Part shown: positions 1 through 64,000 of the stretch, piece by piece
Numbering within the stretch: position 1 is the stretch's first letter
How the letters are laid out: the number at the start of each line of letters is the position of its first letter
Position numbers and translations under genes: made by a program
NCBI RefSeq assembly: GCF_023208015.1
Contig: NZ_CP051627.1
Location: forward strand, 1,550,001-1,614,000
Source of the DNA: Thermobifida alba
Lineage (GTDB): Bacteria > Actinomycetota > Actinomycetes > Streptosporangiales > Streptosporangiaceae
Length of the DNA stretch: 64,000 nt
Direction: 5' to 3'
Notes under the pieces: generated by a model
What the model was told of the DNA's origin: nothing
Seen by the model: only the letters and a program-made list of their open reading frames with translations
The model's database searches: none

Positions 1-523
1 AGCTGGTGCAGCGGTCGGTCTCGTTGTTGTAGGCGAGGAAGTGCTTGAGGGTGGGGGCGGTGTCCAGCCGGTCGGGGTCGTCCCCGGCCAGGCCGCGGGC
101 GTAGGCGACGGCCATGACGCCGGTGAGCCAGGGGTCCTCGGAGTAGCCCTCCTCGTTGCGGCCCCAGCGGGGGTCGCGCAGCGGGTTGACGACCGGCGCC
201 CAGACGTTGCGGCCCGCTCCGGCGGGGTCCTTGGTGTGGAAGGCGAGCACTTCGGCGGCGGTGGCCGCGCCCACCCGGCGCACCAGGTCGGGGTCCCAGG
301 TGCTGGCCAGGCCGATGGCCTGGGGGAACACGGTGGCCGGGCCCAGCCAGGCCAGGCCGTGCAGGGCCTCGGTTCCGGTGCGGAACGGGCCGATGCCCAG
401 GCGGGGCACGGGCCGCTGGTACTGGTGGAGCAGGCCGATCTTCTCCTCGGTGGTGAGCCGGGCCACGAGGTCGCGGACCCGCTCTCGGGGGCTGAGGGAG
501 GGGTCGCGGAAGGGTTCGGTCAC
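1..523 (-). CDS. Glycoside hydrolase family 3 (N-terminal part, cut by window edge)
   Basis: Only the first 174 codons are visible; the gene runs off the left edge. It starts at GTG 523 (VTEPFRDPSLSPRERV). The text that follows is typical of the GH3 N-terminal barrel: RDLVARLTTEEKIGLL, then GTEALHGLAW, VFPQAIGLASTWDPDLV, and RNVWAPVVNPLRDPRWGRN with EGYSEDP, ending near TLKHFLAYNNE. The catalytic Asp lies outside the window. There is no signal peptide, so it is probably cytosolic and trims imported oligosaccharides as a beta-xylosidase or beta-glucosidase; the sequence does not decide which. It lies 36 bp downstream of the ROK regulator on the same strand and is probably co-transcribed with it. 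GH3 assignment is firm, substrate is not. Confidence 0.85.
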   Translation of the reverse strand, partial: MTEPFRDPSLSPRERVRDLVARLTTEEKIGLLHQYQRPVPRLGIGPFRTGTEALHGLAWLGPATVFPQAIGLASTWDPDLVRRVGAATAAEVLAFHTKDPAGAGRNVWAPVVNPLRDPRWGRNEEGYSEDPWLTGVMAVAYARGLAGDDPDRLDTAPTLKHFLAYNNETDRCTS

Positions 524-559
524 GGTGGGTCCCAATCTGGTCGTGGGGGCGGGCCGGGG

Positions 560-1810
560 TCAGCGGGGGGCGCGGGCGGCCGCGGCGAGGTCGTGGGTCG
601 GGGTGGTGCCGTCGGGGAGGCGGCCCTCCTCGACGGCGTCGAGGATGCGGGCGGCAGCACCCAGCGCGGGGGCGTCCAGGCCGAGGGTGGAGGGCACCGC
701 GATGGGCTCCTCGACCGCCACGCCGCGCGTGTCGAGCAGGCCGTTGACCACGGGCAGCAGCCAGGGCGCGAGTTCGGCGTAGTAGCCGCCGAGGATGACG
801 CGTTCGGGGTCGAGCACGCTGACCAGGGTGAACACACCTGCGGCCAGGTCGTGGGCGGCCTCGTCGAGGCGGGTCAGGGTGGTGGTGTCGCCGGCGCGGG
901 CACGGGCGACGATCTCGTCGATGCGTAGTTCCACCTCGGCCAGCGACAGGTGTCCGTCATCGCGGGCCTCGTCGGGCAGGGTGCGGCGGGCGATCGCGGT
1001 CACCGACGCGACCGTCTCCAGGCGCGCCGAGCCGCCGGGGGCGGGCACCGGGATGTGTCCGGCCTCGCCGCTGTAGCCGGAGTGGCCGCGGCGCAGTGCC
1101 CCGTCGACGAGCAGGCCCGCGCCCAGGCTGGTGCCGCCGGTGAGGTAGACGAGGTCGCGGGTGCCGACGTGCTCGCCGAAGCGGTGTTCGGCCAGGACCG
1201 CGTAGTTGGCGTCGTTGCCGATCTCCACGGGGAAGCCGGGGCCGCGCAGCGCGTCGACGAGTTCGGCGGCGAAGTCGACGTCGCGCCAGTGGAGGGCGGG
1301 GACGAGGCGGGCTCGGCCGTCGGGGTCGACCAGGCCGGGCAGGGCCACGCCCAGGCCGAGGACCTGGCGGCCGTCGTGCTCGATGCGGGTGACGACGCGG
1401 CGGGCCAGGGCGGTGACGGCGGTGACGGCGCGCGCGGGGGGGACGGTGCTGGCGGGGAAGGCGCGCCGCCACGACAGCACGGGGCGGCCGGCCAGGTCGA
1501 CGGCGACGGCGGTGAGGTAGTCGGCGTTGACCTCGATGCCGATGGCCGCGCACGAGGCGCCGTCCAGGGTGAGCATGATGGCGGGGCGGCCCACCCGGTT
1601 CTCGGTGGTGCCGGTCTCGCGCAGCAGCCGGCGCCGCAGCAGTTCGGAGACCAGGCTGGAGACGGTGGTCTTGTTCAGTCCGGTGGCCGCGGCGATGTCG
1701 GCCCGCGAGCAGGGGCCCTGTTCGCGGACGCAGCGCAGCACCAGGGCCAGGTTGGTGGCGCGGACGTCGCCCACCTCTGCCTTGTTGGGGTCTCTTGTCC
1801 TGCCGATCAC
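560..1810 (-). CDS. ROK-family transcriptional regulator (XylR/NagC type)
   Basis: A 416-residue sugar-responsive repressor. The N-terminal winged helix-turn-helix spans about residues 18-70 (NLALVLRCVREQGPCSRADI, then TGLNKTTVSSLVSELL). The ROK sugar-kinase-like domain follows, with GIEVNADYLTAVAVDL, VEIGNDANYAVLAEH and LTGGTSLGAGLLVDG; the zinc/ROK-signature region SGYSGEAGHIPV is present, although the usual Cys cluster is not obvious. Start is GTG 1810. The gene is divergent from the ABC importer and is followed by the GH3 gene. A 25-bp palindrome resembling the XylR operator lies between the two divergent starts, and the same motif occurs before the GH31 and GH42/GH95 genes. I infer that it controls xyloglucan or xyloside use and its own expression. 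Confidence 0.88.
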   Translation of the reverse strand: MIGRTRDPNKAEVGDVRATNLALVLRCVREQGPCSRADIAAATGLNKTTVSSLVSELLRRRLLRETGTTENRVGRPAIMLTLDGASCAAIGIEVNADYLTAVAVDLAGRPVLSWRRAFPASTVPPARAVTAVTALARRVVTRIEHDGRQVLGLGVALPGLVDPDGRARLVPALHWRDVDFAAELVDALRGPGFPVEIGNDANYAVLAEHRFGEHVGTRDLVYLTGGTSLGAGLLVDGALRRGHSGYSGEAGHIPVPAPGGSARLETVASVTAIARRTLPDEARDDGHLSLAEVELRIDEIVARARAGDTTTLTRLDEAAHDLAAGVFTLVSVLDPERVILGGYYAELAPWLLPVVNGLLDTRGVAVEEPIAVPSTLGLDAPALGAAARILDAVEEGRLPDGTTPTHDLAAAARAPR

Positions 1811-1878
1811 CGTGTGTCCCGTTCCCGTTTCGCAGCGCTTCGGTTGCGGATCTTGTGGTCCGCATCACTCACGAGTAA

Positions 1879-1903
1879 TTTGTTTGTCTATAACCCGAAC
1901 TAA
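1879..1903. promoter_or_regulatory. XylR-type operator (site A)
   Basis: An AT-rich imperfect palindrome in the gap between the divergent ROK gene and importer genes. The left half is TTTGTTTGT and the right half CCGAACTAA, 25 bp in all. It matches the layout of the classical XylR box (TTAGTTTGTT, 5 bp, AACAAACTAA) from Firmicutes. Sites B (38518-38542) and C (42039-42063) align with it without gaps. The position suits repression of both divergent promoters. Confidence 0.7.
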
Positions 1904-1979
1904 TTCTATCGCGGTCGCCCTCCGGACTCCAGAGAGTGACCGCAAAACAACAGGGCCTCCCTCCCCCGAAGGGACCACC

Positions 1980-3653
1980 ATGAGACACTCCCGCCCCTCA
2001 CCCGCCTGGACGACGAGCCGGCGCCGCTTCCTCGGCCTGACCGGCACCGCCGCCGCACTGCTGGCCGGCGGCGGCCTGCTGTCGGCCTGCGCCCCCGACG
2101 GACCCCGCCCGGGCAGCAGCGGATCGGCCGCCGACCTCGACAAACTGGACGCGCTCGTCCCCGACTACATCCCGTTCGAGGCCGTCGAACCCGACATCCC
2201 CGGCCGGCACGGCGCCCCGCCCGGCTTCACCTCCTACCCCGACCAGCTGGTCCGCGCGGTGGAGGGCACCCCGGGCAGGGGCGGGACCTACAAGGCGATG
2301 GCCCCGCTGTGGGGCCCCATCCCGCCGGGACTGGGGGAGAACTCCTTCTACGACTTCGTCAACGGCCAGCTGGGCGCCACCGTCGACTTCCAGTTCCAGG
2401 ACGGCAACACCATCATCGACAAGATGAACGCGGTGATCGCCGCCGGCGACGTCGTCGACATCACGATGATCCCCGACTGGGCCATCAACCTCATCCCCGA
2501 CTTCGCCGAGGCCGCCCCCCAGCTGTTCGAGGACCTCACCCCCTACCTGGCCGGAGCTGCGGTCGAGCCCTACCCGATGCTGGCCAGCCTGCCCACCAAC
2601 GCCTGGAAGTGGAGCGTCTTCGGCGACCGACTGCACGGCGTGCCCTGGCCCACCGACCCGCTGTCGGAGTGGATCTTCTACCGCAAGGACCTGTTCGACC
2701 AGCACGGCTGGGCCCTGCCCACCACCGCCGAGGAGCTGTTCGCGCTCGGCGCGGAGATCAACGACCCCAGCAACAACCGCTGGGCCTTCGGCGACTTCTA
2801 CCGGGTGGCCCGCCAGATCTTCCGCGCCCCCCGCGAGTGGCGCCTGGAGGACGGTGAGCTCGTGCACCGCTACGAGACCCCCGAGTTCGAGGAGGCCGTG
2901 GCGTTCATGCGCCGCGTCTACGACGCCAGACTCGTCCACCCCGACATCGCCTCGGGCTCCGGCGCCAACTCCAAGGAGCTGTTCAACAGCGGCAAGATCC
3001 TCCTCACCCAGGACGGCTTCGGCGGCTGGACCGAGGCCTACCAGGCGATCCTGCCGCAGAACCCCGACTTCCGCATGGACCTGGTGCCCGCCTTCGCCCA
3101 CGACGGCGGCACCCCGTCCCTGCACGGCAACGACCCCTCCAACCAGAGCGTGTTCATCAAGAAGGGCCTGGGCGAGGAGAAGGTCACCGAGATCCTGGCG
3201 ATCCTCAACTACTGCGCCGCCCCCTTCGGCACCGCCGAGTACATGGCCTACCGCTACGGCGAGGAGGGCACGCACCACGAGCTCAACGACGACGGCGCCC
3301 CCGAGCTGACCGAACTCGGGCACAAGGAGGTGTCCAACGGCTACCTGTTCATCAGCGGCCGCAACAACGCCATCGCCGAAAGCGAGTACCCCGACTACGT
3401 GGAGTCCTTCACCGCCTGGTTCAACGACGCCGCGCAGTACACCGAGGACAACCCCTTCGAGGGCATCCGCATCCAGCGCCCCTCCTCCTACGCCAGCGCC
3501 GAGCAGCCCACCGAGGACAGGATCACCGACATCCTGCGCGGCCGCCGCGAGGTGAGCGAACTCGGCGACATCGTCGCCCAGTGGCGACGCGACGGCGGCG
3601 ACGCGGCCCGCGACTTCTACGGCGAGGTCCTCGCCGAGTACGGCCGTGATTGA
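1980..3653 (+). CDS. Extracellular solute-binding lipoprotein of carbohydrate ABC importer
   Basis: A 557-residue binding protein, longer than the roughly 430 residues of ordinary CUT1 binding proteins and close to LplA/LipO-type proteins that take larger oligosaccharides. ATG 1980 follows a GAAGGGA ribosome site. The N-terminus has a twin-arginine motif (SRRRFLGLTG), a hydrophobic stretch and a lipobox (LLSAC), so it should be exported folded and anchored to the membrane as a lipoprotein. Type-1 binding-protein features follow (TYKAMAPLWG, WIFYRKDLFDQHGWALPTTA). It overlaps the first permease by 8 bp and sits behind XylR-type site A. The ligand is inferred to be xyloglucan- or xylan-derived oligosaccharides. 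No ATPase is encoded here, so a shared MsiK-type ATPase elsewhere is likely. Confidence 0.88.
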   Translation: MRHSRPSPAWTTSRRRFLGLTGTAAALLAGGGLLSACAPDGPRPGSSGSAADLDKLDALVPDYIPFEAVEPDIPGRHGAPPGFTSYPDQLVRAVEGTPGRGGTYKAMAPLWGPIPPGLGENSFYDFVNGQLGATVDFQFQDGNTIIDKMNAVIAAGDVVDITMIPDWAINLIPDFAEAAPQLFEDLTPYLAGAAVEPYPMLASLPTNAWKWSVFGDRLHGVPWPTDPLSEWIFYRKDLFDQHGWALPTTAEELFALGAEINDPSNNRWAFGDFYRVARQIFRAPREWRLEDGELVHRYETPEFEEAVAFMRRVYDARLVHPDIASGSGANSKELFNSGKILLTQDGFGGWTEAYQAILPQNPDFRMDLVPAFAHDGGTPSLHGNDPSNQSVFIKKGLGEEKVTEILAILNYCAAPFGTAEYMAYRYGEEGTHHELNDDGAPELTELGHKEVSNGYLFISGRNNAIAESEYPDYVESFTAWFNDAAQYTEDNPFEGIRIQRPSSYASAEQPTEDRITDILRGRREVSELGDIVAQWRRDGGDAARDFYGEVLAEYGRD

Positions 3654-4665
3654 CCGGACGTCCCGGCCCCGCCCCGCCGCCCCCGCGCCTCCCCCTCCCA
3701 CCGGGGAGCGCGGGGAGGCCGCGCGCGCCCGCCGGGACCCACAGCCGCGCAGGAAGCCGCTGCGCTCCCGCCTGCGCCAGGACTGGCAGCTGCTGCTGAT
3801 GACGGTGCCCGCCCTGGGCCTGCTCACGGTCTTCCACTACATCCCGACCCTGGGCAACGTCATCGCCTTCCAGGACTACTCCCCCTACCGGGGGATCTGG
3901 GACAGCCCGTTCATCGGCTTCGACAACTTCTACTGGCTGCTGACCGACCCCGCCTTCTGGGACGCGACCCTCAACACCCTCACCATCACCGCGTTCCAGC
4001 TGGTGTTCTACTTCCCCGTGCCCATCGCGCTGGCGATCCTGCTGGACAGTGTGCTCTCCCCGCGGATCCGCATGCTGCTGCAGACCGTGGTCTACATGCC
4101 GCACTTCTTCTCCTGGGTGCTGGTCATCACCCTGTTCCAGCAGATCATCGGCGGAGCGGGCCTCATCTCCCAGGTGCTGCGCCAGCACGGCTACGACGGG
4201 TTGGACATCATGACCAACCCCGACACGTTCCTGCTGCTGGTCACCGCCGAAGTGGTGTGGAAGGACGCCGGCTGGGGGATGATCGTGTTCCTCGCCGCGC
4301 TGGCCGCCATCAACCCCAACCTGTACGAGGCCGCGGCGGTGGACGGGGCCAACCGGTGGCGCCGCCTGTGGCACATCACCCTGCCGGGCCTGCGCCCGGT
4401 CATCGTGCTGCTGCTCATCCTGCGCCTGGGCGACGCCCTCAACGTGGGCTTCGAACAGTTCTTCCTGCAACGCGACGCCGTGGGCCAGCAGGCCGCCGAG
4501 GTGCTGGACACCTTCATCTACTGGCAGACCCTCGCGGTGGGCGAGTGGAGCTACGGCGCGGCGGCCGGCCTGGTCAAGGGCGTGGTCGGCCTGGCGCTGA
4601 TCCTGGTGGCCAACAAGGTCGCCCACATGATGGGCGAGAACGGAATCTACCGGCGGACATCATGA
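3646..4665 (+). CDS. ABC importer permease, LplB/UgpA type
   Basis: A 339-residue membrane permease starting at GTG 3646 inside the end of the binding-protein gene. A basic, Pro-rich cytosolic N-terminus of about 45 residues precedes six predicted membrane helices (the first is LLLMTVPALGLLTVFHYIPT). The EAA loop that contacts the ATPase is visible as YEAAAVDGANRWRRLWHITL. It pairs with the next permease to form the channel for the binding protein's sugar. The stop overlaps the next start (ATGA), showing translational coupling. Confidence 0.88.
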   Translation: MIDRTSRPRPAAPAPPPPTGERGEAARARRDPQPRRKPLRSRLRQDWQLLLMTVPALGLLTVFHYIPTLGNVIAFQDYSPYRGIWDSPFIGFDNFYWLLTDPAFWDATLNTLTITAFQLVFYFPVPIALAILLDSVLSPRIRMLLQTVVYMPHFFSWVLVITLFQQIIGGAGLISQVLRQHGYDGLDIMTNPDTFLLLVTAEVVWKDAGWGMIVFLAALAAINPNLYEAAAVDGANRWRRLWHITLPGLRPVIVLLLILRLGDALNVGFEQFFLQRDAVGQQAAEVLDTFIYWQTLAVGEWSYGAAAGLVKGVVGLALILVANKVAHMMGENGIYRRTS

Positions 4666-5573
4666 CGACACCGACACGGCAGCGCCCGGTCTGGGCCGAG
4701 ACCCCCTCCCTGCCCGAACGCGCCGTCAAGGCGGCGGTGCTGGCCGCGATCGCGCTGGCGGTGCTGTTCCCCCTCTACGTGGTGGTGCTGACCAGCCTCT
4801 CCCCCGCCGCGGCGATCAACGACGCGGGCGGCCTGGTGGTGATCCCCCGCGGGCTCTCCCTGGCCGCCTACGCCGAACTGTTCGCGGGCGGCGTGGTGAC
4901 CCGCGCCGTCGCGGTCAGCATCGGCGTCACCGCGGTGGGCACCGCGATCAGCCTGGCCGCCACCGTCCTGGCCGCCTACGGGCTGGCGCGCCCCGGATCG
5001 CTGCTGCACCGCCCCCTGCTGTTCCTGGTGCTGCTGACCTTCCTGTTCGGCCCCGGCATGATCCCCAGCTACCTGATGGTCAGCTCGCTGGGGCTGATCG
5101 ACAGCTACTGGGCGCTCGTCCTGCCCACCGCGGTCAACGCGTTCAACCTGGTGGTGATGCGCGCGTTCTTCATGAACATCCCCCGCGAGGTCTCCGACAG
5201 CGCCCGGGTGGACGGCGCCAGCGAGTGGAAGATCCTCACCCGCCTGGTGCTGCCCATGTCCAAGGGGGTGGTCGCGGTGGTCGGACTGTTCTACGCGGTC
5301 GGCTACTGGAACGCGTTCTTCAACGCGATCCTCTACATCAACGACAACGCCAAGTGGCCGCTGCAACTGGTGCTGCGCCAGTACGTGCAGCAGGGCCAGA
5401 ACATCAGCGTCGGCGCCCTCGCCGACGCCTCCCAGGCGGCCAGTGCCCTGCCGCCCAGCCTGGCCCTGCAGATGGCGATCGTGGTGATCGCGCTGGTACC
5501 CGTCCTGGCCATGTACCCGTTCGTGCAGCGCCACTTCACCAAGGGCGTCATCATCGGCGCGGTGAAGGGCTGA
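4662..5573 (+). CDS. ABC importer permease, YtcP/UgpE type
   Basis: A 303-residue inner-membrane permease starting at ATG 4662, overlapping the previous stop by 4 bp. It has six predicted helices, beginning with AVLAAIALAVLFPLYVVVL. The EAA motif is SDSARVDGASEWKILTRLVL. The C-terminus FTKGVIIGAVKG is the conserved ending of YtcP-type permeases that accompany long binding proteins. It is the last gene of the importer operon and is followed 7 bp later by a strong hairpin. Confidence 0.88.
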   Translation: MTTPTRQRPVWAETPSLPERAVKAAVLAAIALAVLFPLYVVVLTSLSPAAAINDAGGLVVIPRGLSLAAYAELFAGGVVTRAVAVSIGVTAVGTAISLAATVLAAYGLARPGSLLHRPLLFLVLLTFLFGPGMIPSYLMVSSLGLIDSYWALVLPTAVNAFNLVVMRAFFMNIPREVSDSARVDGASEWKILTRLVLPMSKGVVAVVGLFYAVGYWNAFFNAILYINDNAKWPLQLVLRQYVQQGQNISVGALADASQAASALPPSLALQMAIVVIALVPVLAMYPFVQRHFTKGVIIGAVKG

Positions 5574-5580
5574 GGGCCTG

Positions 5581-5623
5581 CCCGTGCCCGCCGCCCCGGT
5601 TGTGCCGGGGCGGCGGGCACGGG
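5581..5623 (+). terminator. Hairpin terminator after importer operon
   Basis: A perfect 19-bp inverted repeat (arms 5581-5599 and 5605-5623, loop TTGTG), 7 bp after the permease stop. There is no T-run, as is common in high-GC actinomycetes. Confidence 0.75.
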
Positions 5624-5903
5624 TGCCGCGGGCCCTCGCGGGGGCGGGGCCTGCGGCACCCCCGGCAGGACGTCACCGGGTGGACACGGTCTGCCGCACA
5701 CCGCTACAATTCCCGACGCAAAGGCTCATCACGGAAAGGTTCGGGACCACGGACAGCTCGATGCGGGAGCAGGCGCACGGCGCCGTGACGCACAGCTTTT
5801 ATCTGACCTAGGTCCCCACGCCAGTCAGCGTGCCCTCTTTCTGCTCGACGCCCTCCTCCTCGTCGTCCTCTTCGCCCTGCTGTGCGGCCTGACGGTCTTC
5901 TCC

Positions 5904-6110
5904 GTGGCCTTCGGCTGGGGCTGCGCCCGCCTGCTGCTGCGGCGACTACGACTCCGTGGAGAGCTCGGGACGGCTCCGCAGGGCACGGCGAACACGGTCT
6001 GCGGCCCGGTCACCGGAACGGTGGTGCAGAGCGGACGGATCGACGCGGTCCACGTCCACCTGGGCCCCCACCCCGCGGCCCCGCACCCCTGCGCGCACCG
6101 GACCGACTGA
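5904..6110 (+). CDS. Possible small membrane protein, start uncertain
   Basis: The frame is open from before 5760 to TGA 6108-6110. From about 5832 it encodes a clear hydrophobic helix (LFLLDALLLVVLFALL, then CGLTVFSVAFGW), followed by a basic stretch (LLLRRLRLRGE) and a 50-residue His/Pro-rich tail. The only standard start in frame is GTG 5904, which would cut off most of the helix. Either an unusual start is used upstream or the reading frame is decayed. I do not recognise the protein. The start of the DNA between 5640 and 5900 shows no other feature. Confidence 0.3.
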   Translation: MAFGWGCARLLLRRLRLRGELGTAPQGTANTVCGPVTGTVVQSGRIDAVHVHLGPHPAAPHPCAHRTD

Positions 6111-6337
6111 GACGCGCCGGCCGGCCCCGGTCCCTCCGCGGTTTCCGGCCGGCCAGGGCGGCGGATCCCGCTCCAAGGGGCTGCACGGTCTTGCCTTCCC
6201 CGCCGATGGCTGTCATGTTCGAAGGGCCGGCCGTCACGGTCCGTGCCGACCGGCCCCACCCGCCGGAGTCGTCCTCCCTGCTCGACCGGTTCGCCCCCGG
6301 GCCTGCCGGAACCCGCCCCCCCACGTCCGGAGCGCCC

Positions 6338-7093
6338 ATGACCGCCGCGTTGGAGACCATCGAGCTGACCAAACGGTTCGGCGGGGCCACCGCCGTCGAC
6401 CGCATCACCCTGTCCGTCCCCCAGGGGTCGTTCTACGGCCTGGTGGGCCAGAACGGCGCGGGCAAGACCACCACCCTGTCGATGGCCGTCGGCCTGCTGC
6501 GCCCCGACTCCGGGCGCTCCCGCATCCTCGGCGTCGACGTGTGGGAGGACCCCGCACGCGCCAAGGCGCTGGTCGGAGTGCTTTCCGACGGGCTGGCCAT
6601 GCCGGAGTGGCTGACCGGCCGCGAGGTGCTGACCTACCTGGGAGCGCTGCGCGGACTGGACGAGGACGTGGTCGCCGAACGGACCGGGGAGCTGCTGGCC
6701 GTCCTGGAGCTGGACCGGGCGGAGACCACGCTGGTCATCGACTACTCCACCGGCATGCGCAAGAAGATCGGCCTGGCCACCGCGCTGCTGCACGCCCCGC
6801 GGCTGCTGGTGCTGGACGAGCCGTTCGAGGCCGTCGACCCGGTCTCGGCCGCCACGATCAAGACGATCCTGCGGGGCTTCGTCGCGGGCGGCGGGTCGGT
6901 CGTGCTGTCCAGCCACGTCATGGCGCTGGTGGAGGAGCTGTGCGACCACGTCGGCGTGATCGACCGGGGCAGGGTCGCGGCGGCCGGCCCCCTCGCCGAG
7001 GTCAGGGGGTCGTCGACCCTGGAGGAGCGGTTCGTGTCGCTGGTCGGCACCGACACCGGCGGGATACGGGAGTTGTCGTGGCTGTCGCGCTGA
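6338..7093 (+). CDS. ABC transporter ATP-binding protein (ABC-2 exporter type)
   Basis: A 251-residue ATPase. It has Walker A (GQNGAGKTT), a signature region read as DYSTGMRKKIGLA, Walker B (LLVLDEPFEAVDP) and the H-loop (SSHVMALVEEL). ATG 6338 gives the usual N-terminus (MTAALETIELTKRFGG); an in-frame ATG at 6206 would add 44 unlikely residues. It powers the membrane protein encoded next, whose GTG start lies inside its last codons. The substrate is unknown; such pairs export lipids, antibiotics or peptides. Confidence 0.88.
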   Translation: MTAALETIELTKRFGGATAVDRITLSVPQGSFYGLVGQNGAGKTTTLSMAVGLLRPDSGRSRILGVDVWEDPARAKALVGVLSDGLAMPEWLTGREVLTYLGALRGLDEDVVAERTGELLAVLELDRAETTLVIDYSTGMRKKIGLATALLHAPRLLVLDEPFEAVDPVSAATIKTILRGFVAGGGSVVLSSHVMALVEELCDHVGVIDRGRVAAAGPLAEVRGSSTLEERFVSLVGTDTGGIRELSWLSR

Positions 7094-8878
7094 CCATGGC
7101 CCGTATGAAGCTGGCCGTCGTCCGCCACTCGATGAGCGGGCGGCGCGCCGGGTTCGCCGCCGTCGGCGTCCTGCTCGGCGCCGCCGGGGCGGCGGGCACG
7201 GTCGCACTCGCCTTCACCGGGGCCGAACTGCTCGCCGCCGGCTACGCGGTGTGGCTGCTGGGCTGGCTGCTCGGCCCGATCTTCACGGGCGGCGGGGACG
7301 AGACGGTCCGCCCGGAGTTCTTCACCCCCCTGGGCCTGTTGCCCCGGCGGCTGGCGGCCGGACTGCTGGCGGCCGCGTTCGTCGGCGCCGGCCCCGCTCT
7401 CAGCCTGCTGGCCCTGGGCGGGCTGGTCGTGCTCGGCGCCGGCCGCGGCGCGGCGGCCGCCGCCGTCGCCCTCCCCGCCGCGGTGCTGCAGTTGGCGCTG
7501 TTCGTCCTGCTGTCCAAGGTCGTGGTCGCGCTGTTCGGCCTGGTCCTGCGCAGCCGGGCGGGCGCGATCGCCTCGGGGGTGCTCAACGCCCTGGTCCTGG
7601 CGCTGCTCAGCCAGGGCGGGGTGGTCGCGGTCGCCTACGGCGAGGCCGGGGGCCTGCCTCCGGCGGTGGACGCCGTGCTGCACGCCCTGCCCTCGGGCTG
7701 GGGCGTGGTCGCGGTGGAGTCGGCGGCCCAGGGCCGCTGGGCGCTGTCGGCGGGTGTGCTCGCCGGCCAGGTCCTGCTCGTCGCGCTGCTGCTCGCGGCG
7801 TGGGCGGCGCTGCTGACCCGGCGGGTCGGGGTGGCGCGGACCACGGCCGGCGGCCGCGGCCGCATGCGCGCCGCCACGGCCTCGGGCGCGGTGCTGGGCC
7901 GGGAGCTGCGCACCTGGTCCCGCGACCCGGTGCGCAGCCACCAGTTGACGTTCGCGCTGGCCTACGGGGTGTTCTTCGCCGCGCTGCCGCTGTTGACGGG
8001 CTGGGAGCAGATGCTGCCGTGGTCGGGGCCGGTCTTCGTGCTCATGGCCGCCATGCTGTCGGCCAACGTCTACGGCGTCGACGGAACCGCGCTGTGGCTG
8101 CTGCTGCTCACCCCCGGGGGCGACGACGTGCGCGGCCGCCAGCTGGCCTGGCTGCTGTTCGTCACGCCGGCGGCACTGGCGCTGACCGTCGGGTTCACCG
8201 TCCTGGTCGGCGGGCCGTGGCCGCTGCTGCTGGCGGTCCTGTCCGCCCTGCTGGGCGGCTGCGCGGGCCTGGTGCCGCTGGTGTCGGTGTACGCGCTCGT
8301 GCCCGGCGTCGACCCGCACCGGCGTTCCGGCAACCCGCTGCGCCTCACCGAGGACGAGGGGTCGGCGACCGGGATGATGTACGTCATGATGCTGCTGGGC
8401 CTGCTTCCTGCGGTGCCCGCCGCGGTCGCGGCCGTCCTGTACGGCTGGGCGGGGGTGCCCGTGGGCCTGGCCACGGGGCTGCTGTGCTGGTGGGGACTGG
8501 GGGCGCTGGCCGCACGCGGGCTGCGCGCGCGGCCCCGAACTGCTGCACATGATGCGCACCGGGCGCCGCGACCCGGGCACGTCCCGGCTGGCGGACTTCG
8601 GTGAACTGCCCCGGCAGAAACAGTTCCTGGTGGGCGTGTGCATGACGCTGTGCCCGGTCGCGCTGTTCCCGCAGGGCATCGTGCCGGGCGTGTTCAAGGT
8701 CACCGGGATGGACAGCAGGGCCTGGTTCCTGGCCCTGTACCTGCCGCCGTGGACGCAGTGGCCGGTGATCGCCGTCATGGTCGCCCTGGGGGTGGCGCTG
8801 GGCGTGGCCGGTCTGCGTCTGATGCAGCAGGACCGCCGGCCCGGACAGGACGCGGCGGAGGAGGCCGCGGGCTCCTGA
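7078..8878 (+). pseudogene. ABC-2 type permease, split by a frameshift near 8525-8535
   Basis: The partner membrane protein of the preceding ATPase. It starts at GTG 7078 (GGGAG 5 bp upstream), or alternatively ATG 7096. Many predicted helices run to about 8525 (LGALAARGLRAR). That frame then ends at TGA 8602-8604 with unlikely sequence, while the +2 frame continues as GPELLHMMRTGR, LPRQKQFLVG and two further helices (LCPVALFPQGIVPG; WPVIAVMVALGVALG) to TGA 8878. The second part is the expected C-terminus of this permease family, so one base is probably missing or extra in the GC run around 8525-8535. It may be a real lesion or a sequencing error. A separate 109-residue ORF starting at ATG 8549 is the alternative. 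Confidence 0.7.
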
Positions 8879-9376
8879 CCGGCCGGCCCGGCACAGGGGC
8901 CGTCGGGGAGGTCCCACGGCAGGGCTGCCGCAGCGGGCCGCCGGTTGCCGCCCCGACGGCACGGCCCGCACGGCACTGTTTCCCCTGTCGGAGAATTCCC
9001 GGAAAAGGGCCGTGTTCCGCGCCCTGCCTCCGGTGCCGGATGGTACGCGTCTTTGGGGCAGTCGACCCCTTTTTCTTCCTTTTCTGTGGACTCCCCGGTG
9101 GGCACCGCGGTCTCCACGGTGAGGATTTCTCCGAAATTCTCACCCTCGACACACGGGAGAACCCGCGGCTCACCGATTTCCCGAATGGCCGGAAACGGCC
9201 TCGCGGTGCATTCCACCCTGGTTGAGCTGCGCCGACCGCTCATCTGCCGCACTCCGCGACGAAAGCCGGATTTTTTTGTGCCTTCTGCGCGGATTAGACT
9301 CGGCCGTGTCCACGCGGCACCCCCGTACCGGTGGCGTGCTCTTCCCTTCCGCCCCCGACCAGGAATTCTCTTCGTC
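8879..9376. other. Intergenic region, 498 bp, no gene recognised
   Basis: No credible coding region. The right half is less GC-rich (poly-T at 9271-9277, then TAGACTC) and probably carries the promoter for the FtsX-type gene, but no clear -35/-10 pair can be fixed by eye. Confidence 0.4.
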
Positions 9377-11919
9377 ATGCGGCTGACCTCGGTGTGGCTG
9401 GGCTGGCGTTCGGTGCGGCACCGTCCCGGATCCGTTCTGGGCGCCGCGATCGTGCTGGTGATCAGCGCCGCTCTGGTGAGCGGCCTCTCCTTCGTCTACT
9501 TCTCGGCGGACCGCCAGGAGCCGACGGTCGAACGCTATGCGGGCGTTCCTCTGGTCGTCGTCCCGGAGCATCCGGGCGGGCAGGTCCCGCTCTCCCTGGC
9601 CGCCGCCCTCGACGAGCTTGCGCAGGTGGCCGAGACGGTGCCCGAGACGACCTTCCCGGCGACACTGCTGGACCCCGACGGCCGCGTGGTCCGCGTCCCC
9701 GGCACCGAACGCGGTTTCGGACACGGTTGGGGCAGCGCCGCGCTCACCCCGTTCGAGGTGGGTGAGGGAGAACCGCCCGCGGCGGACGGAGAGGTGGTGG
9801 TCGACCGTCCCCTGGCCGAAGCGGGCGGCCTGGCCGTCGGGCAGACGGTCACCGTTCTGGTCCTGGGCACGATCGAGGAGTACCGGGTGTCGGGAATCGC
9901 CGATCCGGCCGACCCGGTGCGGTGGCGCCACCAGTCCGCGCTCTTCTTCACCGACTCCCGGGCCGCAGAACTGGGCGGCCTGGATCCCGGCCACGCCGAC
10001 GCCCTGGGGGTCCGTCCGGCCGACGGGGTCAGCGAGGCGGCCCTCACAGCGGCGGTCGACGACGTGCTCACCGCCACCGGGGGCCGCTACACGGTCCTGG
10101 CCGGCACCGACCAGGGCGAGTTCGAAGGAGCGGTCTCGGCGGAGAACGACCGCTTCGTCGCCTCCTCGATGCAGACCCTCCTGGTGTGGACCATGGTCGT
10201 CACCACCGGGGTGGTGGCCGGCGCGGTCGGCCTGGCCGTCCGCAGCCGGGGCAGGGAGATCGCCGTGCTGCGCGCGGTGGGAGCCACCCCGCGCCAGGTC
10301 CGGCTCATGCTGGCGGGAGAGGTGGCGGTCCTGTCCGCCGTGGCACTGGTCGTGGGACTGCCGCTCGGCGCCCTCCTCGCCCGCCTCCTGGCCGCCGGGG
10401 GATCGGCCTCACCAGCAACCTGAGCGCCGCCTTCCGGCTGCACTACACCGGATCGGCGATCGTGTCGACCGTGCTGCTGGTCGCCGTCTCGGCCCAGGTC
10501 GCGGGAGTGATCGCCGCACGGCACGCGCTGCGTGTCCGCCCCTCCGAGGCGCTCGCCGAAGCCGTCACCGAGGGACGTGTCCTGCGCCGGGGACGGATCC
10601 TCGCCGGGCTCCTCGCCTTCGGCGGCACACTGCTCGGAGCCGTGGTCCTGGCACTGTTCGACCTGCCGGAGGACACGGTCGGCTCCTACCTGAGCGGAGC
10701 GGTGGTGCTGCTGGCGGTGGCCGGCGCGGGCCTGCTGGCCCCCTGGCTGATGCGCGGCGCCACCTCCCTGCTGAGGTCGGCCGCGGGCCGCGCCCTTCGC
10801 GGCGGCCCCGGCCTGGCCGTGGCGAACACGGCCTTCTACCACCGCAGGTTCGCCGGTGCGGCCGGACCGCTGGTCCTGGGGATCACGCTGGTCGGCACCG
10901 CGGGAGCACTGCAACTGCACAACAACTGGATGTTCGGGGAGCAGGAGAGCGACCGCTTCGTCTCGGACCTCGTGGTCGTGGCCGCACCGGGCGACGGGTT
11001 CGCCGAGGAGGCCAGGGCCGCCGTCGAGGACCTTCCGGGCGTGGCGGCGGCGGTGTTCTCCTACGGGGTGCCTGTCGACGTCTCCGTGGCCGCCGCGGCT
11101 CCGCAGGAGACGGGCGCGATGGTGGTGCACGGCGACGCGGCCGCGGCCGTCGACCTGGACCTGGTCGACGGGGCCTTCGACCCCCTTGACGCGGACGCGG
11201 TCCTGGTCACCACCTTCTTCGCCGAGAGCAACGGCCTGTCGGTCGGGGACGCGGTCTCGGTCGCCGGCCCCGCCGCCGAACGGGTGTTCCGCGTCTCGGG
11301 GATCTACGGGGGCCACGGGTTCCTGAACCGTCCGCTGACGCTGGGGGCCGCCGCGGCGCAGACGGTCGGCGCGGACCGCGGACTGCCCGACGGCATCTTC
11401 CTCACGATCGAGGACTCGGCGTCCCCGCAGGCCGTGCGGCAGGAGCTGCGGGCCCGCTTCCCCTCGGGGTTCGAGCAGGCCCCGTTCCAGCTCCACGACC
11501 GCGACGACATCCGCCGGGTCGCCACCGAGCAGTGGGCCGAGCAGAACCGCGCCGGCACCACCGCCGTCGTCCTCATCGGGGTCTTCCTGGTGCTGGGGGC
11601 GGCCAACTCCGTCAGCGTCGCCCAGTTCGACCGGAGGAACGAGTTCCGCGGCATGCGCCTGCTGGGGTTCACCTGGCGGCAGATCCACCGCACCGTGACG
11701 GCCGAGACCGTCCTCACCGTCACGCTGGCGTTCGGTGTGGCGGTGCTCGTGGTCCTGTGGATCGCCGTCCTGACGGCGCTGCGGTCCGGGGCGGCCGCCC
11801 TGTCCCTGCTCCCGCAGCTCCTCCCGGTCGCTTCGGTGGCCGCGCTCGGCGGGGTGGCGCTGCTGCTCTCCACGGTGGGGACGCTGGGCACGGTGCGCGG
11901 CATCCGGAGGGGCCGGTGA
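9377..11919 (+). pseudogene. FtsX/MacB-type ABC permease, split at a G-run near 10396
   Basis: A long permease of the macrolide/lipoprotein exporter type. ATG 9377 opens MRLTSVWLGWRSVRHRPGSV and a first helix, then a roughly 200-residue extracellular domain. An FtsX core follows (VVAGAVGLAVRSRGREIAVL, RAVGATPRQVRLML). That frame ends at TGA 10421-10423 just after LARLLAAGG. The +2 frame takes over at once with GIGLTSNLSAAFRLHY and continues through a second extracellular domain and a second FtsX core (AQFDRRNEFRGMRLLGFTWR) to 11919. One base missing in GGGGG (10396-10400) restores a single protein of about 847 residues. The LolD-type ATPase gene lies 100 bp downstream. Confidence 0.75.
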
Positions 11920-12019
11920 GCGCGGGGCCGCTTCTCCACGCAACCGGCGCGGCGGAACGCACACGCCACGGGCACGGGTCCCGCCGGTGCGCGGCGGGAC
12001 GACAGAGAGGCAGGACGAG

Positions 12020-12775
12020 ATGGCACGGCGGAACGGAACCACGGCCGGGGCGGCGGTGCGCCTGGAGTCGCTGTGGAAGGTGTACGGCACAGGCCAGGCC
12101 GAGGTGGTGGCGCTGCGGGACGTCACGGTCGACTTCCCCGCCTCCTCCTTCACCGCGGTCATGGGCCCCTCCGGGTCGGGCAAGACCACGCTCCTGCCGT
12201 GCGCGGCCGGACTGGCCGAACCCACCAGGGGCTCGGTCAGGCTCGGCGGCACCGACATCGCGGGCCTGCAGGAGAAGGAACTGGCGCTGGTACGGCGGCA
12301 GCGGATGGGCTTCGTCTTCCAGTCGTTCAACCTGCTTCCGGCACTGACCGGCCGGGAGAACACGGTGCTGCCGCTGCAGCTGGCCGGCCGCGGCGTGGAC
12401 CGGGACTGGCTGGAGCTGATCCTGGAGCGGACCGGGATGCGCGAGCACATCGACCGCTATCCGCACGAACTGTCCGGGGGCCAGCAGCAGCGGGTGGCGG
12501 TCTGCCGGGCACTGCTGGCCCGTCCCGAGGTGATCTTCGCGGACGAGCCGACCGGGGCGCTGGACAGCCGCACCGGGGAGGAGATCCTCGCGCTGCTGCG
12601 GGCCTCGGTGGACGAACTCGACCAGACGGTGGTCATGGTGACCCACGAGCCGGCGGCCGCGGCCTGCGCCGACCGGGTGCTGTTCCTGCGTGACGGCCGC
12701 ATCGCCGGCACCCTGGAGCAGCCGACCGCCGCATCGCTCAGGGCCCACCTGGACGCGCTGGAACGCGCCCGGTGA
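12020..12775 (+). CDS. ABC transporter ATP-binding protein (LolD/MacB type)
   Basis: A 251-residue ATPase starting at ATG 12020. Motifs are Walker A GPSGSGKTT, Q-loop FVFQSFNLLPALT, signature LSGGQQQRVAVCRAL, Walker B VIFADEPTGALD and H-loop VTHEP. The signature and the TGALDS text are typical of the FtsE/LolD/MacB branch, which works with FtsX-type permeases such as the one just upstream. The likely role is export or envelope stress defence; substrate unknown. A start 33 bp upstream at 11987 is possible but lacks a better ribosome site. Confidence 0.88.
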   Translation: MARRNGTTAGAAVRLESLWKVYGTGQAEVVALRDVTVDFPASSFTAVMGPSGSGKTTLLPCAAGLAEPTRGSVRLGGTDIAGLQEKELALVRRQRMGFVFQSFNLLPALTGRENTVLPLQLAGRGVDRDWLELILERTGMREHIDRYPHELSGGQQQRVAVCRALLARPEVIFADEPTGALDSRTGEEILALLRASVDELDQTVVMVTHEPAAAACADRVLFLRDGRIAGTLEQPTAASLRAHLDALERAR

Positions 12776-12799
12776 CCACGCCGCGGGCTCCCGGCCACC

Positions 12800-13246
12800 G
12801 GGCGGCCCGGAAAGCGGGCGGTGCAGAAGCCCGTGCAGGCGCCCGCGACCGCCAGGATGCCCGCCCCCACGGGGCCCCGACCGGCCCCGCACCGGCTCGC
12901 TCGGCCCCGTCCCCGGTTTAGGGGAGGAGCGGGAGCGTTCGAGGAGCCCCCGTGCGGTCCGCACCGGCCGGCGGTGGGTGGGGGAGCCGGTCAGCGATCC
13001 CCCGTGCTGCACCGAGCCCGCCTCCTCCCCCGAGGCGGGCCGGACGGCGAAGGCGCCGTTGCGCTCCACCGGCTCCACGTGCCGCCACGGGGCCGTGCTG
13101 TGGAAGAAGCCGTCGACGACCACGACGCCCCGCTCGTCGAGTCGGACCCGGGAGTACCACCCCGGCGGCCAGAGAGCGGCCGGGAGTCCGCCGAACGTCC
13201 CGGAGCCGAGGAACACCTGCCCCGGAGACCGGGCCTCTGTTCCCAT
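12800..13246 (-). pseudogene. PH-domain-like protein, 3' end disrupted or undefined
   Basis: From ATG 13246 (MGTEARSPGQVFLGSGTFGG) the frame reads like small actinobacterial PH-domain proteins: WYSRVRLDERGVVVVDGFFH, PWRHVEPVERNGAFAV, GSVQHGGSLTGSPTHRRPV. It then reads without a stop into the antisense of the ATPase gene. A likely C-terminal hydrophobic segment (PVGAGILAVAGACTGFC, about 12820-12875) is in a different frame; dropping one C from the CCCC run near 12875 would join them. The true end cannot be set. Coding character is moderate only. Confidence 0.4.
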
Positions 13247-13495
13247 CGCGGTCCCGGGAAGAAGCGTGAACAGGGGCGAGAACCACGCCACGGCCTGGCA
13301 GACAGGCCTCCGTACGACCACTGCCGCCCCTTCCCGCGCACACGAGAGGGTCCGTTCCCGACGGGCTTCCCCGGGCCGGGGGACAGCCGTACCGGCCCGG
13401 GGCCTCCGCGGTTCCCCGAACCCCGCCGCGGCCCCGACCGCCGCGGCCCCCGCGGTGGACGGTCGCACCGCCCCTCCGGCTCGGCAGCGCGACGG

Positions 13496-14633
13496 CTACC
13501 GGCCGCCTCCGCCCGTCTCGGCCACCCGGGCGGCGAAGACCTCGACCGCGTCGAAGCGCACGGAGCGGAGCACGTCGAAGGAGTGCTGCGCCCCCGGCAG
13601 CTCCGCGTGGCAGACCGGGGCAGCCGAGACCTGCCGCAGCGCCGAGACGAAGCGGCGGGCGTCCGCCGCGGGCACCAGCGTGTCGTGGTCGCCGTGGACC
13701 ACGAGGAACGGCGGCGCGCCGGCGTGGACCCGCGCCGTCGGCGAGGTCTCGGCCTCGCTCATCCCGTAGTAGGCGCCGAAGTAGCCGTACAGGCACACGG
13801 CGGCGGCCACCGGGGGGCCGGTGTCCGCGGCAGCGGACCGGTGGGCGGGGCTTCTTGGCGGTGAGGGCGAGCAGCGCGGCCGGGTGGGCGCCCGCGGAGC
13901 TGCCCGCCACCACCACCGTGTCCCCGTCCGCGCCGTGGACCGCACCGTGTTCGCGCACCCAGGCGACCACCTGCCTGGCGTCGGCCAGGTGCTCGGCGAG
14001 GCCCGCCCCGGGACGCAGCCGGTCGTTCGCGCTGACGCACACCCACCCCCGCGCGGCGAACCGGTGGAGCAGGGCACGCGCCTCACGGTCCTTGCCTCCG
14101 CCGGTGTACCCGCCGCCGTGCAGGTACACCAGCGCGGGGCGGCCCCCGGGCCGGGAGCGGTGCCGGTAGACGTCGAGCAGGTGGCGTCTGCCCGCGTCCC
14201 CGTAGGGGATGTCCGCGATCCGTTCGACTCCGCGGGGCCGCACCGGCAGCGGCACGAGCAGGGTCCGCAGGAGGTCGCGCCGCCGGGGCGCGGGGGTGCG
14301 CACGGGCGCGCCGAACCCTTCGGCCAGGGCCCGGTCCAGGACGGGCCTGGCGCGCAGGCCCCGCCGTGCCAGGAGCACGAGTCCCACCGAGGTCGCGGCG
14401 GCCAGGGCGACGGCCGCCCAGGCGGCGGGTGAGGCGACGTCGCCCTGGGCGAAGACCAGCGCGGTCGCGGCCGACAGCCAGACCAGCGCGAGGAACGGCT
14501 GCTCGTTGAGCAGCAGCCCCGACCAGAAGGCGACGACGGCGAGCACGCGGGGCCGGGACGGCGCGGCCAGGGCGAACCCCGTGCACCACGCGACGAGTGC
14601 CACGGTGGCCAGGTAGCCGACGGGCACGCTCAC
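13496..14633 (-). pseudogene. Alpha/beta-hydrolase (HSL-type esterase) with membrane N-terminus, split near 13850
   Basis: GTG 14633 overlaps the upstream stop by 4 bp. About 90 residues with three predicted helices precede an esterase domain of the hormone-sensitive-lipase type. It has the oxyanion motif YLHGGGYTGG, nucleophile motif GSSAGAHPAAL, and in a second frame VVHGDHDTLVP (acid) and GAQHSFDV (His). The first frame is lost after LTAKKPRP; the second begins AHRSAAADTGPPVAAAVCLY. Removing one C from the CCCC run at about 13848-13851 makes one protein of about 378 residues. Coupled to the DUF6069-like gene and divergent from the two-component system. Confidence 0.7.
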
Positions 14634-15052
14634 CCGCGCGTCCCGGCTGAAGGGGCCAGGCCGGCCACGAGCACCACGGCGACCACCAGGTGCAGCGCCA
14701 CCAGCACCGCCAGGGCCGCGGTGCTGGTGGCGCCCAGCGGTCCGAGCAGCGACACCGCGCCCACCGCGACGGCGATCCCCGTCCAGACCCGCCGCGGCCG
14801 CCGCAGGAACCGTTCCAACAGCGCGAGCAGCGCCCAGGCCGCCGACGCGGCGGCCAGGCTCGCGACGGCCACCGCACCCGCCCCCACCTGCTGGACCGTC
14901 GCGCCGGTGCGGACGGACAGGTCGACCCCGGCCACCACGACCGCCAGCCACCACACCACCAGCGCGGCGGCCGTCGCGGCGACCACCGTCACCCCCCGCC
15001 GCACGGCCGTGCCGCCCGTCGCACGCCGCGGTCCCGTGTTCTGCGTCGACAT
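14630..15052 (-). CDS. Four-helix membrane protein, DUF6069-like
   Basis: A 140-residue protein starting at ATG 15052. After a short polar N-terminus there are four hydrophobic segments: VVAATAAALVVWWLAVVVAG, AGAVAVASLAAASAAWALLA, WTGIAVAVGAVSLLGPLG and AALAVLVALHLVVAVVLVAG. The pattern, including the loop LLERFLRRPRRVW between helices 2 and 3, fits the DUF6069 family, of unknown function. Its TGA overlaps the esterase GTG start. The divergent histidine kinase starts 175 bp away, so this pair is a likely target of that system. Confidence 0.7.
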   Translation of the reverse strand: MSTQNTGPRRATGGTAVRRGVTVVAATAAALVVWWLAVVVAGVDLSVRTGATVQQVGAGAVAVASLAAASAAWALLALLERFLRRPRRVWTGIAVAVGAVSLLGPLGATSTAALAVLVALHLVVAVVLVAGLAPSAGTRG

Positions 15053-15227
15053 GGGTCCTGCTCCCCTCATCGGAGCCGGACGGACGGTCCGCCCGGCTCC
15101 CCCAGCGTCGCCGCGCCGGTGTAAAACCCGCATCGGTCGCGCGGCCAGGCCGCCCCCGACTTTGGTCGGGGGCGGCCCCTCCCCCGGTGGGAGGCGGCGC
15201 CGACCGCGCGGGGCTTACCCTTTCCGG

Positions 15228-16388
15228 GTGACCGACCTGTTCCCCGACGGATCGGGGCCCGTACAGCGACGCGTCCCCCTTCCCGGCGCGCTCGGCGCGG
15301 CCGCCGGGGTGGCCGCGCTGGCGGCGCTGGCGGCCTGGGCGCGCCACGCCACCGCTCCCGCCGAGGGCCTGCTGCCGCTCGACCTGGCGCTGGCGGTGCT
15401 GGGCGGTCTGGCCGTGCCGCTGCTGCTGCGGTACCCGCTGGCGGGCACGCTCGGGCTCACCGCGGCGGCGACCCTGTCGGTGTCCCTCACCCCGGCGGCT
15501 TCGCTGGGCGTGCTCCTGGTCGCGCAGCGGCGCGGTCTGCCGGTCGCGGCCGCGGTGGCCGCGGCGGGCGTCGCGGCGCACGCCGCGCAGGGGGTGTGGC
15601 GACCGCACGAGGACGTCTCCCTGGGCTGGTGGCTGGCGCTGGTGGCGGTGGGCTACGGCGCGCTGGTCGGCTGGGGGGTGCTGCTGCGGACCCACCGCGC
15701 GCTGGCCTGGGTGCTGCGGGAGCGGGCCCGCCGCGCCGAGGCCGAGCAGGGGCGGCGGGTGGCCGAGGCGCGGATGCTGGAACGCACCCGCCTGGCCCGC
15801 GAGATGCACGACGTGCTGGCGCACCGGCTGTCCCTGCTCGCCACCTACGCGGGTGCGCTGGAGTACCGCCCCGACTCGGCGCCGGAGAAGCTGGCGCACG
15901 CCGCGGGGGTGGTGCGCGCCGGCGCCCACCAGGCGCTGGAGGAGCTCCGTGAGGTCATCGGCCTGCTGCGGGACTCCGACGGCGCGGCGGGGCCGGCCCC
16001 GGTCTGGGCCGATCTGGCCGGGTTGGTCGAGGAGTCCCGCGCCGCCGGGGCGCAGGTGGTGCTCAGCGACAGGACGGTCGAGCCGGAGACGCTGCCCGCC
16101 TCGGTGGTCCGCACCGCCTACCGTGTGCTGCAGGAGGGGCTGACCAACGCCCGCAAGCACGCTCCCGGCCAGCCGGTGCGGCTGGTGCTGGAGGGGCGGC
16201 CCGGGCAGCACCTGGTGCTGGAGGTGCGCAATCGGCTCGTCGCCGGGGACGTGCCGCAGTCCGTCCCCGGCAGCGGCACCGGCCTGGTCGGCCTGACCGA
16301 ACGGGTGCGCCTGTGCGGCGGACAGCTGGACCACGGGGCCTTCTCGGGGGAGTTCCGGTTGTGCGCCCGGCTAGCATGGCCTGCGTGA
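15228..16388 (+). CDS. Sensor histidine kinase, NarL/DesK-type (HisKA_3)
   Basis: A 386-residue membrane kinase starting at GTG 15228. The N-terminal 170 residues hold about five predicted helices with very short loops, so it probably senses something in or at the membrane. The HisKA_3 box is REMHDVLAHRLSLL with the phosphorylated His, followed by a coiled dimer region and a HATPase_c domain (YRVLQEGLTNARKHAPG as N-box; GSGTGLVGLTERVRLCGG as G-box). The stop overlaps the regulator start by 4 bp. Upstream it faces the DUF6069/esterase operon. Confidence 0.88.
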   Translation: MTDLFPDGSGPVQRRVPLPGALGAAAGVAALAALAAWARHATAPAEGLLPLDLALAVLGGLAVPLLLRYPLAGTLGLTAAATLSVSLTPAASLGVLLVAQRRGLPVAAAVAAAGVAAHAAQGVWRPHEDVSLGWWLALVAVGYGALVGWGVLLRTHRALAWVLRERARRAEAEQGRRVAEARMLERTRLAREMHDVLAHRLSLLATYAGALEYRPDSAPEKLAHAAGVVRAGAHQALEELREVIGLLRDSDGAAGPAPVWADLAGLVEESRAAGAQVVLSDRTVEPETLPASVVRTAYRVLQEGLTNARKHAPGQPVRLVLEGRPGQHLVLEVRNRLVAGDVPQSVPGSGTGLVGLTERVRLCGGQLDHGAFSGEFRLCARLAWPA

Positions 16389-17038
16389 GCCGTCCGCTGC
16401 GGGTGCTGATCGTCGACGACGACGCGCTGGTGCGCGCGGGACTGGCGATGATGCTCGACGGCGCCGAGGGCATCGCCGTGGTGGGCGAGGCCGCCGACGG
16501 CGAGGAGGCGGTCGCGCTCGCCGGCACCCGCTTCCCCGACGTGGTGCTCATGGACCTGCGGATGCCGGGGGTGGACGGCGTCGCCGCCACCCGCAGGCTG
16601 CGCGGCACTCCCCGTCCGCCCGAGGTCGTCGTGCTGACCACCTTCGACTCCGACGACGACATCCTGCGCGCGCTGCGCGCCGGGGCCAGCGGCTACCTGC
16701 TCAAGGACACCCCGCCGCCACGGATCGCGGAGGCCGTCCGCCGGGCCGCCGACGGGGAGCCGGTGCTGTCTCCCCGGGTCGCCCGCCGCCTCATGGACCG
16801 GGTGGCCGTGCACGCCGAGTCCCGTCGGCGGGCGCGGGCCGCGCTGGCCGCCCTCAGCCCCCGCGAGTACGAGGTGGCGCTGGCGGTGGCCCGGGGCCGC
16901 AGCAACGCCGAGATCGCCGCGGAACTGCTGTTGAGCGTGGCCACGGTCAAGGCCCACGTCTCGACCGTTCTGGCCAAACTCGCCCTGGACAACCGCACCC
17001 AGCTGGCCCTGCTCGCCCACGACGCCGGACTGGAGTGA
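16385..17038 (+). CDS. Response regulator, NarL/FixJ family
   Basis: A 217-residue partner of the kinase; GTG 16385 overlaps the kinase TGA. An in-frame ATG at 16376 is a possible alternative. The receiver domain has the acidic pocket (LIVDDD), phospho-acceptor Asp in VVLMDLRMPGVDG, Thr in VVLTTFD and Lys in YLLKDTPP. The C-terminal LuxR-type helix-turn-helix is LSPREYEVALAVARGRSNAE, then LLSVATVKAHVSTVLAKL. Likely target: the divergent DUF6069/esterase operon. Confidence 0.9.
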   Translation: MSRPLRVLIVDDDALVRAGLAMMLDGAEGIAVVGEAADGEEAVALAGTRFPDVVLMDLRMPGVDGVAATRRLRGTPRPPEVVVLTTFDSDDDILRALRAGASGYLLKDTPPPRIAEAVRRAADGEPVLSPRVARRLMDRVAVHAESRRRARAALAALSPREYEVALAVARGRSNAEIAAELLLSVATVKAHVSTVLAKLALDNRTQLALLAHDAGLE

Positions 17039-17071
17039 ACGGGGCGCACCCCCGGAGCCCGGGTGTACGCC

Positions 17072-17866
17072 TCATCCCCGGGTCGCGGCGATCCGGGCGA
17101 CGGCCTCCGGCAGGCGGGGGTCGGCGGCCGACCAGATCCCGTCGGGCCCGCTGAGCACCCCCGCCTCCCGCAGCCGTGACCGGACCTGTTCGGGGGCGTG
17201 CGGGAAGGCCACGGCCGCCACACGGCCCGAGCGGTCGGGCGCGTGGGCGAGCACGTTGCCGACGGCCTGCTCGCAGTCGGGGCCGAGCAGCAGGACCAGT
17301 GCCGCGGCGTCGCGCAGCGCCTCGCGCCACAGCGCCGCGTTGTCCACGTCGCGGGGGCTGCCCATCAGGCACAGCGGGACGGGCCAGTCGGGGCGGCGCA
17401 CGGCCCGGCTGACGGTGAGCTCCACGGTGACGGGCGTGTACGGGTCGACCGGGTAGTCCATGCACAGCAGAGCGCCCCGGTCCCCGGTGAGCGCGGCGAC
17501 GAAGGCGCGTTCCTGTTCCAGGGTGGCCGCGACGACCACGACCTTGCGGGCTCCGCTGCGGTCGTGGTCGAGGTCGATCCCGACCATCCCGGCCTCGGCC
17601 AGGTCCTGGCAGACCTTGGCGACCAGGCCGAGCGGCAGGCCGGTCTCGGCCGCGAGCTCGGCCAGCACCGCGGGGCCCCGGTGCAGTCTGGCGACGATCG
17701 CGGGGGTGGCGGGGCTGGGACACAGGGAGTGCGCGTGGGTGACCGCGTGGCCGACGGCGTCGGTGGTCTCGGTCAGGCGCAGGGTCTCGGTGTGTCTGAG
17801 GGGGCGCTGCGACCAGCGGGAGGGAAGGCCCAGGAGAGGGCGGAGGCTGCTGGTGGGGACGGTCAC
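17072..17866 (-). CDS. DUF742-like protein fused to a degenerate GTPase-like domain
   Basis: GTG 17866 is chosen because GGAGGA lies 7 bp upstream; the protein then has 264 residues. Residues about 50-100 (VARLHRGPAVLAELAAETGL, PLGLVAKVCQDLAEAGMVGI) match the winged-helix DUF742 module of conservon (cvnC) proteins. The second half (ALLCMDYPVDPYTPVTVELT, PLCLMGSPRDVDNAALWREA, AALVLLLGP) resembles the middle and end of cvnD small GTPases, but the N-terminal P-loop is replaced and no GxxxxGK is seen. It is probably a regulatory remnant or a non-hydrolysing partner. No other conservon genes are nearby. Confidence 0.6.
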   Translation of the reverse strand: MTVPTSSLRPLLGLPSRWSQRPLRHTETLRLTETTDAVGHAVTHAHSLCPSPATPAIVARLHRGPAVLAELAAETGLPLGLVAKVCQDLAEAGMVGIDLDHDRSGARKVVVVAATLEQERAFVAALTGDRGALLCMDYPVDPYTPVTVELTVSRAVRRPDWPVPLCLMGSPRDVDNAALWREALRDAAALVLLLGPDCEQAVGNVLAHAPDRSGRVAAVAFPHAPEQVRSRLREAGVLSGPDGIWSAADPRLPEAVARIAATRG

Positions 17867-18044
17867 GGGGTTCCTCCGGGAGGGGGCGAGCCGTCCATAG
17901 TGTCGCCGCAACGGACGGCGGGATCAACCCGGGAGTGCCCAGGTCGGGCTGCGCCGGTTCGGATGCGCCCCTCCGAGGAATCTGAAATCATCCGAAGTAT
18001 CCTCAAACCCCTGAGGCACAGGGGTTCCACAACCGTCCTGTGTT

Positions 18045-19355
18045 ATGGAGACCACGCACATGCCCCCCTTGTCACCCCGGGTGTTGATCGTCGGGGCCGG
18101 ACAGTCCGGTCTTTTCCTCGGACACCGCCTGCTCGACCTGGGCTTCCGGGTCGAACTGATCACCAACCAGACCTCCCTGGAGATCCGGGAGAGCCCGGCT
18201 TCGGTCACCCAGTTCGCCGCACCGTCCACGCGGGCCCTGGAGGAGCAGGCCGGACTGGACCTGTGGCGTGAGCAGGCGCCGCGGTTCGAACGGGTCCACC
18301 TGTCGATGATCCCCCCGCAGGGGGATGCCTTCCGCTTCTCCGGGCGCCTGGGCGCCTCCGCCATCGGTGAGCGGATCGGCGGGCACGCGGTCAGCGTGGA
18401 CCGCCGCGTCAAGATGGCCGACTGGTTGGAGTACCTGGAGGACAAGGGCGCCAAGGTCCACATCCAGACCGCCACCCTGGCCGACCTGAAGTACTACGTC
18501 AGGATGTACGACCTGGTGGTGGTGGCCGTGGGCGCCGGCCAGCTCGGCGACCTGTTCCAGATCGACCAGAGCCGCTTCTCCGGCGCGCACGAGCGGGTGA
18601 TGGTCCAGGCGATTCTCGACGGGGTGGCCTGGGAGGGCGAGCGGCAGCTCGACGTCTACACCTCCCCCCACGGGGAGGTGTTCCTGACCCCGTTCCTGAC
18701 CTCCCAGGGGGAGGCCACCAGCGTGACCATGCTCAGCACTCCGGGGGGCGGACTGGACGCCGAGGGCATGGCTGGACGCCATCCCGGACCGCTGCTGGCG
18801 GGCATGCAGACCCTGCTGCGCGAGCACCTGCCCGAGGTCTACGAGCGCATCGCGCACCTGGGGATCGACGACCTGGTGGGCGGCCCCAAGGACATCACGT
18901 ACTCGAAGTTCACCCCGATGGTGCGCAAGCCGGTCGCCTTCCTCGACGGCGTCCCCATGCTGGGCATGGCCGACGTGGTCGTCACCTCCGACCCGATCGC
19001 CGGGCAGGGGTGGGCGAACTCGACCTTCTGCGCCCAGATCTACGCGGACGCGATCGCCGAGCACGCCCACTCGGGACAGCCGTTCGACGCGGAGTTCATG
19101 GAGAGCGCGTTCGAGCGGTTCTACCAGGAGCGGGGACGCCACAGCGCGGTCCTGGCCGAGATGGTGCACAACTTCTGGCGGGGGACGCTGCCGCCCCACT
19201 TCGGTGCCCTGGTCGAGGCGGTCCTGCGCTACCCGGAGGTCGCCGACCGGTGGATCAGCGGCTTCAACGACCCGGCCGACTACGAGCGGTGGATGTTCGA
19301 CCCGCAGGCCGCACAGGACTACATCGCCGAGGTCGCCGCCCGGGCCGGAAGCTGA
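18045..19355 (+). CDS. FAD-dependent monooxygenase, styrene/indole monooxygenase (StyA) type
   Basis: A 436-residue flavoprotein. The FAD-binding Rossmann motif is at the N-terminus (RVLIVGAGQSGLFLGHRLLD), and VDRRVKMADWLEYLEDKG follows in the place where StyA enzymes bind substrate and dimerise. A second FAD-contact region lies near VVVTSDPIAGQGWANSTFCA. Such enzymes usually get FADH2 from a separate reductase; none is visible here. ATG 18045 is used; an ATG 15 bp later is equally possible. The gene is collinear with the methyltransferase and PKS genes, so it probably epoxidises or hydroxylates a polyketide intermediate. Family firm, substrate unknown. Confidence 0.8.
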   Translation: METTHMPPLSPRVLIVGAGQSGLFLGHRLLDLGFRVELITNQTSLEIRESPASVTQFAAPSTRALEEQAGLDLWREQAPRFERVHLSMIPPQGDAFRFSGRLGASAIGERIGGHAVSVDRRVKMADWLEYLEDKGAKVHIQTATLADLKYYVRMYDLVVVAVGAGQLGDLFQIDQSRFSGAHERVMVQAILDGVAWEGERQLDVYTSPHGEVFLTPFLTSQGEATSVTMLSTPGGGLDAEGMAGRHPGPLLAGMQTLLREHLPEVYERIAHLGIDDLVGGPKDITYSKFTPMVRKPVAFLDGVPMLGMADVVVTSDPIAGQGWANSTFCAQIYADAIAEHAHSGQPFDAEFMESAFERFYQERGRHSAVLAEMVHNFWRGTLPPHFGALVEAVLRYPEVADRWISGFNDPADYERWMFDPQAAQDYIAEVAARAGS

Positions 19356-19426
19356 GCGGGGCCGTTCCGTCGGGGCCCTCGGTACCGGCCCGAACCGGAG
19401 CGGCCCCGTTTCCCCGCGAATAAACC

Positions 19427-19477
19427 ATGAGAAAAGTCAAATTTGTTTCTTATGGTGCAAATGCCGACCATTGGTAA
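19427..19477 (+). other. Possible 16-codon leader ORF in an AT-rich patch
   Basis: ATG 19427 to TAA 19477 reads MRKVKFVSYGANADHW. The codons (AGA, AAA, TTT, GTT, TCT, TAT) are unlike the GC-rich host. No Shine-Dalgarno is visible. It lies 22 bp before a factor-independent terminator and upstream of the methyltransferase, so a leader/attenuator role is conceivable but unproven. Confidence 0.25.
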
Positions 19478-19499
19478 AGTTTCGGGCATGGCTTATGTG

Positions 19500-19541
19500 A
19501 AAACCGGATGCGGATCCTCATGGAAGTCGCATCCGGTTTTT
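19500..19541 (+). terminator. Rho-independent terminator with T-run
   Basis: A 13-bp perfect stem (AAAACCGGATGCG at 19500-19512, CGCATCCGGTTTT at 19528-19540) ending in TTTTT. It ends the monooxygenase transcript or attenuates the methyltransferase/PKS transcript. Confidence 0.85.
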
Positions 19542-19651
19542 CGTGCGTGCCGGCGCCCTCCCCGGCAGGACGCGCTCCCTGGCCACCCTCTCACCTCGTC
19601 CCCATCGAGCCCAACTCGACAATTTTTCCCCCATCTGGAAGAGGTTGTGTC

Positions 19652-20317
19652 GTGACCGAAAACAGGGCGAACAGCAAGCTGTACAGCCACTGGTGGATGA
19701 GCAAGGGCTACACCCTCGGTGTGATCTGGTTCAGCCACGCCTGCGTGTGGCAGGTGCCCAACAGCATCCTGCACCGCAACCACCGCGACAACGTCGGCCA
19801 GAACCACCTGACCGTCGGTCCCGGCAACGGCTACTTCCTGGGCAAACTCCCCAAGGACACCCCGCTGCGCACCCTGCACCTGCTCGACCTCAACCCGGCC
19901 TGCCTGGAGATCACCCGCAAGCGTCTCGGCAACCGGTTCGACGTCCGCACCGCCGAGCAGGACGCCCTCAAGCCGTGGCCGGTGGAGCCGGACAGCCTCG
20001 ACTCGGTCGACTCCCACATGATGCTGCACACCGTGCGCGGCAAGGACATGTGGGACAAGGAGCCGCTGATGGCCGAGGCGGCCCGCGCCCTCAAGCCCGG
20101 CGGCCGCTTCTTCGGCTGCACCGTCCTCGGCAAGGGCGAGGAGCTGCGCATCAACCCGCTGGCGCGCAGGTTCCTCGACCTCTACAACAGCCAGGAGAAC
20201 ACCTTCTGCAACCTCGACGACACCCCCGAGGACCTGCGGAAGGTCCTGGAGAAGCACTTCTCCGCGGTCGACTTCCGGGTGGTCGGCGCCGTGGGCGTGT
20301 GGGTGGCGACCAAGTAG
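19652..20317 (+). CDS. SAM-dependent class I methyltransferase
   Basis: A 221-residue enzyme starting at GTG 19652, behind GAAGAGG. SAM-binding motif I is HLTVGPGNGYFLGKL; the acidic end of strand 2 is LHLLDLNP; motif II/III are SVDSHMMLHTVRGKD and EAARALKPGGRFFGCTVLGK. The N-terminus (KLYSHWWMSKGYTLGVIWFS, HRNHRDNVGQNH) is unusual for a general methyltransferase and may form a lid. It lies between the flavin monooxygenase and the PKS, so an O- or C-methyl transfer to the polyketide is the simplest idea. Its translation-start region is nearly the same as that of the PKS gene. Confidence 0.8.
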   Translation: MTENRANSKLYSHWWMSKGYTLGVIWFSHACVWQVPNSILHRNHRDNVGQNHLTVGPGNGYFLGKLPKDTPLRTLHLLDLNPACLEITRKRLGNRFDVRTAEQDALKPWPVEPDSLDSVDSHMMLHTVRGKDMWDKEPLMAEAARALKPGGRFFGCTVLGKGEELRINPLARRFLDLYNSQENTFCNLDDTPEDLRKVLEKHFSAVDFRVVGAVGVWVATK

Positions 20318-20469
20318 ACATCGGGGCGGCCGGGCTCTCCGCTCCACCGGCCGCCCCCGCCCGCACACCGCGGCCCCCGCCGCCTCTCTTCGGCACATCC
20401 CCCAACCAGCAACCACACGTCACTTCTGTCCAGGTCTCTGTTCAACCGTTCTCGTGACGAGGTTTTGTC

Positions 20470-23403
20470 GTGCCCGAAAACAGTCAGTCCCCCCGTCCGT
20501 CAGGACCGCTCATCGCGATCACCGGCATCGGCTGCCGACTGCCCGGGGGCGTCGACTCCCCCACCGCCCTGTGGGACGCCATGGTCAGGGGCGAATCCCT
20601 CCTCTCCCCGGTCCGGGGCGAACGCTGGGAGCAGATGTCCTCGCAACTGCACCCCGAACAGCGTCCGGAGCAGCCGTGGACCATCGGGGTGATCGACGAC
20701 ATCGAGGCGTTCGACCACCAGGCGTTCTCCATCCCCGCCCACGAGGCCGCACAACTCGACCCGCAGCAGCGCATGGTGCTGGAGGTCGTCGTCGAGGCGC
20801 TGAACGACGCGGGCCTTCCCCCCTCCTCACTGGCCGGGAGCCGCACCGGGGTGTGGACGGGATCGGCCTGCTTCGACCAGGGCCTGATGACCATGCAGCC
20901 GGGACGGCTCCAGCGGATGACGACCATGGCCGGAGCGGCCATGGCGATGCTGGCCAACCGCGTCTCCTACCACCTCAACCTGCGCGGGCCGTCCATGAAC
21001 GTCGACACCGCCTGTTCCGCCTCGGGCACCGCCCTGCACCTGGCCCGCCAGTCCCTGCTCCTGGGAGAGGTCGACACCGCCATCGTCATCGGCGTCAACC
21101 TCATGCAGTTCTCCGGCATCACCGCGGGCTTCGTCGACGGCGGGGTGATCGCCACCGACGGGATGTGCCGCCCCTTCGACGAGGACGGCAAGGGGTACGT
21201 GCGCGCCGAGGCGACCGCGGCCCTCGTGCTGCGCCGCCTGGACGCCGCACAGGAGTCCCGCGACCGCGTCTACGCGCTCGTCCGCGGCTCGGCCGCCAAC
21301 TGCGACGGCTACTCGCCCGCCGGCCTGTACGCCCCCAACCCGTCGGTGCACCTGGAACTGCTGAAGCAGGCCTACGACAGCGCGGGCATGGACCCCGCCC
21401 ACGTCGACTACGTGCAGTGCCACGGCACCGGCACCAAGGCCGGGGACTCCTCCGAGGGCCGCGCCCTGGCCCGCGTCCTGGCCCCGGGCCGCGAGGGGCC
21501 GCTGGTCATCGGCTCGGTCAAGTCCCTGATCGGCCACACCGAGGGAGCCTCCGGCGTGGTCGGGGTGATCGCGGCCGCGCTGTCGCTGTACCACGCCACC
21601 ATCCCGCCCACAGCGTGCCACGAGACGATCCGCTCCACCCTCAAACGGCTCCCCCTTCGGGTGCCCACCGCCCCGGAGCCGTGGCCGCAGACCGGGCGGC
21701 CGCGTACCGCGGGCGTGAGCGCCTTCGGCCTGGGCGGCTCCAACGTCCACATCGTCCTGGAACAGGCCCCCGAACCCGTAGCCGAGGACGCGGACGACAC
21801 GGCCGCGCGCCCCCGCCTCATCCCCGTCAGCGCGCTGTCGGAGCCCCGGCTGCGCGACCTCGCCGCGGCCTGGGCCCCGGTCCTGGCCGACAGCACCGAC
21901 CTGGGCCGGGCGGCCTCCACCGCGCAGCACCGCCGCGACCACCACCCCGTGCGCGCCGCCGTCGTCGCCGAGAGCCCGCAGCAGGCCGCCGCGGCCCTGA
22001 CCGCCCTGGGCGAGGGCCGCTCCCACCCCGCCCTGGTCGGCCCGGCCGGCGCACCGTCCCAACCGGGACGGCTGGTGTGGATGTTCGCCGGCCAGGGTTC
22101 CCAGCACGCCGACATGGCCCGCGCCTGCCACGCCGAACTGCCGGTGTTCCGCGAGGCGCTGGAGGAGGCCCGCGCGGCCCTGGCCGCGCACCTGGGACGG
22201 CAGCCGTGGCGTCCGGGCGAGCCGATCCCCGACTTCGAGACCGCCCAGCACGCCATCTGGCTCACCCAGGTCGCCCAGGCCGCGACCTGGCGGCACTGGG
22301 GCTACGTGCCCGACGCGGTGATCGGCCACTCCCTGGGCGAGGTCGCCGCCGCGCACGCCGCCGGAGCCCTCAGCCTGGACGACGCCGCCCGGGTGGTGGC
22401 CGCGCGCAGCGCCCTGCTCGCCGAACTCGAACCGGTCGGCGGCCTGCTGGTCACCGACCTGACCGCCGAGCGCGCCGAGGAGGTCATCGCCGCGCACGGC
22501 CGGGTCGGCACACTGGTGGCGGCGGCCTACAACGCCCCCGACACCACCGTCCTCAGCGGTCCCGAAGAACCCTTGGAGGAGCTGCGCGCCGCCCTGGACG
22601 CCCAGGGCGTGTTCACCCGCCGGGTGCCCAACGACGTGCCCGCCCACTCCCCCAGCGTGGCACCGCTCACCGCGCGCCTGGCCGCCGCCCTGGACGGCAT
22701 CGCCCCCCGCGGCAGCGACGTCGTCTTCCACTCCACCGCCGAGGCCGCCGTCGTCGACGGCGCGGCGCTGGACGCCGCCTACTGGGCGCGGCAGCTGCGC
22801 TCCCCCGTCCGCTTCACCGACGCCCTCGCCCAGGCGGTGGACGACGGCGCGACAGTGCTGGAGCTGGGCGGACGCTCCACCCTGGGCCGTGGTGCCACCG
22901 CCACCCTGGCCGAGCGCGGCACGGATGCGGCCGTGGTGTCCGCGGGCGACGCCGACCGCGGTGACCACGCCGCGCTGCTGGACCAGCTCGCCGCCCTGCA
23001 CACCCGCGGCCACTCCCCCGCCCGCTGGCCTGAACCGGTGCGCTCCCCGGTGCGGCTGCCCGTGCGCTGGGACCACGGCCAGCTGTCCGACACCGCCGCG
23101 GCCGCGCCCACCCTGGCCGAGGCCCTCACCGTGTCCGAGCCCGACCCGGCCACGGTCCTCGAGGCCCTCGTGCACCTGGTCGCCGACACCCTGGGCATCA
23201 CCCCCGAGGAGGTGGACGTGGACCGCTCCCCCATCGACTTGGGCCTGTCCTCGGTCGCGATGATCGGCCTGCGCGACCTCTTCCACGAAGCGCATCCGGC
23301 TCTGTCCACCTTCGGCGTGCGTCTGCTGTTCGACCCCACCGTCACCCTCACCCAACTCTCCGAGGCCATCCTCGACCACTGCCACGGCGTGCCCGTGGGC
23401 TGA
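20470..23403 (+). CDS. Type I polyketide synthase, single module KS-AT-ACP
   Basis: A 977-residue multidomain enzyme from GTG 20470. KS is about residues 13-430: active-site Cys in VDTACSASGTALHLA, His in CHGTGTKAGDSSEG and SLIGHTEGASG. AT is about 525-820: WMFAGQGSQHADMAR, nucleophile in VIGHSLGEVAAAHAAG, and a specificity-loop region DVPAHSPSVAPL that is neither the usual malonyl (HAFH) nor methylmalonyl (YASH) form. ACP is about 890-965 with the phosphopantetheine Ser in IDLGLSSVAMIGLRD. There is no KR, DH, ER or thioesterase, so product release and reduction need other enzymes or are absent. It may act iteratively or load a short chain. Product unknown. Confidence 0.85.
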   Translation: MPENSQSPRPSGPLIAITGIGCRLPGGVDSPTALWDAMVRGESLLSPVRGERWEQMSSQLHPEQRPEQPWTIGVIDDIEAFDHQAFSIPAHEAAQLDPQQRMVLEVVVEALNDAGLPPSSLAGSRTGVWTGSACFDQGLMTMQPGRLQRMTTMAGAAMAMLANRVSYHLNLRGPSMNVDTACSASGTALHLARQSLLLGEVDTAIVIGVNLMQFSGITAGFVDGGVIATDGMCRPFDEDGKGYVRAEATAALVLRRLDAAQESRDRVYALVRGSAANCDGYSPAGLYAPNPSVHLELLKQAYDSAGMDPAHVDYVQCHGTGTKAGDSSEGRALARVLAPGREGPLVIGSVKSLIGHTEGASGVVGVIAAALSLYHATIPPTACHETIRSTLKRLPLRVPTAPEPWPQTGRPRTAGVSAFGLGGSNVHIVLEQAPEPVAEDADDTAARPRLIPVSALSEPRLRDLAAAWAPVLADSTDLGRAASTAQHRRDHHPVRAAVVAESPQQAAAALTALGEGRSHPALVGPAGAPSQPGRLVWMFAGQGSQHADMARACHAELPVFREALEEARAALAAHLGRQPWRPGEPIPDFETAQHAIWLTQVAQAATWRHWGYVPDAVIGHSLGEVAAAHAAGALSLDDAARVVAARSALLAELEPVGGLLVTDLTAERAEEVIAAHGRVGTLVAAAYNAPDTTVLSGPEEPLEELRAALDAQGVFTRRVPNDVPAHSPSVAPLTARLAAALDGIAPRGSDVVFHSTAEAAVVDGAALDAAYWARQLRSPVRFTDALAQAVDDGATVLELGGRSTLGRGATATLAERGTDAAVVSAGDADRGDHAALLDQLAALHTRGHSPARWPEPVRSPVRLPVRWDHGQLSDTAAAAPTLAEALTVSEPDPATVLEALVHLVADTLGITPEEVDVDRSPIDLGLSSVAMIGLRDLFHEAHPALSTFGVRLLFDPTVTLTQLSEAILDHCHGVPVG

Positions 23404-23440
23404 CGCCACGCACTCCCCGCCCTCTCCCTTGAGGCAGGCA

Positions 23441-23481
23441 CCCGGGCGTGCTCTCGGCACTGGGCCGCGAGCACGCCCGGG
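23441..23481 (+). terminator. Hairpin after PKS gene
   Basis: A 13-bp perfect stem (CCCGGGCGTGCTC at 23441-23453; GAGCACGCCCGGG at 23469-23481), 37 bp after the PKS stop; no T-run. The DNA from 23482 to about 23760 holds no recognised gene. Confidence 0.65.
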
Positions 23482-23759
23482 ACGCGGACACGGGAGTTGC
23501 GCCACCGCAGGGAGGCTCACAGCCCGGGCTGCACCAAGCGGTCGGGACGGTGGGCGTCGGAGCCAGAGACCGAAGAACTGTTCGGCTCGTTGTCAGGTTC
23601 GACTTCGACCAACGAGACCGTGAGAGCCGAAGTCCCACCTCCGAACTTGCGACCGGCCCTGCTTCCCGCTCGCAGGACCGCGCTCGGGCACGTTTCCTCT
23701 CACATCCCGCTGTCCCGGTAGCGCAGAACGTAGCGAGCGAACCACCACGAGTGGGACAC

Positions 23760-23855
23760 CTCCGCGAAACTGGCCTAGAGTGGTGCCAGAGAGAAGACTG
23801 CCCGCAACACAGGTAACGCGCAGATAACGCCTCGCAAAGTCGCAGGTCAGCTTCT
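23760..23855 (+). promoter_or_regulatory. CRISPR leader of array 1
   Basis: The AT-richer stretch just before the first repeat. It shares blocks with the leader of array 2: CCGCGAAACTGG then CTAG, a later AGATAAC, and CGCAGGTCA followed by CTTCT ending at the repeat. The shared leader fixes transcription from left to right. Confidence 0.75.
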
Positions 23856-26800
23856 CCGAGCCCCACGCACGTGGGGATGGACCGCCCGCCCCGTGGCGGG
23901 GGGTGCGCATCACACACCGAGCCCCACGCACGTGGGGATGGACCGCCGTGCGTGATCGTCGCGACCAACCGCAGGTTCCGAGCCCCACGCACGTGGGGAT
24001 GGACCGGCAGCCTTCGGGTTCGAGGGCGGCAACTCGCGCCGAGCCCCACGCACGTGGGGATGGACCGTGTTGCATATGCCGCTGACTCTGCCCACCCGTC
24101 CGAGCCCCACGCACGTGGGGATGGACCGAGCGTGCTCGCCGTCGACATCCTCCGCACCGTCCCGAGCCCCACGCACGTGGGGATGGACCGGCGTCCGATG
24201 TGGACGCGGTGTGGATGCTGGTCCGAGCCCCACGCACGTGGGGATGGACCGCGGTACGCCGACGTCTGGCCGGAGCCGGTGGACCGAGCCCCACGCACGT
24301 GGGGATGGACCGTACGTCACCATTCCCCGATCGGAGATTTTGCACCGAGCCCCACGCACGTGGGGATGGACCGCAGCCGCACACGGGGGCAACTGTCACT
24401 CTGGACCGAGCCCCACGCACGTGGGGATGGACCGCCACGGCCGCAGGTAGGGGCGGAACACTCCGCCCGAGCCCCACGCACGTGGGGATGGACCGACATG
24501 GATGAGGTCGGGCACGCGTATGTGCGTACCGAGCCCCACGCACGTGGGGATGGACCGCGCTAGGTGACGCTTCTGCCGCTTACGGTGTTCCGAGCCCCAC
24601 GCACGTGGGGATGGACCGCCGCGGTTGCAAGCAAGCCCCGGACCCCTGGCCCGAGCCCCACGCACGTGGGGATGGACCGCTGTAGCCGAGATCCGCCCAG
24701 CCCCGGGCTGGCCGAGCCCCACGCACGTGGGGATGGACCGTCCAGGACACCGAGGTCAGCGAACGCGATGAACCGAGCCCCACGCACGTGGGGATGGACC
24801 GCCCCCCGCCCCCGCGGGGGGGTGCGCATCCCGAGCCCCACGCACGTGGGGATGGACCGTCGAGGTGGACAAGATCGGCCCCGCGCTGCGCCCGAGCCCC
24901 ACGCACGTGGGGATGGACCGACACACACATCCGTCAACACAACCGCCTCACACCGAGCCCCACGCACGTGGGGATGGACCGCCCTGCCAGACCTCCCCCA
25001 TTCCGCCCCGGCCCCGAGCCCCACGCACGTGGGGATGGACCGTCGCCTCGTCGCCTCGTCGCCTCGTCGGCGCGCCGAGCCCCACGCACGTGGGGATGGA
25101 CCGCCAACTTCGTCCGGATGCGGGAGCGGTGGGAGCCGAGCCCCACGCACGTGGGGATGGACCGACCACGCGCCGCCCGCCCCCTGACACCAGCATCCGA
25201 GCCCCACGCACGTGGGGATGGACCGGACTCCGCGCCGTTCGACCCGTTGATGTTGCGCCGAGCCCCACGCACGTGGGGATGGACCGATGCAGGCCAACGC
25301 CTCGCTGCTGCCGATCAGCCGAGCCCCACGCACGTGGGGATGGACCGTCAGCCTGACGGTAGTGAACTTAACCCTGTACCCGAGCCCCACGCACGTGGGG
25401 ATGGACCGGTTCCTCTTTCCGCTGTCCACATAGTGGACGACCGAGCCCCACGCACGTGGGGATGGACCGATTACCCAGGAGATGGGGAGGATTCCCCGAA
25501 CCCGAGCCCCACGCACGTGGGGATGGACCGTCGCCTCGTCGCCTCGTCGGCGCGTCAGCGCACCGAGCCCCACGCACGTGGGGATGGACCGATCTCATCG
25601 AACCCACGCACGTTGCCGGAGGCCCGAGCCCCACGCACGTGGGGATGGACCGCCTGTCGTCGACCGGCGCCCGGCGGCTGCTGGCCGAGCCCCACGCACG
25701 TGGGGATGGACCGCAGGTTGAACAGCTCGTCGACCGCGACCAGTGGCCGAGCCCCACGCACGTGGGGATGGACCGCCGTCGCGGGAGATCATCGGCTGGT
25801 CGCGCAACCGAGCCCCACGCACGTGGGGATGGACCGCCGACTGGGCCGCCACCCTCGACCAGTACGGCCCGAGCCCCACGCACGTGGGGATGGACCGTTC
25901 GACCCGGCCGCGTTCGTGGAGTCCACCGACCGAGCCCCACGCACGTGGGGATGGACCTACGGGGAAGCGCGGCAGGAAAGCGAAACCGCGCCGAGCCCCA
26001 CGCACGTGGGGATGGACCGCCAAACCGGACTGGGGCGCGTTCGACGGGCTGCCGAGCCCCACGCACGTGGGGATGGACCGCGGTACGCCGACGTCTGGCC
26101 GGAGCCGGTGGACCGAGCCCCACGCACGTGGGGATGGACCGGAGGACGAGAACATCCTCCTGACGGCCGCCGCCCGAGCCCCACGCACGTGGGGATGGAC
26201 CGGCGGCCAAGGAGCGGCGTCGGGAGCGCTACGCCCGAGCCCCACGCACGTGGGGATGGACCGCTGACCGAGGTCGACGAGCGCACCGATGCGGACCGAG
26301 CCCCACGCACGTGGGGATGGACCGTGCTTCTTCACGGCCTTGCCGTTGGGCGCGACCCGAGCCCCACGCACGTGGGGATGGACCGCTGACCGAGGTCGAC
26401 GAGCGCACCGATGCGGACCGAGCCCCACGCACGTGGGGATGGACCGTGCTTCTTCACGGCCTTGCCGTTGGGCGCGACCCGAGCCCCACGCACGTGGGGA
26501 TGGACCGTCAGCGACACGCTGCCAGATCCCCCCAGCGCCGAGCCCCACGCACGTGGGGATGGACCGTACGCCCGGCCAAGGCACATGTCACAGTCCGGCC
26601 GAGCCCCACGCACGTGGGGATGGACCGGCCGACGACGTCGAGACCCGCGACGTGGAGTGCCGAGCCCCACGCACGTGGGGATGGACCGCAGAGCCCCGGG
26701 ACCGGGACGGGCCGCGGCGCCCGAGCCCCACGCACGTGGGGATGGACCGTTTTATGGGCCTCATCAGTTTTCACCCTTCCTCCGAGCCCCACGCACGTGG

Positions 26801-26871
26801 GGATGGACCGGGGTGCGGATCGTCTACATCCGGACCCTGGTCCCGAGCCCCACTCACGTGGAGCGAGCCGT
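23856..26871 (+). CRISPR. CRISPR array 1, type I-E, 50 repeats / 49 spacers
   Basis: Counted by reading: 29-bp repeats starting at 23856 and every 61 bp with few exceptions (most spacers 32 nt, a few 29-33). The repeat opens CCGAGCCCC, has the palindromic core CCCCACGCACGTGGGG and ends ATGGACCG, like the E. coli type I-E form in the same orientation. The last repeat (26843) is degenerate, marking the distal end. Repeat 25930 ends in T instead of G. The spacer at 24252-24283 recurs at 26081-26112, and a two-spacer block is tandemly duplicated at 26264-26478. No cas genes are in the window. Confidence 0.97.
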
Positions 26872-26953
26872 CTACTGTGCTGACGCCGCACCTCGGACAT
26901 GACAGCACCCCGGAGCTAGAAACCCCGGGGCACTCAGAATCAATGGGCGGAAG

Positions 26954-27145
26954 CTACAGTCGCCCTGCCTTGGCCTCCGCCAGGAACGCCGCCCACTCGC
27001 CGGGAGTGAAGTCCAGGTGCCCCAGTTCCCGGTGCTGCGTGTCGCGCACCAGCACCGCACGCGGAGTCTCCGCGACCTCGACACAGTGTCCACCACTGGG
27101 ATTGCTGTGGCTGGACTTGTGCCAGCTCAGATCGTGCGTACTCAT
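26954..27145 (-). CDS. DUF397 small protein
   Basis: A 63-residue protein of the DUF397 family: DLSWHKSSHSNPSGGHCVEV, VLVRDTQHRE, LDFTPGEWAAFLAEAKAG are the family's landmarks (W-x-K-S-S-x-S and F-x-x-x-W-x-x-F). Its ATG overlaps the XRE stop by 4 bp. Such pairs (Scr1/Scr2 type in Streptomyces) act as regulator with a small partner, and some have been described as toxin-antitoxin-like. Between here and the end of array 1 a GC-rich inverted repeat near 26910-26930 (CCCCGG/CCGGGG) is the probable terminator. Confidence 0.88.
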   Translation of the reverse strand: MSTHDLSWHKSSHSNPSGGHCVEVAETPRAVLVRDTQHRELGHLDFTPGEWAAFLAEAKAGRL

Positions 27146-27942
27146 GAAAACTCCCGCTGAGCTTGTGCGATGAGCTGAAGGGAAGCCTCACGGGGGAGAG
27201 CAGCTCCCCGGAGGTCTCCATAGTGTCGAGCGTAATCGGCCACTATGACCGGATCGTCGGTGGGTGCGCCGGAATGCCGGTTCTCCGTGTACAGCACCGT
27301 TCCCTGGTTGGGCACCATGAACAGGGAAAACGCATGGTACAAGCCGGGGTGATACTCGGTCTCGAATGGGATGACCTGGATAGAGACGTTTGGGCGTTCA
27401 CTCAGGTCCAAGAGATGGCCAAGCTGTTCATGCATGACCCGTTTTCCTCCCACTGGACGGATGAGCACTGACCCGTCTAACACGACCACGATGAATGGCG
27501 GACGATCAGACCTCAAGATCGTCTTCCGGTCCATGCGTGCTTGGAGCAGGTCATCGATTTCAGCCGGACTCTCGCGGGGGAGACCCATCGTGAGCAGGCA
27601 CCTGGCATACGCCTCTGTCTGCAACAGGCCGGGAACAAGAAGCGGATGGTACTCCCAGATCTCTGTAGAAGCGCGTTCACGCTTAGCGGCATCCTGATAC
27701 CACGTGGGCAGCGCAGAGTCGGAGGTACTGTCCCAGAGGTTGACCAGGGCGTTCCCTGTGTCGAGTTCGCGATCTACGCGCTCCAGGTGCTCCCGTTTGA
27801 TCCCCCGGGCACCGCGTTCCATTGCACTGAGCATGGCAGGAGAGAGTAGAACTCTGCGGGCCAGGTCAGTTTGGGACAGACCTGCTCTTTCACGGTGAGC
27901 ACGTAACTGCCTGCCAATCTTGATCCAGCGCCCTCTACTCAA
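27142..27942 (-). CDS. XRE-family regulator with DUF5753 domain
   Basis: A 266-residue regulator. Helix-turn-helix at residues 10-65 (IGRQLRAHRERAGLSQTDLA, LSPAMLSAMERGARGIK). The rest is the DUF5753 ligand or partner domain (EYHPLLVPGLLQTEAYARCL, VLDGSVLIRPVGG, EHQLGHLL-like helix MHEQLGHLLDLSERPNVSIQ, VIVADYARHYGDLRGAAL). Translationally coupled to DUF397 and divergent from the HATPase operon. Less GC-rich than its neighbours, as often seen for this family in genomic islands. Confidence 0.88.
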   Translation of the reverse strand: MSRGRWIKIGRQLRAHRERAGLSQTDLARRVLLSPAMLSAMERGARGIKREHLERVDRELDTGNALVNLWDSTSDSALPTWYQDAAKRERASTEIWEYHPLLVPGLLQTEAYARCLLTMGLPRESPAEIDDLLQARMDRKTILRSDRPPFIVVVLDGSVLIRPVGGKRVMHEQLGHLLDLSERPNVSIQVIPFETEYHPGLYHAFSLFMVPNQGTVLYTENRHSGAPTDDPVIVADYARHYGDLRGAALPREASLQLIAQAQREFS

Positions 27943-27981
27943 TTCTACTGCCCTTTCACCAGTTGGATGCCTTCAATTACT

Positions 27982-28043
27982 AGTACTTACACTCTTGGAC
28001 TTAGGTAAGCACTTCAGTTGAAGGTCTGGCAACCCCCTTCAAC
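27982..28043. promoter_or_regulatory. Divergent promoter region with two inverted repeats
   Basis: AGTACTTAC (27982-27990) pairs with GTAAGCACT (28005-28013), 8 of 9 bases; GTTGAAGG (28017-28024) pairs perfectly with CCTTCAAC (28036-28043). They lie in the AT-rich gap between the XRE gene and the small-ORF operon and are candidate operators for the XRE protein. Confidence 0.45.
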
Positions 28044-28181
28044 AACGTCCATATTTGATGCGTCCACCGGGATACCAAGGACCTGGGGTTTCCGCCCCAG
28101 AAGCCAAACGGCCCTGCACCAGTGCGGCGAACACTGCTGCAGGGCCTGGCCCCCTACCTGAAGAGAGCAGGTTGAGGACTT

Positions 28182-28277
28182 ATGCCCAAGGCTATCTCCC
28201 GACGCATGCCCGGAATGCGCCATGCATCCCGTGTGCGTCCCTATGTGCTGCGCGTCCTGGCGGAGGTGCAGCCGTGA
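28182..28277 (+). CDS. 31-residue basic peptide coupled to the HATPase gene
   Basis: ATG 28182 to TGA 28277 encodes MPKAISRRMPGMRHASRVRP, then YVLRVLAEVQP. A GAGGAC site lies 4-9 bp upstream and the stop overlaps the next GTG by 4 bp (GTGA), which is the same coupling used throughout this operon. It is rich in Arg and has no known domain. It could be a real small protein or a translational-coupling leader. Confidence 0.5.
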   Translation: MPKAISRRMPGMRHASRVRPYVLRVLAEVQP

Positions 28278-28726
28278 CCGTCGCATTCACGTCGTTTCCC
28301 GGACTCCCCACCAGCGTGGCCGCCGCCCGCCGGTTCGTCACCGGTGTCATCCGGCTCTACCCCTGGACCACCGCCCCGGCCGCGATGCTCGACGAGGTGA
28401 TCGACCAGGCCGAGTTGATCACCTCGGAGCTGGCCACCAACGCGATCCGCCACACCCGCTCCGGCGACCCCGGCCAGACCTTCACAATCCGCGTGAGTCT
28501 GGACGACTGGGGAGTGTGGACCCAGATAAGCACCCTGGCCCCCCGCGTGCGCTGCTCCGTCCCCCACGTGGCCATGACCGGTTGCGACCCGTTCACCGAA
28601 CACGGCCGCGGCCTGTTCCTGGTCGAGCAGTTGGCCACCCGGTGGGGCACTCTCGCCCCCTGGCAGGACGGCGTCTACTTCGCTTTGTGCTGGCCCACCG
28701 ACCAGCACGGAACCGAGGGGGAGTGA
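28274..28726 (+). CDS. HATPase_c (RsbW-like anti-sigma/ATP-binding) protein
   Basis: A 150-residue protein from GTG 28274, with GGAGGTG upstream. The GHKL fold is visible: AELITSELATNAIRHTRSGD (N-box with Glu and Asn) and TEHGRGLFLVEQLATRWG (G-box). Streptomyces genomes hold many such single-domain ATP-binding proteins near XRE/DUF397 pairs; they are thought to act as serine kinases or partner-switch regulators. First large gene of a four-gene operon between the CRISPR arrays. Confidence 0.82.
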   Translation: MTVAFTSFPGLPTSVAAARRFVTGVIRLYPWTTAPAAMLDEVIDQAELITSELATNAIRHTRSGDPGQTFTIRVSLDDWGVWTQISTLAPRVRCSVPHVAMTGCDPFTEHGRGLFLVEQLATRWGTLAPWQDGVYFALCWPTDQHGTEGE

Positions 28727-28968
28727 GCGTGTACCCCCTCACACCCCCCGTCGAGGTGCTCCGTGCCCGGGCCAGGTTCCCGTACGGCGAGATCTGCCGG
28801 TGCCACGACGCCTCCGAAGCGCCCGGAGTGGTTGCCGTGCTCACACCGCGGTTCCAGCGCACCGGGTCGGCCGTGCTGGTCTGCGCCGCCACCGTCGCGG
28901 AACTCGCCGAGGTCCTGGACGGCCAGCCCCGGCCCCCGCTGCCCCGACGCGACTGGTACTTCCCGTAG
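28723..28968 (+). CDS. Hypothetical protein, 81 residues
   Basis: GTG 28723 overlaps the HATPase stop by 4 bp; a second GTG 6 bp later is possible. The protein (VSVYPLTPPVEVLRARARFP, YGEICRCHDASEAPGV, AVLVCAATVAELAEVLDGQP) has no recognised domain. The CRCH motif is the only striking element. Its coupling to the HATPase gene supports a joint role. Confidence 0.6.
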   Translation: MSVYPLTPPVEVLRARARFPYGEICRCHDASEAPGVVAVLTPRFQRTGSAVLVCAATVAELAEVLDGQPRPPLPRRDWYFP

Positions 28969-29053
28969 CCGCCCGCAAGCGTGGCCGGGGCTGTTCCTTC
29001 CCCGGCCCCGGCCACCCCCCGATTTCCTGCCACGCCCGGAGTACCCGTCTTCC

Positions 29054-29266
29054 ATGCCCGACGAGTTCGTGACCCTGTACGCCGGTCCCCTGGACGGACT
29101 GGCCCTCACCCGCACCGAGTTGGCCTCCCTGGTCCAGGACTACGGCACCGAACGCTTCCTGTTCCTCACCCATCACGGAGCCTCCGGCCTCTACCAGCAG
29201 ACCGGCGAGCGTTGGACCTACGCCACCCCCGGACTCCTCAACGAAGAAGAAGAGGAGGCCCCGTGA
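29054..29266 (+). CDS. Hypothetical protein, 70 residues
   Basis: Starts at ATG 29054 (MPDEFVTLYAGPLDGLALTR) and ends in an acidic tail (NEEEEEAP). No known domain. The 85 bp before it hold no clear feature. Its stop overlaps the next gene's GTG. Confidence 0.55.
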   Translation: MPDEFVTLYAGPLDGLALTRTELASLVQDYGTERFLFLTHHGASGLYQQTGERWTYATPGLLNEEEEEAP

Positions 29267-29574
29267 CCAAGAGCTCGAACCCGCCCGAAGAAATCCGCGC
29301 CTACCGCATCAGCGGACACCGAGTCTGGCGCGAGGGCAAAGAACTGTCCCCCGCCCAGATCCGCACCCTGGCCGCCTCGCTGGTCGCCATCGCCCGCAGC
29401 CGGGAACAGGCCGCACTCCGCGACGCCTACCCCGTCGGCACCCGGGTGTGGCGCGCTCAAAACCCCTATGTGGTCATGGGCTACACCAACTCCCCCGGCC
29501 TGCCCCCCATGCTCAGACTGTCCGGCAACGTCATCGCCCACCCCAACGATGTCCGCAAACACCCACACACGTGA
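29263..29574 (+). CDS. Hypothetical protein, 103 residues
   Basis: GTG 29263 overlaps the previous stop by 4 bp. The sequence (VTKSSNPPEEIRAYRISGHR, LSPAQIRTLAASLVAIARSR, VGTRVWRAQNPYVVMGYTNS) shows an amphipathic helix and a small beta-rich C-terminus. No family recognised. Last gene of the operon, ending 204 bp before CRISPR array 2. Confidence 0.6.
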   Translation: MTKSSNPPEEIRAYRISGHRVWREGKELSPAQIRTLAASLVAIARSREQAALRDAYPVGTRVWRAQNPYVVMGYTNSPGLPPMLRLSGNVIAHPNDVRKHPHT

Positions 29575-29674
29575 CCAGTCGTGTGAGAACTTCCCTCACC
29601 AGACACCCACCGGAGTCCCTCGACCGACACGACCAACCGCTGCACGGAACACGGCGGGCAAGCAAAACAGGCGG

Positions 29675-29778
29675 AATGCCACCGCGAAACTGGTCTAGGC
29701 TGAACCCCACAGGCAAAGCCCACCCCGCAAGGCTGATCACGCGGAGATAACACGCCACAAAACCGCAGGTCATCTTCT
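29675..29778 (+). promoter_or_regulatory. CRISPR leader of array 2
   Basis: Homologous to leader 1 (CCGCGAAACTGG, CTAG, GAGATAAC, CGCAGGTCA, CTTCT at the repeat edge). It marks the 5' end of array 2 and the site of new spacer entry. Confidence 0.75.
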
Positions 29779-32700
29779 GTGAACCCCACGCACGTGGGGA
29801 TGGACCATCCCGGCGGCGCTCGTCGCTCGTCGGGCGAACGTGAACCCCACGCACGTGGGGATGGACCAGGTCGACGGCACGAACGCGCGGATCATCCAGT
29901 GTGAACCCCACGCACGTGGGGATGGACCGGTGGCGGCCCGGCTCGCCTGCGGGACCGCCACGTGAACCCCACGCACGTGGGGATGGACCGGCGAGGAGTT
30001 TCCCTGCGCGGGAGAGCCACAGGTGAACCCCACGCACGTGGGGATGGACCGGACGCCGCAGCCCGCCTGGTCGCACTGGAGGCGTGAACCCCACGCACGT
30101 GGGGATGGACCGCGCTTCTTGCGCGCCTTGCTGTACAGGGCCGGGTGAACCCCACGCACGTGGGGATGGACCGTCCAGGTGGCGCCTGTGTCTGGTGGCG
30201 GTGACGTGAACCCCACGCACGTGGGGATGGACCGAGCGGCGACGCCGCGGACGTCGTCGCCTACTAGTGAACCCCACGCACGTGGGGATGGACCGGGACA
30301 CGCGGGATGCGGCGTCCCCGTGCTGGGCGTGAACCCCACGCACGTGGGGATGGACCGACGCGATTCTTTCCGCGAACGACCGGCCCACGGTGAACCCCAC
30401 GCACGTGGGGATGGACCGGTGACGCTGGATCTGCCGCCGTTGGGTGAGGTGTGAACCCCACGCACGTGGGGATGGACCGCGATTCTCCGGGGCTTTTCTC
30501 GTGCGCGTTACGTGAACCCCACGCACGTGGGGATGGACCGTACCACCACCACGTGCGGGAGGTCAGGCACGCGTGAACCCCACGCACGTGGGGATGGACC
30601 GTCGGACACGACGCCGTCGATGTCGAAGTCGTGGTGAACCCCACGCACGTGGGGATGGACCGGACCGAACATGGCCGTGGCAGCGCCGACCAGAGTGAAC
30701 CCCACGCACGTGGGGATGGACCGATCCCCCCGCTCCTCGAGCAGGAAACCGAGGATGTGAACCCCACGCACGTGGGGATGGACCGTCCTTGATGACGGTT
30801 TCGGCGGGGCCGGTGCGGTGAACCCCACGCACGTGGGGATGGACCGCTGCTCGACGATTTCGAGGACTCCGCGCCGCGGTGAACCCCACGCACGTGGGGA
30901 TGGACCGGATTTTGGTTCGCGTACTCCGTGGTTGATTCCGTGAACCCCACGCACGTGGGGATGGACCGCACTCAGGGCTGACCGTGGTCTGTGGGGGCTC
31001 GTGAACCCCACGCACGTGGGGATGGACCACCAAACGTCTCGGCGAGCGTGAGCGCGGAGGTGTGAACCCCACGCACGTGGGGATGGACCGTGCGGCGACG
31101 CCGCGGACGTCGTCGCCTACTAGTGAACCCCACGCACGTGGGGATGGACCGACGCGCTCGCCGAGGTGCTCGCCGCCGACGCGGTGAACCCCACGCACGT
31201 GGGGATGGACCACCAAACGTCTCGGCGAGCGTGAGCGCGGAGGTGTGAACCCCACGCACGTGGGGATGGACCGTGCGGCGACGCCGCGGACGTCGTCGCC
31301 TACTAGTGAACCCCACGCACGTGGGGATGGACCGACGCGCTCGCCGAGGTGCTCGCCGCCGACGCGGTGAACCCCACGCACGTGGGGATGGACCACCAAA
31401 CGTCTCGGCGAGCGTGAGCGCGGAGGTGTGAACCCCACGCACGTGGGGATGGACCGTGCGGCGACGCCGCGGACGTCGTCGCCTACTAGTGAACCCCACG
31501 CACGTGGGGATGGACCGACGCGCTCGCCGAGGTGCTCGCCGCCGACGCGGTGAACCCCACGCACGTGGGGATGGACCGCGCTCCTACAAGGGCAGGATCG
31601 TGGAGGCTGGGTGAACCCCACGCACGTGGGGATGGACCGGCCCTAGCGGCGCGCGGACTGATCCGGCCGGAGTGAACCCCACGCACGTGGGGATGGACCG
31701 CAAACCGGTTTGCCGCTCCCGCAAGTGCAAGCGTGAACCCCACGCACGTGGGGATGGACCGGCGGCGAGGCCACCCGCGACGTCCTCACCACCGTGAACC
31801 CCACGCACGTGGGGATGGACCGCTTTCTGTGGTCTCGGCCGGGCGGTGACGCGCGTGAACCCCACGCACGTGGGGATGGACCGGTTCGCGCTGCCCGAAT
31901 ACGTGCTGGACTCCGGTGAACCCCACGCACGTGGGGATGGACCGCAGCCATTCCCCCGGAGACGCCGCACGCGGGTGTGAACCCCACGCACGTGGGGATG
32001 GACCGGCGGCGGTCGCGCGGGCTGCGGGCTGCCGCCCGGTGAACCCCACGCACGTGGGGATGGACCGACCACCACGGCTGTGAGTCTGGCTGCCGAGCTG
32101 TGAACCCCACGCACGTGGGGATGGACCGATTCCGGCCTGCGTGGCCGACAGCTTCATGCTGTGAACCCCACGCACGTGGGGATGGACCGGGGGTGAATCA
32201 CCCCGACGCCAGTTCCCTGCGGTGAACCCCACGCACGTGGGGATGGACCGCCCCCACGTGTGGGCGCACGTGGGGGCTGACAGTGAACCCCACGCACGTG
32301 GGGATGGACCGGTTTTCCTGCTGCCATCTGGCGCGGGTTCGATGTGAACCCCACGCACGTGGGGATGGACCGACCCGCACCGGCCCCGGGGTGGGCGCCT
32401 ACGTGTGAACCCCACGCACGTGGGGATGGACCGTCCGTGGGCCAGTTCGACGCCGCCAACCCGTCGTGAACCCCACGCACGTGGGGATGGACCGCCGTGG
32501 CCACGCCGCCCGCCCGTCGGGGGTGGCGTGAACCCCACGCACGTGGGGATGGACCGCACGTGGTTTTTCCTGTTCCTGCCCGCGTGGGGTGAACCCCACG
32601 CACGTGGGGATGGACCGGCCAAGAAGCGGACGGCTCAGACTCCGGGAGAGTGAACCCCACGCACGTGGGGATGGACCGGTGTTGCCTCTGTGGAGGACTG

Positions 32701-33107
32701 TCGACAGGTCGTGAACCCCACGCACGTGGGGATGGACCGAAGGAGCCCGCGTGAAGATCCGCATGGACGGCGTGAACCCCACGCACGTGGGGATGGACCT
32801 CCCCACAGCGGCCCGACCGCAACGGGGTGCGCGTGAACCCCACGCACGTGGGGATGGACCGCCGACCGAGGCCAGATCGCGAAAGCCCGGTTCGTGAACC
32901 CCACGCACGTGGGGATGGACCGGCCAACAAGGAGGCGGCGCGGCGGCGCGCCTGGTGAACCCCACGCACGTGGGGATGGACCGCAGTACGACCGGCTCCG
33001 CCTGGCCGCCCAGCGGTGAACCCCACGCACGTGGGGATGGACCCTGCTCCGCACCGCCAGGTCGACGTCCGGACGTGCCCGAGCCCCACGAGTTGAGGGT
33101 GGGCAGC
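29779..33107 (+). CRISPR. CRISPR array 2, type I-E, 54 repeats plus a degenerate end repeat
   Basis: Counted by reading: 29-bp repeats from 29779 to 33016 at 61-62 bp steps. The repeat opens GTGAACCCC and then equals the array 1 repeat through ATGGACCG. A degenerate terminal repeat at 33079 opens CCGAGCCCCACG as in array 1. Last-base variants: repeats at 29779, 29840, 31001, 31184 and 31367 end in A, 32772 in T, 33016 in C. A three-spacer block is present three times in tandem (31030-31549). Confidence 0.97.
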
Positions 33108-33236
33108 CAGTGGCGGGTGGTGCCGTCGGCGTGCGTAGTCAGCAGAGATGCGGCGTCGGGCACGGTGAGTGCCGCGGGCCCGCGTCTCCTGGAACGGTCA
33201 CGGGGCGGTGCCCCTTTCTCCAGCGGGCGGACAGGG

Positions 33237-33331
33237 CGGCGGCCCGCACCGGGGTCAGGGGTGCGGGCCGCCGGGGTCCGGTGGTCGATGAGGGTCCCGG
33301 CCCGCCCCGGGCGGGGTTGGGGCGGGCCGGG
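33237..33331 (-). terminator. Two strong hairpins after the GH74 gene
   Basis: On the minus strand, just after the GH74 stop, a 13-bp stem (33296-33308 with 33319-33331) is followed by a perfect 14-bp stem (33237-33250 with 33260-33273). They also separate the GH74 operon from CRISPR array 2. The stretch 33108-33236 shows no gene. Confidence 0.75.
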
Positions 33332-33338
33332 GGTCGGG

Positions 33339-36119
33339 TCAGGCGCAGGGCTCGCCGTTGAGGGTGAACTCGCTGGGAGCGGTGCCCGGGGCGGTGGAGC
33401 CGATGAAGCCGAAGCTCGCGGTCCCGCCGGGGGCGATGGTGCCGTTCCAGCCGGCGTCGCGGGCGGTCACGTCCGCTCCGGTCTGGGTGACCTCGGCGTT
33501 CCACGCCTGCGCGATCTGCTGGCTGCCGGGGAAGGACCACGTCAGTTCCCAGCCGCTGATCGTGCTGTCACCGGTGTTGGTGATCGTCACCTCGCTCTGG
33601 AAGCCGTTGCCCCACTCGTTGGCGACGCGGTAGGAGACCTCGCAGGAGGCGCCGTCGCCGGGCGGGTCCGTGGGCTCCGTCGGCGGGTCGGTCGGCTCCT
33701 CAGTGGGCGGATCCGTGGGCTCCGTCGGCGGGTCCGTCGGGTCCTCGGTCGGCGGGTCCGTGGGCTCGGTGGGCGGGTCGGTCAGGTCGCCGACGACCAC
33801 GCCGCGGCCGTTGGTGCCGATGTAGACGCGGCCGTAGACCTCGGGGTCGCCGGTGATGGCCGCGCCGGTCCACGCCCACTGGTGCTGGTCGTCGTTGATG
33901 CGCGTCCAGGTCTGCCCGGCGTCGTCGGAGCGGAAGATGCCGCGCACCCCGTTGATCTTCGACGAGGTGTAGACCGCCGGGTAGCTCCTGCCGGGAGCGG
34001 GCTTGCCGAAGCCGACCACGTCGCCCTCGTCCACCTCGCCGAAGCGGGTGAAGGTGGCCCCGGAGTCGGTGGAGCGCCACAGGCCGTAGGTGCTGTTGGC
34101 CTCGCCGCCCGCCAGCCAGACGTCGCCCTCGTGGCCGGGCACCGCCGCGAAGCGGATGTTGCCCTGCGTGGGCAGGCCGGTGGCCGCGGACTTGGTGAAC
34201 GTTGCGCCGCCGTCGGTGCTGGTGTAGAACGCGCCGTCGGCGAAGGCGTAGAACTTGTCCGGGTTGACCCGGTCGGCCTCCACGCGCGCCCCCGCGGGAA
34301 CCCCCGTCGACGCGGTCCACGACGAGCCCAGCGTGGTGGAGTGGTGCACGCCCGTGCCGTCGGGGCTCCACACGATGCGCGAACCGTCGGCGTTGACCGC
34401 CACGGTGCCCGCCCCGGTGACGCCGGGCGGCTCCTGGCCCGCCCACCAGCTGGACCCGCCGCTGGTGGAGATGCCGATGTGGGAGTCGACCTCGCCGTCG
34501 ACGGCCTCGCCGACGCGGGCCATGACGTTCGGGCTCAGTTCCGCGAAGTCGATGCTGCGGGTGTTGCCGTGGAAGGGCGCGTCGAACATCGCGTCGGGGA
34601 CGACGTCGATGTCCTCGTGCACGAACCCGCCGATGTCGCCCAGCGCGGAGACCAGTTCGGTGGCGCCGGGCGGGGCGATGAGGTCCTGCACGGCGGTCTC
34701 CTCGATGCCCTGGGCGCGGACCCTGATGTCGACGGTGCCGCCGGAGTCCCAGTCGGTGAGGTTGTCGCTGCCGTAGATGGTGGCCCCGGTGCCGTACATC
34801 ATGCGGTCGGAGTCGAACGGGTCGATCTCGAAGGCCTGCGTCATCCAGCCGAGCTTGGGGCTGACCTCGGGCGGGTTGTCCTGGTTGTTGAAGTGCAGCC
34901 AGGGTGCCCCGGAGATGTCGTGGTCGTAGCGCAGGGTCCGGTCGGGGTAGCCGCTGAACTCCCAGATGCGGCTCCAGGTGGCGCCGCGGTCGGTGGAGCG
35001 CCACACCTGGATGTCGGGCCACCACAGGATTTGGCTGACCACCATGATCGTGTCGGGGTTCTGCCGGTCGATGGTCAGGCCGCTGAAGCCGTACTCGAAG
35101 CCGTCGGGGTCGGCGGGGGTGATGTCGGTCCAGGCGCCGGTGGCGGCGTCGTAGCGCCACACCTCTCCGTCGGAGCCGTCGTAGGGGCCTCCGGTGTCGC
35201 TGGTGGCGATGTAGAGCAGCCCGTTGACGTGGTCGAACACGCCCTTCTGCGCCAGGAAGCCGGTGGGCTGGCCGGGGATGCGCTCCCAGGTGGCGCCGCC
35301 GTCGGTGGAGCGGTAGACGGTGTTGTCCTTGTCGGCGACCCCGACGTAGATGTCCTGGGTGACCTGGCCGGGGGAGGCGCTGGAGGGGTCGAAGGTCACC
35401 CACACCACGCCCTGGTTGTCGCCCTGGTAGCCGCCGACGTCGGAGGGGTCGGCGGCGTAGTTGCCCGGGTTGGGGAAGTTGGTGACCTCGTTCCAGGTCG
35501 CGCCGTGGTCGGTGCTCTTCCACAGGCCGTGGCCGCTGGGCGCGCCGAAGTACAGCACGCTGTTGTCGTTGGGGTCGACGGCCAGCCGTTCGCCCATGCC
35601 GCGGCCGGGCATGTTGCCGCCCAGTTTGAACGGCAGTTCGGTGGTCTGCCAGGTCCGCCCGCGGTCGGTGGAGCGTTTGATCGCGCCGTTGTTGGGGTCC
35701 CAGTCGTTGGTGTAGGTGCCCACGGCCGCGTACACCCGGTCGGTGTCGACCGGGTCGGTGGCGATGCTGACGACGCCGCTGTGGCCCCAGTCGTCCCAGC
35801 CGACGTGGTCCAGCAGCGGGATCCACCGCTCGGTGTCGGGGTTCCAGCGGTAGGCGCCGCCGATGTCGGTGCGCGCGTAGATGAGGTCGGGTTCGCTCTG
35901 GTTGAAGACGATGCCGGGGACGAAGCCGCCGCCGACGATCTCGACGTTGCCCCAGGTGTAGCCGGTGTCCGCGACGGCCGGGGCGGCTGCGGAGTGGACC
36001 GCGCCGAGCGCGGCCACGGTGGCCGCCGTCGCGACGCAGGCCAGCGCGCGGGCCAGGACGCCGCGTCTGCCCGGGGAAGCGGGCGAGGATGGTGGTGACA
36101 GGTGGTCGGTCGTTGTCAC
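33339..36119 (-). CDS. xeg74: Secreted xyloglucanase, GH74 with C-terminal CBM2
   Basis: A 926-residue secreted endo-xyloglucanase. GTG 36119 is chosen (GGAGCATGAC before it); an ATG 5 bp upstream is out of frame. Signal peptide: GRRGVLARALACVATAATVA, ending near AAAPAVADTG. The GH74 twin beta-propeller opens YTWGNVEIVGGGFVPGIVFN and carries many S-x-D-x-G-x-T-W repeats (STDRGRTWQ, STDHGATWN, STDGGATWE). A linker of PTDPPTEPT repeats leads to a family 2 cellulose-binding module (CEVSYRVANEWGNGFQSEVT ... GEPCA) with paired Cys. It cuts the xyloglucan backbone outside the cell, feeding the importers. Second gene after GH31, behind XylR-type site B. Confidence 0.92.
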   Translation of the reverse strand: MTTTDHLSPPSSPASPGRRGVLARALACVATAATVAALGAVHSAAAPAVADTGYTWGNVEIVGGGFVPGIVFNQSEPDLIYARTDIGGAYRWNPDTERWIPLLDHVGWDDWGHSGVVSIATDPVDTDRVYAAVGTYTNDWDPNNGAIKRSTDRGRTWQTTELPFKLGGNMPGRGMGERLAVDPNDNSVLYFGAPSGHGLWKSTDHGATWNEVTNFPNPGNYAADPSDVGGYQGDNQGVVWVTFDPSSASPGQVTQDIYVGVADKDNTVYRSTDGGATWERIPGQPTGFLAQKGVFDHVNGLLYIATSDTGGPYDGSDGEVWRYDAATGAWTDITPADPDGFEYGFSGLTIDRQNPDTIMVVSQILWWPDIQVWRSTDRGATWSRIWEFSGYPDRTLRYDHDISGAPWLHFNNQDNPPEVSPKLGWMTQAFEIDPFDSDRMMYGTGATIYGSDNLTDWDSGGTVDIRVRAQGIEETAVQDLIAPPGATELVSALGDIGGFVHEDIDVVPDAMFDAPFHGNTRSIDFAELSPNVMARVGEAVDGEVDSHIGISTSGGSSWWAGQEPPGVTGAGTVAVNADGSRIVWSPDGTGVHHSTTLGSSWTASTGVPAGARVEADRVNPDKFYAFADGAFYTSTDGGATFTKSAATGLPTQGNIRFAAVPGHEGDVWLAGGEANSTYGLWRSTDSGATFTRFGEVDEGDVVGFGKPAPGRSYPAVYTSSKINGVRGIFRSDDAGQTWTRINDDQHQWAWTGAAITGDPEVYGRVYIGTNGRGVVVGDLTDPPTEPTDPPTEDPTDPPTEPTDPPTEEPTDPPTEPTDPPGDGASCEVSYRVANEWGNGFQSEVTITNTGDSTISGWELTWSFPGSQQIAQAWNAEVTQTGADVTARDAGWNGTIAPGGTASFGFIGSTAPGTAPSEFTLNGEPCA

Positions 36120-36183
36120 GTCATGCTCCTGATGTGGGGGTGGAGCCTGCCCGGGACGGTCCCGGGCCCGGGGTTGGGGCCCC

Positions 36184-38481
36184 TCAGCGGTGCAGTTCCA
36201 CGTGCTCGGGCGGGGTGAGCCCGTGGACGGGAACGATCTCGACACCGGTGACGGGGGCCGGGCCGTCCACGGTGACGCGCAGGGTGTCGCCTTCGCGGAC
36301 GGCGGTGACGACGGTGTCGCCGTCGACGTCGGTGAGGACGGTGCGCCGTCCCTGACCGCCCCAGCTGACCAGGGTGATCGAGGAGAACGGGCCGTCGGCA
36401 ACGGTGGTGGCCGCCTCCGCCACCGGGATGAGCGCGCCCAGGCGCACGAACAGCGGGAAGCGGTCGAGCGGGCTGTGCAGCCGCACCGAGCGGCCGCCGT
36501 CGTGGACGCGTCCGCTCCAGTAATCCACCCAGCGGCCGGGCGGCAGGTAGACGTCGCGCACGCCCTCGGGGCCGCAGACGGGCGCCACCAGCAGGTCGGG
36601 GCCGAGCAGGTACTCCAGTTCGGCCTGCCAGGACAGCGGGTCGTCGGGGTGGTCGACGCACAGTGCGCGCATCAGCGGGGTGCCGGTGCGCGCCGAGACC
36701 GCGGCCGCCGAGTACAGGTAGGGCATGAGCCGGTAGCGCAGCAGCAGCGCCTGCCTGGCCGCCTCCTCCGCCTCGGGGGCGAAGCGCCAGGGCTCGCGGG
36801 TGGTGGTGCCGTGGAAGCGCACCAGCGGGGAGAACGCGCCGAACTGGGCCCAGCGCGCGTACAGCACGGTGTCGGGGGTGCCGTTGAACCCCCCGGCGTC
36901 GTGGCTCCAGAACGGCACGCCGCTGAGTCCGTGGCTGAGGCCGCCGCGCAGGGTGGCGGCCATGGCGGGGAAGCTGCACTGGCTGTCGCCGCTCCACTGG
37001 GCGGAGTGGCGCTGCCCGCCCAGGTAGGAGGAGCGCGCCCAGACCAGGTCGTGGCCCCTGACCTCGCGGGTGGTCTCGGCGACGACGTCGTTGAACAGCA
37101 GCGTGTAGACGTTATGCAGCTCGGTTCCGGTCATGCCGTTGGCGGCCACCGCGTCGGCGGGCACGCCCTCGCCGAAGTCGGTCTTGAACACCGCCACGCC
37201 CTGCTGGAGCAGGGGGCGCAGCCGGGAGGCGTACCATTCGGCGGCCTCGGGGTTGGTGAAGTCGACGATGCCCACGGGCGGGTGGGAGCCGTGCCAGGCG
37301 TCGGCGAGGTAGACCTCTCCGGAGCTGCGGCGCAGGAAGTAGCCGCGTTCGACGGCGTGCGTATAGTGCGGGCTGAGGTGCGAGATGTAGGGGTTGATCC
37401 ACAGGCAGACGCGGAAGCCCAGCTCGGCGAGGTCAGCCAGCATCTGTTCGGGGTCGGGGAAGGCCTCGCGGTCCCAGTCCAGGTCCGACCAGTGCCCCTC
37501 GGCCTGCCAGTAGCAGTCCAGGTGCAGCACGTCGCAGGGGATGCCGCGCTCGCGGATGGTGCGGGCGCGTTCCATGACGCGCTGCTGGGTGTCGTGGATG
37601 AACCCGGAGGAGATCCAGGCGCCCAGCGCCCACTTGGGCGGCAGGGAGGGGCGGCAGGTGAGGGTGGTGAACCGGTCCAAGACCTCGCGGGGGCCGGGGC
37701 CCGCGATGACGTGGTAGTCGAGCACGTCGTCGGGGACGACCAGCTGCACGCAGCTGTGCGTGGACTGGCCCATGTCGAACTCGGCGGGGCTGCCGGTGTC
37801 CAGCAGCAGGCCGTAGCCGCGGCTGGACACGTACAGCGGCACGTTCTTGTAGGCGCGGTCGGACTCGGCGCCGAAGGCGTCGAAGTTCCACATGCGCACC
37901 CGTCGTCCGCGCAGGTCGAAGGGGGTGAAGCGTTCACCGAGCCCGCCGAGGCGCTCGTCCGCGGCCAGCGCGAGGGACTCGTGGTAGGCGGTGGTGCCCT
38001 CGACGGTGCTGCGACCGAACGGCAGGGTGCGGCAGCGTCCGCTGATGTCGACGTGGCCGCGGTCCTGTTCGGTGAGCAGGCGGCCGGAGTCGTCGAGGAA
38101 GCGCAGGTGCCAGGGGTCGAGGCTGAGGTGGGCGCGCAGTGGGCCGCTGGCCACGACGACGTGGTCGTCGGCGACGGTGACCTGGGCGGTGGCGTCGGGG
38201 TCGGGGTGGACCAGGGTGATGGCGCGTGCGGCGCGGGTGGTGGCGTCGGGGCGGGCGCCGAGGCGGACGCGGAGGACGCCGGCGGCGGAGGCGGTGATGC
38301 TGGCGGTGAGGGTCTCGCCCGTGGCGGTGGCGGCCTTGAGTTCGATCCCCCGGTCGGTGACCTCGACGAGGTCGGCCCGGGTGACGGCGGCGGGGCCTGC
38401 ATCGCCGGGGCGGGGGACGGGCAGCGCCGGGGGGTCGGCGACGAAGCGCTCGTGGGGGACCATGGGAGGCCGGTAGAGCAT
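36184..38481 (-). CDS. GH31 alpha-xylosidase (alpha-glucosidase family)
   Basis: A 765-residue enzyme. ATG 38481 is chosen because AAGGAG lies 6 bp upstream. No signal peptide, so cytosolic. The N-terminal beta-sandwich is followed by the GH31 barrel: PKWALGAWISSG, CDVLHLDCYWQAEGHW, nucleophile region VFKTDFGEGVPADAV, and SGVPFWSHDAGGFNG. The KTDFGE sequence is typical of YicI-type alpha-xylosidases. It removes xylose side chains from imported xyloglucan oligosaccharides. It is the first gene of the operon with GH74 (64-bp gap), and a XylR-type palindrome lies 37-61 bp before its start. Confidence 0.88.
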   Translation of the reverse strand: MLYRPPMVPHERFVADPPALPVPRPGDAGPAAVTRADLVEVTDRGIELKAATATGETLTASITASAAGVLRVRLGARPDATTRAARAITLVHPDPDATAQVTVADDHVVVASGPLRAHLSLDPWHLRFLDDSGRLLTEQDRGHVDISGRCRTLPFGRSTVEGTTAYHESLALAADERLGGLGERFTPFDLRGRRVRMWNFDAFGAESDRAYKNVPLYVSSRGYGLLLDTGSPAEFDMGQSTHSCVQLVVPDDVLDYHVIAGPGPREVLDRFTTLTCRPSLPPKWALGAWISSGFIHDTQQRVMERARTIRERGIPCDVLHLDCYWQAEGHWSDLDWDREAFPDPEQMLADLAELGFRVCLWINPYISHLSPHYTHAVERGYFLRRSSGEVYLADAWHGSHPPVGIVDFTNPEAAEWYASRLRPLLQQGVAVFKTDFGEGVPADAVAANGMTGTELHNVYTLLFNDVVAETTREVRGHDLVWARSSYLGGQRHSAQWSGDSQCSFPAMAATLRGGLSHGLSGVPFWSHDAGGFNGTPDTVLYARWAQFGAFSPLVRFHGTTTREPWRFAPEAEEAARQALLLRYRLMPYLYSAAAVSARTGTPLMRALCVDHPDDPLSWQAELEYLLGPDLLVAPVCGPEGVRDVYLPPGRWVDYWSGRVHDGGRSVRLHSPLDRFPLFVRLGALIPVAEAATTVADGPFSSITLVSWGGQGRRTVLTDVDGDTVVTAVREGDTLRVTVDGPAPVTGVEIVPVHGLTPPEHVELHR

Positions 38482-38517
38482 GACGGCTCCTTGCGGGGGC
38501 GCGGACGACACTCCCGA

Positions 38518-38542
38518 TTAGTTTGGCTTCCAAACGAACAAA
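38518..38542. promoter_or_regulatory. XylR-type operator (site B)
   Basis: Left half TTAGTTTGG, right half AACGAACAAA; 25 bp, aligned without gaps to sites A and C and to the classical XylR box. It sits directly upstream of the GH31-GH74 operon in a short AT-rich stretch. Confidence 0.75.
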
Positions 38543-38632
38543 AATCAACGTTCCGTACAAAAGAGAACACGCGCCGGCGTGCGGGGCTGGTGGGACAGGC
38601 GGGGGCGCCGGGGGTGCGGCCCCGGCCCTGCC

Positions 38633-39541
38633 TCAGGCGCGACGGTGGAACGGCGCGATCACCTCGCGGACCCGCTCCGCCGGCGACCGGTCGGGATAGT
38701 CGTGGGCGATCAGGCACAGCAGCTGCCGCAGGTACAGCACGGGCAGCCGCTCCCGCCAGCCCGGCTCGGGCCGGGCGGCCTCGACGTAGGCGTCGAAGAA
38801 GCGGGCGGACTCGGGCGGGCGGTGGGTGCACCACAGCATGCTGAGGTCGGTCTCCGGCCAGTTGTAGGAGACCGCCGGGTCGACGAGCACCGGCTCGCCG
38901 TCCACTCCGGCGATGATGTTGCTGGTCCACAGGTCGCCGTGGGTCAGGGACGCGGGGACGGCGGGGACGATCTCGGGAAGCCGCTCGCACAGCCGCTCCA
39001 GCGCGCGGCGCTCGGCGTGGTCGAAGGCGGCGGCCACCTGCGGTTCGTCCAGCCAGCGCAGGATGCGGCACCGGGCGTAGAACTCGTGGCCGTCGGTGTG
39101 CCACTCGTTGTACTGGCGTTTCCGTCCCAGCCAGCCGTCGCGGTGCCAGCCGAAGCGGTCGTGGACCGTGGTGGTGTGCAGGGCGGCCACGGCGTGCCCG
39201 AGCCGCTCCCAGAAGCCGGGGGTGTCGGGGCGGGGGCGCAGCGCCCGGAGCACCAGTATCTCGGGGGTGACCAGCAGCACCTCGGGGGTGGCGACGCCGC
39301 CGAGGTCGCGCAGCGCCGCCAGCCCCTCGGCCTCGACGGGGAACAGGTCGTCCCCGGGGGCCTCGGCCAGGGTCTTGACGAAGACCCGGGAGCCGTCGGA
39401 CAGCTCGGCGATGCGCGCGACGGCGGCCACACCGCCCTCGACCGGCCGCAGGGAGGCCACTCCGTCCAGGCCCGCCGCGGCCAGGCGGCGCCGCAGCAGG
39501 GCGTCGACGTCGCGGTCGGGCTGGGGGGACCGTCCGGTCAT
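38633..39541 (-). CDS. Fructosamine/ketosamine kinase family protein
   Basis: A 302-residue protein kinase-like enzyme from ATG 39541; an upstream GTG is possible. Landmarks are RVFVKTLAEAPGDDLFPVEA (ATP-binding Lys and acidic helix), the catalytic loop LTHGDLWTSNIIAG and VLVDPAVSYNWPETDLSMLW (metal-binding Asp). Members phosphorylate sugars bound to amines, starting repair of glycated proteins; some bacterial ones may act on free sugar derivatives. It lies between GH31 and GH95 in the same direction, so a role in handling pentose or hexose adducts during sugar use is possible but not shown. Confidence 0.82.
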   Translation of the reverse strand: MTGRSPQPDRDVDALLRRRLAAAGLDGVASLRPVEGGVAAVARIAELSDGSRVFVKTLAEAPGDDLFPVEAEGLAALRDLGGVATPEVLLVTPEILVLRALRPRPDTPGFWERLGHAVAALHTTTVHDRFGWHRDGWLGRKRQYNEWHTDGHEFYARCRILRWLDEPQVAAAFDHAERRALERLCERLPEIVPAVPASLTHGDLWTSNIIAGVDGEPVLVDPAVSYNWPETDLSMLWCTHRPPESARFFDAYVEAARPEPGWRERLPVLYLRQLLCLIAHDYPDRSPAERVREVIAPFHRRA

Positions 39542-39740
39542 GCAGACCACTCCGTTCCTGTTCCGCACAAGGGCGTCTCCGAACTTTCGATGACGGTGTG
39601 CCCCGTGCAGCGGAACGGGCACCGGAACGTGCGGCAGCAGAGGAATCGCAGCCACCGCCGGACAACCGACTCGCGCCCCTCCCGGCCCGGGGCTGACTCC
39701 CCGGAAACGACCACGAAGGCGCCGGGGGCGCGTTCCCCGT

Positions 39741-42002
39741 TCACGGTCGCGGGGTGAGCGGTGCGGCCACCTCCCCGGTCCTGCCCGGTGCCAGTCCCAC
39801 CGCACGCGCCGTGCCGTCGGGCAGGCCGACGCGCACGCGCACGGGCTCGCGCGCGCTCAGCCGGGCCCGCATCCGCCCGTCCGCCCACTCCAGGTGCTCC
39901 ACGACGACGCCGCCGCGCCCGCACAACCCGTGCGCCTCCCCCTCGGGCCAGGCTGCGGGCAGCGCCGGCAGCAGGTCGACGCCGCCCTCCCGGGACCGCA
40001 GCAGCATGGCCGCCACCACCGCCGGGAACCCGCCGCACAGGTCGGTGTTGAACAGCGCGCCCCGGTTGTGGGTGGAGACCAGGGTGGGCCTCCAGTAGCG
40101 GGTGGCCATGAGCTCCAGCGTCTCGTGGGCCTCGCCCGCCAGTCCCAGGTGGGCCGCTGCCAGGCCCAGCTGGACCAGTCCGAACGCCATCTCGTCGGAC
40201 TCGGCCGAACGCCACCAGGCCAGGCGGGCGCGCACGGCGCGCACCGCGGCGGCGCGCAGCCGGGGGTCGGCGAAGGCCGGATCGCCCTCGTACCAGAACG
40301 GGAACAGGTGGGAGGCGTGGCGGTGGGCGTGGCGGTCGGTCTGCGCCAGCCCCCCGGCGCCGCTGGCCCACTCGGCCAGTTCCCCGGCGGGTGAGACGCG
40401 GTAGCCGGGCAGTCGCGCGCCCAGCGCCGCCCAGCGCCGCGCCCCGGGCAGGCCGAGCACGCGGTGGGCGCGCAGCAGGTTGCGGACCAGGTCGCGGACG
40501 GCGGCGACGTCCATGGTGGCGTTGGCGCAGGCCTGGGAGTCGGAGTCGGCGGGGGTGTTCTCCGGCGAGTAGGAGGGGACGAAGCCGTCGTCGGTGAGGA
40601 AGTCCTCGTAGAACTCCGCGGCGGCGCGCAGGAACGGCAGCGCCCGCTCCCGCAGGAAACCGGTGTCGCGGGTGTGGCTGTAGTGGTCCCAGTACAGGCG
40701 GGCCAGCCAGGCCGCGCCCGCGGTCCACAGGGTCAGGCACCAGGTGGGGCCGAAGTGGTTGTGGCGGCCGTGGGTGGACACGTGCGCGGGCACCAGCACG
40801 CCGCGGCAGCCGTAGAGGCGGCGGGCGTTGTCGGTGAAGTCGTCGACGAGGGACTCCACCAGGTCGAACACCGGCAGCATCAGCTCCGGCGCGCCCAGCG
40901 GGTGCAGGGCGGCCACCGCGGAGGCGAGGTTGCCGTCGAGGGTGTAGCCGGAGCTCCACGGCGGCGAGTGGGTGCCGCTCCACACGCCCTGCAGGGTGGG
41001 CGGCCGTTCCCCGGTGGCGCACACGACGGCGTAGTGGCCGGCCTGCACGAGGCGTTCGGTGAGGTGCGGGCTCGGGCCCGCGGCGAGCAGTTCCTCTCCT
41101 GTGGCGGGGGGCCGGGCGGCCTGCCCGGCGGGGGTCAGGCGGATGCGGGCGCGTCCCACCAGGTCGGCGTGGCGGGGGGTGTGGCGGTCCAGTAGCGCGG
41201 CGAAGTCGGGGTCCAGCGCGTCCAGGGCGGCCCCGAATCCGTCCGGGCCGCGGCTCGGGGCGGGGGTGGTGCGGGCCAGGACCAGCACGTGTTCCGCGCC
41301 GCTGATGCGCAGCCGTCCTGGGCCCCGCTGCTCCACCCGTGCGCCGGGGGCGGTGATCCGGCAGGTCAGCGTGTAGCCGCTGGGGGTGGTGGGCCAGGGG
41401 CGCGGGAAGGCGGTGCGCAGGGCCAGCGTGTCGCCGTCGGCGGTCAGGACGGTGTCGGCGGGGGTGGGCGGGGTGCCGGGGATCGGTCCGAGTCCGAGGG
41501 TGCCGTCAACGCCGTCGGCGGCGCTGAGGCGCAGTACCACGACGTCGTCGGCGCGGGAGACGAAGACCTCGCTGCGCAGCCCGCAGGGCAGTTCCTCGCG
41601 CACCACGGCGCTGCCGTGGTCGCAGTGGCGGACCAGGGAGCCCCAGGCGGGGGCGGCGGGGGTGAAGGTGAGGGTGCCCGCGCCGGTGAGCGGGTCGATC
41701 CAGCGGGTGCGGGCGTATCCGGGGTGCTGGGCGCGGGCCAGTTCCACGACGCGTTCGGCGGCGGCCTGCGGGGCGCCCGAGCGCAGCAGGGCGCGCAGCT
41801 GTGCCAGGGCGGGGGCGGTGTGCGGGGCGGGCAGCGGCTCCTCCAGCGGCCAGAACAGCCGTTCGTGGCTGAGGGTGAGGCGCACCTGGGTCTGCACGGA
41901 GTGCGCCAGGACGCCCTGGCGGCCGTTGCCGGTGACGAGGCCCTCCTCCCAGTCGGCGGCGGGCAGGCGGGTGGTGACCCCGTGGGGGGCGGGTCGGGTC
42001 AT
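39741..42002 (-). CDS. GH95 glycosidase (alpha-L-fucosidase-like)
   Basis: A 753-residue cytosolic enzyme without signal peptide. GH95 landmarks in order: ADWEEGLVTGNGRQGVLAHS near the N-terminus, RPPTLQGVWSGTHSPPWSSG, YTLDGNLASA, GFVPSYSPENTP with TMDVAAVRDLVRNL, HRHASHLFPFWYEGD and ALFNTDLCGGFPAVVAAML. The last keeps the acidic residue of the family's DGNFG region. The family's N-x-N motif is here D-x-N (LDGN), so specificity may differ from alpha-1,2-fucosidase. In a xyloglucan locus it would remove terminal fucose or L-galactose. Divergent from GH42, sharing operator site C. Confidence 0.8.
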   Translation of the reverse strand: MTRPAPHGVTTRLPAADWEEGLVTGNGRQGVLAHSVQTQVRLTLSHERLFWPLEEPLPAPHTAPALAQLRALLRSGAPQAAAERVVELARAQHPGYARTRWIDPLTGAGTLTFTPAAPAWGSLVRHCDHGSAVVREELPCGLRSEVFVSRADDVVVLRLSAADGVDGTLGLGPIPGTPPTPADTVLTADGDTLALRTAFPRPWPTTPSGYTLTCRITAPGARVEQRGPGRLRISGAEHVLVLARTTPAPSRGPDGFGAALDALDPDFAALLDRHTPRHADLVGRARIRLTPAGQAARPPATGEELLAAGPSPHLTERLVQAGHYAVVCATGERPPTLQGVWSGTHSPPWSSGYTLDGNLASAVAALHPLGAPELMLPVFDLVESLVDDFTDNARRLYGCRGVLVPAHVSTHGRHNHFGPTWCLTLWTAGAAWLARLYWDHYSHTRDTGFLRERALPFLRAAAEFYEDFLTDDGFVPSYSPENTPADSDSQACANATMDVAAVRDLVRNLLRAHRVLGLPGARRWAALGARLPGYRVSPAGELAEWASGAGGLAQTDRHAHRHASHLFPFWYEGDPAFADPRLRAAAVRAVRARLAWWRSAESDEMAFGLVQLGLAAAHLGLAGEAHETLELMATRYWRPTLVSTHNRGALFNTDLCGGFPAVVAAMLLRSREGGVDLLPALPAAWPEGEAHGLCGRGGVVVEHLEWADGRMRARLSAREPVRVRVGLPDGTARAVGLAPGRTGEVAAPLTPRP

Positions 42003-42038
42003 GGCTGCTCCCTTGTGCCGGGCGTCGGGACCGGATAG

Positions 42039-42063
42039 TTAGTTTGTTTAGTAGCCAAAATAA
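42039..42063. promoter_or_regulatory. XylR-type operator (site C)
   Basis: The left half TTAGTTTGTTT is identical to the Firmicutes XylR half-site; the right half is CCAAAATAA. It lies between the divergent GH95 and GH42 genes and ends at the GH42 ribosome site (AAGGAGG), so binding could block both. Confidence 0.75.
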
Positions 42064-42074
42064 GGAGGACGGGT

Positions 42075-44066
42075 ATGCCCGGTCCAGCGTCCCTGTGGTT
42101 CGGCGGCGACTACAACCCCGACCAGTGGCCCGAACCGGTCTGGCAGGAGGACATGCGGCTCATGCGGCGCGCCGGGGTCACCCTGGCCACCGTGGGCGTG
42201 TTCTCCTGGAGCCTGCTGGAACCGGAGGAGGGCCGCTACGACTTCGGCTGGCTGGACCGCGTCCTGGACCTGCTGCACGACAACGGGATCGGCGCCGCCC
42301 TGGCCACCCCCACCGCCTCCCCGCCGCCCTGGTTCACCCTGGCCCACCCCGACGCCATGCCGGTGACCGCGCAGGGGGTGCGGCTGACCCACGGCAGCCG
42401 CGACACCTACGACGTGTGCGCCCCCGCCTACCGGGAGGCGTCCCTGCGGATCACCCGCGCCCTCGCCGAACGCTACGCCCGCCATCCCGCCCTGCGGCTG
42501 TGGCGGGTCCACAACGAGTACGGCACCCACACCCACGGCGAGCACGCCGCCCGCGCCTTCCGCGCCTGGCTGCGCGAACGCCACGGCAGCCTGGATGCGC
42601 TCAACGACGCCTGGACCACCGCCTTCTGGGGCCAGCGCTACTCGGCCTGGGAGCAGGTCCAGCCGCCCCGCGCCACCCAGTACCTGCCCAACCCCGGCCA
42701 CCTGCTGGACTTCCGCCGCTTCCTCGCCGAGGCGATGCGCGGCCACTACCGGGCCCTGCGCGCCGTGCTGCGCGCCGCCGCTCCCGACGTGCCCGTCACC
42801 ACCAACTTCGCGTTCGGCTCCTGGGTGCCGGTCGACCCGTGGCGGTGGGCTCCGGACACCGACCTGGTGGCCGTCGACGTCTACCCCGACAGCACCGGAC
42901 TCGACGCCGCCCACCAGCACGCCTTCGCCGCCGACCTGGCCCGCTCCTGGGGCGGGGGGCGCCCCTGGCTGCTGATGGAGCAGGCCACCGGCCACCTCGG
43001 CCCGCGCACCCGCCCCAAGGCCCCCGGCGAGGTCCTCCGGCACAGCCTCACCCACGTGGCGCGCGGCTCCCGGGGGGCGATGTTCTTCCAGTGGCGGGCC
43101 TCCGCGGGCGGCGCCGAGCAGTGGCATCCGGCGATGCTGCCGCACTCGGGGACCGACTCCCCGGTCTTCGCCGAGGTGTGCGAACTGGGGGCGCTGCTGG
43201 GCCGCCTGGCCGACGTGGGCGGGGCCCGGGTGGCCGAGGACGCGGCCGTGCTGTGGGACCCGGAGTGCTGGTGGGCGCTGCAGTCGCCCTCCCTGCCCTC
43301 CCCCGACCTGGACTACCTCGCCGCGGTCCGCCAGGTCCACCGGGTGCTGTGGCGCCAGGGCCGCACCACCGCCTTCGCCTCCCCGCGCGCGCCGCTGCCC
43401 GACCTGCCGCTGCTGGTGGCGCCCATGCTGTACCTGGCCTCGCAGCAGACCGCGCGGGCCCTGGCCGACTACGTCGCGCGCGGCGGCACCCTGGTGGCCA
43501 CCTATCTCAGCGGCACCGCCGACGAGCACGCGCGGGTGCACCGCGGGGGCTGTCCGGGGGCGCTGCGCGACCTGCTGGGGGTGCGCGTCCTGCAGCACCA
43601 CCCGCTGGACCCGCGCGAGGAGCGGGTGGGGGTGCGCGGCGCCGACGGCTCCGACTGGGGGTGCGCCCGGTCCTGGAGCGAGTACCTCGACGTGGTCGAC
43701 GCCCGTGTTGAGGCGCGCTACGCGGACGGTCCGCTGGCCGGCCGCGCGGCCGTGACCCGCACCGGGCGGGGCGCGGGACAGGTCTGGTACGTCTCCTGCG
43801 ATCTGGGAGACGACGCCCTGGGGAAGGTCCTGTCCCGCGCCTGCCCGCCCGCGCGCACCACCCCTCCCCCCGACGTGGAGGTGGTACGTCGGCACACCCG
43901 GGAGGAGACCTGGGTGTTCGTGCTCAACCACGGCGGTCGGCCGGTGCCCGCGGCCGCTGTGGACCTGCCCGGCAACGGCCAGGACGTGCTCTCCGGCGTC
44001 GACGCCGCGGCGCTGACCGTGCCCCCCGGAGGGGTTGCCGTGTTCCGGGGGGCGCGTCGGCCGTGA
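42075..44066 (+). CDS. GH42 beta-galactosidase
   Basis: A 663-residue enzyme from ATG 42075 with a strong AAGGAGG upstream. It has the family A domain (WFGGDYNPDQWPEPVWQEDM, FSWSLLEPEEGRYDFGWLD), the acid/base Glu in LWRVHNEYGTHTHGEHAARA, and the nucleophile Glu in RPWLLMEQATGHLG. The trimerisation domain (LLVAPMLYLASQQTARALAD) and a C-terminal beta domain follow. No signal peptide. It releases beta-galactose, here probably from xyloglucan side chains after uptake. Convergent with GH43; regulated by XylR-type site C. Confidence 0.92.
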   Translation: MPGPASLWFGGDYNPDQWPEPVWQEDMRLMRRAGVTLATVGVFSWSLLEPEEGRYDFGWLDRVLDLLHDNGIGAALATPTASPPPWFTLAHPDAMPVTAQGVRLTHGSRDTYDVCAPAYREASLRITRALAERYARHPALRLWRVHNEYGTHTHGEHAARAFRAWLRERHGSLDALNDAWTTAFWGQRYSAWEQVQPPRATQYLPNPGHLLDFRRFLAEAMRGHYRALRAVLRAAAPDVPVTTNFAFGSWVPVDPWRWAPDTDLVAVDVYPDSTGLDAAHQHAFAADLARSWGGGRPWLLMEQATGHLGPRTRPKAPGEVLRHSLTHVARGSRGAMFFQWRASAGGAEQWHPAMLPHSGTDSPVFAEVCELGALLGRLADVGGARVAEDAAVLWDPECWWALQSPSLPSPDLDYLAAVRQVHRVLWRQGRTTAFASPRAPLPDLPLLVAPMLYLASQQTARALADYVARGGTLVATYLSGTADEHARVHRGGCPGALRDLLGVRVLQHHPLDPREERVGVRGADGSDWGCARSWSEYLDVVDARVEARYADGPLAGRAAVTRTGRGAGQVWYVSCDLGDDALGKVLSRACPPARTTPPPDVEVVRRHTREETWVFVLNHGGRPVPAAAVDLPGNGQDVLSGVDAAALTVPPGGVAVFRGARRP

Positions 44067-44089
44067 CCGGGAGGGGAAGGTCACGGCCG
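44058..44089 (+). terminator. Hairpin overlapping the GH42 stop
   Basis: CGGCCGTGACC (44058-44068) pairs perfectly with GGTCACGGCCG (44079-44089). The stop codon lies in the left arm. Confidence 0.6.
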
Positions 44090-44427
44090 ACGCTCTCCCC
44101 CGCCTGGTCCCGGGGAGGGGAACGGAGCCAGGCGGGGGGATCTGGACGGCCCGGCCCTCACGCCCGGACGGTGACGGGTCGGCGCGGTCGGGAGGAGGAG
44201 GAACCGCGGCCGACCCGTCTCCGCCCTGCCCGGCCCGGGAGGAAAGGCCGGGGCTTCGGCGGGGAGCACCGAGGGGTCGGGTCCGTCACAGCCGTCCGTG
44301 TGCCGCGTCGGCCGCGGCCGTGGCGGCCACGGCCGACGCTCCCCCGTGCCCGGGAGGGGGTCCGGGGCTGCGGGAGGGACCACGGACGGTCCGGCCCGTC
44401 ACGTCGAGGGGGTGACGCGACGGCCCC
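44090..44427. other. Non-coding spacer between convergent GH42 and GH43
   Basis: No credible gene. It holds imperfect direct repeats of CACGGCCGACGCTC (at about 44082 and 44328, with a diverged copy near 44208) and several GC-rich inverted repeats, probably terminator-like remnants. Confidence 0.45.
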
Positions 44428-44454
44428 CGGCCTCAGGAGGGGGACTGAGGCCGG
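44428..44454 (-). terminator. Hairpin overlapping the GH43 stop
   Basis: CCGGCCTCAG (44428-44437) pairs perfectly with CTGAGGCCGG (44445-44454); the GH43 TGA lies inside it. Confidence 0.6.
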
Positions 44455-46085
44455 TAGGTGCAGAAGTCGAAGTCGGCGGGCAGTCCCGCCCCCGTCATGT
44501 CGTGCGACCACAGTCCGAGGAAGGCCCCGGTGAAGCCCCACATGATGGGCTCGTTGCCGAAGCGCTCCTCGGCGTACTCGTCGGACAGGATGCTCATGTC
44601 CAGCCGCACGCCCAGGTCGGCCCAGGTGCTGCCGTCGGAGGAGACGGCGAAGCGCAGGTTGTTCCGGTCGATCTCGGCGCGCAGGAACACCCGCGGCCAG
44701 CCGGTGACGCTGACGCGCCGCCCCACCTCGCTGATGCGGCCCCGGTCGCTGGTGAGCACGCCCGCGAACACCCCGCCGCGGTCGTCGCGGTTGACCCGCA
44801 GGTAGTGCCACTGGCGGGTGTTGTAGTAGGCGGTGATCCCGGCCATCTGCCGGAAGTCCTGCGGGTCGTACTCCAGGCAGGCCTCGAACACGCAGGCGTG
44901 GTGCTGCAGCCGGCGCGCCACCATGCTGGGCCCGTGCAGTCCCGACGGCGAGGAGCCGCCGCGGATCCGCAGGTAGCCGGGGCGCTCCGTGAGCGACGCC
45001 CAGGAGGGGTCGAAGTGGCGGCGCAGCGTGCTCCACTCGGGGCGCAGTTCGGCGCCGTCGAAGTGGTCGGTCTCGGGCTGCTGCGGCCACGGGTGCGCGG
45101 CCAGGCCGCGCGGTCCCGGGACCTCCACCAGCGGCTCGGCGTTGCGGACCCGCGGCCAGCCGTCCGGGCTCCACTCGATCTTCTGCAGCGCGGTCTCGCG
45201 TCCCAGCACGCACCGGCCGCTGGGCGGCAGCGGGCGGCCGGTCAGGTGCGCCAGGTACCACTCGCCGTGCTGGGTCTCCACCAGGCTGGCGTGCCCGGCC
45301 CGCTGCAGCACCGCCTCGGGCACGTGCCGCGAGGTCAGCGTCGGCCCGGCCGGGTCGACCTCGTAGGGGCCGGTGACCGAGCGGGAGCGCGCCACCGTGA
45401 CCTGGTGCTCCCACTGGGTGCCGCCCTCGGCGGTCACCAGGTAGTACCAGCCGTCGCGCTTGTAGATGTGCGGCGCCTCGGTCACTCCGATCTCGGTGCC
45501 GGTGAAGATCATCTTCGGTTCGCCGACCAGTTTCATGTCGCGCACCGAGAACTCCTGGGCGACGATGCCGCCGAACGCGTCGTGGCCGGGGCGCCAGTCC
45601 ATGGAGGGGCTGAGCAGCCAGCTGCGCCCGTCGTCGTCGTGGAACAGCGACGGGTCGAAGCCGAGCGAGTGCAGCGGCACCGGGTCCGACCAGGGGCCGG
45701 TGATGTCGGGGGCGGTGGTGACGTAGTTGGGGCTGTCCCAGAAGTTGCCGCTGTAGCTCTCGACGTTGGTGTAGACCAAGAAGAACAGCCCGTCGCGGTA
45801 GGACAGGGCCGGCGCCCACACCCCGGCGCTGTCCCGGCGCCCGGTCAGGTCCAGCAGCCGCTTCTCCGTCAGCGCCCCGCCCAGGGACCGCCAGTGCACC
45901 AGGTCCCGGGAGTGGTGCAGGGTGACCCCGGGGGACCACTCGAACGTGGAGGTCGCCACGTAGTAGTCGTCGCCCACCCTCAGGATCGAGGGGTCGGGGT
46001 AGAAGCCGGTCAGCACCGGGTTGCGGATGATGCCCGCTCTCGGCTCCTCACGGGACGGGGAGGACGTGTCTTGGGGAGACGTCAT
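44433..46085 (-). CDS. GH43 beta-xylosidase/arabinofuranosidase
   Basis: A 550-residue cytosolic enzyme from ATG 46085. The five-bladed propeller starts RNPVLTGFYPDPSILRVGDD (general-base Asp), with HSLGFDPSLFHDDDGRSWLL (pKa-modulating Asp) and GVTEAPHIYKRDGWYYL (acid Glu). The second half (residues about 330-545: HFDGAELRPEWSTLRRHFDP, MAGITAYYNTRQWHYLRVNR) is the DUF1349-like beta-sandwich of subfamily 11 beta-xylosidases. It is last in the BxlEFG-like operon, 57 bp after the second permease, so it cleaves imported xylo-oligosaccharides to xylose. Confidence 0.9.
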   Translation of the reverse strand: MTSPQDTSSPSREEPRAGIIRNPVLTGFYPDPSILRVGDDYYVATSTFEWSPGVTLHHSRDLVHWRSLGGALTEKRLLDLTGRRDSAGVWAPALSYRDGLFFLVYTNVESYSGNFWDSPNYVTTAPDITGPWSDPVPLHSLGFDPSLFHDDDGRSWLLSPSMDWRPGHDAFGGIVAQEFSVRDMKLVGEPKMIFTGTEIGVTEAPHIYKRDGWYYLVTAEGGTQWEHQVTVARSRSVTGPYEVDPAGPTLTSRHVPEAVLQRAGHASLVETQHGEWYLAHLTGRPLPPSGRCVLGRETALQKIEWSPDGWPRVRNAEPLVEVPGPRGLAAHPWPQQPETDHFDGAELRPEWSTLRRHFDPSWASLTERPGYLRIRGGSSPSGLHGPSMVARRLQHHACVFEACLEYDPQDFRQMAGITAYYNTRQWHYLRVNRDDRGGVFAGVLTSDRGRISEVGRRVSVTGWPRVFLRAEIDRNNLRFAVSSDGSTWADLGVRLDMSILSDEYAEERFGNEPIMWGFTGAFLGLWSHDMTGAGLPADFDFCTYRPQSPS

Positions 46086-46141
46086 GACTGCCTTTCTGGC
46101 TCGGGCCGGTGTCTCCGGCACGCGCGAGGGTCGGTGGCGGC

Positions 46142-47044
46142 TCACTTGCCGATTCCGGCGGCCAGCCCGCCGAGTAGTTGTCTTCGGCCGAACAGGTACA
46201 GAGCCAGTACCGGAAGCGCCGACAGCACCACGGCCGCCATCAGGCCGGGAACGTCGGTGCCGTACTGGGTCTGGAACTCCCACAGCCCCAGCGGAAGCAC
46301 CCGGGTGTCCGTGCTCTGCGTCAACACCAGGGGGAACAGGAAGTTGTTCCAGGCGTTGAGCCCCACGAAGATCGTCACGGTGACCACCCCGGAACGGGAC
46401 AGGGGCAGGACCAGACGCCAGAACGTCTGGAAGTTGCTCGCTCCGTCCAGCGCCATCGCCTCGTACAGCGAGCTGGGCACGTCCCGCAGTGAACTGGTGA
46501 GCACCACGATGGACACCGGAAGGGTGAACGCCGCGGTCGGCAGGATGACGGCGGTGAGCGAGTCGTACAGGTGCAGGCGGGTGATGAGCAGGTAGATGGG
46601 GATGATCACCGCCTGCGCGGGGACCGCCAGTCCCAGCAGGAACAGCATGAACCCGACGCGCACCACGCGGCTGGCGCTGCGCACGATGGCGAACGCGGCG
46701 GGCAGGGCCACCACGAGCACCAGCGCGATCGCGCCGATCGCCACGATGAGGCTGTTGGTGAGGAACCGCAGGAAGCCCACCTCGAAGGCGCGCTGGTAGG
46801 CCTCGAAGGTGATCGCCTCGGGGATCGACAGCGGGCCGGCGGTGAGGTAGTCGCCCGAGCCGCGCAGGCTGGTGGCGACCAGGAAGTACAGCGGCACCAG
46901 CACCAGGACCAGCCACACGGCCGCGCCGACGCCCGCGCCGTAGGCGGGACGGCCGACCTTCCTGGTGCCGGGGCGTCTGGCGGGGCGCTGCGGCGCGGCG
47001 CGGCCCGCCTGTTCGCCCGTGCGCCGGGCGGTGATGGTCGACAT
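46142..47044 (-). CDS. bxlG: ABC importer permease, BxlG-like
   Basis: A 300-residue CUT1 permease. A basic 35-residue N-terminus precedes six predicted helices (AAVWLVLVLVPLYFLVATSL first). The EAA loop is YEAMALDGASNFQTFWRLVL. It lies 2 bp after the BxlF-like stop and works with the BxlE-like binding protein for xylobiose or longer xylo-oligosaccharides. The name follows operon order and neighbours, not a sequence search. Confidence 0.82.
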   Translation of the reverse strand: MSTITARRTGEQAGRAAPQRPARRPGTRKVGRPAYGAGVGAAVWLVLVLVPLYFLVATSLRGSGDYLTAGPLSIPEAITFEAYQRAFEVGFLRFLTNSLIVAIGAIALVLVVALPAAFAIVRSASRVVRVGFMLFLLGLAVPAQAVIIPIYLLITRLHLYDSLTAVILPTAAFTLPVSIVVLTSSLRDVPSSLYEAMALDGASNFQTFWRLVLPLSRSGVVTVTIFVGLNAWNNFLFPLVLTQSTDTRVLPLGLWEFQTQYGTDVPGLMAAVVLSALPVLALYLFGRRQLLGGLAAGIGK

Positions 47045-47046
47045 CG

Positions 47047-47934
47047 TCAGGATCCTTCCCGCTCACTGGTCATCTTCGAGTAGCCGCTGACCCGCACCAC
47101 CAGCAGCGACAGCCCGGTGCCGACCGCGACCAGCAGGACCGCGATGGCGCTGGCGTATCCCATCTCGAAGGCGGAGAAGCCCTTGAGGTACATGTGCAGC
47201 GGGAGGATGCGGGTGGCGGTCCCGGGGCCGCCTCCGGTCAGCAGCAGCACGGTCTCGAAGTAGGTCATCGAGCCGACCAGGATGAGCACGGAGGAGGCGA
47301 TGATGGTGTGGCGCAGCTGGGGCACGGTGATGTGCCAGAAGCGCTGCAGGGGGCTGGCCCCGTCGATCTCGGCCGCCTCGTACAGCGACGTCGGGATCTG
47401 CTTGGCGGCCGCCTGGTAGAGCAGCATGTGGAACGGCAGGAACTGCCACAGCAGGACGAACACGATCGCCCACAGCGCCACGTCCGGGTCGCCCAGCACG
47501 TTGGCGCTCAGTCCGGTCAGTTCGGCCCACTGGGCGGGCAGTCCGAAGGTGGGGTCCAGCAGCGCCTGCCAGATCAGCGCGATGGCGGCGGTGGACAGCA
47601 GCAGCGGCAGGAAGAAGATCGTGCTGGCCACGGCGCGCATGCGCTGGGGGCCGGCCGCCCAGGCTCCGAAGGCCAGGGCCAGCGGGGTCTGGGTGGCCCA
47701 GGTCAGCACGGTCAGCGACAGCGTGATCAGCATGCCGGAGCCGACGAGCTTGTCGGAGGGCAGCGCCCGCCAGTTGGCCAGGCCCGCCCACTCCGGTGAC
47801 GCCAGACCGTTCCACGTGGTGAAGCTCAGTCCGGCCACGATGACGATCGGGGCGAGCCCGAACAGGCCGAAGAAGACAAGAGCGGGAGCGGCCCAGAGGG
47901 CTCCGGGCCGCTGCACTCGGGTGGCCGAGGTCAC
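47047..47934 (-). CDS. bxlF: ABC importer permease, BxlF-like
   Basis: A 295-residue CUT1 permease with six predicted helices (ALWAAPALVFFGLFGLAPIV first) and EAA loop YEAAEIDGASPLQRFWHITV. Its start overlaps the binding-protein stop by 4 bp. Partner of the BxlG-like permease; the ATPase is not encoded here. Confidence 0.82.
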   Translation of the reverse strand: MTSATRVQRPGALWAAPALVFFGLFGLAPIVIVAGLSFTTWNGLASPEWAGLANWRALPSDKLVGSGMLITLSLTVLTWATQTPLALAFGAWAAGPQRMRAVASTIFFLPLLLSTAAIALIWQALLDPTFGLPAQWAELTGLSANVLGDPDVALWAIVFVLLWQFLPFHMLLYQAAAKQIPTSLYEAAEIDGASPLQRFWHITVPQLRHTIIASSVLILVGSMTYFETVLLLTGGGPGTATRILPLHMYLKGFSAFEMGYASAIAVLLVAVGTGLSLLVVRVSGYSKMTSEREGS

Positions 47935-49235
47935 TGGGTGGCCTCCATGGCCTCAGCGAACTCCTCGGGGGTCATGTCGCCCAGGAACACCAGCTGCAGG
48001 TTGGTCAGCATGGTCTCGGCCGCCGACGGCGGGATCGCCTGGTCCCAGGACTGGGTGAAGGTGGGCGCGTCGGAGACGAGCTGGTAGGTGAAGGTGGTGA
48101 ACTCGGCGTGCTCGGTCTCGGCCAGCTTGTCCTCGATCCCGGCGACCGCGGGCACGTGGCCGATCTCGATGAGGTCCTCGACGTAGGCGTCGGAGGCCAT
48201 GCTCTCGACGAGGAAGTTGATCGCCTCCTGGGTGTTGGGGCTGTCGGAGTTGACGGAGAAGTAGTTGCTGGGGTTGCCGACGATCGCCGCGGGGTCGCCC
48301 TCGCCGTCCTCCAGCGCGGGGAAGGCGGCGAAGCCGAGGTCGCCGTTGGCCACGAAGTCGGGGTTGTTCTCGATCTGGTTGGACAGCTCCCAGGTACCCA
48401 TCAGGTACATCGCGCCCTTGCCGCTGGCCAGCACCGTGGAGGCGCTGCCGTTGTCAGAGGTCAGGGAGGAGAAGTTGTCGCCGAAGGCGCCGCGCTCGAC
48501 CAGGTCCTGGCACATCTCCAGGGCCTTGATGACGGCGGGGTCGCTCCAGGCGCCCTCCTCGCCGGCGGCGATGGCCTGGAACACGTCGGCGCCGCCGACG
48601 CGGTCCACCAGGTACTCCAGCCACATCAGCTCGGTCCAGGCCTGCGCGCCGGGCAGGACGATGGGGGTGACGCCTTCCTTCTTGAAGGTGTCGACGAGGT
48701 CGAGCAGGTCGTCGTAGGTGGCGGGGGGCTCCACGCCGGCGTCCTCGAAGACCTTCTTGTTGTAGAAGAGCACGACCGGCAGCACGCCCTGCATCGGGAC
48801 GCCGTAGTAGCTGCCGTCGATCTTGGCCACGTCCAGGACGCTGGGCAGGAAGGCCTCCTTGAACTCGGGGTTGGCCTCCAGCGCCTCGGTCAGGTCGACC
48901 ACCTGGTCGGCCTTGACGTACTCGGCGAGGTTGCCGCCGCCCCAGTTGAAGAAGACGTCGGGGGCCTCGGGCGAGCCGAGGGCCACCTGGATGCGCTGCT
49001 TGTAGGCGTCGTTGACGTAGGTGACGACCTCGCCCTCGATGCCGGCGTTCTCGCTGTAGGTGTCGACCGCGGTCTGCACGACCTCGTTGACCGTGGCGTC
49101 CTCGACCACCCACACCTCGACGCCGGGTCCGTCGTCGCCGGCTCCGGGGCCGGAGGTGCCGCAGGCGGTGGTCAGACCGAGCGCGAGCGCCACGAAGGCA
49201 CTGCCGAGCATGTGGGACCGGGTTATGCGTCTCAT
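47931..49235 (-). CDS. bxlE: Sugar-binding lipoprotein, BxlE-like
   Basis: A 434-residue binding protein from ATG 49235. The signal peptide is RSHMLGSAFVALALGLTTAC with Cys as the lipidated residue. Family 1 binding-protein features follow: DVFFNWGGGNLAEYVKADQV, GVPMQGVLPVVLFYNKKVFE and MYLMGTWELSNQIENNPDFV. It is first in the operon bxlE-bxlF-bxlG-GH43 and probably binds xylobiose. Two CGAAA/TTTCG palindromes lie upstream, matching control by the divergent LacI-type regulator. Confidence 0.85.
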   Translation of the reverse strand: MRRITRSHMLGSAFVALALGLTTACGTSGPGAGDDGPGVEVWVVEDATVNEVVQTAVDTYSENAGIEGEVVTYVNDAYKQRIQVALGSPEAPDVFFNWGGGNLAEYVKADQVVDLTEALEANPEFKEAFLPSVLDVAKIDGSYYGVPMQGVLPVVLFYNKKVFEDAGVEPPATYDDLLDLVDTFKKEGVTPIVLPGAQAWTELMWLEYLVDRVGGADVFQAIAAGEEGAWSDPAVIKALEMCQDLVERGAFGDNFSSLTSDNGSASTVLASGKGAMYLMGTWELSNQIENNPDFVANGDLGFAAFPALEDGEGDPAAIVGNPSNYFSVNSDSPNTQEAINFLVESMASDAYVEDLIEIGHVPAVAGIEDKLAETEHAEFTTFTYQLVSDAPTFTQSWDQAIPPSAAETMLTNLQLVFLGDMTPEEFAEAMEATQ

Positions 49236-49294
49236 GGGCGGGACACCGTCCTCGGGTTGGGGTTCAGGGGGATAGAACGACAGCTACCGAACTC

Positions 49295-49318
49295 CGAAAT
49301 ATTTCGAGAGTTTTCGAG
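49295..49318. promoter_or_regulatory. LacI-type operators upstream of bxlE-like gene
   Basis: A perfect palindrome CGAAATATTTCG (49295-49306) followed by a looser copy CGAGAGTTTTCG. It fits the CGAA-N-TTCG type boxes reported for BxlR-like regulators in streptomycetes. Confidence 0.6.
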
Positions 49319-49460
49319 ATAGAGACGCTAGATGTGCCCTAAATCTCCGTCAAGCCCCTGGGGGTCTCAGTCGAGTAACAGAGGTCACACCTCTCAGCGA
49401 AACTCCAGTACGGAAGGGTACGATCCCCGACACAGAAGCACAAAACACCATCCGCCACCC

Positions 49461-49485
49461 CCGAAAATTCCCCGAAAGGTTTCGG
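49461..49485. promoter_or_regulatory. LacI-type operators upstream of the regulator gene
   Basis: CCGAAAATTCCCCG followed by the palindrome CCGAAA-GG-TTTCGG (49472-49485), 46 bp before the regulator's GTG; suggests autoregulation. Confidence 0.55.
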
Positions 49486-49530
49486 ACTAGGATGGTCGCG
49501 CAAGCGCGTTCGACGTTCCCGAGGAGGCCC

Positions 49531-50544
49531 GTGTCCAGACGACGTCCCACCCTGGCCGAGGTGGCCCGTCAGGCCGGTGTCTCGGTTTCCACCGTCTCCA
49601 AGGTGGTCAACGGCCACCTCGACGTGGCCGCCGAAACCCGACGCCAGGTCGAACAGCTCCTCGAACAGCACCAGTACCGGCCACGACGCTCCCCCAGCCG
49701 CCGCCGTGTGGGGCTCATCGACCTGGTCTTCCAGGACCTGGACAACTCCTGGGCGATGCAGATCCTGCACGGGGTGGAGCAGGCCGCCCACGAGCAGGGC
49801 GTCGGGGTGGTCGTCTCCGCCGTGCGCGACGAACCCAGCCGCTCCGTCCGCCGCTGGCTGGACAACGTCCGCGCCCGCAGCACCGACGGCGTGGTGCTGG
49901 TGCTGTCGGAACTGTCGCCCGAGCAGCGCTCCCAACTGGACGCGCTGGGCGTCCCCGTGGCCGTGGTCGACCCGGTCGGCGACCTCGCCCACGACGTCCC
50001 CGCGGTGGGCACCACCAACTGGGCGGGCGGCCTGGCCGCCACCCGGCACCTCATCGAACTGGGCCACACCCGCATCGCCACCATCAGCGGCCCCACCCGC
50101 GTGCTGTGCAGCCGCGCCCGGGTGGACGGCTACCGCAGCGCGCTGGACGCCGCGGGCCTGACCGTGCCCGAGGAGTACATCGGCCACGGCGACTTCACCA
50201 TCCCCGGCGGCTACACCACGACCCACCGGCTGATGCAGCTGCCCGAGCCGCCCACCGCGATCTTCGCCGGCTCCGACATGATGGCCCGCGGCGCCTACGA
50301 GGCCCTGTTCGAACTCGGCCTGCGGGTGCCGCACGACATCAGCGTGGTCGGCTTCGACGACCTGCCGGAGGCCGCCTGGGCGGCGCCGCCGCTGACCACG
50401 GTGCGCCAGCCGCTCAGCGAGATGGGGCAGATGGCCACCCGCACCCTGCTGCGCATGGTCAACGGGGAGGACCCCAGTTCCCGCCGCGTGGAGCTCGCCA
50501 CCGAACTGGTGACCCGTGCCAGCACCGCGCCCCCGCCCCGCTGA
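49531..50544 (+). CDS. bxlR: LacI-family regulator, BxlR-like
   Basis: A 337-residue repressor; GTG 49531 is chosen for its GAGGAGG site, 39 bp after the longer possible start. The LacI helix-turn-helix is PTLAEVARQAGVSVSTVSKV with hinge VNGHLDVAAETRRQVEQLLE. The periplasmic-binding-like domain follows (GLIDLVFQDLDNSWAMQILH ... VVGFDDLPEAAWAAPPLTTV). It is divergent from the BxlEFG/GH43 operon, and the shared gap carries CGAAA/TTTCG palindromes. The inducer is probably xylose or xylobiose. Confidence 0.85.
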   Translation: MSRRRPTLAEVARQAGVSVSTVSKVVNGHLDVAAETRRQVEQLLEQHQYRPRRSPSRRRVGLIDLVFQDLDNSWAMQILHGVEQAAHEQGVGVVVSAVRDEPSRSVRRWLDNVRARSTDGVVLVLSELSPEQRSQLDALGVPVAVVDPVGDLAHDVPAVGTTNWAGGLAATRHLIELGHTRIATISGPTRVLCSRARVDGYRSALDAAGLTVPEEYIGHGDFTIPGGYTTTHRLMQLPEPPTAIFAGSDMMARGAYEALFELGLRVPHDISVVGFDDLPEAAWAAPPLTTVRQPLSEMGQMATRTLLRMVNGEDPSSRRVELATELVTRASTAPPPR

Positions 50545-50613
50545 CCCCGCCCCGACAGGGCGCTCGCACGGACTGGGCGCGTCCGCGTCCTCGGCCATGC
50601 GACGGAGGCAGCC

Positions 50614-50964
50614 TTGACCGACCGCATCCGGCACGCCGCGCCCGAACCGTCCCCCGTCCCCGACGCACCGCTGCTGCGCCACCTCGTCGGCGACGCGCTG
50701 CGCCGGGCCCGCCGGGAACGGGGCCCGATCCTGCGCGAGGCCGCCGAGGCCGCCCGGGGGTCCCTGCCCTACCTGTCGGAGATCGAACGCGGCCGCAAGG
50801 AGCCCTCCTCGGAGGCGCCGGCCGCCGTCTACCGCGCCCTGGACCTGCGCCTGGCCGACCTGCTCGGCGGCATCACCGGCCGGCTCTCCCCCGTCTGCGC
50901 CCCCGTGTCCGCGCCGCACCGCACCACCCCGGCCGCCCAGCAGGCGCTGGCGCTGGCGGCCTGA
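50614..50964 (+). CDS. XRE-type regulator, ClgR/PopR-like
   Basis: A 116-residue DNA-binding protein from TTG 50614. The helix-turn-helix region LRRARRERGPILREAAEAAR, GSLPYLSEIERGRKEPSSEA and AVYRALDLRLADLLG is the ClgR/PopR pattern; these regulators activate clpP genes in actinomycetes. The C-terminus ends TTPAAQQALALAA, and such Ala-ended tails make ClgR/PopR substrates of the Clp protease they control. Next to it, convergent, lie two ruined clpP genes, so its original target has been lost. Confidence 0.7.
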   Translation: MTDRIRHAAPEPSPVPDAPLLRHLVGDALRRARRERGPILREAAEAARGSLPYLSEIERGRKEPSSEAPAAVYRALDLRLADLLGGITGRLSPVCAPVSAPHRTTPAAQQALALAA

Positions 50965-51059
50965 CCCGCAGGCTCCGGGCCCGGGGGTCCGACCACCCCG
51001 CGAGGTGCGCCCCGGGCCCCGCCGGCACCGGCGGGTGCGTCCAGGCCGCGGCGGTCAGC

Positions 51060-51473
51060 GGAGGGCGGCCGTCGGGCCCCTCCGGACCGTGTCCGCGGGC
51101 CCGTGCGGCGGTGAGGCCCCTTCGCGGTCGGCGGCGCGGCGCAGTGCCGCCCCGTCCTGCCCGGTGCGGCGGGCCGACTTCTCCTCCGCCTCGGCACGGA
51201 CACCCGGTGCCTCGGCCGCCCGGCCCCGTGCCGACCGCGGGGCCGTCGGGCCGCACGTACCGCGTCGTGTCGTCGACCGCGGTCGCGCGGTCACCGAACC
51301 GCCCGGGGAGCAGCGGCAGGGGTGGATGCCGGGGCCGGGGCTCTCCGTCTTCGGGCGCAGCAGCTGTGCCACGACCGCGGTGGCTCCGTCGCCGTCGAGG
51401 GACTGCCCGAAAAGACGATCCGCTGCCCGGCCGGGGCGCGCGCCCCGGCCGTGGGAACCGCGTGGCGGCTCAC
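51060..51473 (-). pseudogene. Decayed clpP (second copy)
   Basis: GTG 51473 opens VSRHAVPTAGARAPAGQRIV, FSG, matching the ClpP start RIVFLG. The reading then moves between frames: QSLDGDGATAVVAQLLRPKT, then IHPCRCSPGGSVTAR (compare LYINSPGGSVTAG), AVDDTTRYVRPDGPAV (AIYDTMRYV), and finally RAEAEEKSARRTGQDGAALR with ADREG and DTV (compare ARHTGQ ... DTDRD ... DTV). At least two frameshifts and loss of the central catalytic part make this a pseudogene. It starts 18 bp after the first clpP relic, as in a clpP pair operon. Confidence 0.65.
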
Positions 51474-51491
51474 GCCCGCTCCCCCGCTCCG

Positions 51492-52030
51492 TCACGGCCG
51501 TCGGGGCCACGAAGCCGTGGCCGCGCGCGCCGAGGCGTGCGCCACGACGTGGTCGACCATCCCGTGGTCGCGGGCCTGCCCGGCGGTGAACCAGCGGTCG
51601 CGGCGGCGGTCGCGCTCCACCGCCTCCACGCTCTGCCCGGTGTGGCGGGCGATCAGTTCCAGCACGAGGCGCCTGGTGTGCGGCGGGCTGCAGCGCTTGC
51701 CGGGGGTGCCCACGCGCAGCAGGAACCGCCCCGTGCTCGCGGCGCGGCCCAGAGCGAGGGTGGCCACGTCGTTGGGGACGAACCGGATCGTGTCGTCGAC
51801 GGCCATGCCCGCGTCCCCCGAGCCGCCCGGCGAGTTGATGCAGAGGCTGGTGTCGCGCTCGTCGTCCTCGGCGGCCGGCAGCAGTTGCGCGCAGACGCGG
51901 TCGGCGGCGGTGTCGACCTCCTGTCGAGCACCGCGATGCGTTCGTGCAGCAGCCGGGCGGCCGGCTGGTCGTCGACGGCCGTGCCCGTCAGCGGGACGGC
52001 GGTGGGTCCGGGCAGGACGGGGCGCACGCC
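51492..52030 (-). pseudogene. Decayed clpP (first copy)
   Basis: The N-terminal piece LTGTAVDDQPAARLLHERIA, VLD is in one frame. After a shift near 51925 the text is REVDTAADRVCAQLLPAAED, TSLCINSPGGSGDAGMAVDD, IRFVPNDVATLALGRAASTG (Ser kept), FLLRVGTPGKRC, then directly RRLVLELIARHTGQSVEAVE, DRWFTAGQARDHGMVDHVV. The roughly 40 residues with the catalytic His (MMHQPS region) are missing. The deletion argues for true decay rather than a sequencing error. Stop at 51492. Confidence 0.75.
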
Positions 52031-52123
52031 TCCTCCTCGGTGCCGGCGGTGGTCGCGCCGTCTCCGGACTCGCCGCGCGCCGGGTCCGCGCACGGGCTTG
52101 GCCGCCGTGCGGAGGTCTGCGCA

Positions 52124-52164
52124 CGGCAGAAGGGGCGGCCCCGCCGGGGCCGCCCCTTCTGCCG
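52124..52164 (-). terminator. Long perfect hairpin after the deacetylase gene
   Basis: A 20-bp perfect inverted repeat (52124-52143 with 52145-52164), 19 bp after the deacetylase stop. It separates that gene from the clpP relics. Confidence 0.75.
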
Positions 52165-52182
52165 TGTCCGCCGGCGCGGGCC

Positions 52183-53649
52183 TCAGTCGCGCCGCGAGTA
52201 GGCCACGCCGGGCTCCAGGGTGCGGTCGCCGAACAGTTCGGTGACCGTCACGAAGTGGTAGCCCTTGGCGTGCAGCTGGCTGAGCACCTCGGGCACGGCG
52301 TCCACGGTGGGCCGGTGGATGTCGTGGAAGAGCACGATGCTGCCGGGCCGGGTGCCCGACACGGCCGACTCGATGGTCTTGTTCTTGTTGCGGTGCTGCC
52401 AGTCCAGGGTGTCGACGTCCCACAGGATCAGCGGGTAGTCGATGTTGGCCTGGGTGGTCTCGTTGAACGACCCGTAGGGCGGGCGGACGGTGGTCCGTTC
52501 CACCCCGACGGCCTCCTCGATGGCCGCCCAGGTCTTCTCGATGTCCTCGTGCACCGCCTCCCCGCTCTTGGTGGCGAGGTTGTCGTGCTTCCAGGAGTGG
52601 TTGGCGATCTCGTGGCCGGCCTCGGCGGCGGCCCGCACCGTGTCGGGGTCGTGCTCGGTGAGCTGGCCCAGCACGTAGAAGGTGGCCTTGGCCGAGTAGG
52701 CGTCCAGGTGCTCCAGCAGCAGCCGGGTGTCGGCTCCGGGGCCGTCGTCGAAGGTCAGCGCCACGCACGGCACGCGGTCGCAGTCGATGTGGTAGCCGGG
52801 GGCGTGGTCGGAGGGCAGCTCCAGGCCCTCCTCGCCGTCCACCACCGCCTTCCGCGCGGTGCGGCCGAACCGGGACAGCAGCGGCTCGCTGTCGGCCACG
52901 GTCACCTGCACCTCCTCCTCGGCGACCTCGCCCGGGCTGAAGCTCACCACCAGGTCGCCCGCGGCGTCGAAGCCGAGGTCGGCCAGGGCCGAGCCCGCGC
53001 GTTCGGCGGCGCTCTTGCGCACCGCCTCGGGGTCGACCAGGCCGGGGTCCGCGTCCTCGGGGGCCTCGGGCAGTTCGTCCTGGGCGGCGGGCAGCCCCTC
53101 GGGCATGGCGTCGGCGGCCACACCGTGCTCCTCGTCCAGGGCCAGCGCCACCCGCGCCGCGAGCTGGTCGATCGCCTCCTCGCCGTTGAGCAGCGCGGTC
53201 CACGGCAGGGCCTCGCCGGAGGCCGCGTCGTACCAGTGGGTGGAGGCCTCCACCCGTTCACCGGCCTGGGAGACGACCCGCGCCCCCAGCACCCCGCCGG
53301 AGGCCACCAGGAACTCGGCGTGCTGCTTCAGCTCACCGCCCTGCCCCCCGGTGATGAACTCGGTCTCCCGCTCGGCCATGGTGGTGCGCACCTCGACGGT
53401 GAAGTCGGTGGCCCCCGGCACCACCGGATAGCTGCTGGTGATCGTCGTGCCGCCGGCGGACACGGCGTGCTCGGCGGTGCTCAGCCCCTCGATCCAGGTG
53501 GGGTCGACCGTGTGCAGCCCCTCGGGCAGCGTCTCCTCGTCTCCGGTCAGGCCCCCGAGCTCCCCCAGCGCCGTACAGGCGCCGAGCGGCACCACCATCG
53601 TGACCGCGCACAGGCTGACCAGCTGCCTCTTCCATGTTTTCCACACCAC
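52183..53649 (-). CDS. Lipoprotein polysaccharide deacetylase (CE4, NodB domain)
   Basis: A 488-residue surface enzyme. Start GTG 53649, or the next GTG. The signal peptide KTWKRQLVSLCAVTMVVPLG is followed by lipobox LGAC. Residues about 40-290 form an N-terminal domain without clear name (DUF3298/RsiV-like text such as EEAIDQLAARVALAL). The NodB domain has motif 1 VALTFDDGPGADT, motif 2 IANHSWKHDNLATK, motif 3 TTVRPPYGSFNET, DVDTLDW and the final SIVLFHDIHRPT. All metal and base residues are present. It probably removes acetyl groups from peptidoglycan. Confidence 0.9.
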   Translation of the reverse strand: MVWKTWKRQLVSLCAVTMVVPLGACTALGELGGLTGDEETLPEGLHTVDPTWIEGLSTAEHAVSAGGTTITSSYPVVPGATDFTVEVRTTMAERETEFITGGQGGELKQHAEFLVASGGVLGARVVSQAGERVEASTHWYDAASGEALPWTALLNGEEAIDQLAARVALALDEEHGVAADAMPEGLPAAQDELPEAPEDADPGLVDPEAVRKSAAERAGSALADLGFDAAGDLVVSFSPGEVAEEEVQVTVADSEPLLSRFGRTARKAVVDGEEGLELPSDHAPGYHIDCDRVPCVALTFDDGPGADTRLLLEHLDAYSAKATFYVLGQLTEHDPDTVRAAAEAGHEIANHSWKHDNLATKSGEAVHEDIEKTWAAIEEAVGVERTTVRPPYGSFNETTQANIDYPLILWDVDTLDWQHRNKNKTIESAVSGTRPGSIVLFHDIHRPTVDAVPEVLSQLHAKGYHFVTVTELFGDRTLEPGVAYSRRD

Positions 53650-53993
53650 TGCGAACCGACCTAACGAGTGAGAAAGGGCGTGCGGGAGCTGACGAGTCGA
53701 TCCGGGACCGGGGATCGGTGAGGCGCCGGCGGCGCCGTCGACTGAAAGTTACGTCCCGCCACTGGGCCTCGGGGAGCAACGACGCACGGCGCAGTGACAG
53801 ACTTGGGGGTTTCGATGGCTGGACACGACCATTCCGACGGTAACAGTTGGCGATGGGGTCGTATCAAACAGCCTGCGGACGCTCTTCGCAAATGGACAGG
53901 ACACACCTGTCCGCCTCCCTCCACTCGTGGCTGTGTGTAGTTATATGGGCATCGACGGTGATGTCGGCGGGTGTGCCTCGGTGGGTGATCGCT

Positions 53994-54995
53994 ATGCGGG
54001 CTCTGGTGACCGGAGGGGCCGGGTTCATCGGCTCCCACCTGGTCGACTCCCTGCTCGCCCGCGGCCACGACGTGGTGGTCCTCGACGACCTGTCCACCGG
54101 TTCACGCACCAACCTGGTCCACGCGCTGCGCGACCCGCGGGCGCGTTTCGTCCACGCGTCGGTGCTGGACGAGCGCGCGCTGCGCGACGCCGTGGCCGAC
54201 CGCGACACGGTCTTCCACCTGGCCGCGCCGGTGGGCGCCCGTGTCGTGGGCGTCGACCCGGTGCGGACCGTGCACGTCAACGTCACCGGCACCGAACGGG
54301 TGCTGGCCGCGGCCCTGGAACGGGGCTGCCGCCTGCTGTTCGCCTCCGGCGGCGAGGTCTACGGACGCTGCGACGGCGAGGCGCTGCGCGAGCACGACGA
54401 CCGCGTCCTGGGCTCGGCCCAGGAGGGGCGCTGGTGCACCGCGGTCACCAAGGGGCTGGGCGAGTACCTGGTCACCCGCTACGCCCGCGAGTACGGGATG
54501 CCCGCGGTGATCGCCCGCCTGTTCGACGTGACCGGGCCGCGCCAGAGCGCCGACCACGGGCACGTGCTGCCCGCCTTCGTGGAGCAGGCCGTGCACGGCC
54601 GCCCCATCACCGTGCACGGGGACGGCTCCCAGACCCGCTGCTTCTGCTCGGTGCACGACGCCGTGGCCGCCCTGCTCGCCCTGATCGAGCAGCCCCGGGC
54701 CTACGGCCGCGCCGTCAACATCGGCGCCACCCGGCCCACCAGCATCATGGACCTGGCCCGGCGCGTGCGCTTCCTCACCCGGTCGACCAGCGAGATCGTG
54801 ACCATCGACCACCGGGTGGCCCGCGGCCCCCACTACGACCCGACCCGCCACCGCGCCCCGGACACCTCCCTGGCCGCCGCCCTGATCGGCTGGCGGGCCA
54901 CCACCGGCCTGGACACGATCATCACCGAGACCATCGACGCCCTCTCCGCTCCCACACCCCTGCTCCCCCTGTTCGACGGCGACCTGACCGCCTGA
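53994..54995 (+). CDS. NAD-dependent epimerase/dehydratase-like protein lacking catalytic residues
   Basis: A 333-residue extended SDR from ATG 53994. NAD motif LVTGGAGFIGSHLVDSLLAR and VVVLDDLSTG are intact. The usual S/T before SEVYG is Gly (LLFASGGEVYG), and the Y-x-x-x-K catalytic pair reads T-x-x-x-K (RWCTAVTKGLGEYL), so the key Tyr is missing. The C-terminal half is normal (RLFDVTGPRQSADHGHVLPA, VHGDGSQTRCFCSVHDAVAA, NIGATRPTSIMDLARRV). It may bind NAD-sugar without epimerising it, or use another mechanism. Confidence 0.82.
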   Translation: MRALVTGGAGFIGSHLVDSLLARGHDVVVLDDLSTGSRTNLVHALRDPRARFVHASVLDERALRDAVADRDTVFHLAAPVGARVVGVDPVRTVHVNVTGTERVLAAALERGCRLLFASGGEVYGRCDGEALREHDDRVLGSAQEGRWCTAVTKGLGEYLVTRYAREYGMPAVIARLFDVTGPRQSADHGHVLPAFVEQAVHGRPITVHGDGSQTRCFCSVHDAVAALLALIEQPRAYGRAVNIGATRPTSIMDLARRVRFLTRSTSEIVTIDHRVARGPHYDPTRHRAPDTSLAAALIGWRATTGLDTIITETIDALSAPTPLLPLFDGDLTA

Positions 54996-55152
54996 CCCGC
55001 ACAACACCCGCTTGGATCGCCGCGGCACCGGAAAAGTTCCCCGGCGCCGCCCCCGCACCCCGCCCATAACGAATCGGGCGAGAAGTCCCGGCATGCCCAC
55101 CGCTCTGGGATCATGGACCCGACCCCCTCGTCAGCCACGGAACGGAACGACC

Positions 55153-55566
55153 ATGGTCCACGAAGGCTGGGGACACTTCGGCCGTCCCGCGCAGCACGGC
55201 ACCGGCGGCTGGGGGGTGCCTCCCCTGCACTCCCACCCCGCGCCGTTCCCGCCGCCCGCCCCGATGTACCCCCACCAGGCGCCGCCGTCCGGCCCCTCGA
55301 CCAGCACGATCCTGTCGCTGGTCTGCAACGCCCTGGCGCTGTGCACCTGCTACGGGACGGTGCCCGCCACCGTGGGCACCGTGCTGTCCATCATCGCGCT
55401 CGTCCAGGCCGCCGACCACCCGGACACGGCCCGCAAGCTCACCATCGGCAGCTGGATCAGCTTCGGGGTCTCCGTCGCCTTCCTCGTCCTGACCCTCCTG
55501 CTCTACGTCCTGTACGGCGCGGTGCTGTTCAGCCTCACCACCGACCCCGCCTACTCCACCTACTGA
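55153..55566 (+). CDS. Small membrane protein with two helices
   Basis: A 137-residue protein from ATG 55153. A Gly/Pro/His-rich cytosolic N-terminus (about 50 residues) precedes two hydrophobic segments (TILSLVCNALALCTCYGTVP with VGTVLSIIALV, and WISFGVSVAFLVLTLLLYVL). The layout is that of DUF4190-like/CD225-like actinobacterial membrane proteins. Function unknown. Confidence 0.7.
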   Translation: MVHEGWGHFGRPAQHGTGGWGVPPLHSHPAPFPPPAPMYPHQAPPSGPSTSTILSLVCNALALCTCYGTVPATVGTVLSIIALVQAADHPDTARKLTIGSWISFGVSVAFLVLTLLLYVLYGAVLFSLTTDPAYSTY

Positions 55567-55576
55567 CCCGGCCCGC

Positions 55577-56686
55577 TCAGATACGCGGCGTCCGGGTCAG
55601 CTCCGGCATCCCTCCGGGGAAGAGCACCGCACGCGGGTCGGCCAGGTCCACGCCGTCCAGCGCCGCCGCGGCACGGCTCAGCTCCGGGTTGTCGAGGTGG
55701 CCGGCGACCGTCGAGATGATCTCCCGCAGCGCCTCCACCACGTCCACCCCGCGGCTCACCGACGCGTACCGGGCGGCCACCGCCGGGGTCCGCGACTGGC
55801 AGGCCGCGCAGTGCAGCAGCACCCGCCGGCCCTCCGCGCGCAGCCGCGCCACCGTCCGCGCCGCCTCGTCCAGCACGAAGTGCAGGTTGCGGTTGGCGCC
55901 CGGCCGGTCGTGCAGCCACACCTCGACGACGTCCTGCGGTCCCAGGTGCGCGGGCTGGTCGCCGGTGCCCATCCGGCACAGCGACACCACCGCCCCGGCG
56001 TCGGCGCTGTCGCGCACGTACTCCATGGTGCACAGCACCACCCCGGGGTCGTGGGGGTGGGGCACCGCGAACGACCGGCGGTTCTCCCGGTCCAGTCCGG
56101 GCACCACCTGGGTCCGCCGCTGCGGCCACTCCTCGGGCGCGTCCCCGCGCGCGGCGACCAGCGCGGCCGTGACCAGGGTGCGCGGCGGCACCGTTGCGGC
56201 GAGCTCCCGCTGGGCGGCCAGCGGGATCCCCGACACCCCCCAGCCCGCACCGGCCAGCGCCCCCGCGTAGCGGGCCGCCGCCGCCCCGCCCCGCTCGTGG
56301 GCCGCCCGTACCGCCGCCACCAGCTGGGAGCACGGGAAGACGCCGCGTGCCGGGTCCAGCGGCGGCGCCGGGGTCTCCACGACCGCGCGCCATCCCACCA
56401 GCGCCGGGTGCTCCCCGCGCCGCCCGGCGCCGGGCGGCGGCTCCCCGCGCACCGCGCTGAGCCGCACCGCCCGCATCCACCGCCGCTCGGGTCCGCCCGC
56501 TCCCACGGAGTCCGCGTCGTCGGCGAGGCCGCGCAGCGCCCCGGCGACCCGGCCGCCCACCCCCGCCAGGTACTCCGCCTCCGTCTGCGCGCGCTCCCCC
56601 ACCAGCAGCGGCGCCACCGCGCCGCCCACCATCGCCCCGGCCACCCGGTCCCAGACCGCGTCCCAGGTGCCCCACGCCCACGCCAT
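55577..56686 (-). CDS. ADP-ribosylglycohydrolase-like protein with C-terminal phosphatase domain
   Basis: A 369-residue protein; ATG 56686 follows GGAGGAG. The N-terminus ([19 protein letters not shown]) resembles DraG-type ADP-ribosylglycohydrolases, but the domain is short and the metal-binding Asp/Glu motifs are not seen. The C-terminal 160 residues form a dual-specificity phosphatase fold: [30 protein letters not shown], and the P-loop [15 protein letters not shown] with catalytic Cys and Arg (HC-x5-R). I infer an active phosphatase on an inactive glycohydrolase scaffold. Divergent from fdhD. Confidence 0.75.
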
Positions 56687-56825
56687 CGCCGTCTCCTCCC
56701 CGCTGCGCGTCCGCGACGTCCCGTGCTGTTCTTCCCCCGGCCCCGCCGCCCACCCGTCCCGTCCGGGGCGCGGAAGGGGTAGTTTGGCGGCGTCCCCACC
56801 TTCGAGGACGGCGGGAGGAGCGGGA

Positions 56826-57650
56826 ATGGGACGCGTCACTGCCCGGGTGCGGGTGCGGCGGATCAGCGGCTCCTCCGCACGCGACCGCCTGGACACCCTC
56901 GTCGTGGAGGAGCCGCTGGAGATGCGCGTCGGCGGACGCGCGCTGACCGTCACCATGCGCACCCCCGGCCACGACTTCGAGATGGTCACCGGGTTCCTCA
57001 TCGGCGAGGGCCTCGTCGCCGACGCCGCCGACGTCCACTCCCTGCGCTACTGCGCGGGCGCCACCGAGGACGGCGTCAACACCTACAACGTCATCGACGT
57101 CGTCCTGGCTCCCGGCGTGCCGCCGCCCGACGTCTCGGCGGAACGCCGCTTCGCCACCACCTCCTCGTGCGGGGTGTGCGGCAAGACCAGCCTGGAGGCG
57201 GTGCGCACCCGCAGCCGCTTCACCGTGGCCGACGACGACGTGCGCTTCTCCACCGGTGTGCTGGCCGCGCTGCCCGACCGGCTGCGCGCCGCGCAGAAGC
57301 TGTTCGAGCGCACCGGCGGCCTGCACGCCGCCGCGCTCGCCACCCCCGACGGCGACCTGCTGTGCGTCCGCGAGGACATCGGCCGCCACAACGCGGTGGA
57401 CAAGGTCGTCGGGCACGCCGCCGCCCGCTACGGCCTGCCGCTGCGCGGCACGGGCCTGCTGGTGTCGGGCCGCGCCTCCTTCGAACTGACGCAGAAGGCC
57501 CTCATGGCGGGCATCCCGCTGCTGGCCGCGGTCTCCGCGCCGTCCTCGCTGGCCGTGGAGCTGGCCGCGCAGTCCGGGATGAGCCTGGTCGGGTTCCTGC
57601 GCGGCGACTCGATGAACGTCTACGCCGGGGCCCACCGCGTCGTGGACTGA
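56826..57650 (+). CDS. fdhD: FdhD, sulfur carrier for formate dehydrogenase maturation
   Basis: A 274-residue protein; ATG 56826 follows GGAGGAG. It moves sulfur from a cysteine desulfurase to the molybdenum cofactor of formate dehydrogenase. Landmarks: [39 protein letters not shown], the active CGVCGK cysteine motif, [39 protein letters not shown] and [17 protein letters not shown]. No formate dehydrogenase gene is in the window. The 216 bp after it hold nothing recognised. Confidence 0.93.
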
Positions 57651-57866
57651 CCCCCGGCGGCCGTTGTTCCGCTCGCCCCGGGCGGCCCGCTGCCCCGGCC
57701 CGGGCCTGGCCGGACGCGCAGCCACGGGTGGTCGACGGTTCCGGGCCCGCCGGCGGCTCCGCGCCGCGCGCCGCCGTCACGGCGGCGATCCCCCGCCCCG
57801 GCCGCGGCCCGCGCCGAGGGCCGGGCGGCGGACGCCGCACCCGCGAGACACCCGCCGCCGCGCGGG

Positions 57867-58367
57867 TCAGCCGTCGGCGAGCAGGTAGGCGATCTGCGTG
57901 GACCATGTCCGCGGGTCGGGCTGCACGGCCGGGTCGGTCAGGTAGAACTCGAACCGGCCGTCCCACACCGTCCTTCCGGCCACGTCGCGCACGGCCCAGG
58001 CGATGCCCCGCCGCCGCGCCCACTCCTCCAGCACGGCGAACGACTCCCTGATCCGGTCGGGGTGCCCGTGGTGGGTCAGTACCGCGTAGGGGCCGCCCGG
58101 CACACGGCCGGCGACCACCCGCCCGTCCCCGGCGACGGGCTCGGCCAGGGGCACCCCCACCTCCAGGTGGAACTCCTCGTCTGCGCCGCCGATCACCCGG
58201 TAGCGGTAGAACAGCGGTCCGCCGGGCGCGATCCCGCGGTGTTGCAGCCAGCCGAACACCTCGGGCACCAGCGCGTTGGCGCGTCCCCACTCCCGCAGCG
58301 CCACCCGGATCGGGATGGACACGCAGGGCTGTTCGGCACGGACCTCGATACGCGGTTCGGTGGTCAT
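57867..58367 (-). CDS. GyrI-like/effector-binding domain protein
   Basis: A 166-residue single-domain protein with the AraC effector-binding (GyrI-like) fold: VSIPIRVALREWGRANALVP, GGPLFYRYRVIGG, EFHLEVGVPLAEPV, VPGGPYAVLTHHGHPDRIRE and a Glu/Phe-rich end (DGRFEFYLTDPAV). Such proteins bind small hydrophobic drugs. It starts 34 bp after the ECF sigma gene and is probably in its operon, perhaps as sensor or sequestering protein. Confidence 0.82.
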   Translation of the reverse strand: MTTEPRIEVRAEQPCVSIPIRVALREWGRANALVPEVFGWLQHRGIAPGGPLFYRYRVIGGADEEFHLEVGVPLAEPVAGDGRVVAGRVPGGPYAVLTHHGHPDRIRESFAVLEEWARRRGIAWAVRDVAGRTVWDGRFEFYLTDPAVQPDPRTWSTQIAYLLADG

Positions 58368-58401
58368 CGGGGACGCTCCTCCTGTGGTCGGTACGGTCGT
58401 C

Positions 58402-59466
58402 TCACCCAGGAATACGACCGGCCGCGCCGAAACTCATCGGTGCGGTGTCCCCGAAGCGCCGCCCGCCCCCGGCCGACTCGGCGCCCGAAATCTCCAACGG
58501 CAGTCCGAACAGCGGAAACAGCCGGTCCGCGGCCAGGAACGAGGTCAGGGCGGCGACGCGTTCCCCCCGGACCTCCACGACCTGCACCGCCCAGGCCCGC
58601 AGGGCGCCGCCGTCGGGAACGTACTGCGCGAAGGCCGCCGAACCGTTGGCCGCCACCGGGACCAGCCGTGATCCCCGGCACCACTGGGCGGCCGCCAGTG
58701 CCCGCCCGATCCCGGCGCGTCCCCGCAGCCACCACGCGAACGGCGGCATCGCCATCACGGCGTCCTCGCGCAGCAGCGCCACGAGCGCGGCCACGTCGTG
58801 GCGTTCGAAGGCGGAGCAGTAGCGGTCCAGGAGTTCCCGCCGGGTCCGGTCCAGCGGCTGCGGCGCGGTCCCGACGGCCGCGCCGCGCGCCCGCAGCGTC
58901 GCCCGGGCCCGTTGCAGCGCGCTGTTGACCGACGCGACGCTCACGTCGAGCAGTGCGGCGGTCTCGGCCGCGCTCCAGCACAGCACCTCGCGCAGCAGCA
59001 GCACCGCGCGCTGCCGGGGCGGCAGGTACTGCAGTGCGGCGACGAACGCCAGGCGGACCGTCTCGCGTGCGGCCGCAAGGTCGGCAGGATCCCCTGCCAC
59101 GGGCAGCACGGAGGCATCGGGGACCGGCAGCACCCAGTGGTCCTCGCCCAGCGGTGCGCCCAGCGGCGCCCCGGCCGACGCGGCGGGCCCCAGGTCCACG
59201 GCCAGGGCACGCCTGCGTCGCCCGCGCAGCAGGTCCAGGCAGACGCGGGTGGCGATCGCGTGCAGCCACGTCCGCGGTCCGGCCCGCCGCCCGTCGAAGC
59301 GGTCGAGGCGGCGCCAGGCCCGCAGCAGCGTCTCCTGCACCGCGTCCTCGGCGTCGAAGGGCGATCCCAGCATCCGGTAGCAGTGTCCGGTCAGTTCGCC
59401 GCGGTAGCGCGCCGACCAGTCCGCCAGTCGGGCGGACGCGGCCCGCGGGTCGGAGTGTCCTGCCAC
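58402..59466 (-). CDS. ECF sigma factor with C-terminal SnoaL-like domain
   Basis: A 354-residue sigma factor from GTG 59466 (GGAGGACACC before it). Region 2 is GHCYRMLGSPFDAEDAVQET with LLRAWRRLDRFDG and WLHAIATRVCLDLLRGR; region 4 is ALQYLPPRQRAVLLLREVLC, WSAAETAALLDVSVASVNSA. The last 130 residues form a SnoaL/NTF2-like domain (LLDRYCSAFERHDVAALVAL), typical of ECF41/SigJ-like groups where this domain replaces an anti-sigma factor. The target probably includes its own operon with the GyrI-like gene. Confidence 0.88.
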   Translation of the reverse strand: MAGHSDPRAASARLADWSARYRGELTGHCYRMLGSPFDAEDAVQETLLRAWRRLDRFDGRRAGPRTWLHAIATRVCLDLLRGRRRRALAVDLGPAASAGAPLGAPLGEDHWVLPVPDASVLPVAGDPADLAAARETVRLAFVAALQYLPPRQRAVLLLREVLCWSAAETAALLDVSVASVNSALQRARATLRARGAAVGTAPQPLDRTRRELLDRYCSAFERHDVAALVALLREDAVMAMPPFAWWLRGRAGIGRALAAAQWCRGSRLVPVAANGSAAFAQYVPDGGALRAWAVQVVEVRGERVAALTSFLAADRLFPLFGLPLEISGAESAGGGRRFGDTAPMSFGAAGRIPG

Positions 59467-59548
59467 GGTGTCCTCCCGTCGGCTCCTCTTGCCCCGTCTT
59501 CCCCGTCACCGGCCCTCCTTCCCCGCACCGGGGCGGGGAAAGCCCGGT

Positions 59549-60502
59549 TCACACGGGGGCGTCCTGGGCCGTGCGCGGCTCCTGCGACCGCGGCGCGGGG
59601 GTCTCGGGGACCGCGGTCTGCGCGAGGAACGCGCCCGCCACCACGGCGACCGCGCCCACGATCTGCGCGGGGCTGAGCGCCTCCCCCAGCAGCAGCCAGG
59701 CCAGCACGATCGAGGTCACCACCTCCAGGTAGGCCACGCCCCCGGCGACCACCGGGGACAGCCGCCGCACCGCGGCCACCCCGGTGAGGTAGGCCAGGGC
59801 GGTGGTCACCAGCGCCAGCCACACCAGCAGCACCGGCGCGGGCACGTCCCGTCCGGCGAACTCCACCGCGCCGGCCAGCGTGCTCCACGGCAGGGTCCAG
59901 GGGCGGGCGAGGAGGCTCATCAGGGCCGCGGCGACGAGCGCGCCGTAGGAGATGACCGCGAGCGGGTCGACGTCGTCGCGCGCGGCGTCCGACAGCAGGA
60001 AGTAGGTGGCCTGGCCCACCGCCGCGCCCAGGGCCAGCAGCAGACCGACCGCGTCCAGGCGCAGGCCCGCCCACACCTCCACCAGGCAGCCCAGGCCCGC
60101 GATCGCCAGCACCACGCCCAGGGCCGCTCCGCGCGACACCGGGATCCGCCGCACCACGCGCGTCCACAGCAGGACCAGCACCGGGCCGAGGAACTCGATG
60201 AGCAGCGCCACCCCGACGGGGATCCGGGAGATCGCGGCGAAGTAGAACGCCTGCACGCCCGCCATCGGGAACATCCCGTAGGCCAGCAGCAGCGCGGGGC
60301 GGGTGCGCAGCGCCCGGTGGTGGTAGAGCGCGACGGGCAGCAGGAGCAGCGCGGCTCCGGCCACCCGCAGCCAGGTCACCTGCAACGGGTCGAGTCCGGC
60401 GTCGAGCAGGGGCCGCGCGGCGGGACCGGAGCCGCCGAAGGCCAGTGCGGAGAGGATCGCGAACACCAACCCGGACGACCGGTTCCTGCTGCTTTCGACC
60501 AT
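59549..60502 (-). CDS. EamA-family (DMT) exporter
   Basis: A 317-residue inner-membrane protein with ten predicted helices in two EamA repeats (first: VFAILSALAFGGSGPAARPL; second begins AVGLLLALGAAVGQATYFLL). The LVTTALAYLTGVAAVRRLSP and LEVVTSIVLAWLLLGEALSP text is typical of the family. Substrate unknown; relatives export amino acids or metabolites. No operon partner. Confidence 0.88.
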   Translation of the reverse strand: MVESSRNRSSGLVFAILSALAFGGSGPAARPLLDAGLDPLQVTWLRVAGAALLLLPVALYHHRALRTRPALLLAYGMFPMAGVQAFYFAAISRIPVGVALLIEFLGPVLVLLWTRVVRRIPVSRGAALGVVLAIAGLGCLVEVWAGLRLDAVGLLLALGAAVGQATYFLLSDAARDDVDPLAVISYGALVAAALMSLLARPWTLPWSTLAGAVEFAGRDVPAPVLLVWLALVTTALAYLTGVAAVRRLSPVVAGGVAYLEVVTSIVLAWLLLGEALSPAQIVGAVAVVAGAFLAQTAVPETPAPRSQEPRTAQDAPV

Positions 60503-60633
60503 TGCTCCCCCGATGGTGGATATCCGCTGACAGGACCTTTTGAGGTCGCGTTGATCCTAGGGGATGGGGTTTTCGGGGGGCCTGTGGCTTTCCTCTCGGT
60601 CAGCGCGGCGGCGGTCGCGGAGCGGCTGCGCTC

Positions 60634-61359
60634 CTACCGGAGGTCGGACACGCGGCTGTGGAGCCACTCCTCCAGTTGCAGGACGTGCAGGGTCGCCGCG
60701 GCCTTCGCCGCGTCGGGGTCGCGGGCCAGCAGGGCGCGGTGGATGCGGTGGTGGTCCTCGCACAGCCGTGCGGTCCACTCCTCCTCCTGCTGTCCGCGTC
60801 CCAGGCGCGCGCCGAGCGCGGGCGAGGACAGTCCGTCGACGAGGGCCGCCAGGGTGGCGTTCCCCGCCAGCGCGGCGACGGCCCGGTGGAACGCCGCGCC
60901 CGCCTCGGTCTGCCCCGCGCCGCAGCCGTGCCCGTCCTCCTGCAGCAGCGCCGCCAGTTCGGCCAGCTGCGCGTCGGTGGCGCGGATCGCGGCCAGCGCG
61001 GCGGCGGCCGGCTCCACGATCCGGCGCACCTGCAGCATCTCCAGCAGGGTGGGGCCGCGGCCGACCTCGGCCAGGACCGAGAAGGGCTCCAGCAGGCCGC
61101 GGGGGTGCAGTTCGGTGACGTAGACGCCCGCGCCGTGCCGCGCCTCCAGCACTCCCAGGGTGGTCAGCACCCGGATCGCCTCCCGCATCGAACTGCGGGA
61201 CAGCCCCATCCCCGCCGCCAGGTCCCGCTCGGTGGGCAGCCGTTGGCCGGGGCGCAGCGTGCCGTCGGCGATCATCGCCTTGATCTGTTCGACCGCCCGC
61301 CGGGTCACCGTCATCCGTTCGACGCCGGGGGTCGCGCGCACGGCGCTGTCGGAGGTCAC
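60634..61359 (-). CDS. GntR-family regulator, FadR subgroup
   Basis: A 241-residue regulator. Winged helix at 15-80: RRAVEQIKAMIADGTLRPGQ, LPTERDLAAGMGLSRSSMRE, LEARHGAGVYV. FCD ligand domain follows with metal-site residues (RRIVEPAAAALAAIRATDAQ, FHRAVAALAGNATLAALVDG, EDHHRIHRALLARDPDAAKA). FadR-type FCD regulators sense carboxylates such as sugar acids or lactate. GTG 61359 start; ATG about 45 bp later is an alternative. Confidence 0.88.
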   Translation of the reverse strand: MTSDSAVRATPGVERMTVTRRAVEQIKAMIADGTLRPGQRLPTERDLAAGMGLSRSSMREAIRVLTTLGVLEARHGAGVYVTELHPRGLLEPFSVLAEVGRGPTLLEMLQVRRIVEPAAAALAAIRATDAQLAELAALLQEDGHGCGAGQTEAGAAFHRAVAALAGNATLAALVDGLSSPALGARLGRGQQEEEWTARLCEDHHRIHRALLARDPDAAKAAATLHVLQLEEWLHSRVSDLR

Positions 61360-61397
61360 GTCGGTGCCTTCCTCGTCCTACCGGAACGTTGTGGGGG

Positions 61398-61475
61398 CCG
61401 TCCCCGCACGGCTGCGGGCCGTGCGGGGACGGCGGATGGTCCGGTCCCCGCCGACGGGGCGTCGGCGGGGACCGG
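61398..61475 (-). terminator. Tandem hairpins after the GH9 gene
   Basis: Two perfect stems: 14 bp (61398-61411 with 61419-61432) and 15 bp (61441-61455 with 61461-61475). They lie between the GH9 stop and the GntR start on the same strand and insulate the two. Confidence 0.8.
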
Positions 61476-61505
61476 GAGGGCTCACCTCCGGAGCCGGGTC
61501 AGGGG

Positions 61506-64000
61506 TCAGCTGACCGTGCAGGACTCACCGTTGACGGTGAACTCCTCGGGCTTGCCGTTGGACCCGTTCCAGGTTCCGTTGAAGCCGATGTCGATCGAGC
61601 CTCCCGGGGCGATGGAGCCGTTCCACGGCATCGAGGTGGCCGTCACCCGGGCCCCGTTCTGCTCCCAGGTGGCACTCCAGCCGTGGTCGACGGTCTGCCC
61701 GGACGGGAAGGTGAAGCCCAGCTCCCAGCTGCTCCACGCGGTGTCGCCGGTGTTGGTCAGCCGCACCGCGGCGGTGAAGCCGCCCGGCCAGTCGGTGGTC
61801 CGGTACTCCACCTCGCAGGCGCCGGAGACGGGCGGTTCCTCGTCCTCTTCGGTGGTGAAGCTGACGCTGGCCGACTGGGAGAAGTTACCCGCGGCGTCGT
61901 AGGCGACCACCCAGAAGGTGTACTTGCGCCCCGGCTGCAGACCGGTCAGCTCGTAGCTGGTCTGCGTGGTGCTGTCCAGGTACTGGATCACGTCGGTGTA
62001 CCCCATCTCCAGCTCGTAGCCGACCACACCGACGTTGTCGGTGGAGGCGTCCCAGGTCAGCGTGGCGCTGGTAGAGGTGACGTTGGTGACCTGCAGGTTC
62101 TCCGGCTTGGTCGGCGGGACCGTGTCCTCCTCCGGCTCCTCCGAGCCGTCGCCCGCGTCGTCCTGGTCGGCGACGAAGGAGGCGACCCACGACAGCGGGG
62201 CGTTCCAGTTGATGGTCAGCTCGTTGGTGGCCCACGACTCGATGTCGTCGATGTAGCACATCTGCGGGGCGCACCCGGTCAGCGTGGCCTGGGCCGTGGG
62301 GTCCCAGGTGGAGGCGTCGGAGTTGGGGCCGCCCGCCAGGGTGCCCTTGGGCGGGTTGGGCAGGCGCGGGTCGAGCTGGTTGGCGTACCAGCGGCTGTGC
62401 TGGTTACGGGAGTCCTTCTCGCCGTAGCCGGTGACGTAGGACTGGTTCAGCGCGTTGCGGCCGAAGATGTAGTCCATGCCCTCCAGCACGCCGTCGCGGT
62501 ACTTGGTGTCGCCGGTGAGGTCGAAGGCGACGGCCATGATCACCATGTTGTTGAGGACCAGGTTGTTGGATCCCCAGACGAACACGCCGCTGTCGGGGTT
62601 GTAGGTCAGGCCCCACGGGCTGGACTCGACGCCGGCGAGGTAGTCGTCGGCGGCGGCGACCAGGGAGTCGCGCACCCGGTCGCGGTCGGCCAGGTCGTTG
62701 GGCACCGTGGCCAGCTGGATCCGGGCCAGCGGAGCGGTCCAGCCCCAGTCGAAGGCGCCGTCGCGGAACACCTCCTCGTCGTCGGTGTGCAGCGGCGAGG
62801 AGGTCACCGCGGTGCGGTACTTCTCGGCCCCGGTGGCCAGGAACAGTTCGGCCGCGGCCCAGTAGAACTCGTCGGTGACGTTGTTGTCGTTGTAGGGGCC
62901 GCCGCCCTCGCCGACGGCCGGCGCGTAGATGGCGGGGTTGGCCTGGGCCGCGTCCCAGGCGGTCTCGGCGGCGTCCAGGCACTCGGCGGCGAAGGCCGCG
63001 TCGTAGGGCTCGAAGACCCGGGAGCACTGGGCTGCGGTGGCCGCCAGGTTCAGCGTCGCCGCGGTGGACGGCGGCTGCAGGTAGCGCGGCTGCGGGTCGG
63101 CGGCGGGCATCAGCGGCAGCCCGGTCCACTGCTCGTCGTGGATCTTGTGGTGCGCCATCCCGGCGAGCGGCTCACCCTCGGGGACCTGCATGCTGAGCAG
63201 GAACTCCATCTCCCAGCGCGCCTCGTCGAGCACGTCGGGCACGCCGTTGCCGGTCTCGGGCAGGCGCAGCGTGGAGTCGCCCAGCTTGTCGGGCTGGGCG
63301 GTCGGGGCGCTCTGGGAGCGCTCGTGGATGTTCATCAGCTGGTGCACCGAGATGCCGCCGTTGACCACGTACTTGCCGTGGTCGCCCGCGTCGTACCAGC
63401 CGCCCGACACGTCCAGGGAGTAGTCGCAGGTGCCCGGCGCGCACGGCACGTCGATGTCGCCCTGGTTGGGGGCCACGCCCACGTGTCCGGCCGCGCGGCC
63501 GTAGCCGGGGGCGATGGAGTCGAGGATCTCGATGCCGCTGCGCTGCGGGTAGTAGAACGACAGCGCGTCGACGCGCAGCTCCTCGTAGGCGCTCTCGTCG
63601 ATGTCGAAGGGGTAGCTGGTCTCACCGTCGGCGGTGAGCGTGTAGCCGCTTCCGGCGGTGGTGTAGGAGCTGAAGTCGACGGTGTGCACGTTCAGGCCGG
63701 AGGAGGCGTCCGCGCCGTGCGGCTCGGTCTGGCCGGTGGCCACGACCGTGCCGTCGGAGTCGGCCAGTTCCCAGGTGAGCGCCTCGGTGGCGTCGGTGAC
63801 GACGGTCGCGTTCTTGGGGCCGTGCGGCAGGTAGCCGACCTGGTTGACGCGGACCCGCGGGCCGGTGTCGGGCTCGTAGACGGGGGGTTCGGCGCCGCCC
63901 AGCAGGGCCACGTCGTCCACGCAGAAGGTCCACGGGTCGTCGGAGCCGCCGATCTGGAAGGCGACCTGCGCGTCGTCCCAGTCGACGGTGGAGGTGAAGA
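61506..64000 (-). CDS. cel9B: Secreted GH9 cellulase, CBM4-Ig-GH9-Fn3-CBM2 (N-terminus outside window)
   Basis: 831 codons are visible. From the window edge: the end of a CBM4 ([20 protein letters not shown]), an Ig-like CelD_N domain ([20 protein letters not shown]), the GH9 (alpha/alpha)6 domain with nucleophile-side Asp pair in [18 protein letters not shown], signature [20 protein letters not shown], and the acid Glu in [18 protein letters not shown]. An Fn3 domain ([20 protein letters not shown]) and a CBM2 ending GESCTVS follow. The order is that of T. fusca Cel9B (endoglucanase E1). Crystalline cellulose is the expected substrate. The promoter, where a CelR box would be expected, lies beyond the window. 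Confidence 0.92.

Follow-up and report, generated by a model that had tools for sequence, protein, structure and literature searches.

Analysis of a 64,000-nucleotide stretch of Thermobifida alba DNA (the whole stretch is referred to here as the window) points to a xyloglucan-utilisation regulon, in which a ROK-family protein, here named XgR, would repress its target genes via three operators, A, B and C. Judged from sequence comparisons, we put the probability of this reading at about 0.75. In the proposed scheme, XgR is a ROK repressor encoded divergently from a sugar importer, and it would bind the motif TTWGTTYG-N9-CRAACWAA and close variants, shutting four promoters: those of XgR-GH3, the importer, GH31-GH74 and the GH95/GH42 pair. 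GH74 would cut xyloglucan outside the cell, oligosaccharides would enter, and a sugar derived from them would release XgR; GH95, GH42, GH31 and GH3 would remove fucose, galactose, xylose and glucose, respectively. We infer XgR binding, repression, the inducer and the importer substrate, the last of these from gene context.

Genes and operators of the candidate regulon

XgR is encoded on the minus strand at 560..1810 by an open frame of 416 amino acids with a GTG start. The Pfam ROK match scores 123.3 bits (cut-off 22.9) and helix-turn-helix (HTH) matches cover residues 22-71, giving the N-terminal winged HTH plus ROK arrangement that defines a ROK regulator; the best solved relatives are the ROK regulator 1z05 and Mlc. 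It is, as the original prediction had it, the only ROK regulator inside the window, in a genome with six ROK matches, of which two others besides XgR carry an N-terminal HTH. One such further HTH-ROK gene (C1:2123090-2126691, L026) adjoins a ribose/xylose-type ABC importer, a setting that presumably resembles that of Streptomyces Rok7B7. On the 3' side of XgR, on the same strand, lies the start of a GH3 glycosidase gene (2..535, Pfam GH3 N-terminal domain), which continues past the window to C1:1547737 (full open reading frame in L017). On the plus strand, divergent from XgR, are the importer genes: a sugar-type solute-binding protein (SBP) with a lipoprotein-like start (1980..3653, Pfam SBP_bac_1) and two ABC permeases (3646..4665 and 4674..5573, both Pfam BPD_transp_1).

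The remaining enzymes are encoded further to the right. An open reading frame at 33339..36401 on the minus strand, with a true start about 330 nt inside it and a signal-peptide-like start, corresponds to a secreted GH74-type endo-xyloglucanase with CBM2 (Pfam CBM_2 and sortilin/BNR-type repeats). No GH74 model was matched by this protein in the profile search, and the GH74 label is our assumption, taken from the name in the original prediction and from the fold. The GH31 alpha-xylosidase (36184..38481, minus strand, ATG at 38481) matches Pfam GH31, and scores 605.1 bits with the NCBIfam alpha-xylosidase model, just below its cut-off of 606. To its right lie a fructosamine-kinase-like gene (38633..39805, minus strand, Pfam Fructosamin_kin), which is only a possible member of the regulon, a GH95 glycosidase of the alpha-L-fucosidase family (39741..42002, minus strand, Pfam GH95 catalytic domain) and a GH42 beta-galactosidase (42075..44066, plus strand, three Pfam GH42 domains). 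Together, GH74, GH31, GH95, GH42 and GH3 could dismantle fucosylated xyloglucan. A second sugar ABC importer and a LacI regulator are found near GH42 (46142-50544), and this block is kept in genome G042 and in T. cellulosilytica; G111 retains its importer.

The three operators are 25 bp each and align without gaps, at 1879..1903 (A), 38518..38542 (B) and 42039..42063 (C), in agreement with the letters and positions originally given. Operator A separates XgR from the importer genes; its distance is 68 nt to the XgR start codon and 76 nt to the SBP ATG. Operator B precedes GH31-GH74, as would be expected of a xyloglucan regulon, and is found 36 nt ahead of the GH31 ATG, with TTGATT before it in the direction of GH31. 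Operator C has the GH95 ATG at 36 nt on one side and the GH42 ATG at 11 nt on the other. Their G+C content is 32%, 36% and 24% for A, B and C, compared with 72.7% for the window. They had been described as palindromes; all are inverted repeats, but A and B are imperfect ones, with 14 of 25 positions self-complementary in each (18 of 25 in C). The proposed kinship with the Firmicutes XylR operator was borne out. All three sites carry the core TTAGTTTG...CAAACTAA of the Bacillus subtilis XylR operator TTAGTTTGTTTGGGCAACAAACTAA, whose letters were taken from the available part of PMC12034463, and they share 16 (A), 19 (B) and 19 (C) of 25 positions with it. The XylR site of Anaerocellum bescii has the same core, according to the accessible text of PMC12285236. 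Site C is the most deviant of the three and has no TTGAC box.

XgR and XylR as sister clades

XgR is 99% identical to its named relative in T. cellulosilytica TB100 and 90% identical to that in T. fusca NBRC 14071, which fits the origin of the window in Thermobifida. The dN/dS of XgR is 0.13-0.26, and by this measure the gene is under purifying selection. The original description of XgR as a XylR-type regulator holds in part: it is a ROK protein with a XylR-like operator core, but it belongs to a separate clade. In a tree made by a quick method with a distant outgroup, 81 XgR rows and 30 XylR rows form the opposite sides of one branch (SH-aLRT 95). On this phylogeny, XgR is the sister clade of XylR and not XylR itself. 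The link to xylA/xylB that marks XylR is not seen for the window protein, which is divergent from an ABC importer, and a xylB homologue is found at 4 of the best 80 of 269 XgR loci.

The zinc motif CxCGxxGC is usual in the ROK family and is not part of the Pfam criterion. It is carried by all 30 XylR proteins and by 78 of the 81 XgR, the exceptions being those of the window, T. cellulosilytica and T. fusca; the XgR of G111 and G042 also lack it. The loss of the zinc cysteines was noted at window positions 560-1810 and at L060, L061, L148 and L149.

Conservation of the operators in relatives

Named genomes were scanned for relatives, and the best 80 of the 269 obtained were examined. In the 450 bp ahead of the ROK gene, 76 of these 80 loci have an operator with 0-2 mismatches: 34 loci match exactly, 40 have one mismatch and 2 have two. 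The reversed pattern, used as a control, always had at least 4 mismatches at these loci. Four of the 80 (L169, L216, L219 and L223) had no operator found upstream of the ROK gene. Of 20 XgR loci also described, 17 have a site with 0-2 mismatches beside the ROK gene, and L067, L073 and L077 do not. The divergent arrangement of the ROK gene and a sugar importer is seen in relatives as well. Among the best 80 of 269, an SBP was recognised at 60 loci and GH3 at 71, and at 48 no homologue of GH74, GH31, GH42 or GH95 was found in the stretch examined.

Of 200 genomes of the family, 62 contain the exact pattern and none the reversed one. When XgR presence is defined as a best E below 1e-110, the exact site is found in 54 of the 76 XgR genomes, in 4 of the 34 that have a different related ROK but no XgR, and in 4 of the 90 that have neither (Fisher 7e-21, ignoring kinship). 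Exact sites were also seen by a distant ROK (27-31% identity) or by unrecognised genes in six genomes (G175, G070, G041, G136, G135 and G177; L103, L142 and L144-L147).

Sites B and C are retained in G111 and G042, and B in T. fusca; site C is present with one mismatch in G111, G042 and N. trehalosi. In six Microbispora-type genomes the importer has its own site and is far from the ROK gene; in the one-contig genome G167 the ROK gene is at 8.65 Mb and the importer site at 2.01 Mb. A regulator of this kind can thus lie far from its targets.

T. cellulosilytica (G086; L129 and L130) keeps GH74, the importer, XgR and GH3, but lacks about 1.4 kb of GH31, GH95, and the 5' portion of GH42. Site A is intact there, B carries 2 mismatches, and a search for C gave no match in this genome. 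As read from its sequence, T. cellulosilytica is a natural knock-out, in which the enzymes are degraded and their operators, too, have decayed or disappeared.

The canonical XylR of the same genome

About 20 kb to the left of the window is a gene for a protein of the XylR clade (C1:1528387-1529640), which is 43% identical to XgR and, unlike XgR, divergent from xylB-xylA (the xylA-xylB and XylR block as a whole covers C1:1525.6-1529.6 kb, L025:7700-11640). A role of this XylR at B and C, either by itself or jointly with XgR, is the likeliest of the alternatives, although we consider it unlikely; the enzymes would then answer to xylose, and A to XgR. XylR operators of other genera have the core TTAGTTTG-N9-CGAACTAA, as do XgR operators. 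For comparison, two matrices were built: that of XgR used 42 distinct operators of other genera, each chosen as the best consensus match ahead of the ROK gene, and that of XylR used only 12 sites. Scores with the XgR and XylR matrices are 37.4 versus 23.1 for A, 34.5 versus 33.0 for B and 32.0 versus 35.4 for C. With B and C scoring nearly alike under the two matrices, these scores by themselves assign only A clearly to XgR. Furthermore, in two genomes without XgR (G164 and G174; L091 and L094), a XylR-clade ROK is near GH3/importer genes bearing an XgR-like site with one mismatch, which is perhaps a change of regulator; in a third such genome, G183, no site was found.

Such a role of XylR is disfavoured by the existence of B-type sites in genera that lack a XylR-clade ROK. 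These sites precede GH31 in G031, G161, G181, G064, G022 and G125, and GH74 in G051, and no XylR-clade ROK at E<1e-130 was found in any of these seven genomes. It is on these grounds that B and C are assigned to XgR. At the same threshold, a XylR-clade ROK is present in 6 of the 76 XgR genomes, and 48 of the 70 without it carry the exact site; some of these 70 have further ROK paralogues with 44-47% identity to XylR. In addition, the operator of XylR itself has moved away. The xylR-xylB site TTAGTTTTGTGTTTGAACGAATTGG scores 38.9 with the XylR matrix and at best 6.4 with the XgR matrix; in contrast to XgR operators it is a symmetric TTA/TTA site, shifted from the common core, and it is near-identical in 4 of 4 Thermobifida genomes. 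The presence of XgR was considered as the cause of the shift and rejected, as G054 is shifted without an XgR match, and N. trehalosi (G056) has both genes and is unshifted. The assignment of the regulon to the window ROK gene is therefore upheld as far as the operator is tied to the XgR gene, and qualified by a second regulator, XylR, whose matrix scores are about equal at B and C.

Other regulators and chance

Control of the enzyme genes by the LacI-type regulator encoded at 49492-50544, or by CelR, with the palindromes being secondary, is highly improbable. GH42 does have a LacI gene and a further ABC importer 2-6 kb away (this place is kept in G042, and the G111 stretch shows the importer only), and there is a precedent in Thermotoga maritima, where the LacI-type GloR is predicted to regulate xyloglucan genes (PMC3750489, as far as its available text goes). 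GloR is like XgR in this respect, but is of an unrelated family and has another operator. The LacI protein CelR of Thermobifida fusca exerts palindrome-based control of plant-polymer genes (PMC3377646, available part), and so resembles XgR in genus, type of target and palindromic site. Allowing up to 2 mismatches, the CelR palindrome TGGGAGCGCTCCCA does not occur in the window, and CelR control was rejected on this ground. Moreover, the sites directly in front of the enzyme genes are ROK-type operators, which accompany GH31 in other genera too.

The uniqueness of the three sites was assessed at the level of window and genome. With an earlier consensus and up to 3 mismatches, only A, B and C match in the window (100 shuffles: mean 0.11, largest 1), in a scan that is circular, given that the consensus was derived from the sites themselves. 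In the 4,903,256-base (4.90-Mb) genome, matches with 0-1 mismatch are found only at A, B and C, both for the consensus and for its relaxed form. Matches with 2 and 3 mismatches number 11 and 12 for the consensus (19 and 16 for a reversed-pattern control) and 4 and 4 for the relaxed consensus (control 7 and 7). These are at chance level, and a weaker set of sites in the genome was set aside, the reversed control being at least as frequent; one weak match, at C1:1528270, is the xylR-xylB operator. The XgR matrix ranks A, B and C as the top three places of the window, although it is not wholly independent, its operators having been picked by a consensus that traces back to the window. The next matches (13.9 and 13.7 bits) overlap C, the next non-overlapping place scores 0.9, and maxima in 10 Markov shuffles do not exceed 6.8. 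The sites thus form one operator family, as had been proposed, tied to the ROK gene and xyloglucan genes across genera. No RNA element was matched in the window by Rfam at the gathering threshold. The sites are short, AT-rich and intergenic, and the consensus was drawn from them, but chance resemblance of AT-rich promoter stretches has a negligible probability and is refuted for practical purposes by the other-genera matrix, the absence of the motif elsewhere in the genome, the lack of reversed matches in 200 genomes and the retention of the operator at 76 of the 80 loci.

Polarity of the operators and a predicted promoter

XgR operators are polar, with one TTT half and one TTA half. In the direction of the importer, the TTT half comes before the TTA half in 61 of 64 distinct A-type sites. 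Among 133 distinct site contexts, site C being left out, we counted those with a TTGAC or TTGAT box in the 7 nt that precede the operator. This box is present at 16 of 17 sites facing GH31, the single site facing GH74 and all five facing xylB (where a TTGACT box abuts the site of actinobacterial XylR, a similarity to XgR); it is found at none of 77 facing the importer, none of 9 facing the ROK gene and 1 of 24 others. The one GH31-facing site that lacks the box (L136:8070) is 728 nt away from GH31; another site at this locus does have it, at a distance of 36 nt. The other GH31-facing operators end 34-43 nt before the GH31 start, except for one (85 nt).

A 17-nt spacer from the box would put a -10 element, CAAACT, within the TTA half. 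The GH31-facing operators thus overlap a predicted promoter, which suggests repression via promoter occlusion: the -35 element (TTGAC or TTGAT) would touch the left edge of the operator, and as the operator would cover both the spacer and the -10 element, bound XgR would exclude RNA polymerase. This predicted promoter arrangement was read from aligned sequences of relatives and applies to B-type sites only, not to A or C; a sigma-70 consensus scan around A, B and C called no promoter-like site.

A more ambitious reading is tentative, and we hold it to be possible rather than probable. XgR may constitute a distinct class of ROK repressor, with members in three or more actinobacterial families, whose ligand is a xyloglucan-derived sugar other than free xylose; it would act via a polar promoter-operator cassette and, in Thermobifida, would have dispensed even with the zinc site. 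Candidate ligands would be isoprimeverose or a larger oligosaccharide. In such a cassette the -35 box would be fixed at the operator edge and the -10 element would lie inside the TTA half, while the TTT half could not act as a -10 element in the opposite direction.

Relation to known systems

Thermobifida is a model for plant-cell-wall degradation. In a search of an open-access library, we found control of plant-polymer genes in this genus for cellulose only (CelR), and no ROK-controlled xyloglucan regulon in actinobacteria. Firmicutes XylR, as represented by B. subtilis and A. bescii in the available texts, is like XgR a ROK protein with the same operator core, and some clostridial/Firmicutes XylR regulons include alpha-xylosidase genes (PMC2873477, accessible part). 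XgR differs from it in that its regulon is predicted to consist of xyloglucan import and breakdown and not xylAB, its operators are polar, the Thermobifida proteins are without the zinc cysteines, and its clade is distinct from that of the genome's own actinobacterial XylR. The predicted xyloglucan regulon is a variant of the XylR/ROK type, with an operator core that was already known. Xyloglucan genes of Ruminiclostridium cellulolyticum are linked to the XygS/XygR two-component system, as cited in the available portions of PMC8579813 and PMC10766802; this system is of an unrelated protein family and has different operators.

A defined xyloglucan operator and regulator would allow joint induction or derepression of GH74, the alpha-xylosidase and the importer. 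The genome's two paralogous ROK proteins, whose operators are nearly alike, would be a clean case for studying insulation between repressors, and the relatives offer natural experiments, in the distant importer of the Microbispora type and in the degraded enzymes and operators of T. cellulosilytica.

Separation of importer and enzyme genes

The importer and GH74 are separated in the window by 27.8 kb (5574..33338), as analysed by genome comparison. The corresponding distances are, in increasing order, 0.15 kb (N. trehalosi, G056), 0.57 kb (G042), 0.66 kb (T. fusca), 4.2 kb (G111) and 18.1 kb (T. cellulosilytica, in a draft sequence with a run of N inside). As the importer-GH74 order is contiguous in outgroups, insertion is the likely direction of change. 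The original prediction attributed the split to the CRISPR region. A CRISPR-array block of about 9.8 kb (23405..33227) does intervene and is absent from this place in T. cellulosilytica, where the alignment jumps from 23404 to 33228, but about 18 kb more (window 5.6-23.4 kb) separates the genes and is common to T. cellulosilytica at 95-99%. Insertions have thus probably pushed the xyloglucan gene groups 30-40 kb apart, with the regulon held together in trans.

The CRISPR block has two arrays (23856-26861 and 29779-33043) with a 61-nt period and slightly different repeats. Among five open reading frames examined at 26.3-29.6 kb, Pfam recognised an HTH-DUF5753 protein and an HATPase-like protein, and no Cas protein was found. 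The 5.8-23.4 kb block encodes an ABC/FtsX exporter, a two-component system, a type I PKS-like protein, a methyltransferase and a Smoa_sbd protein.
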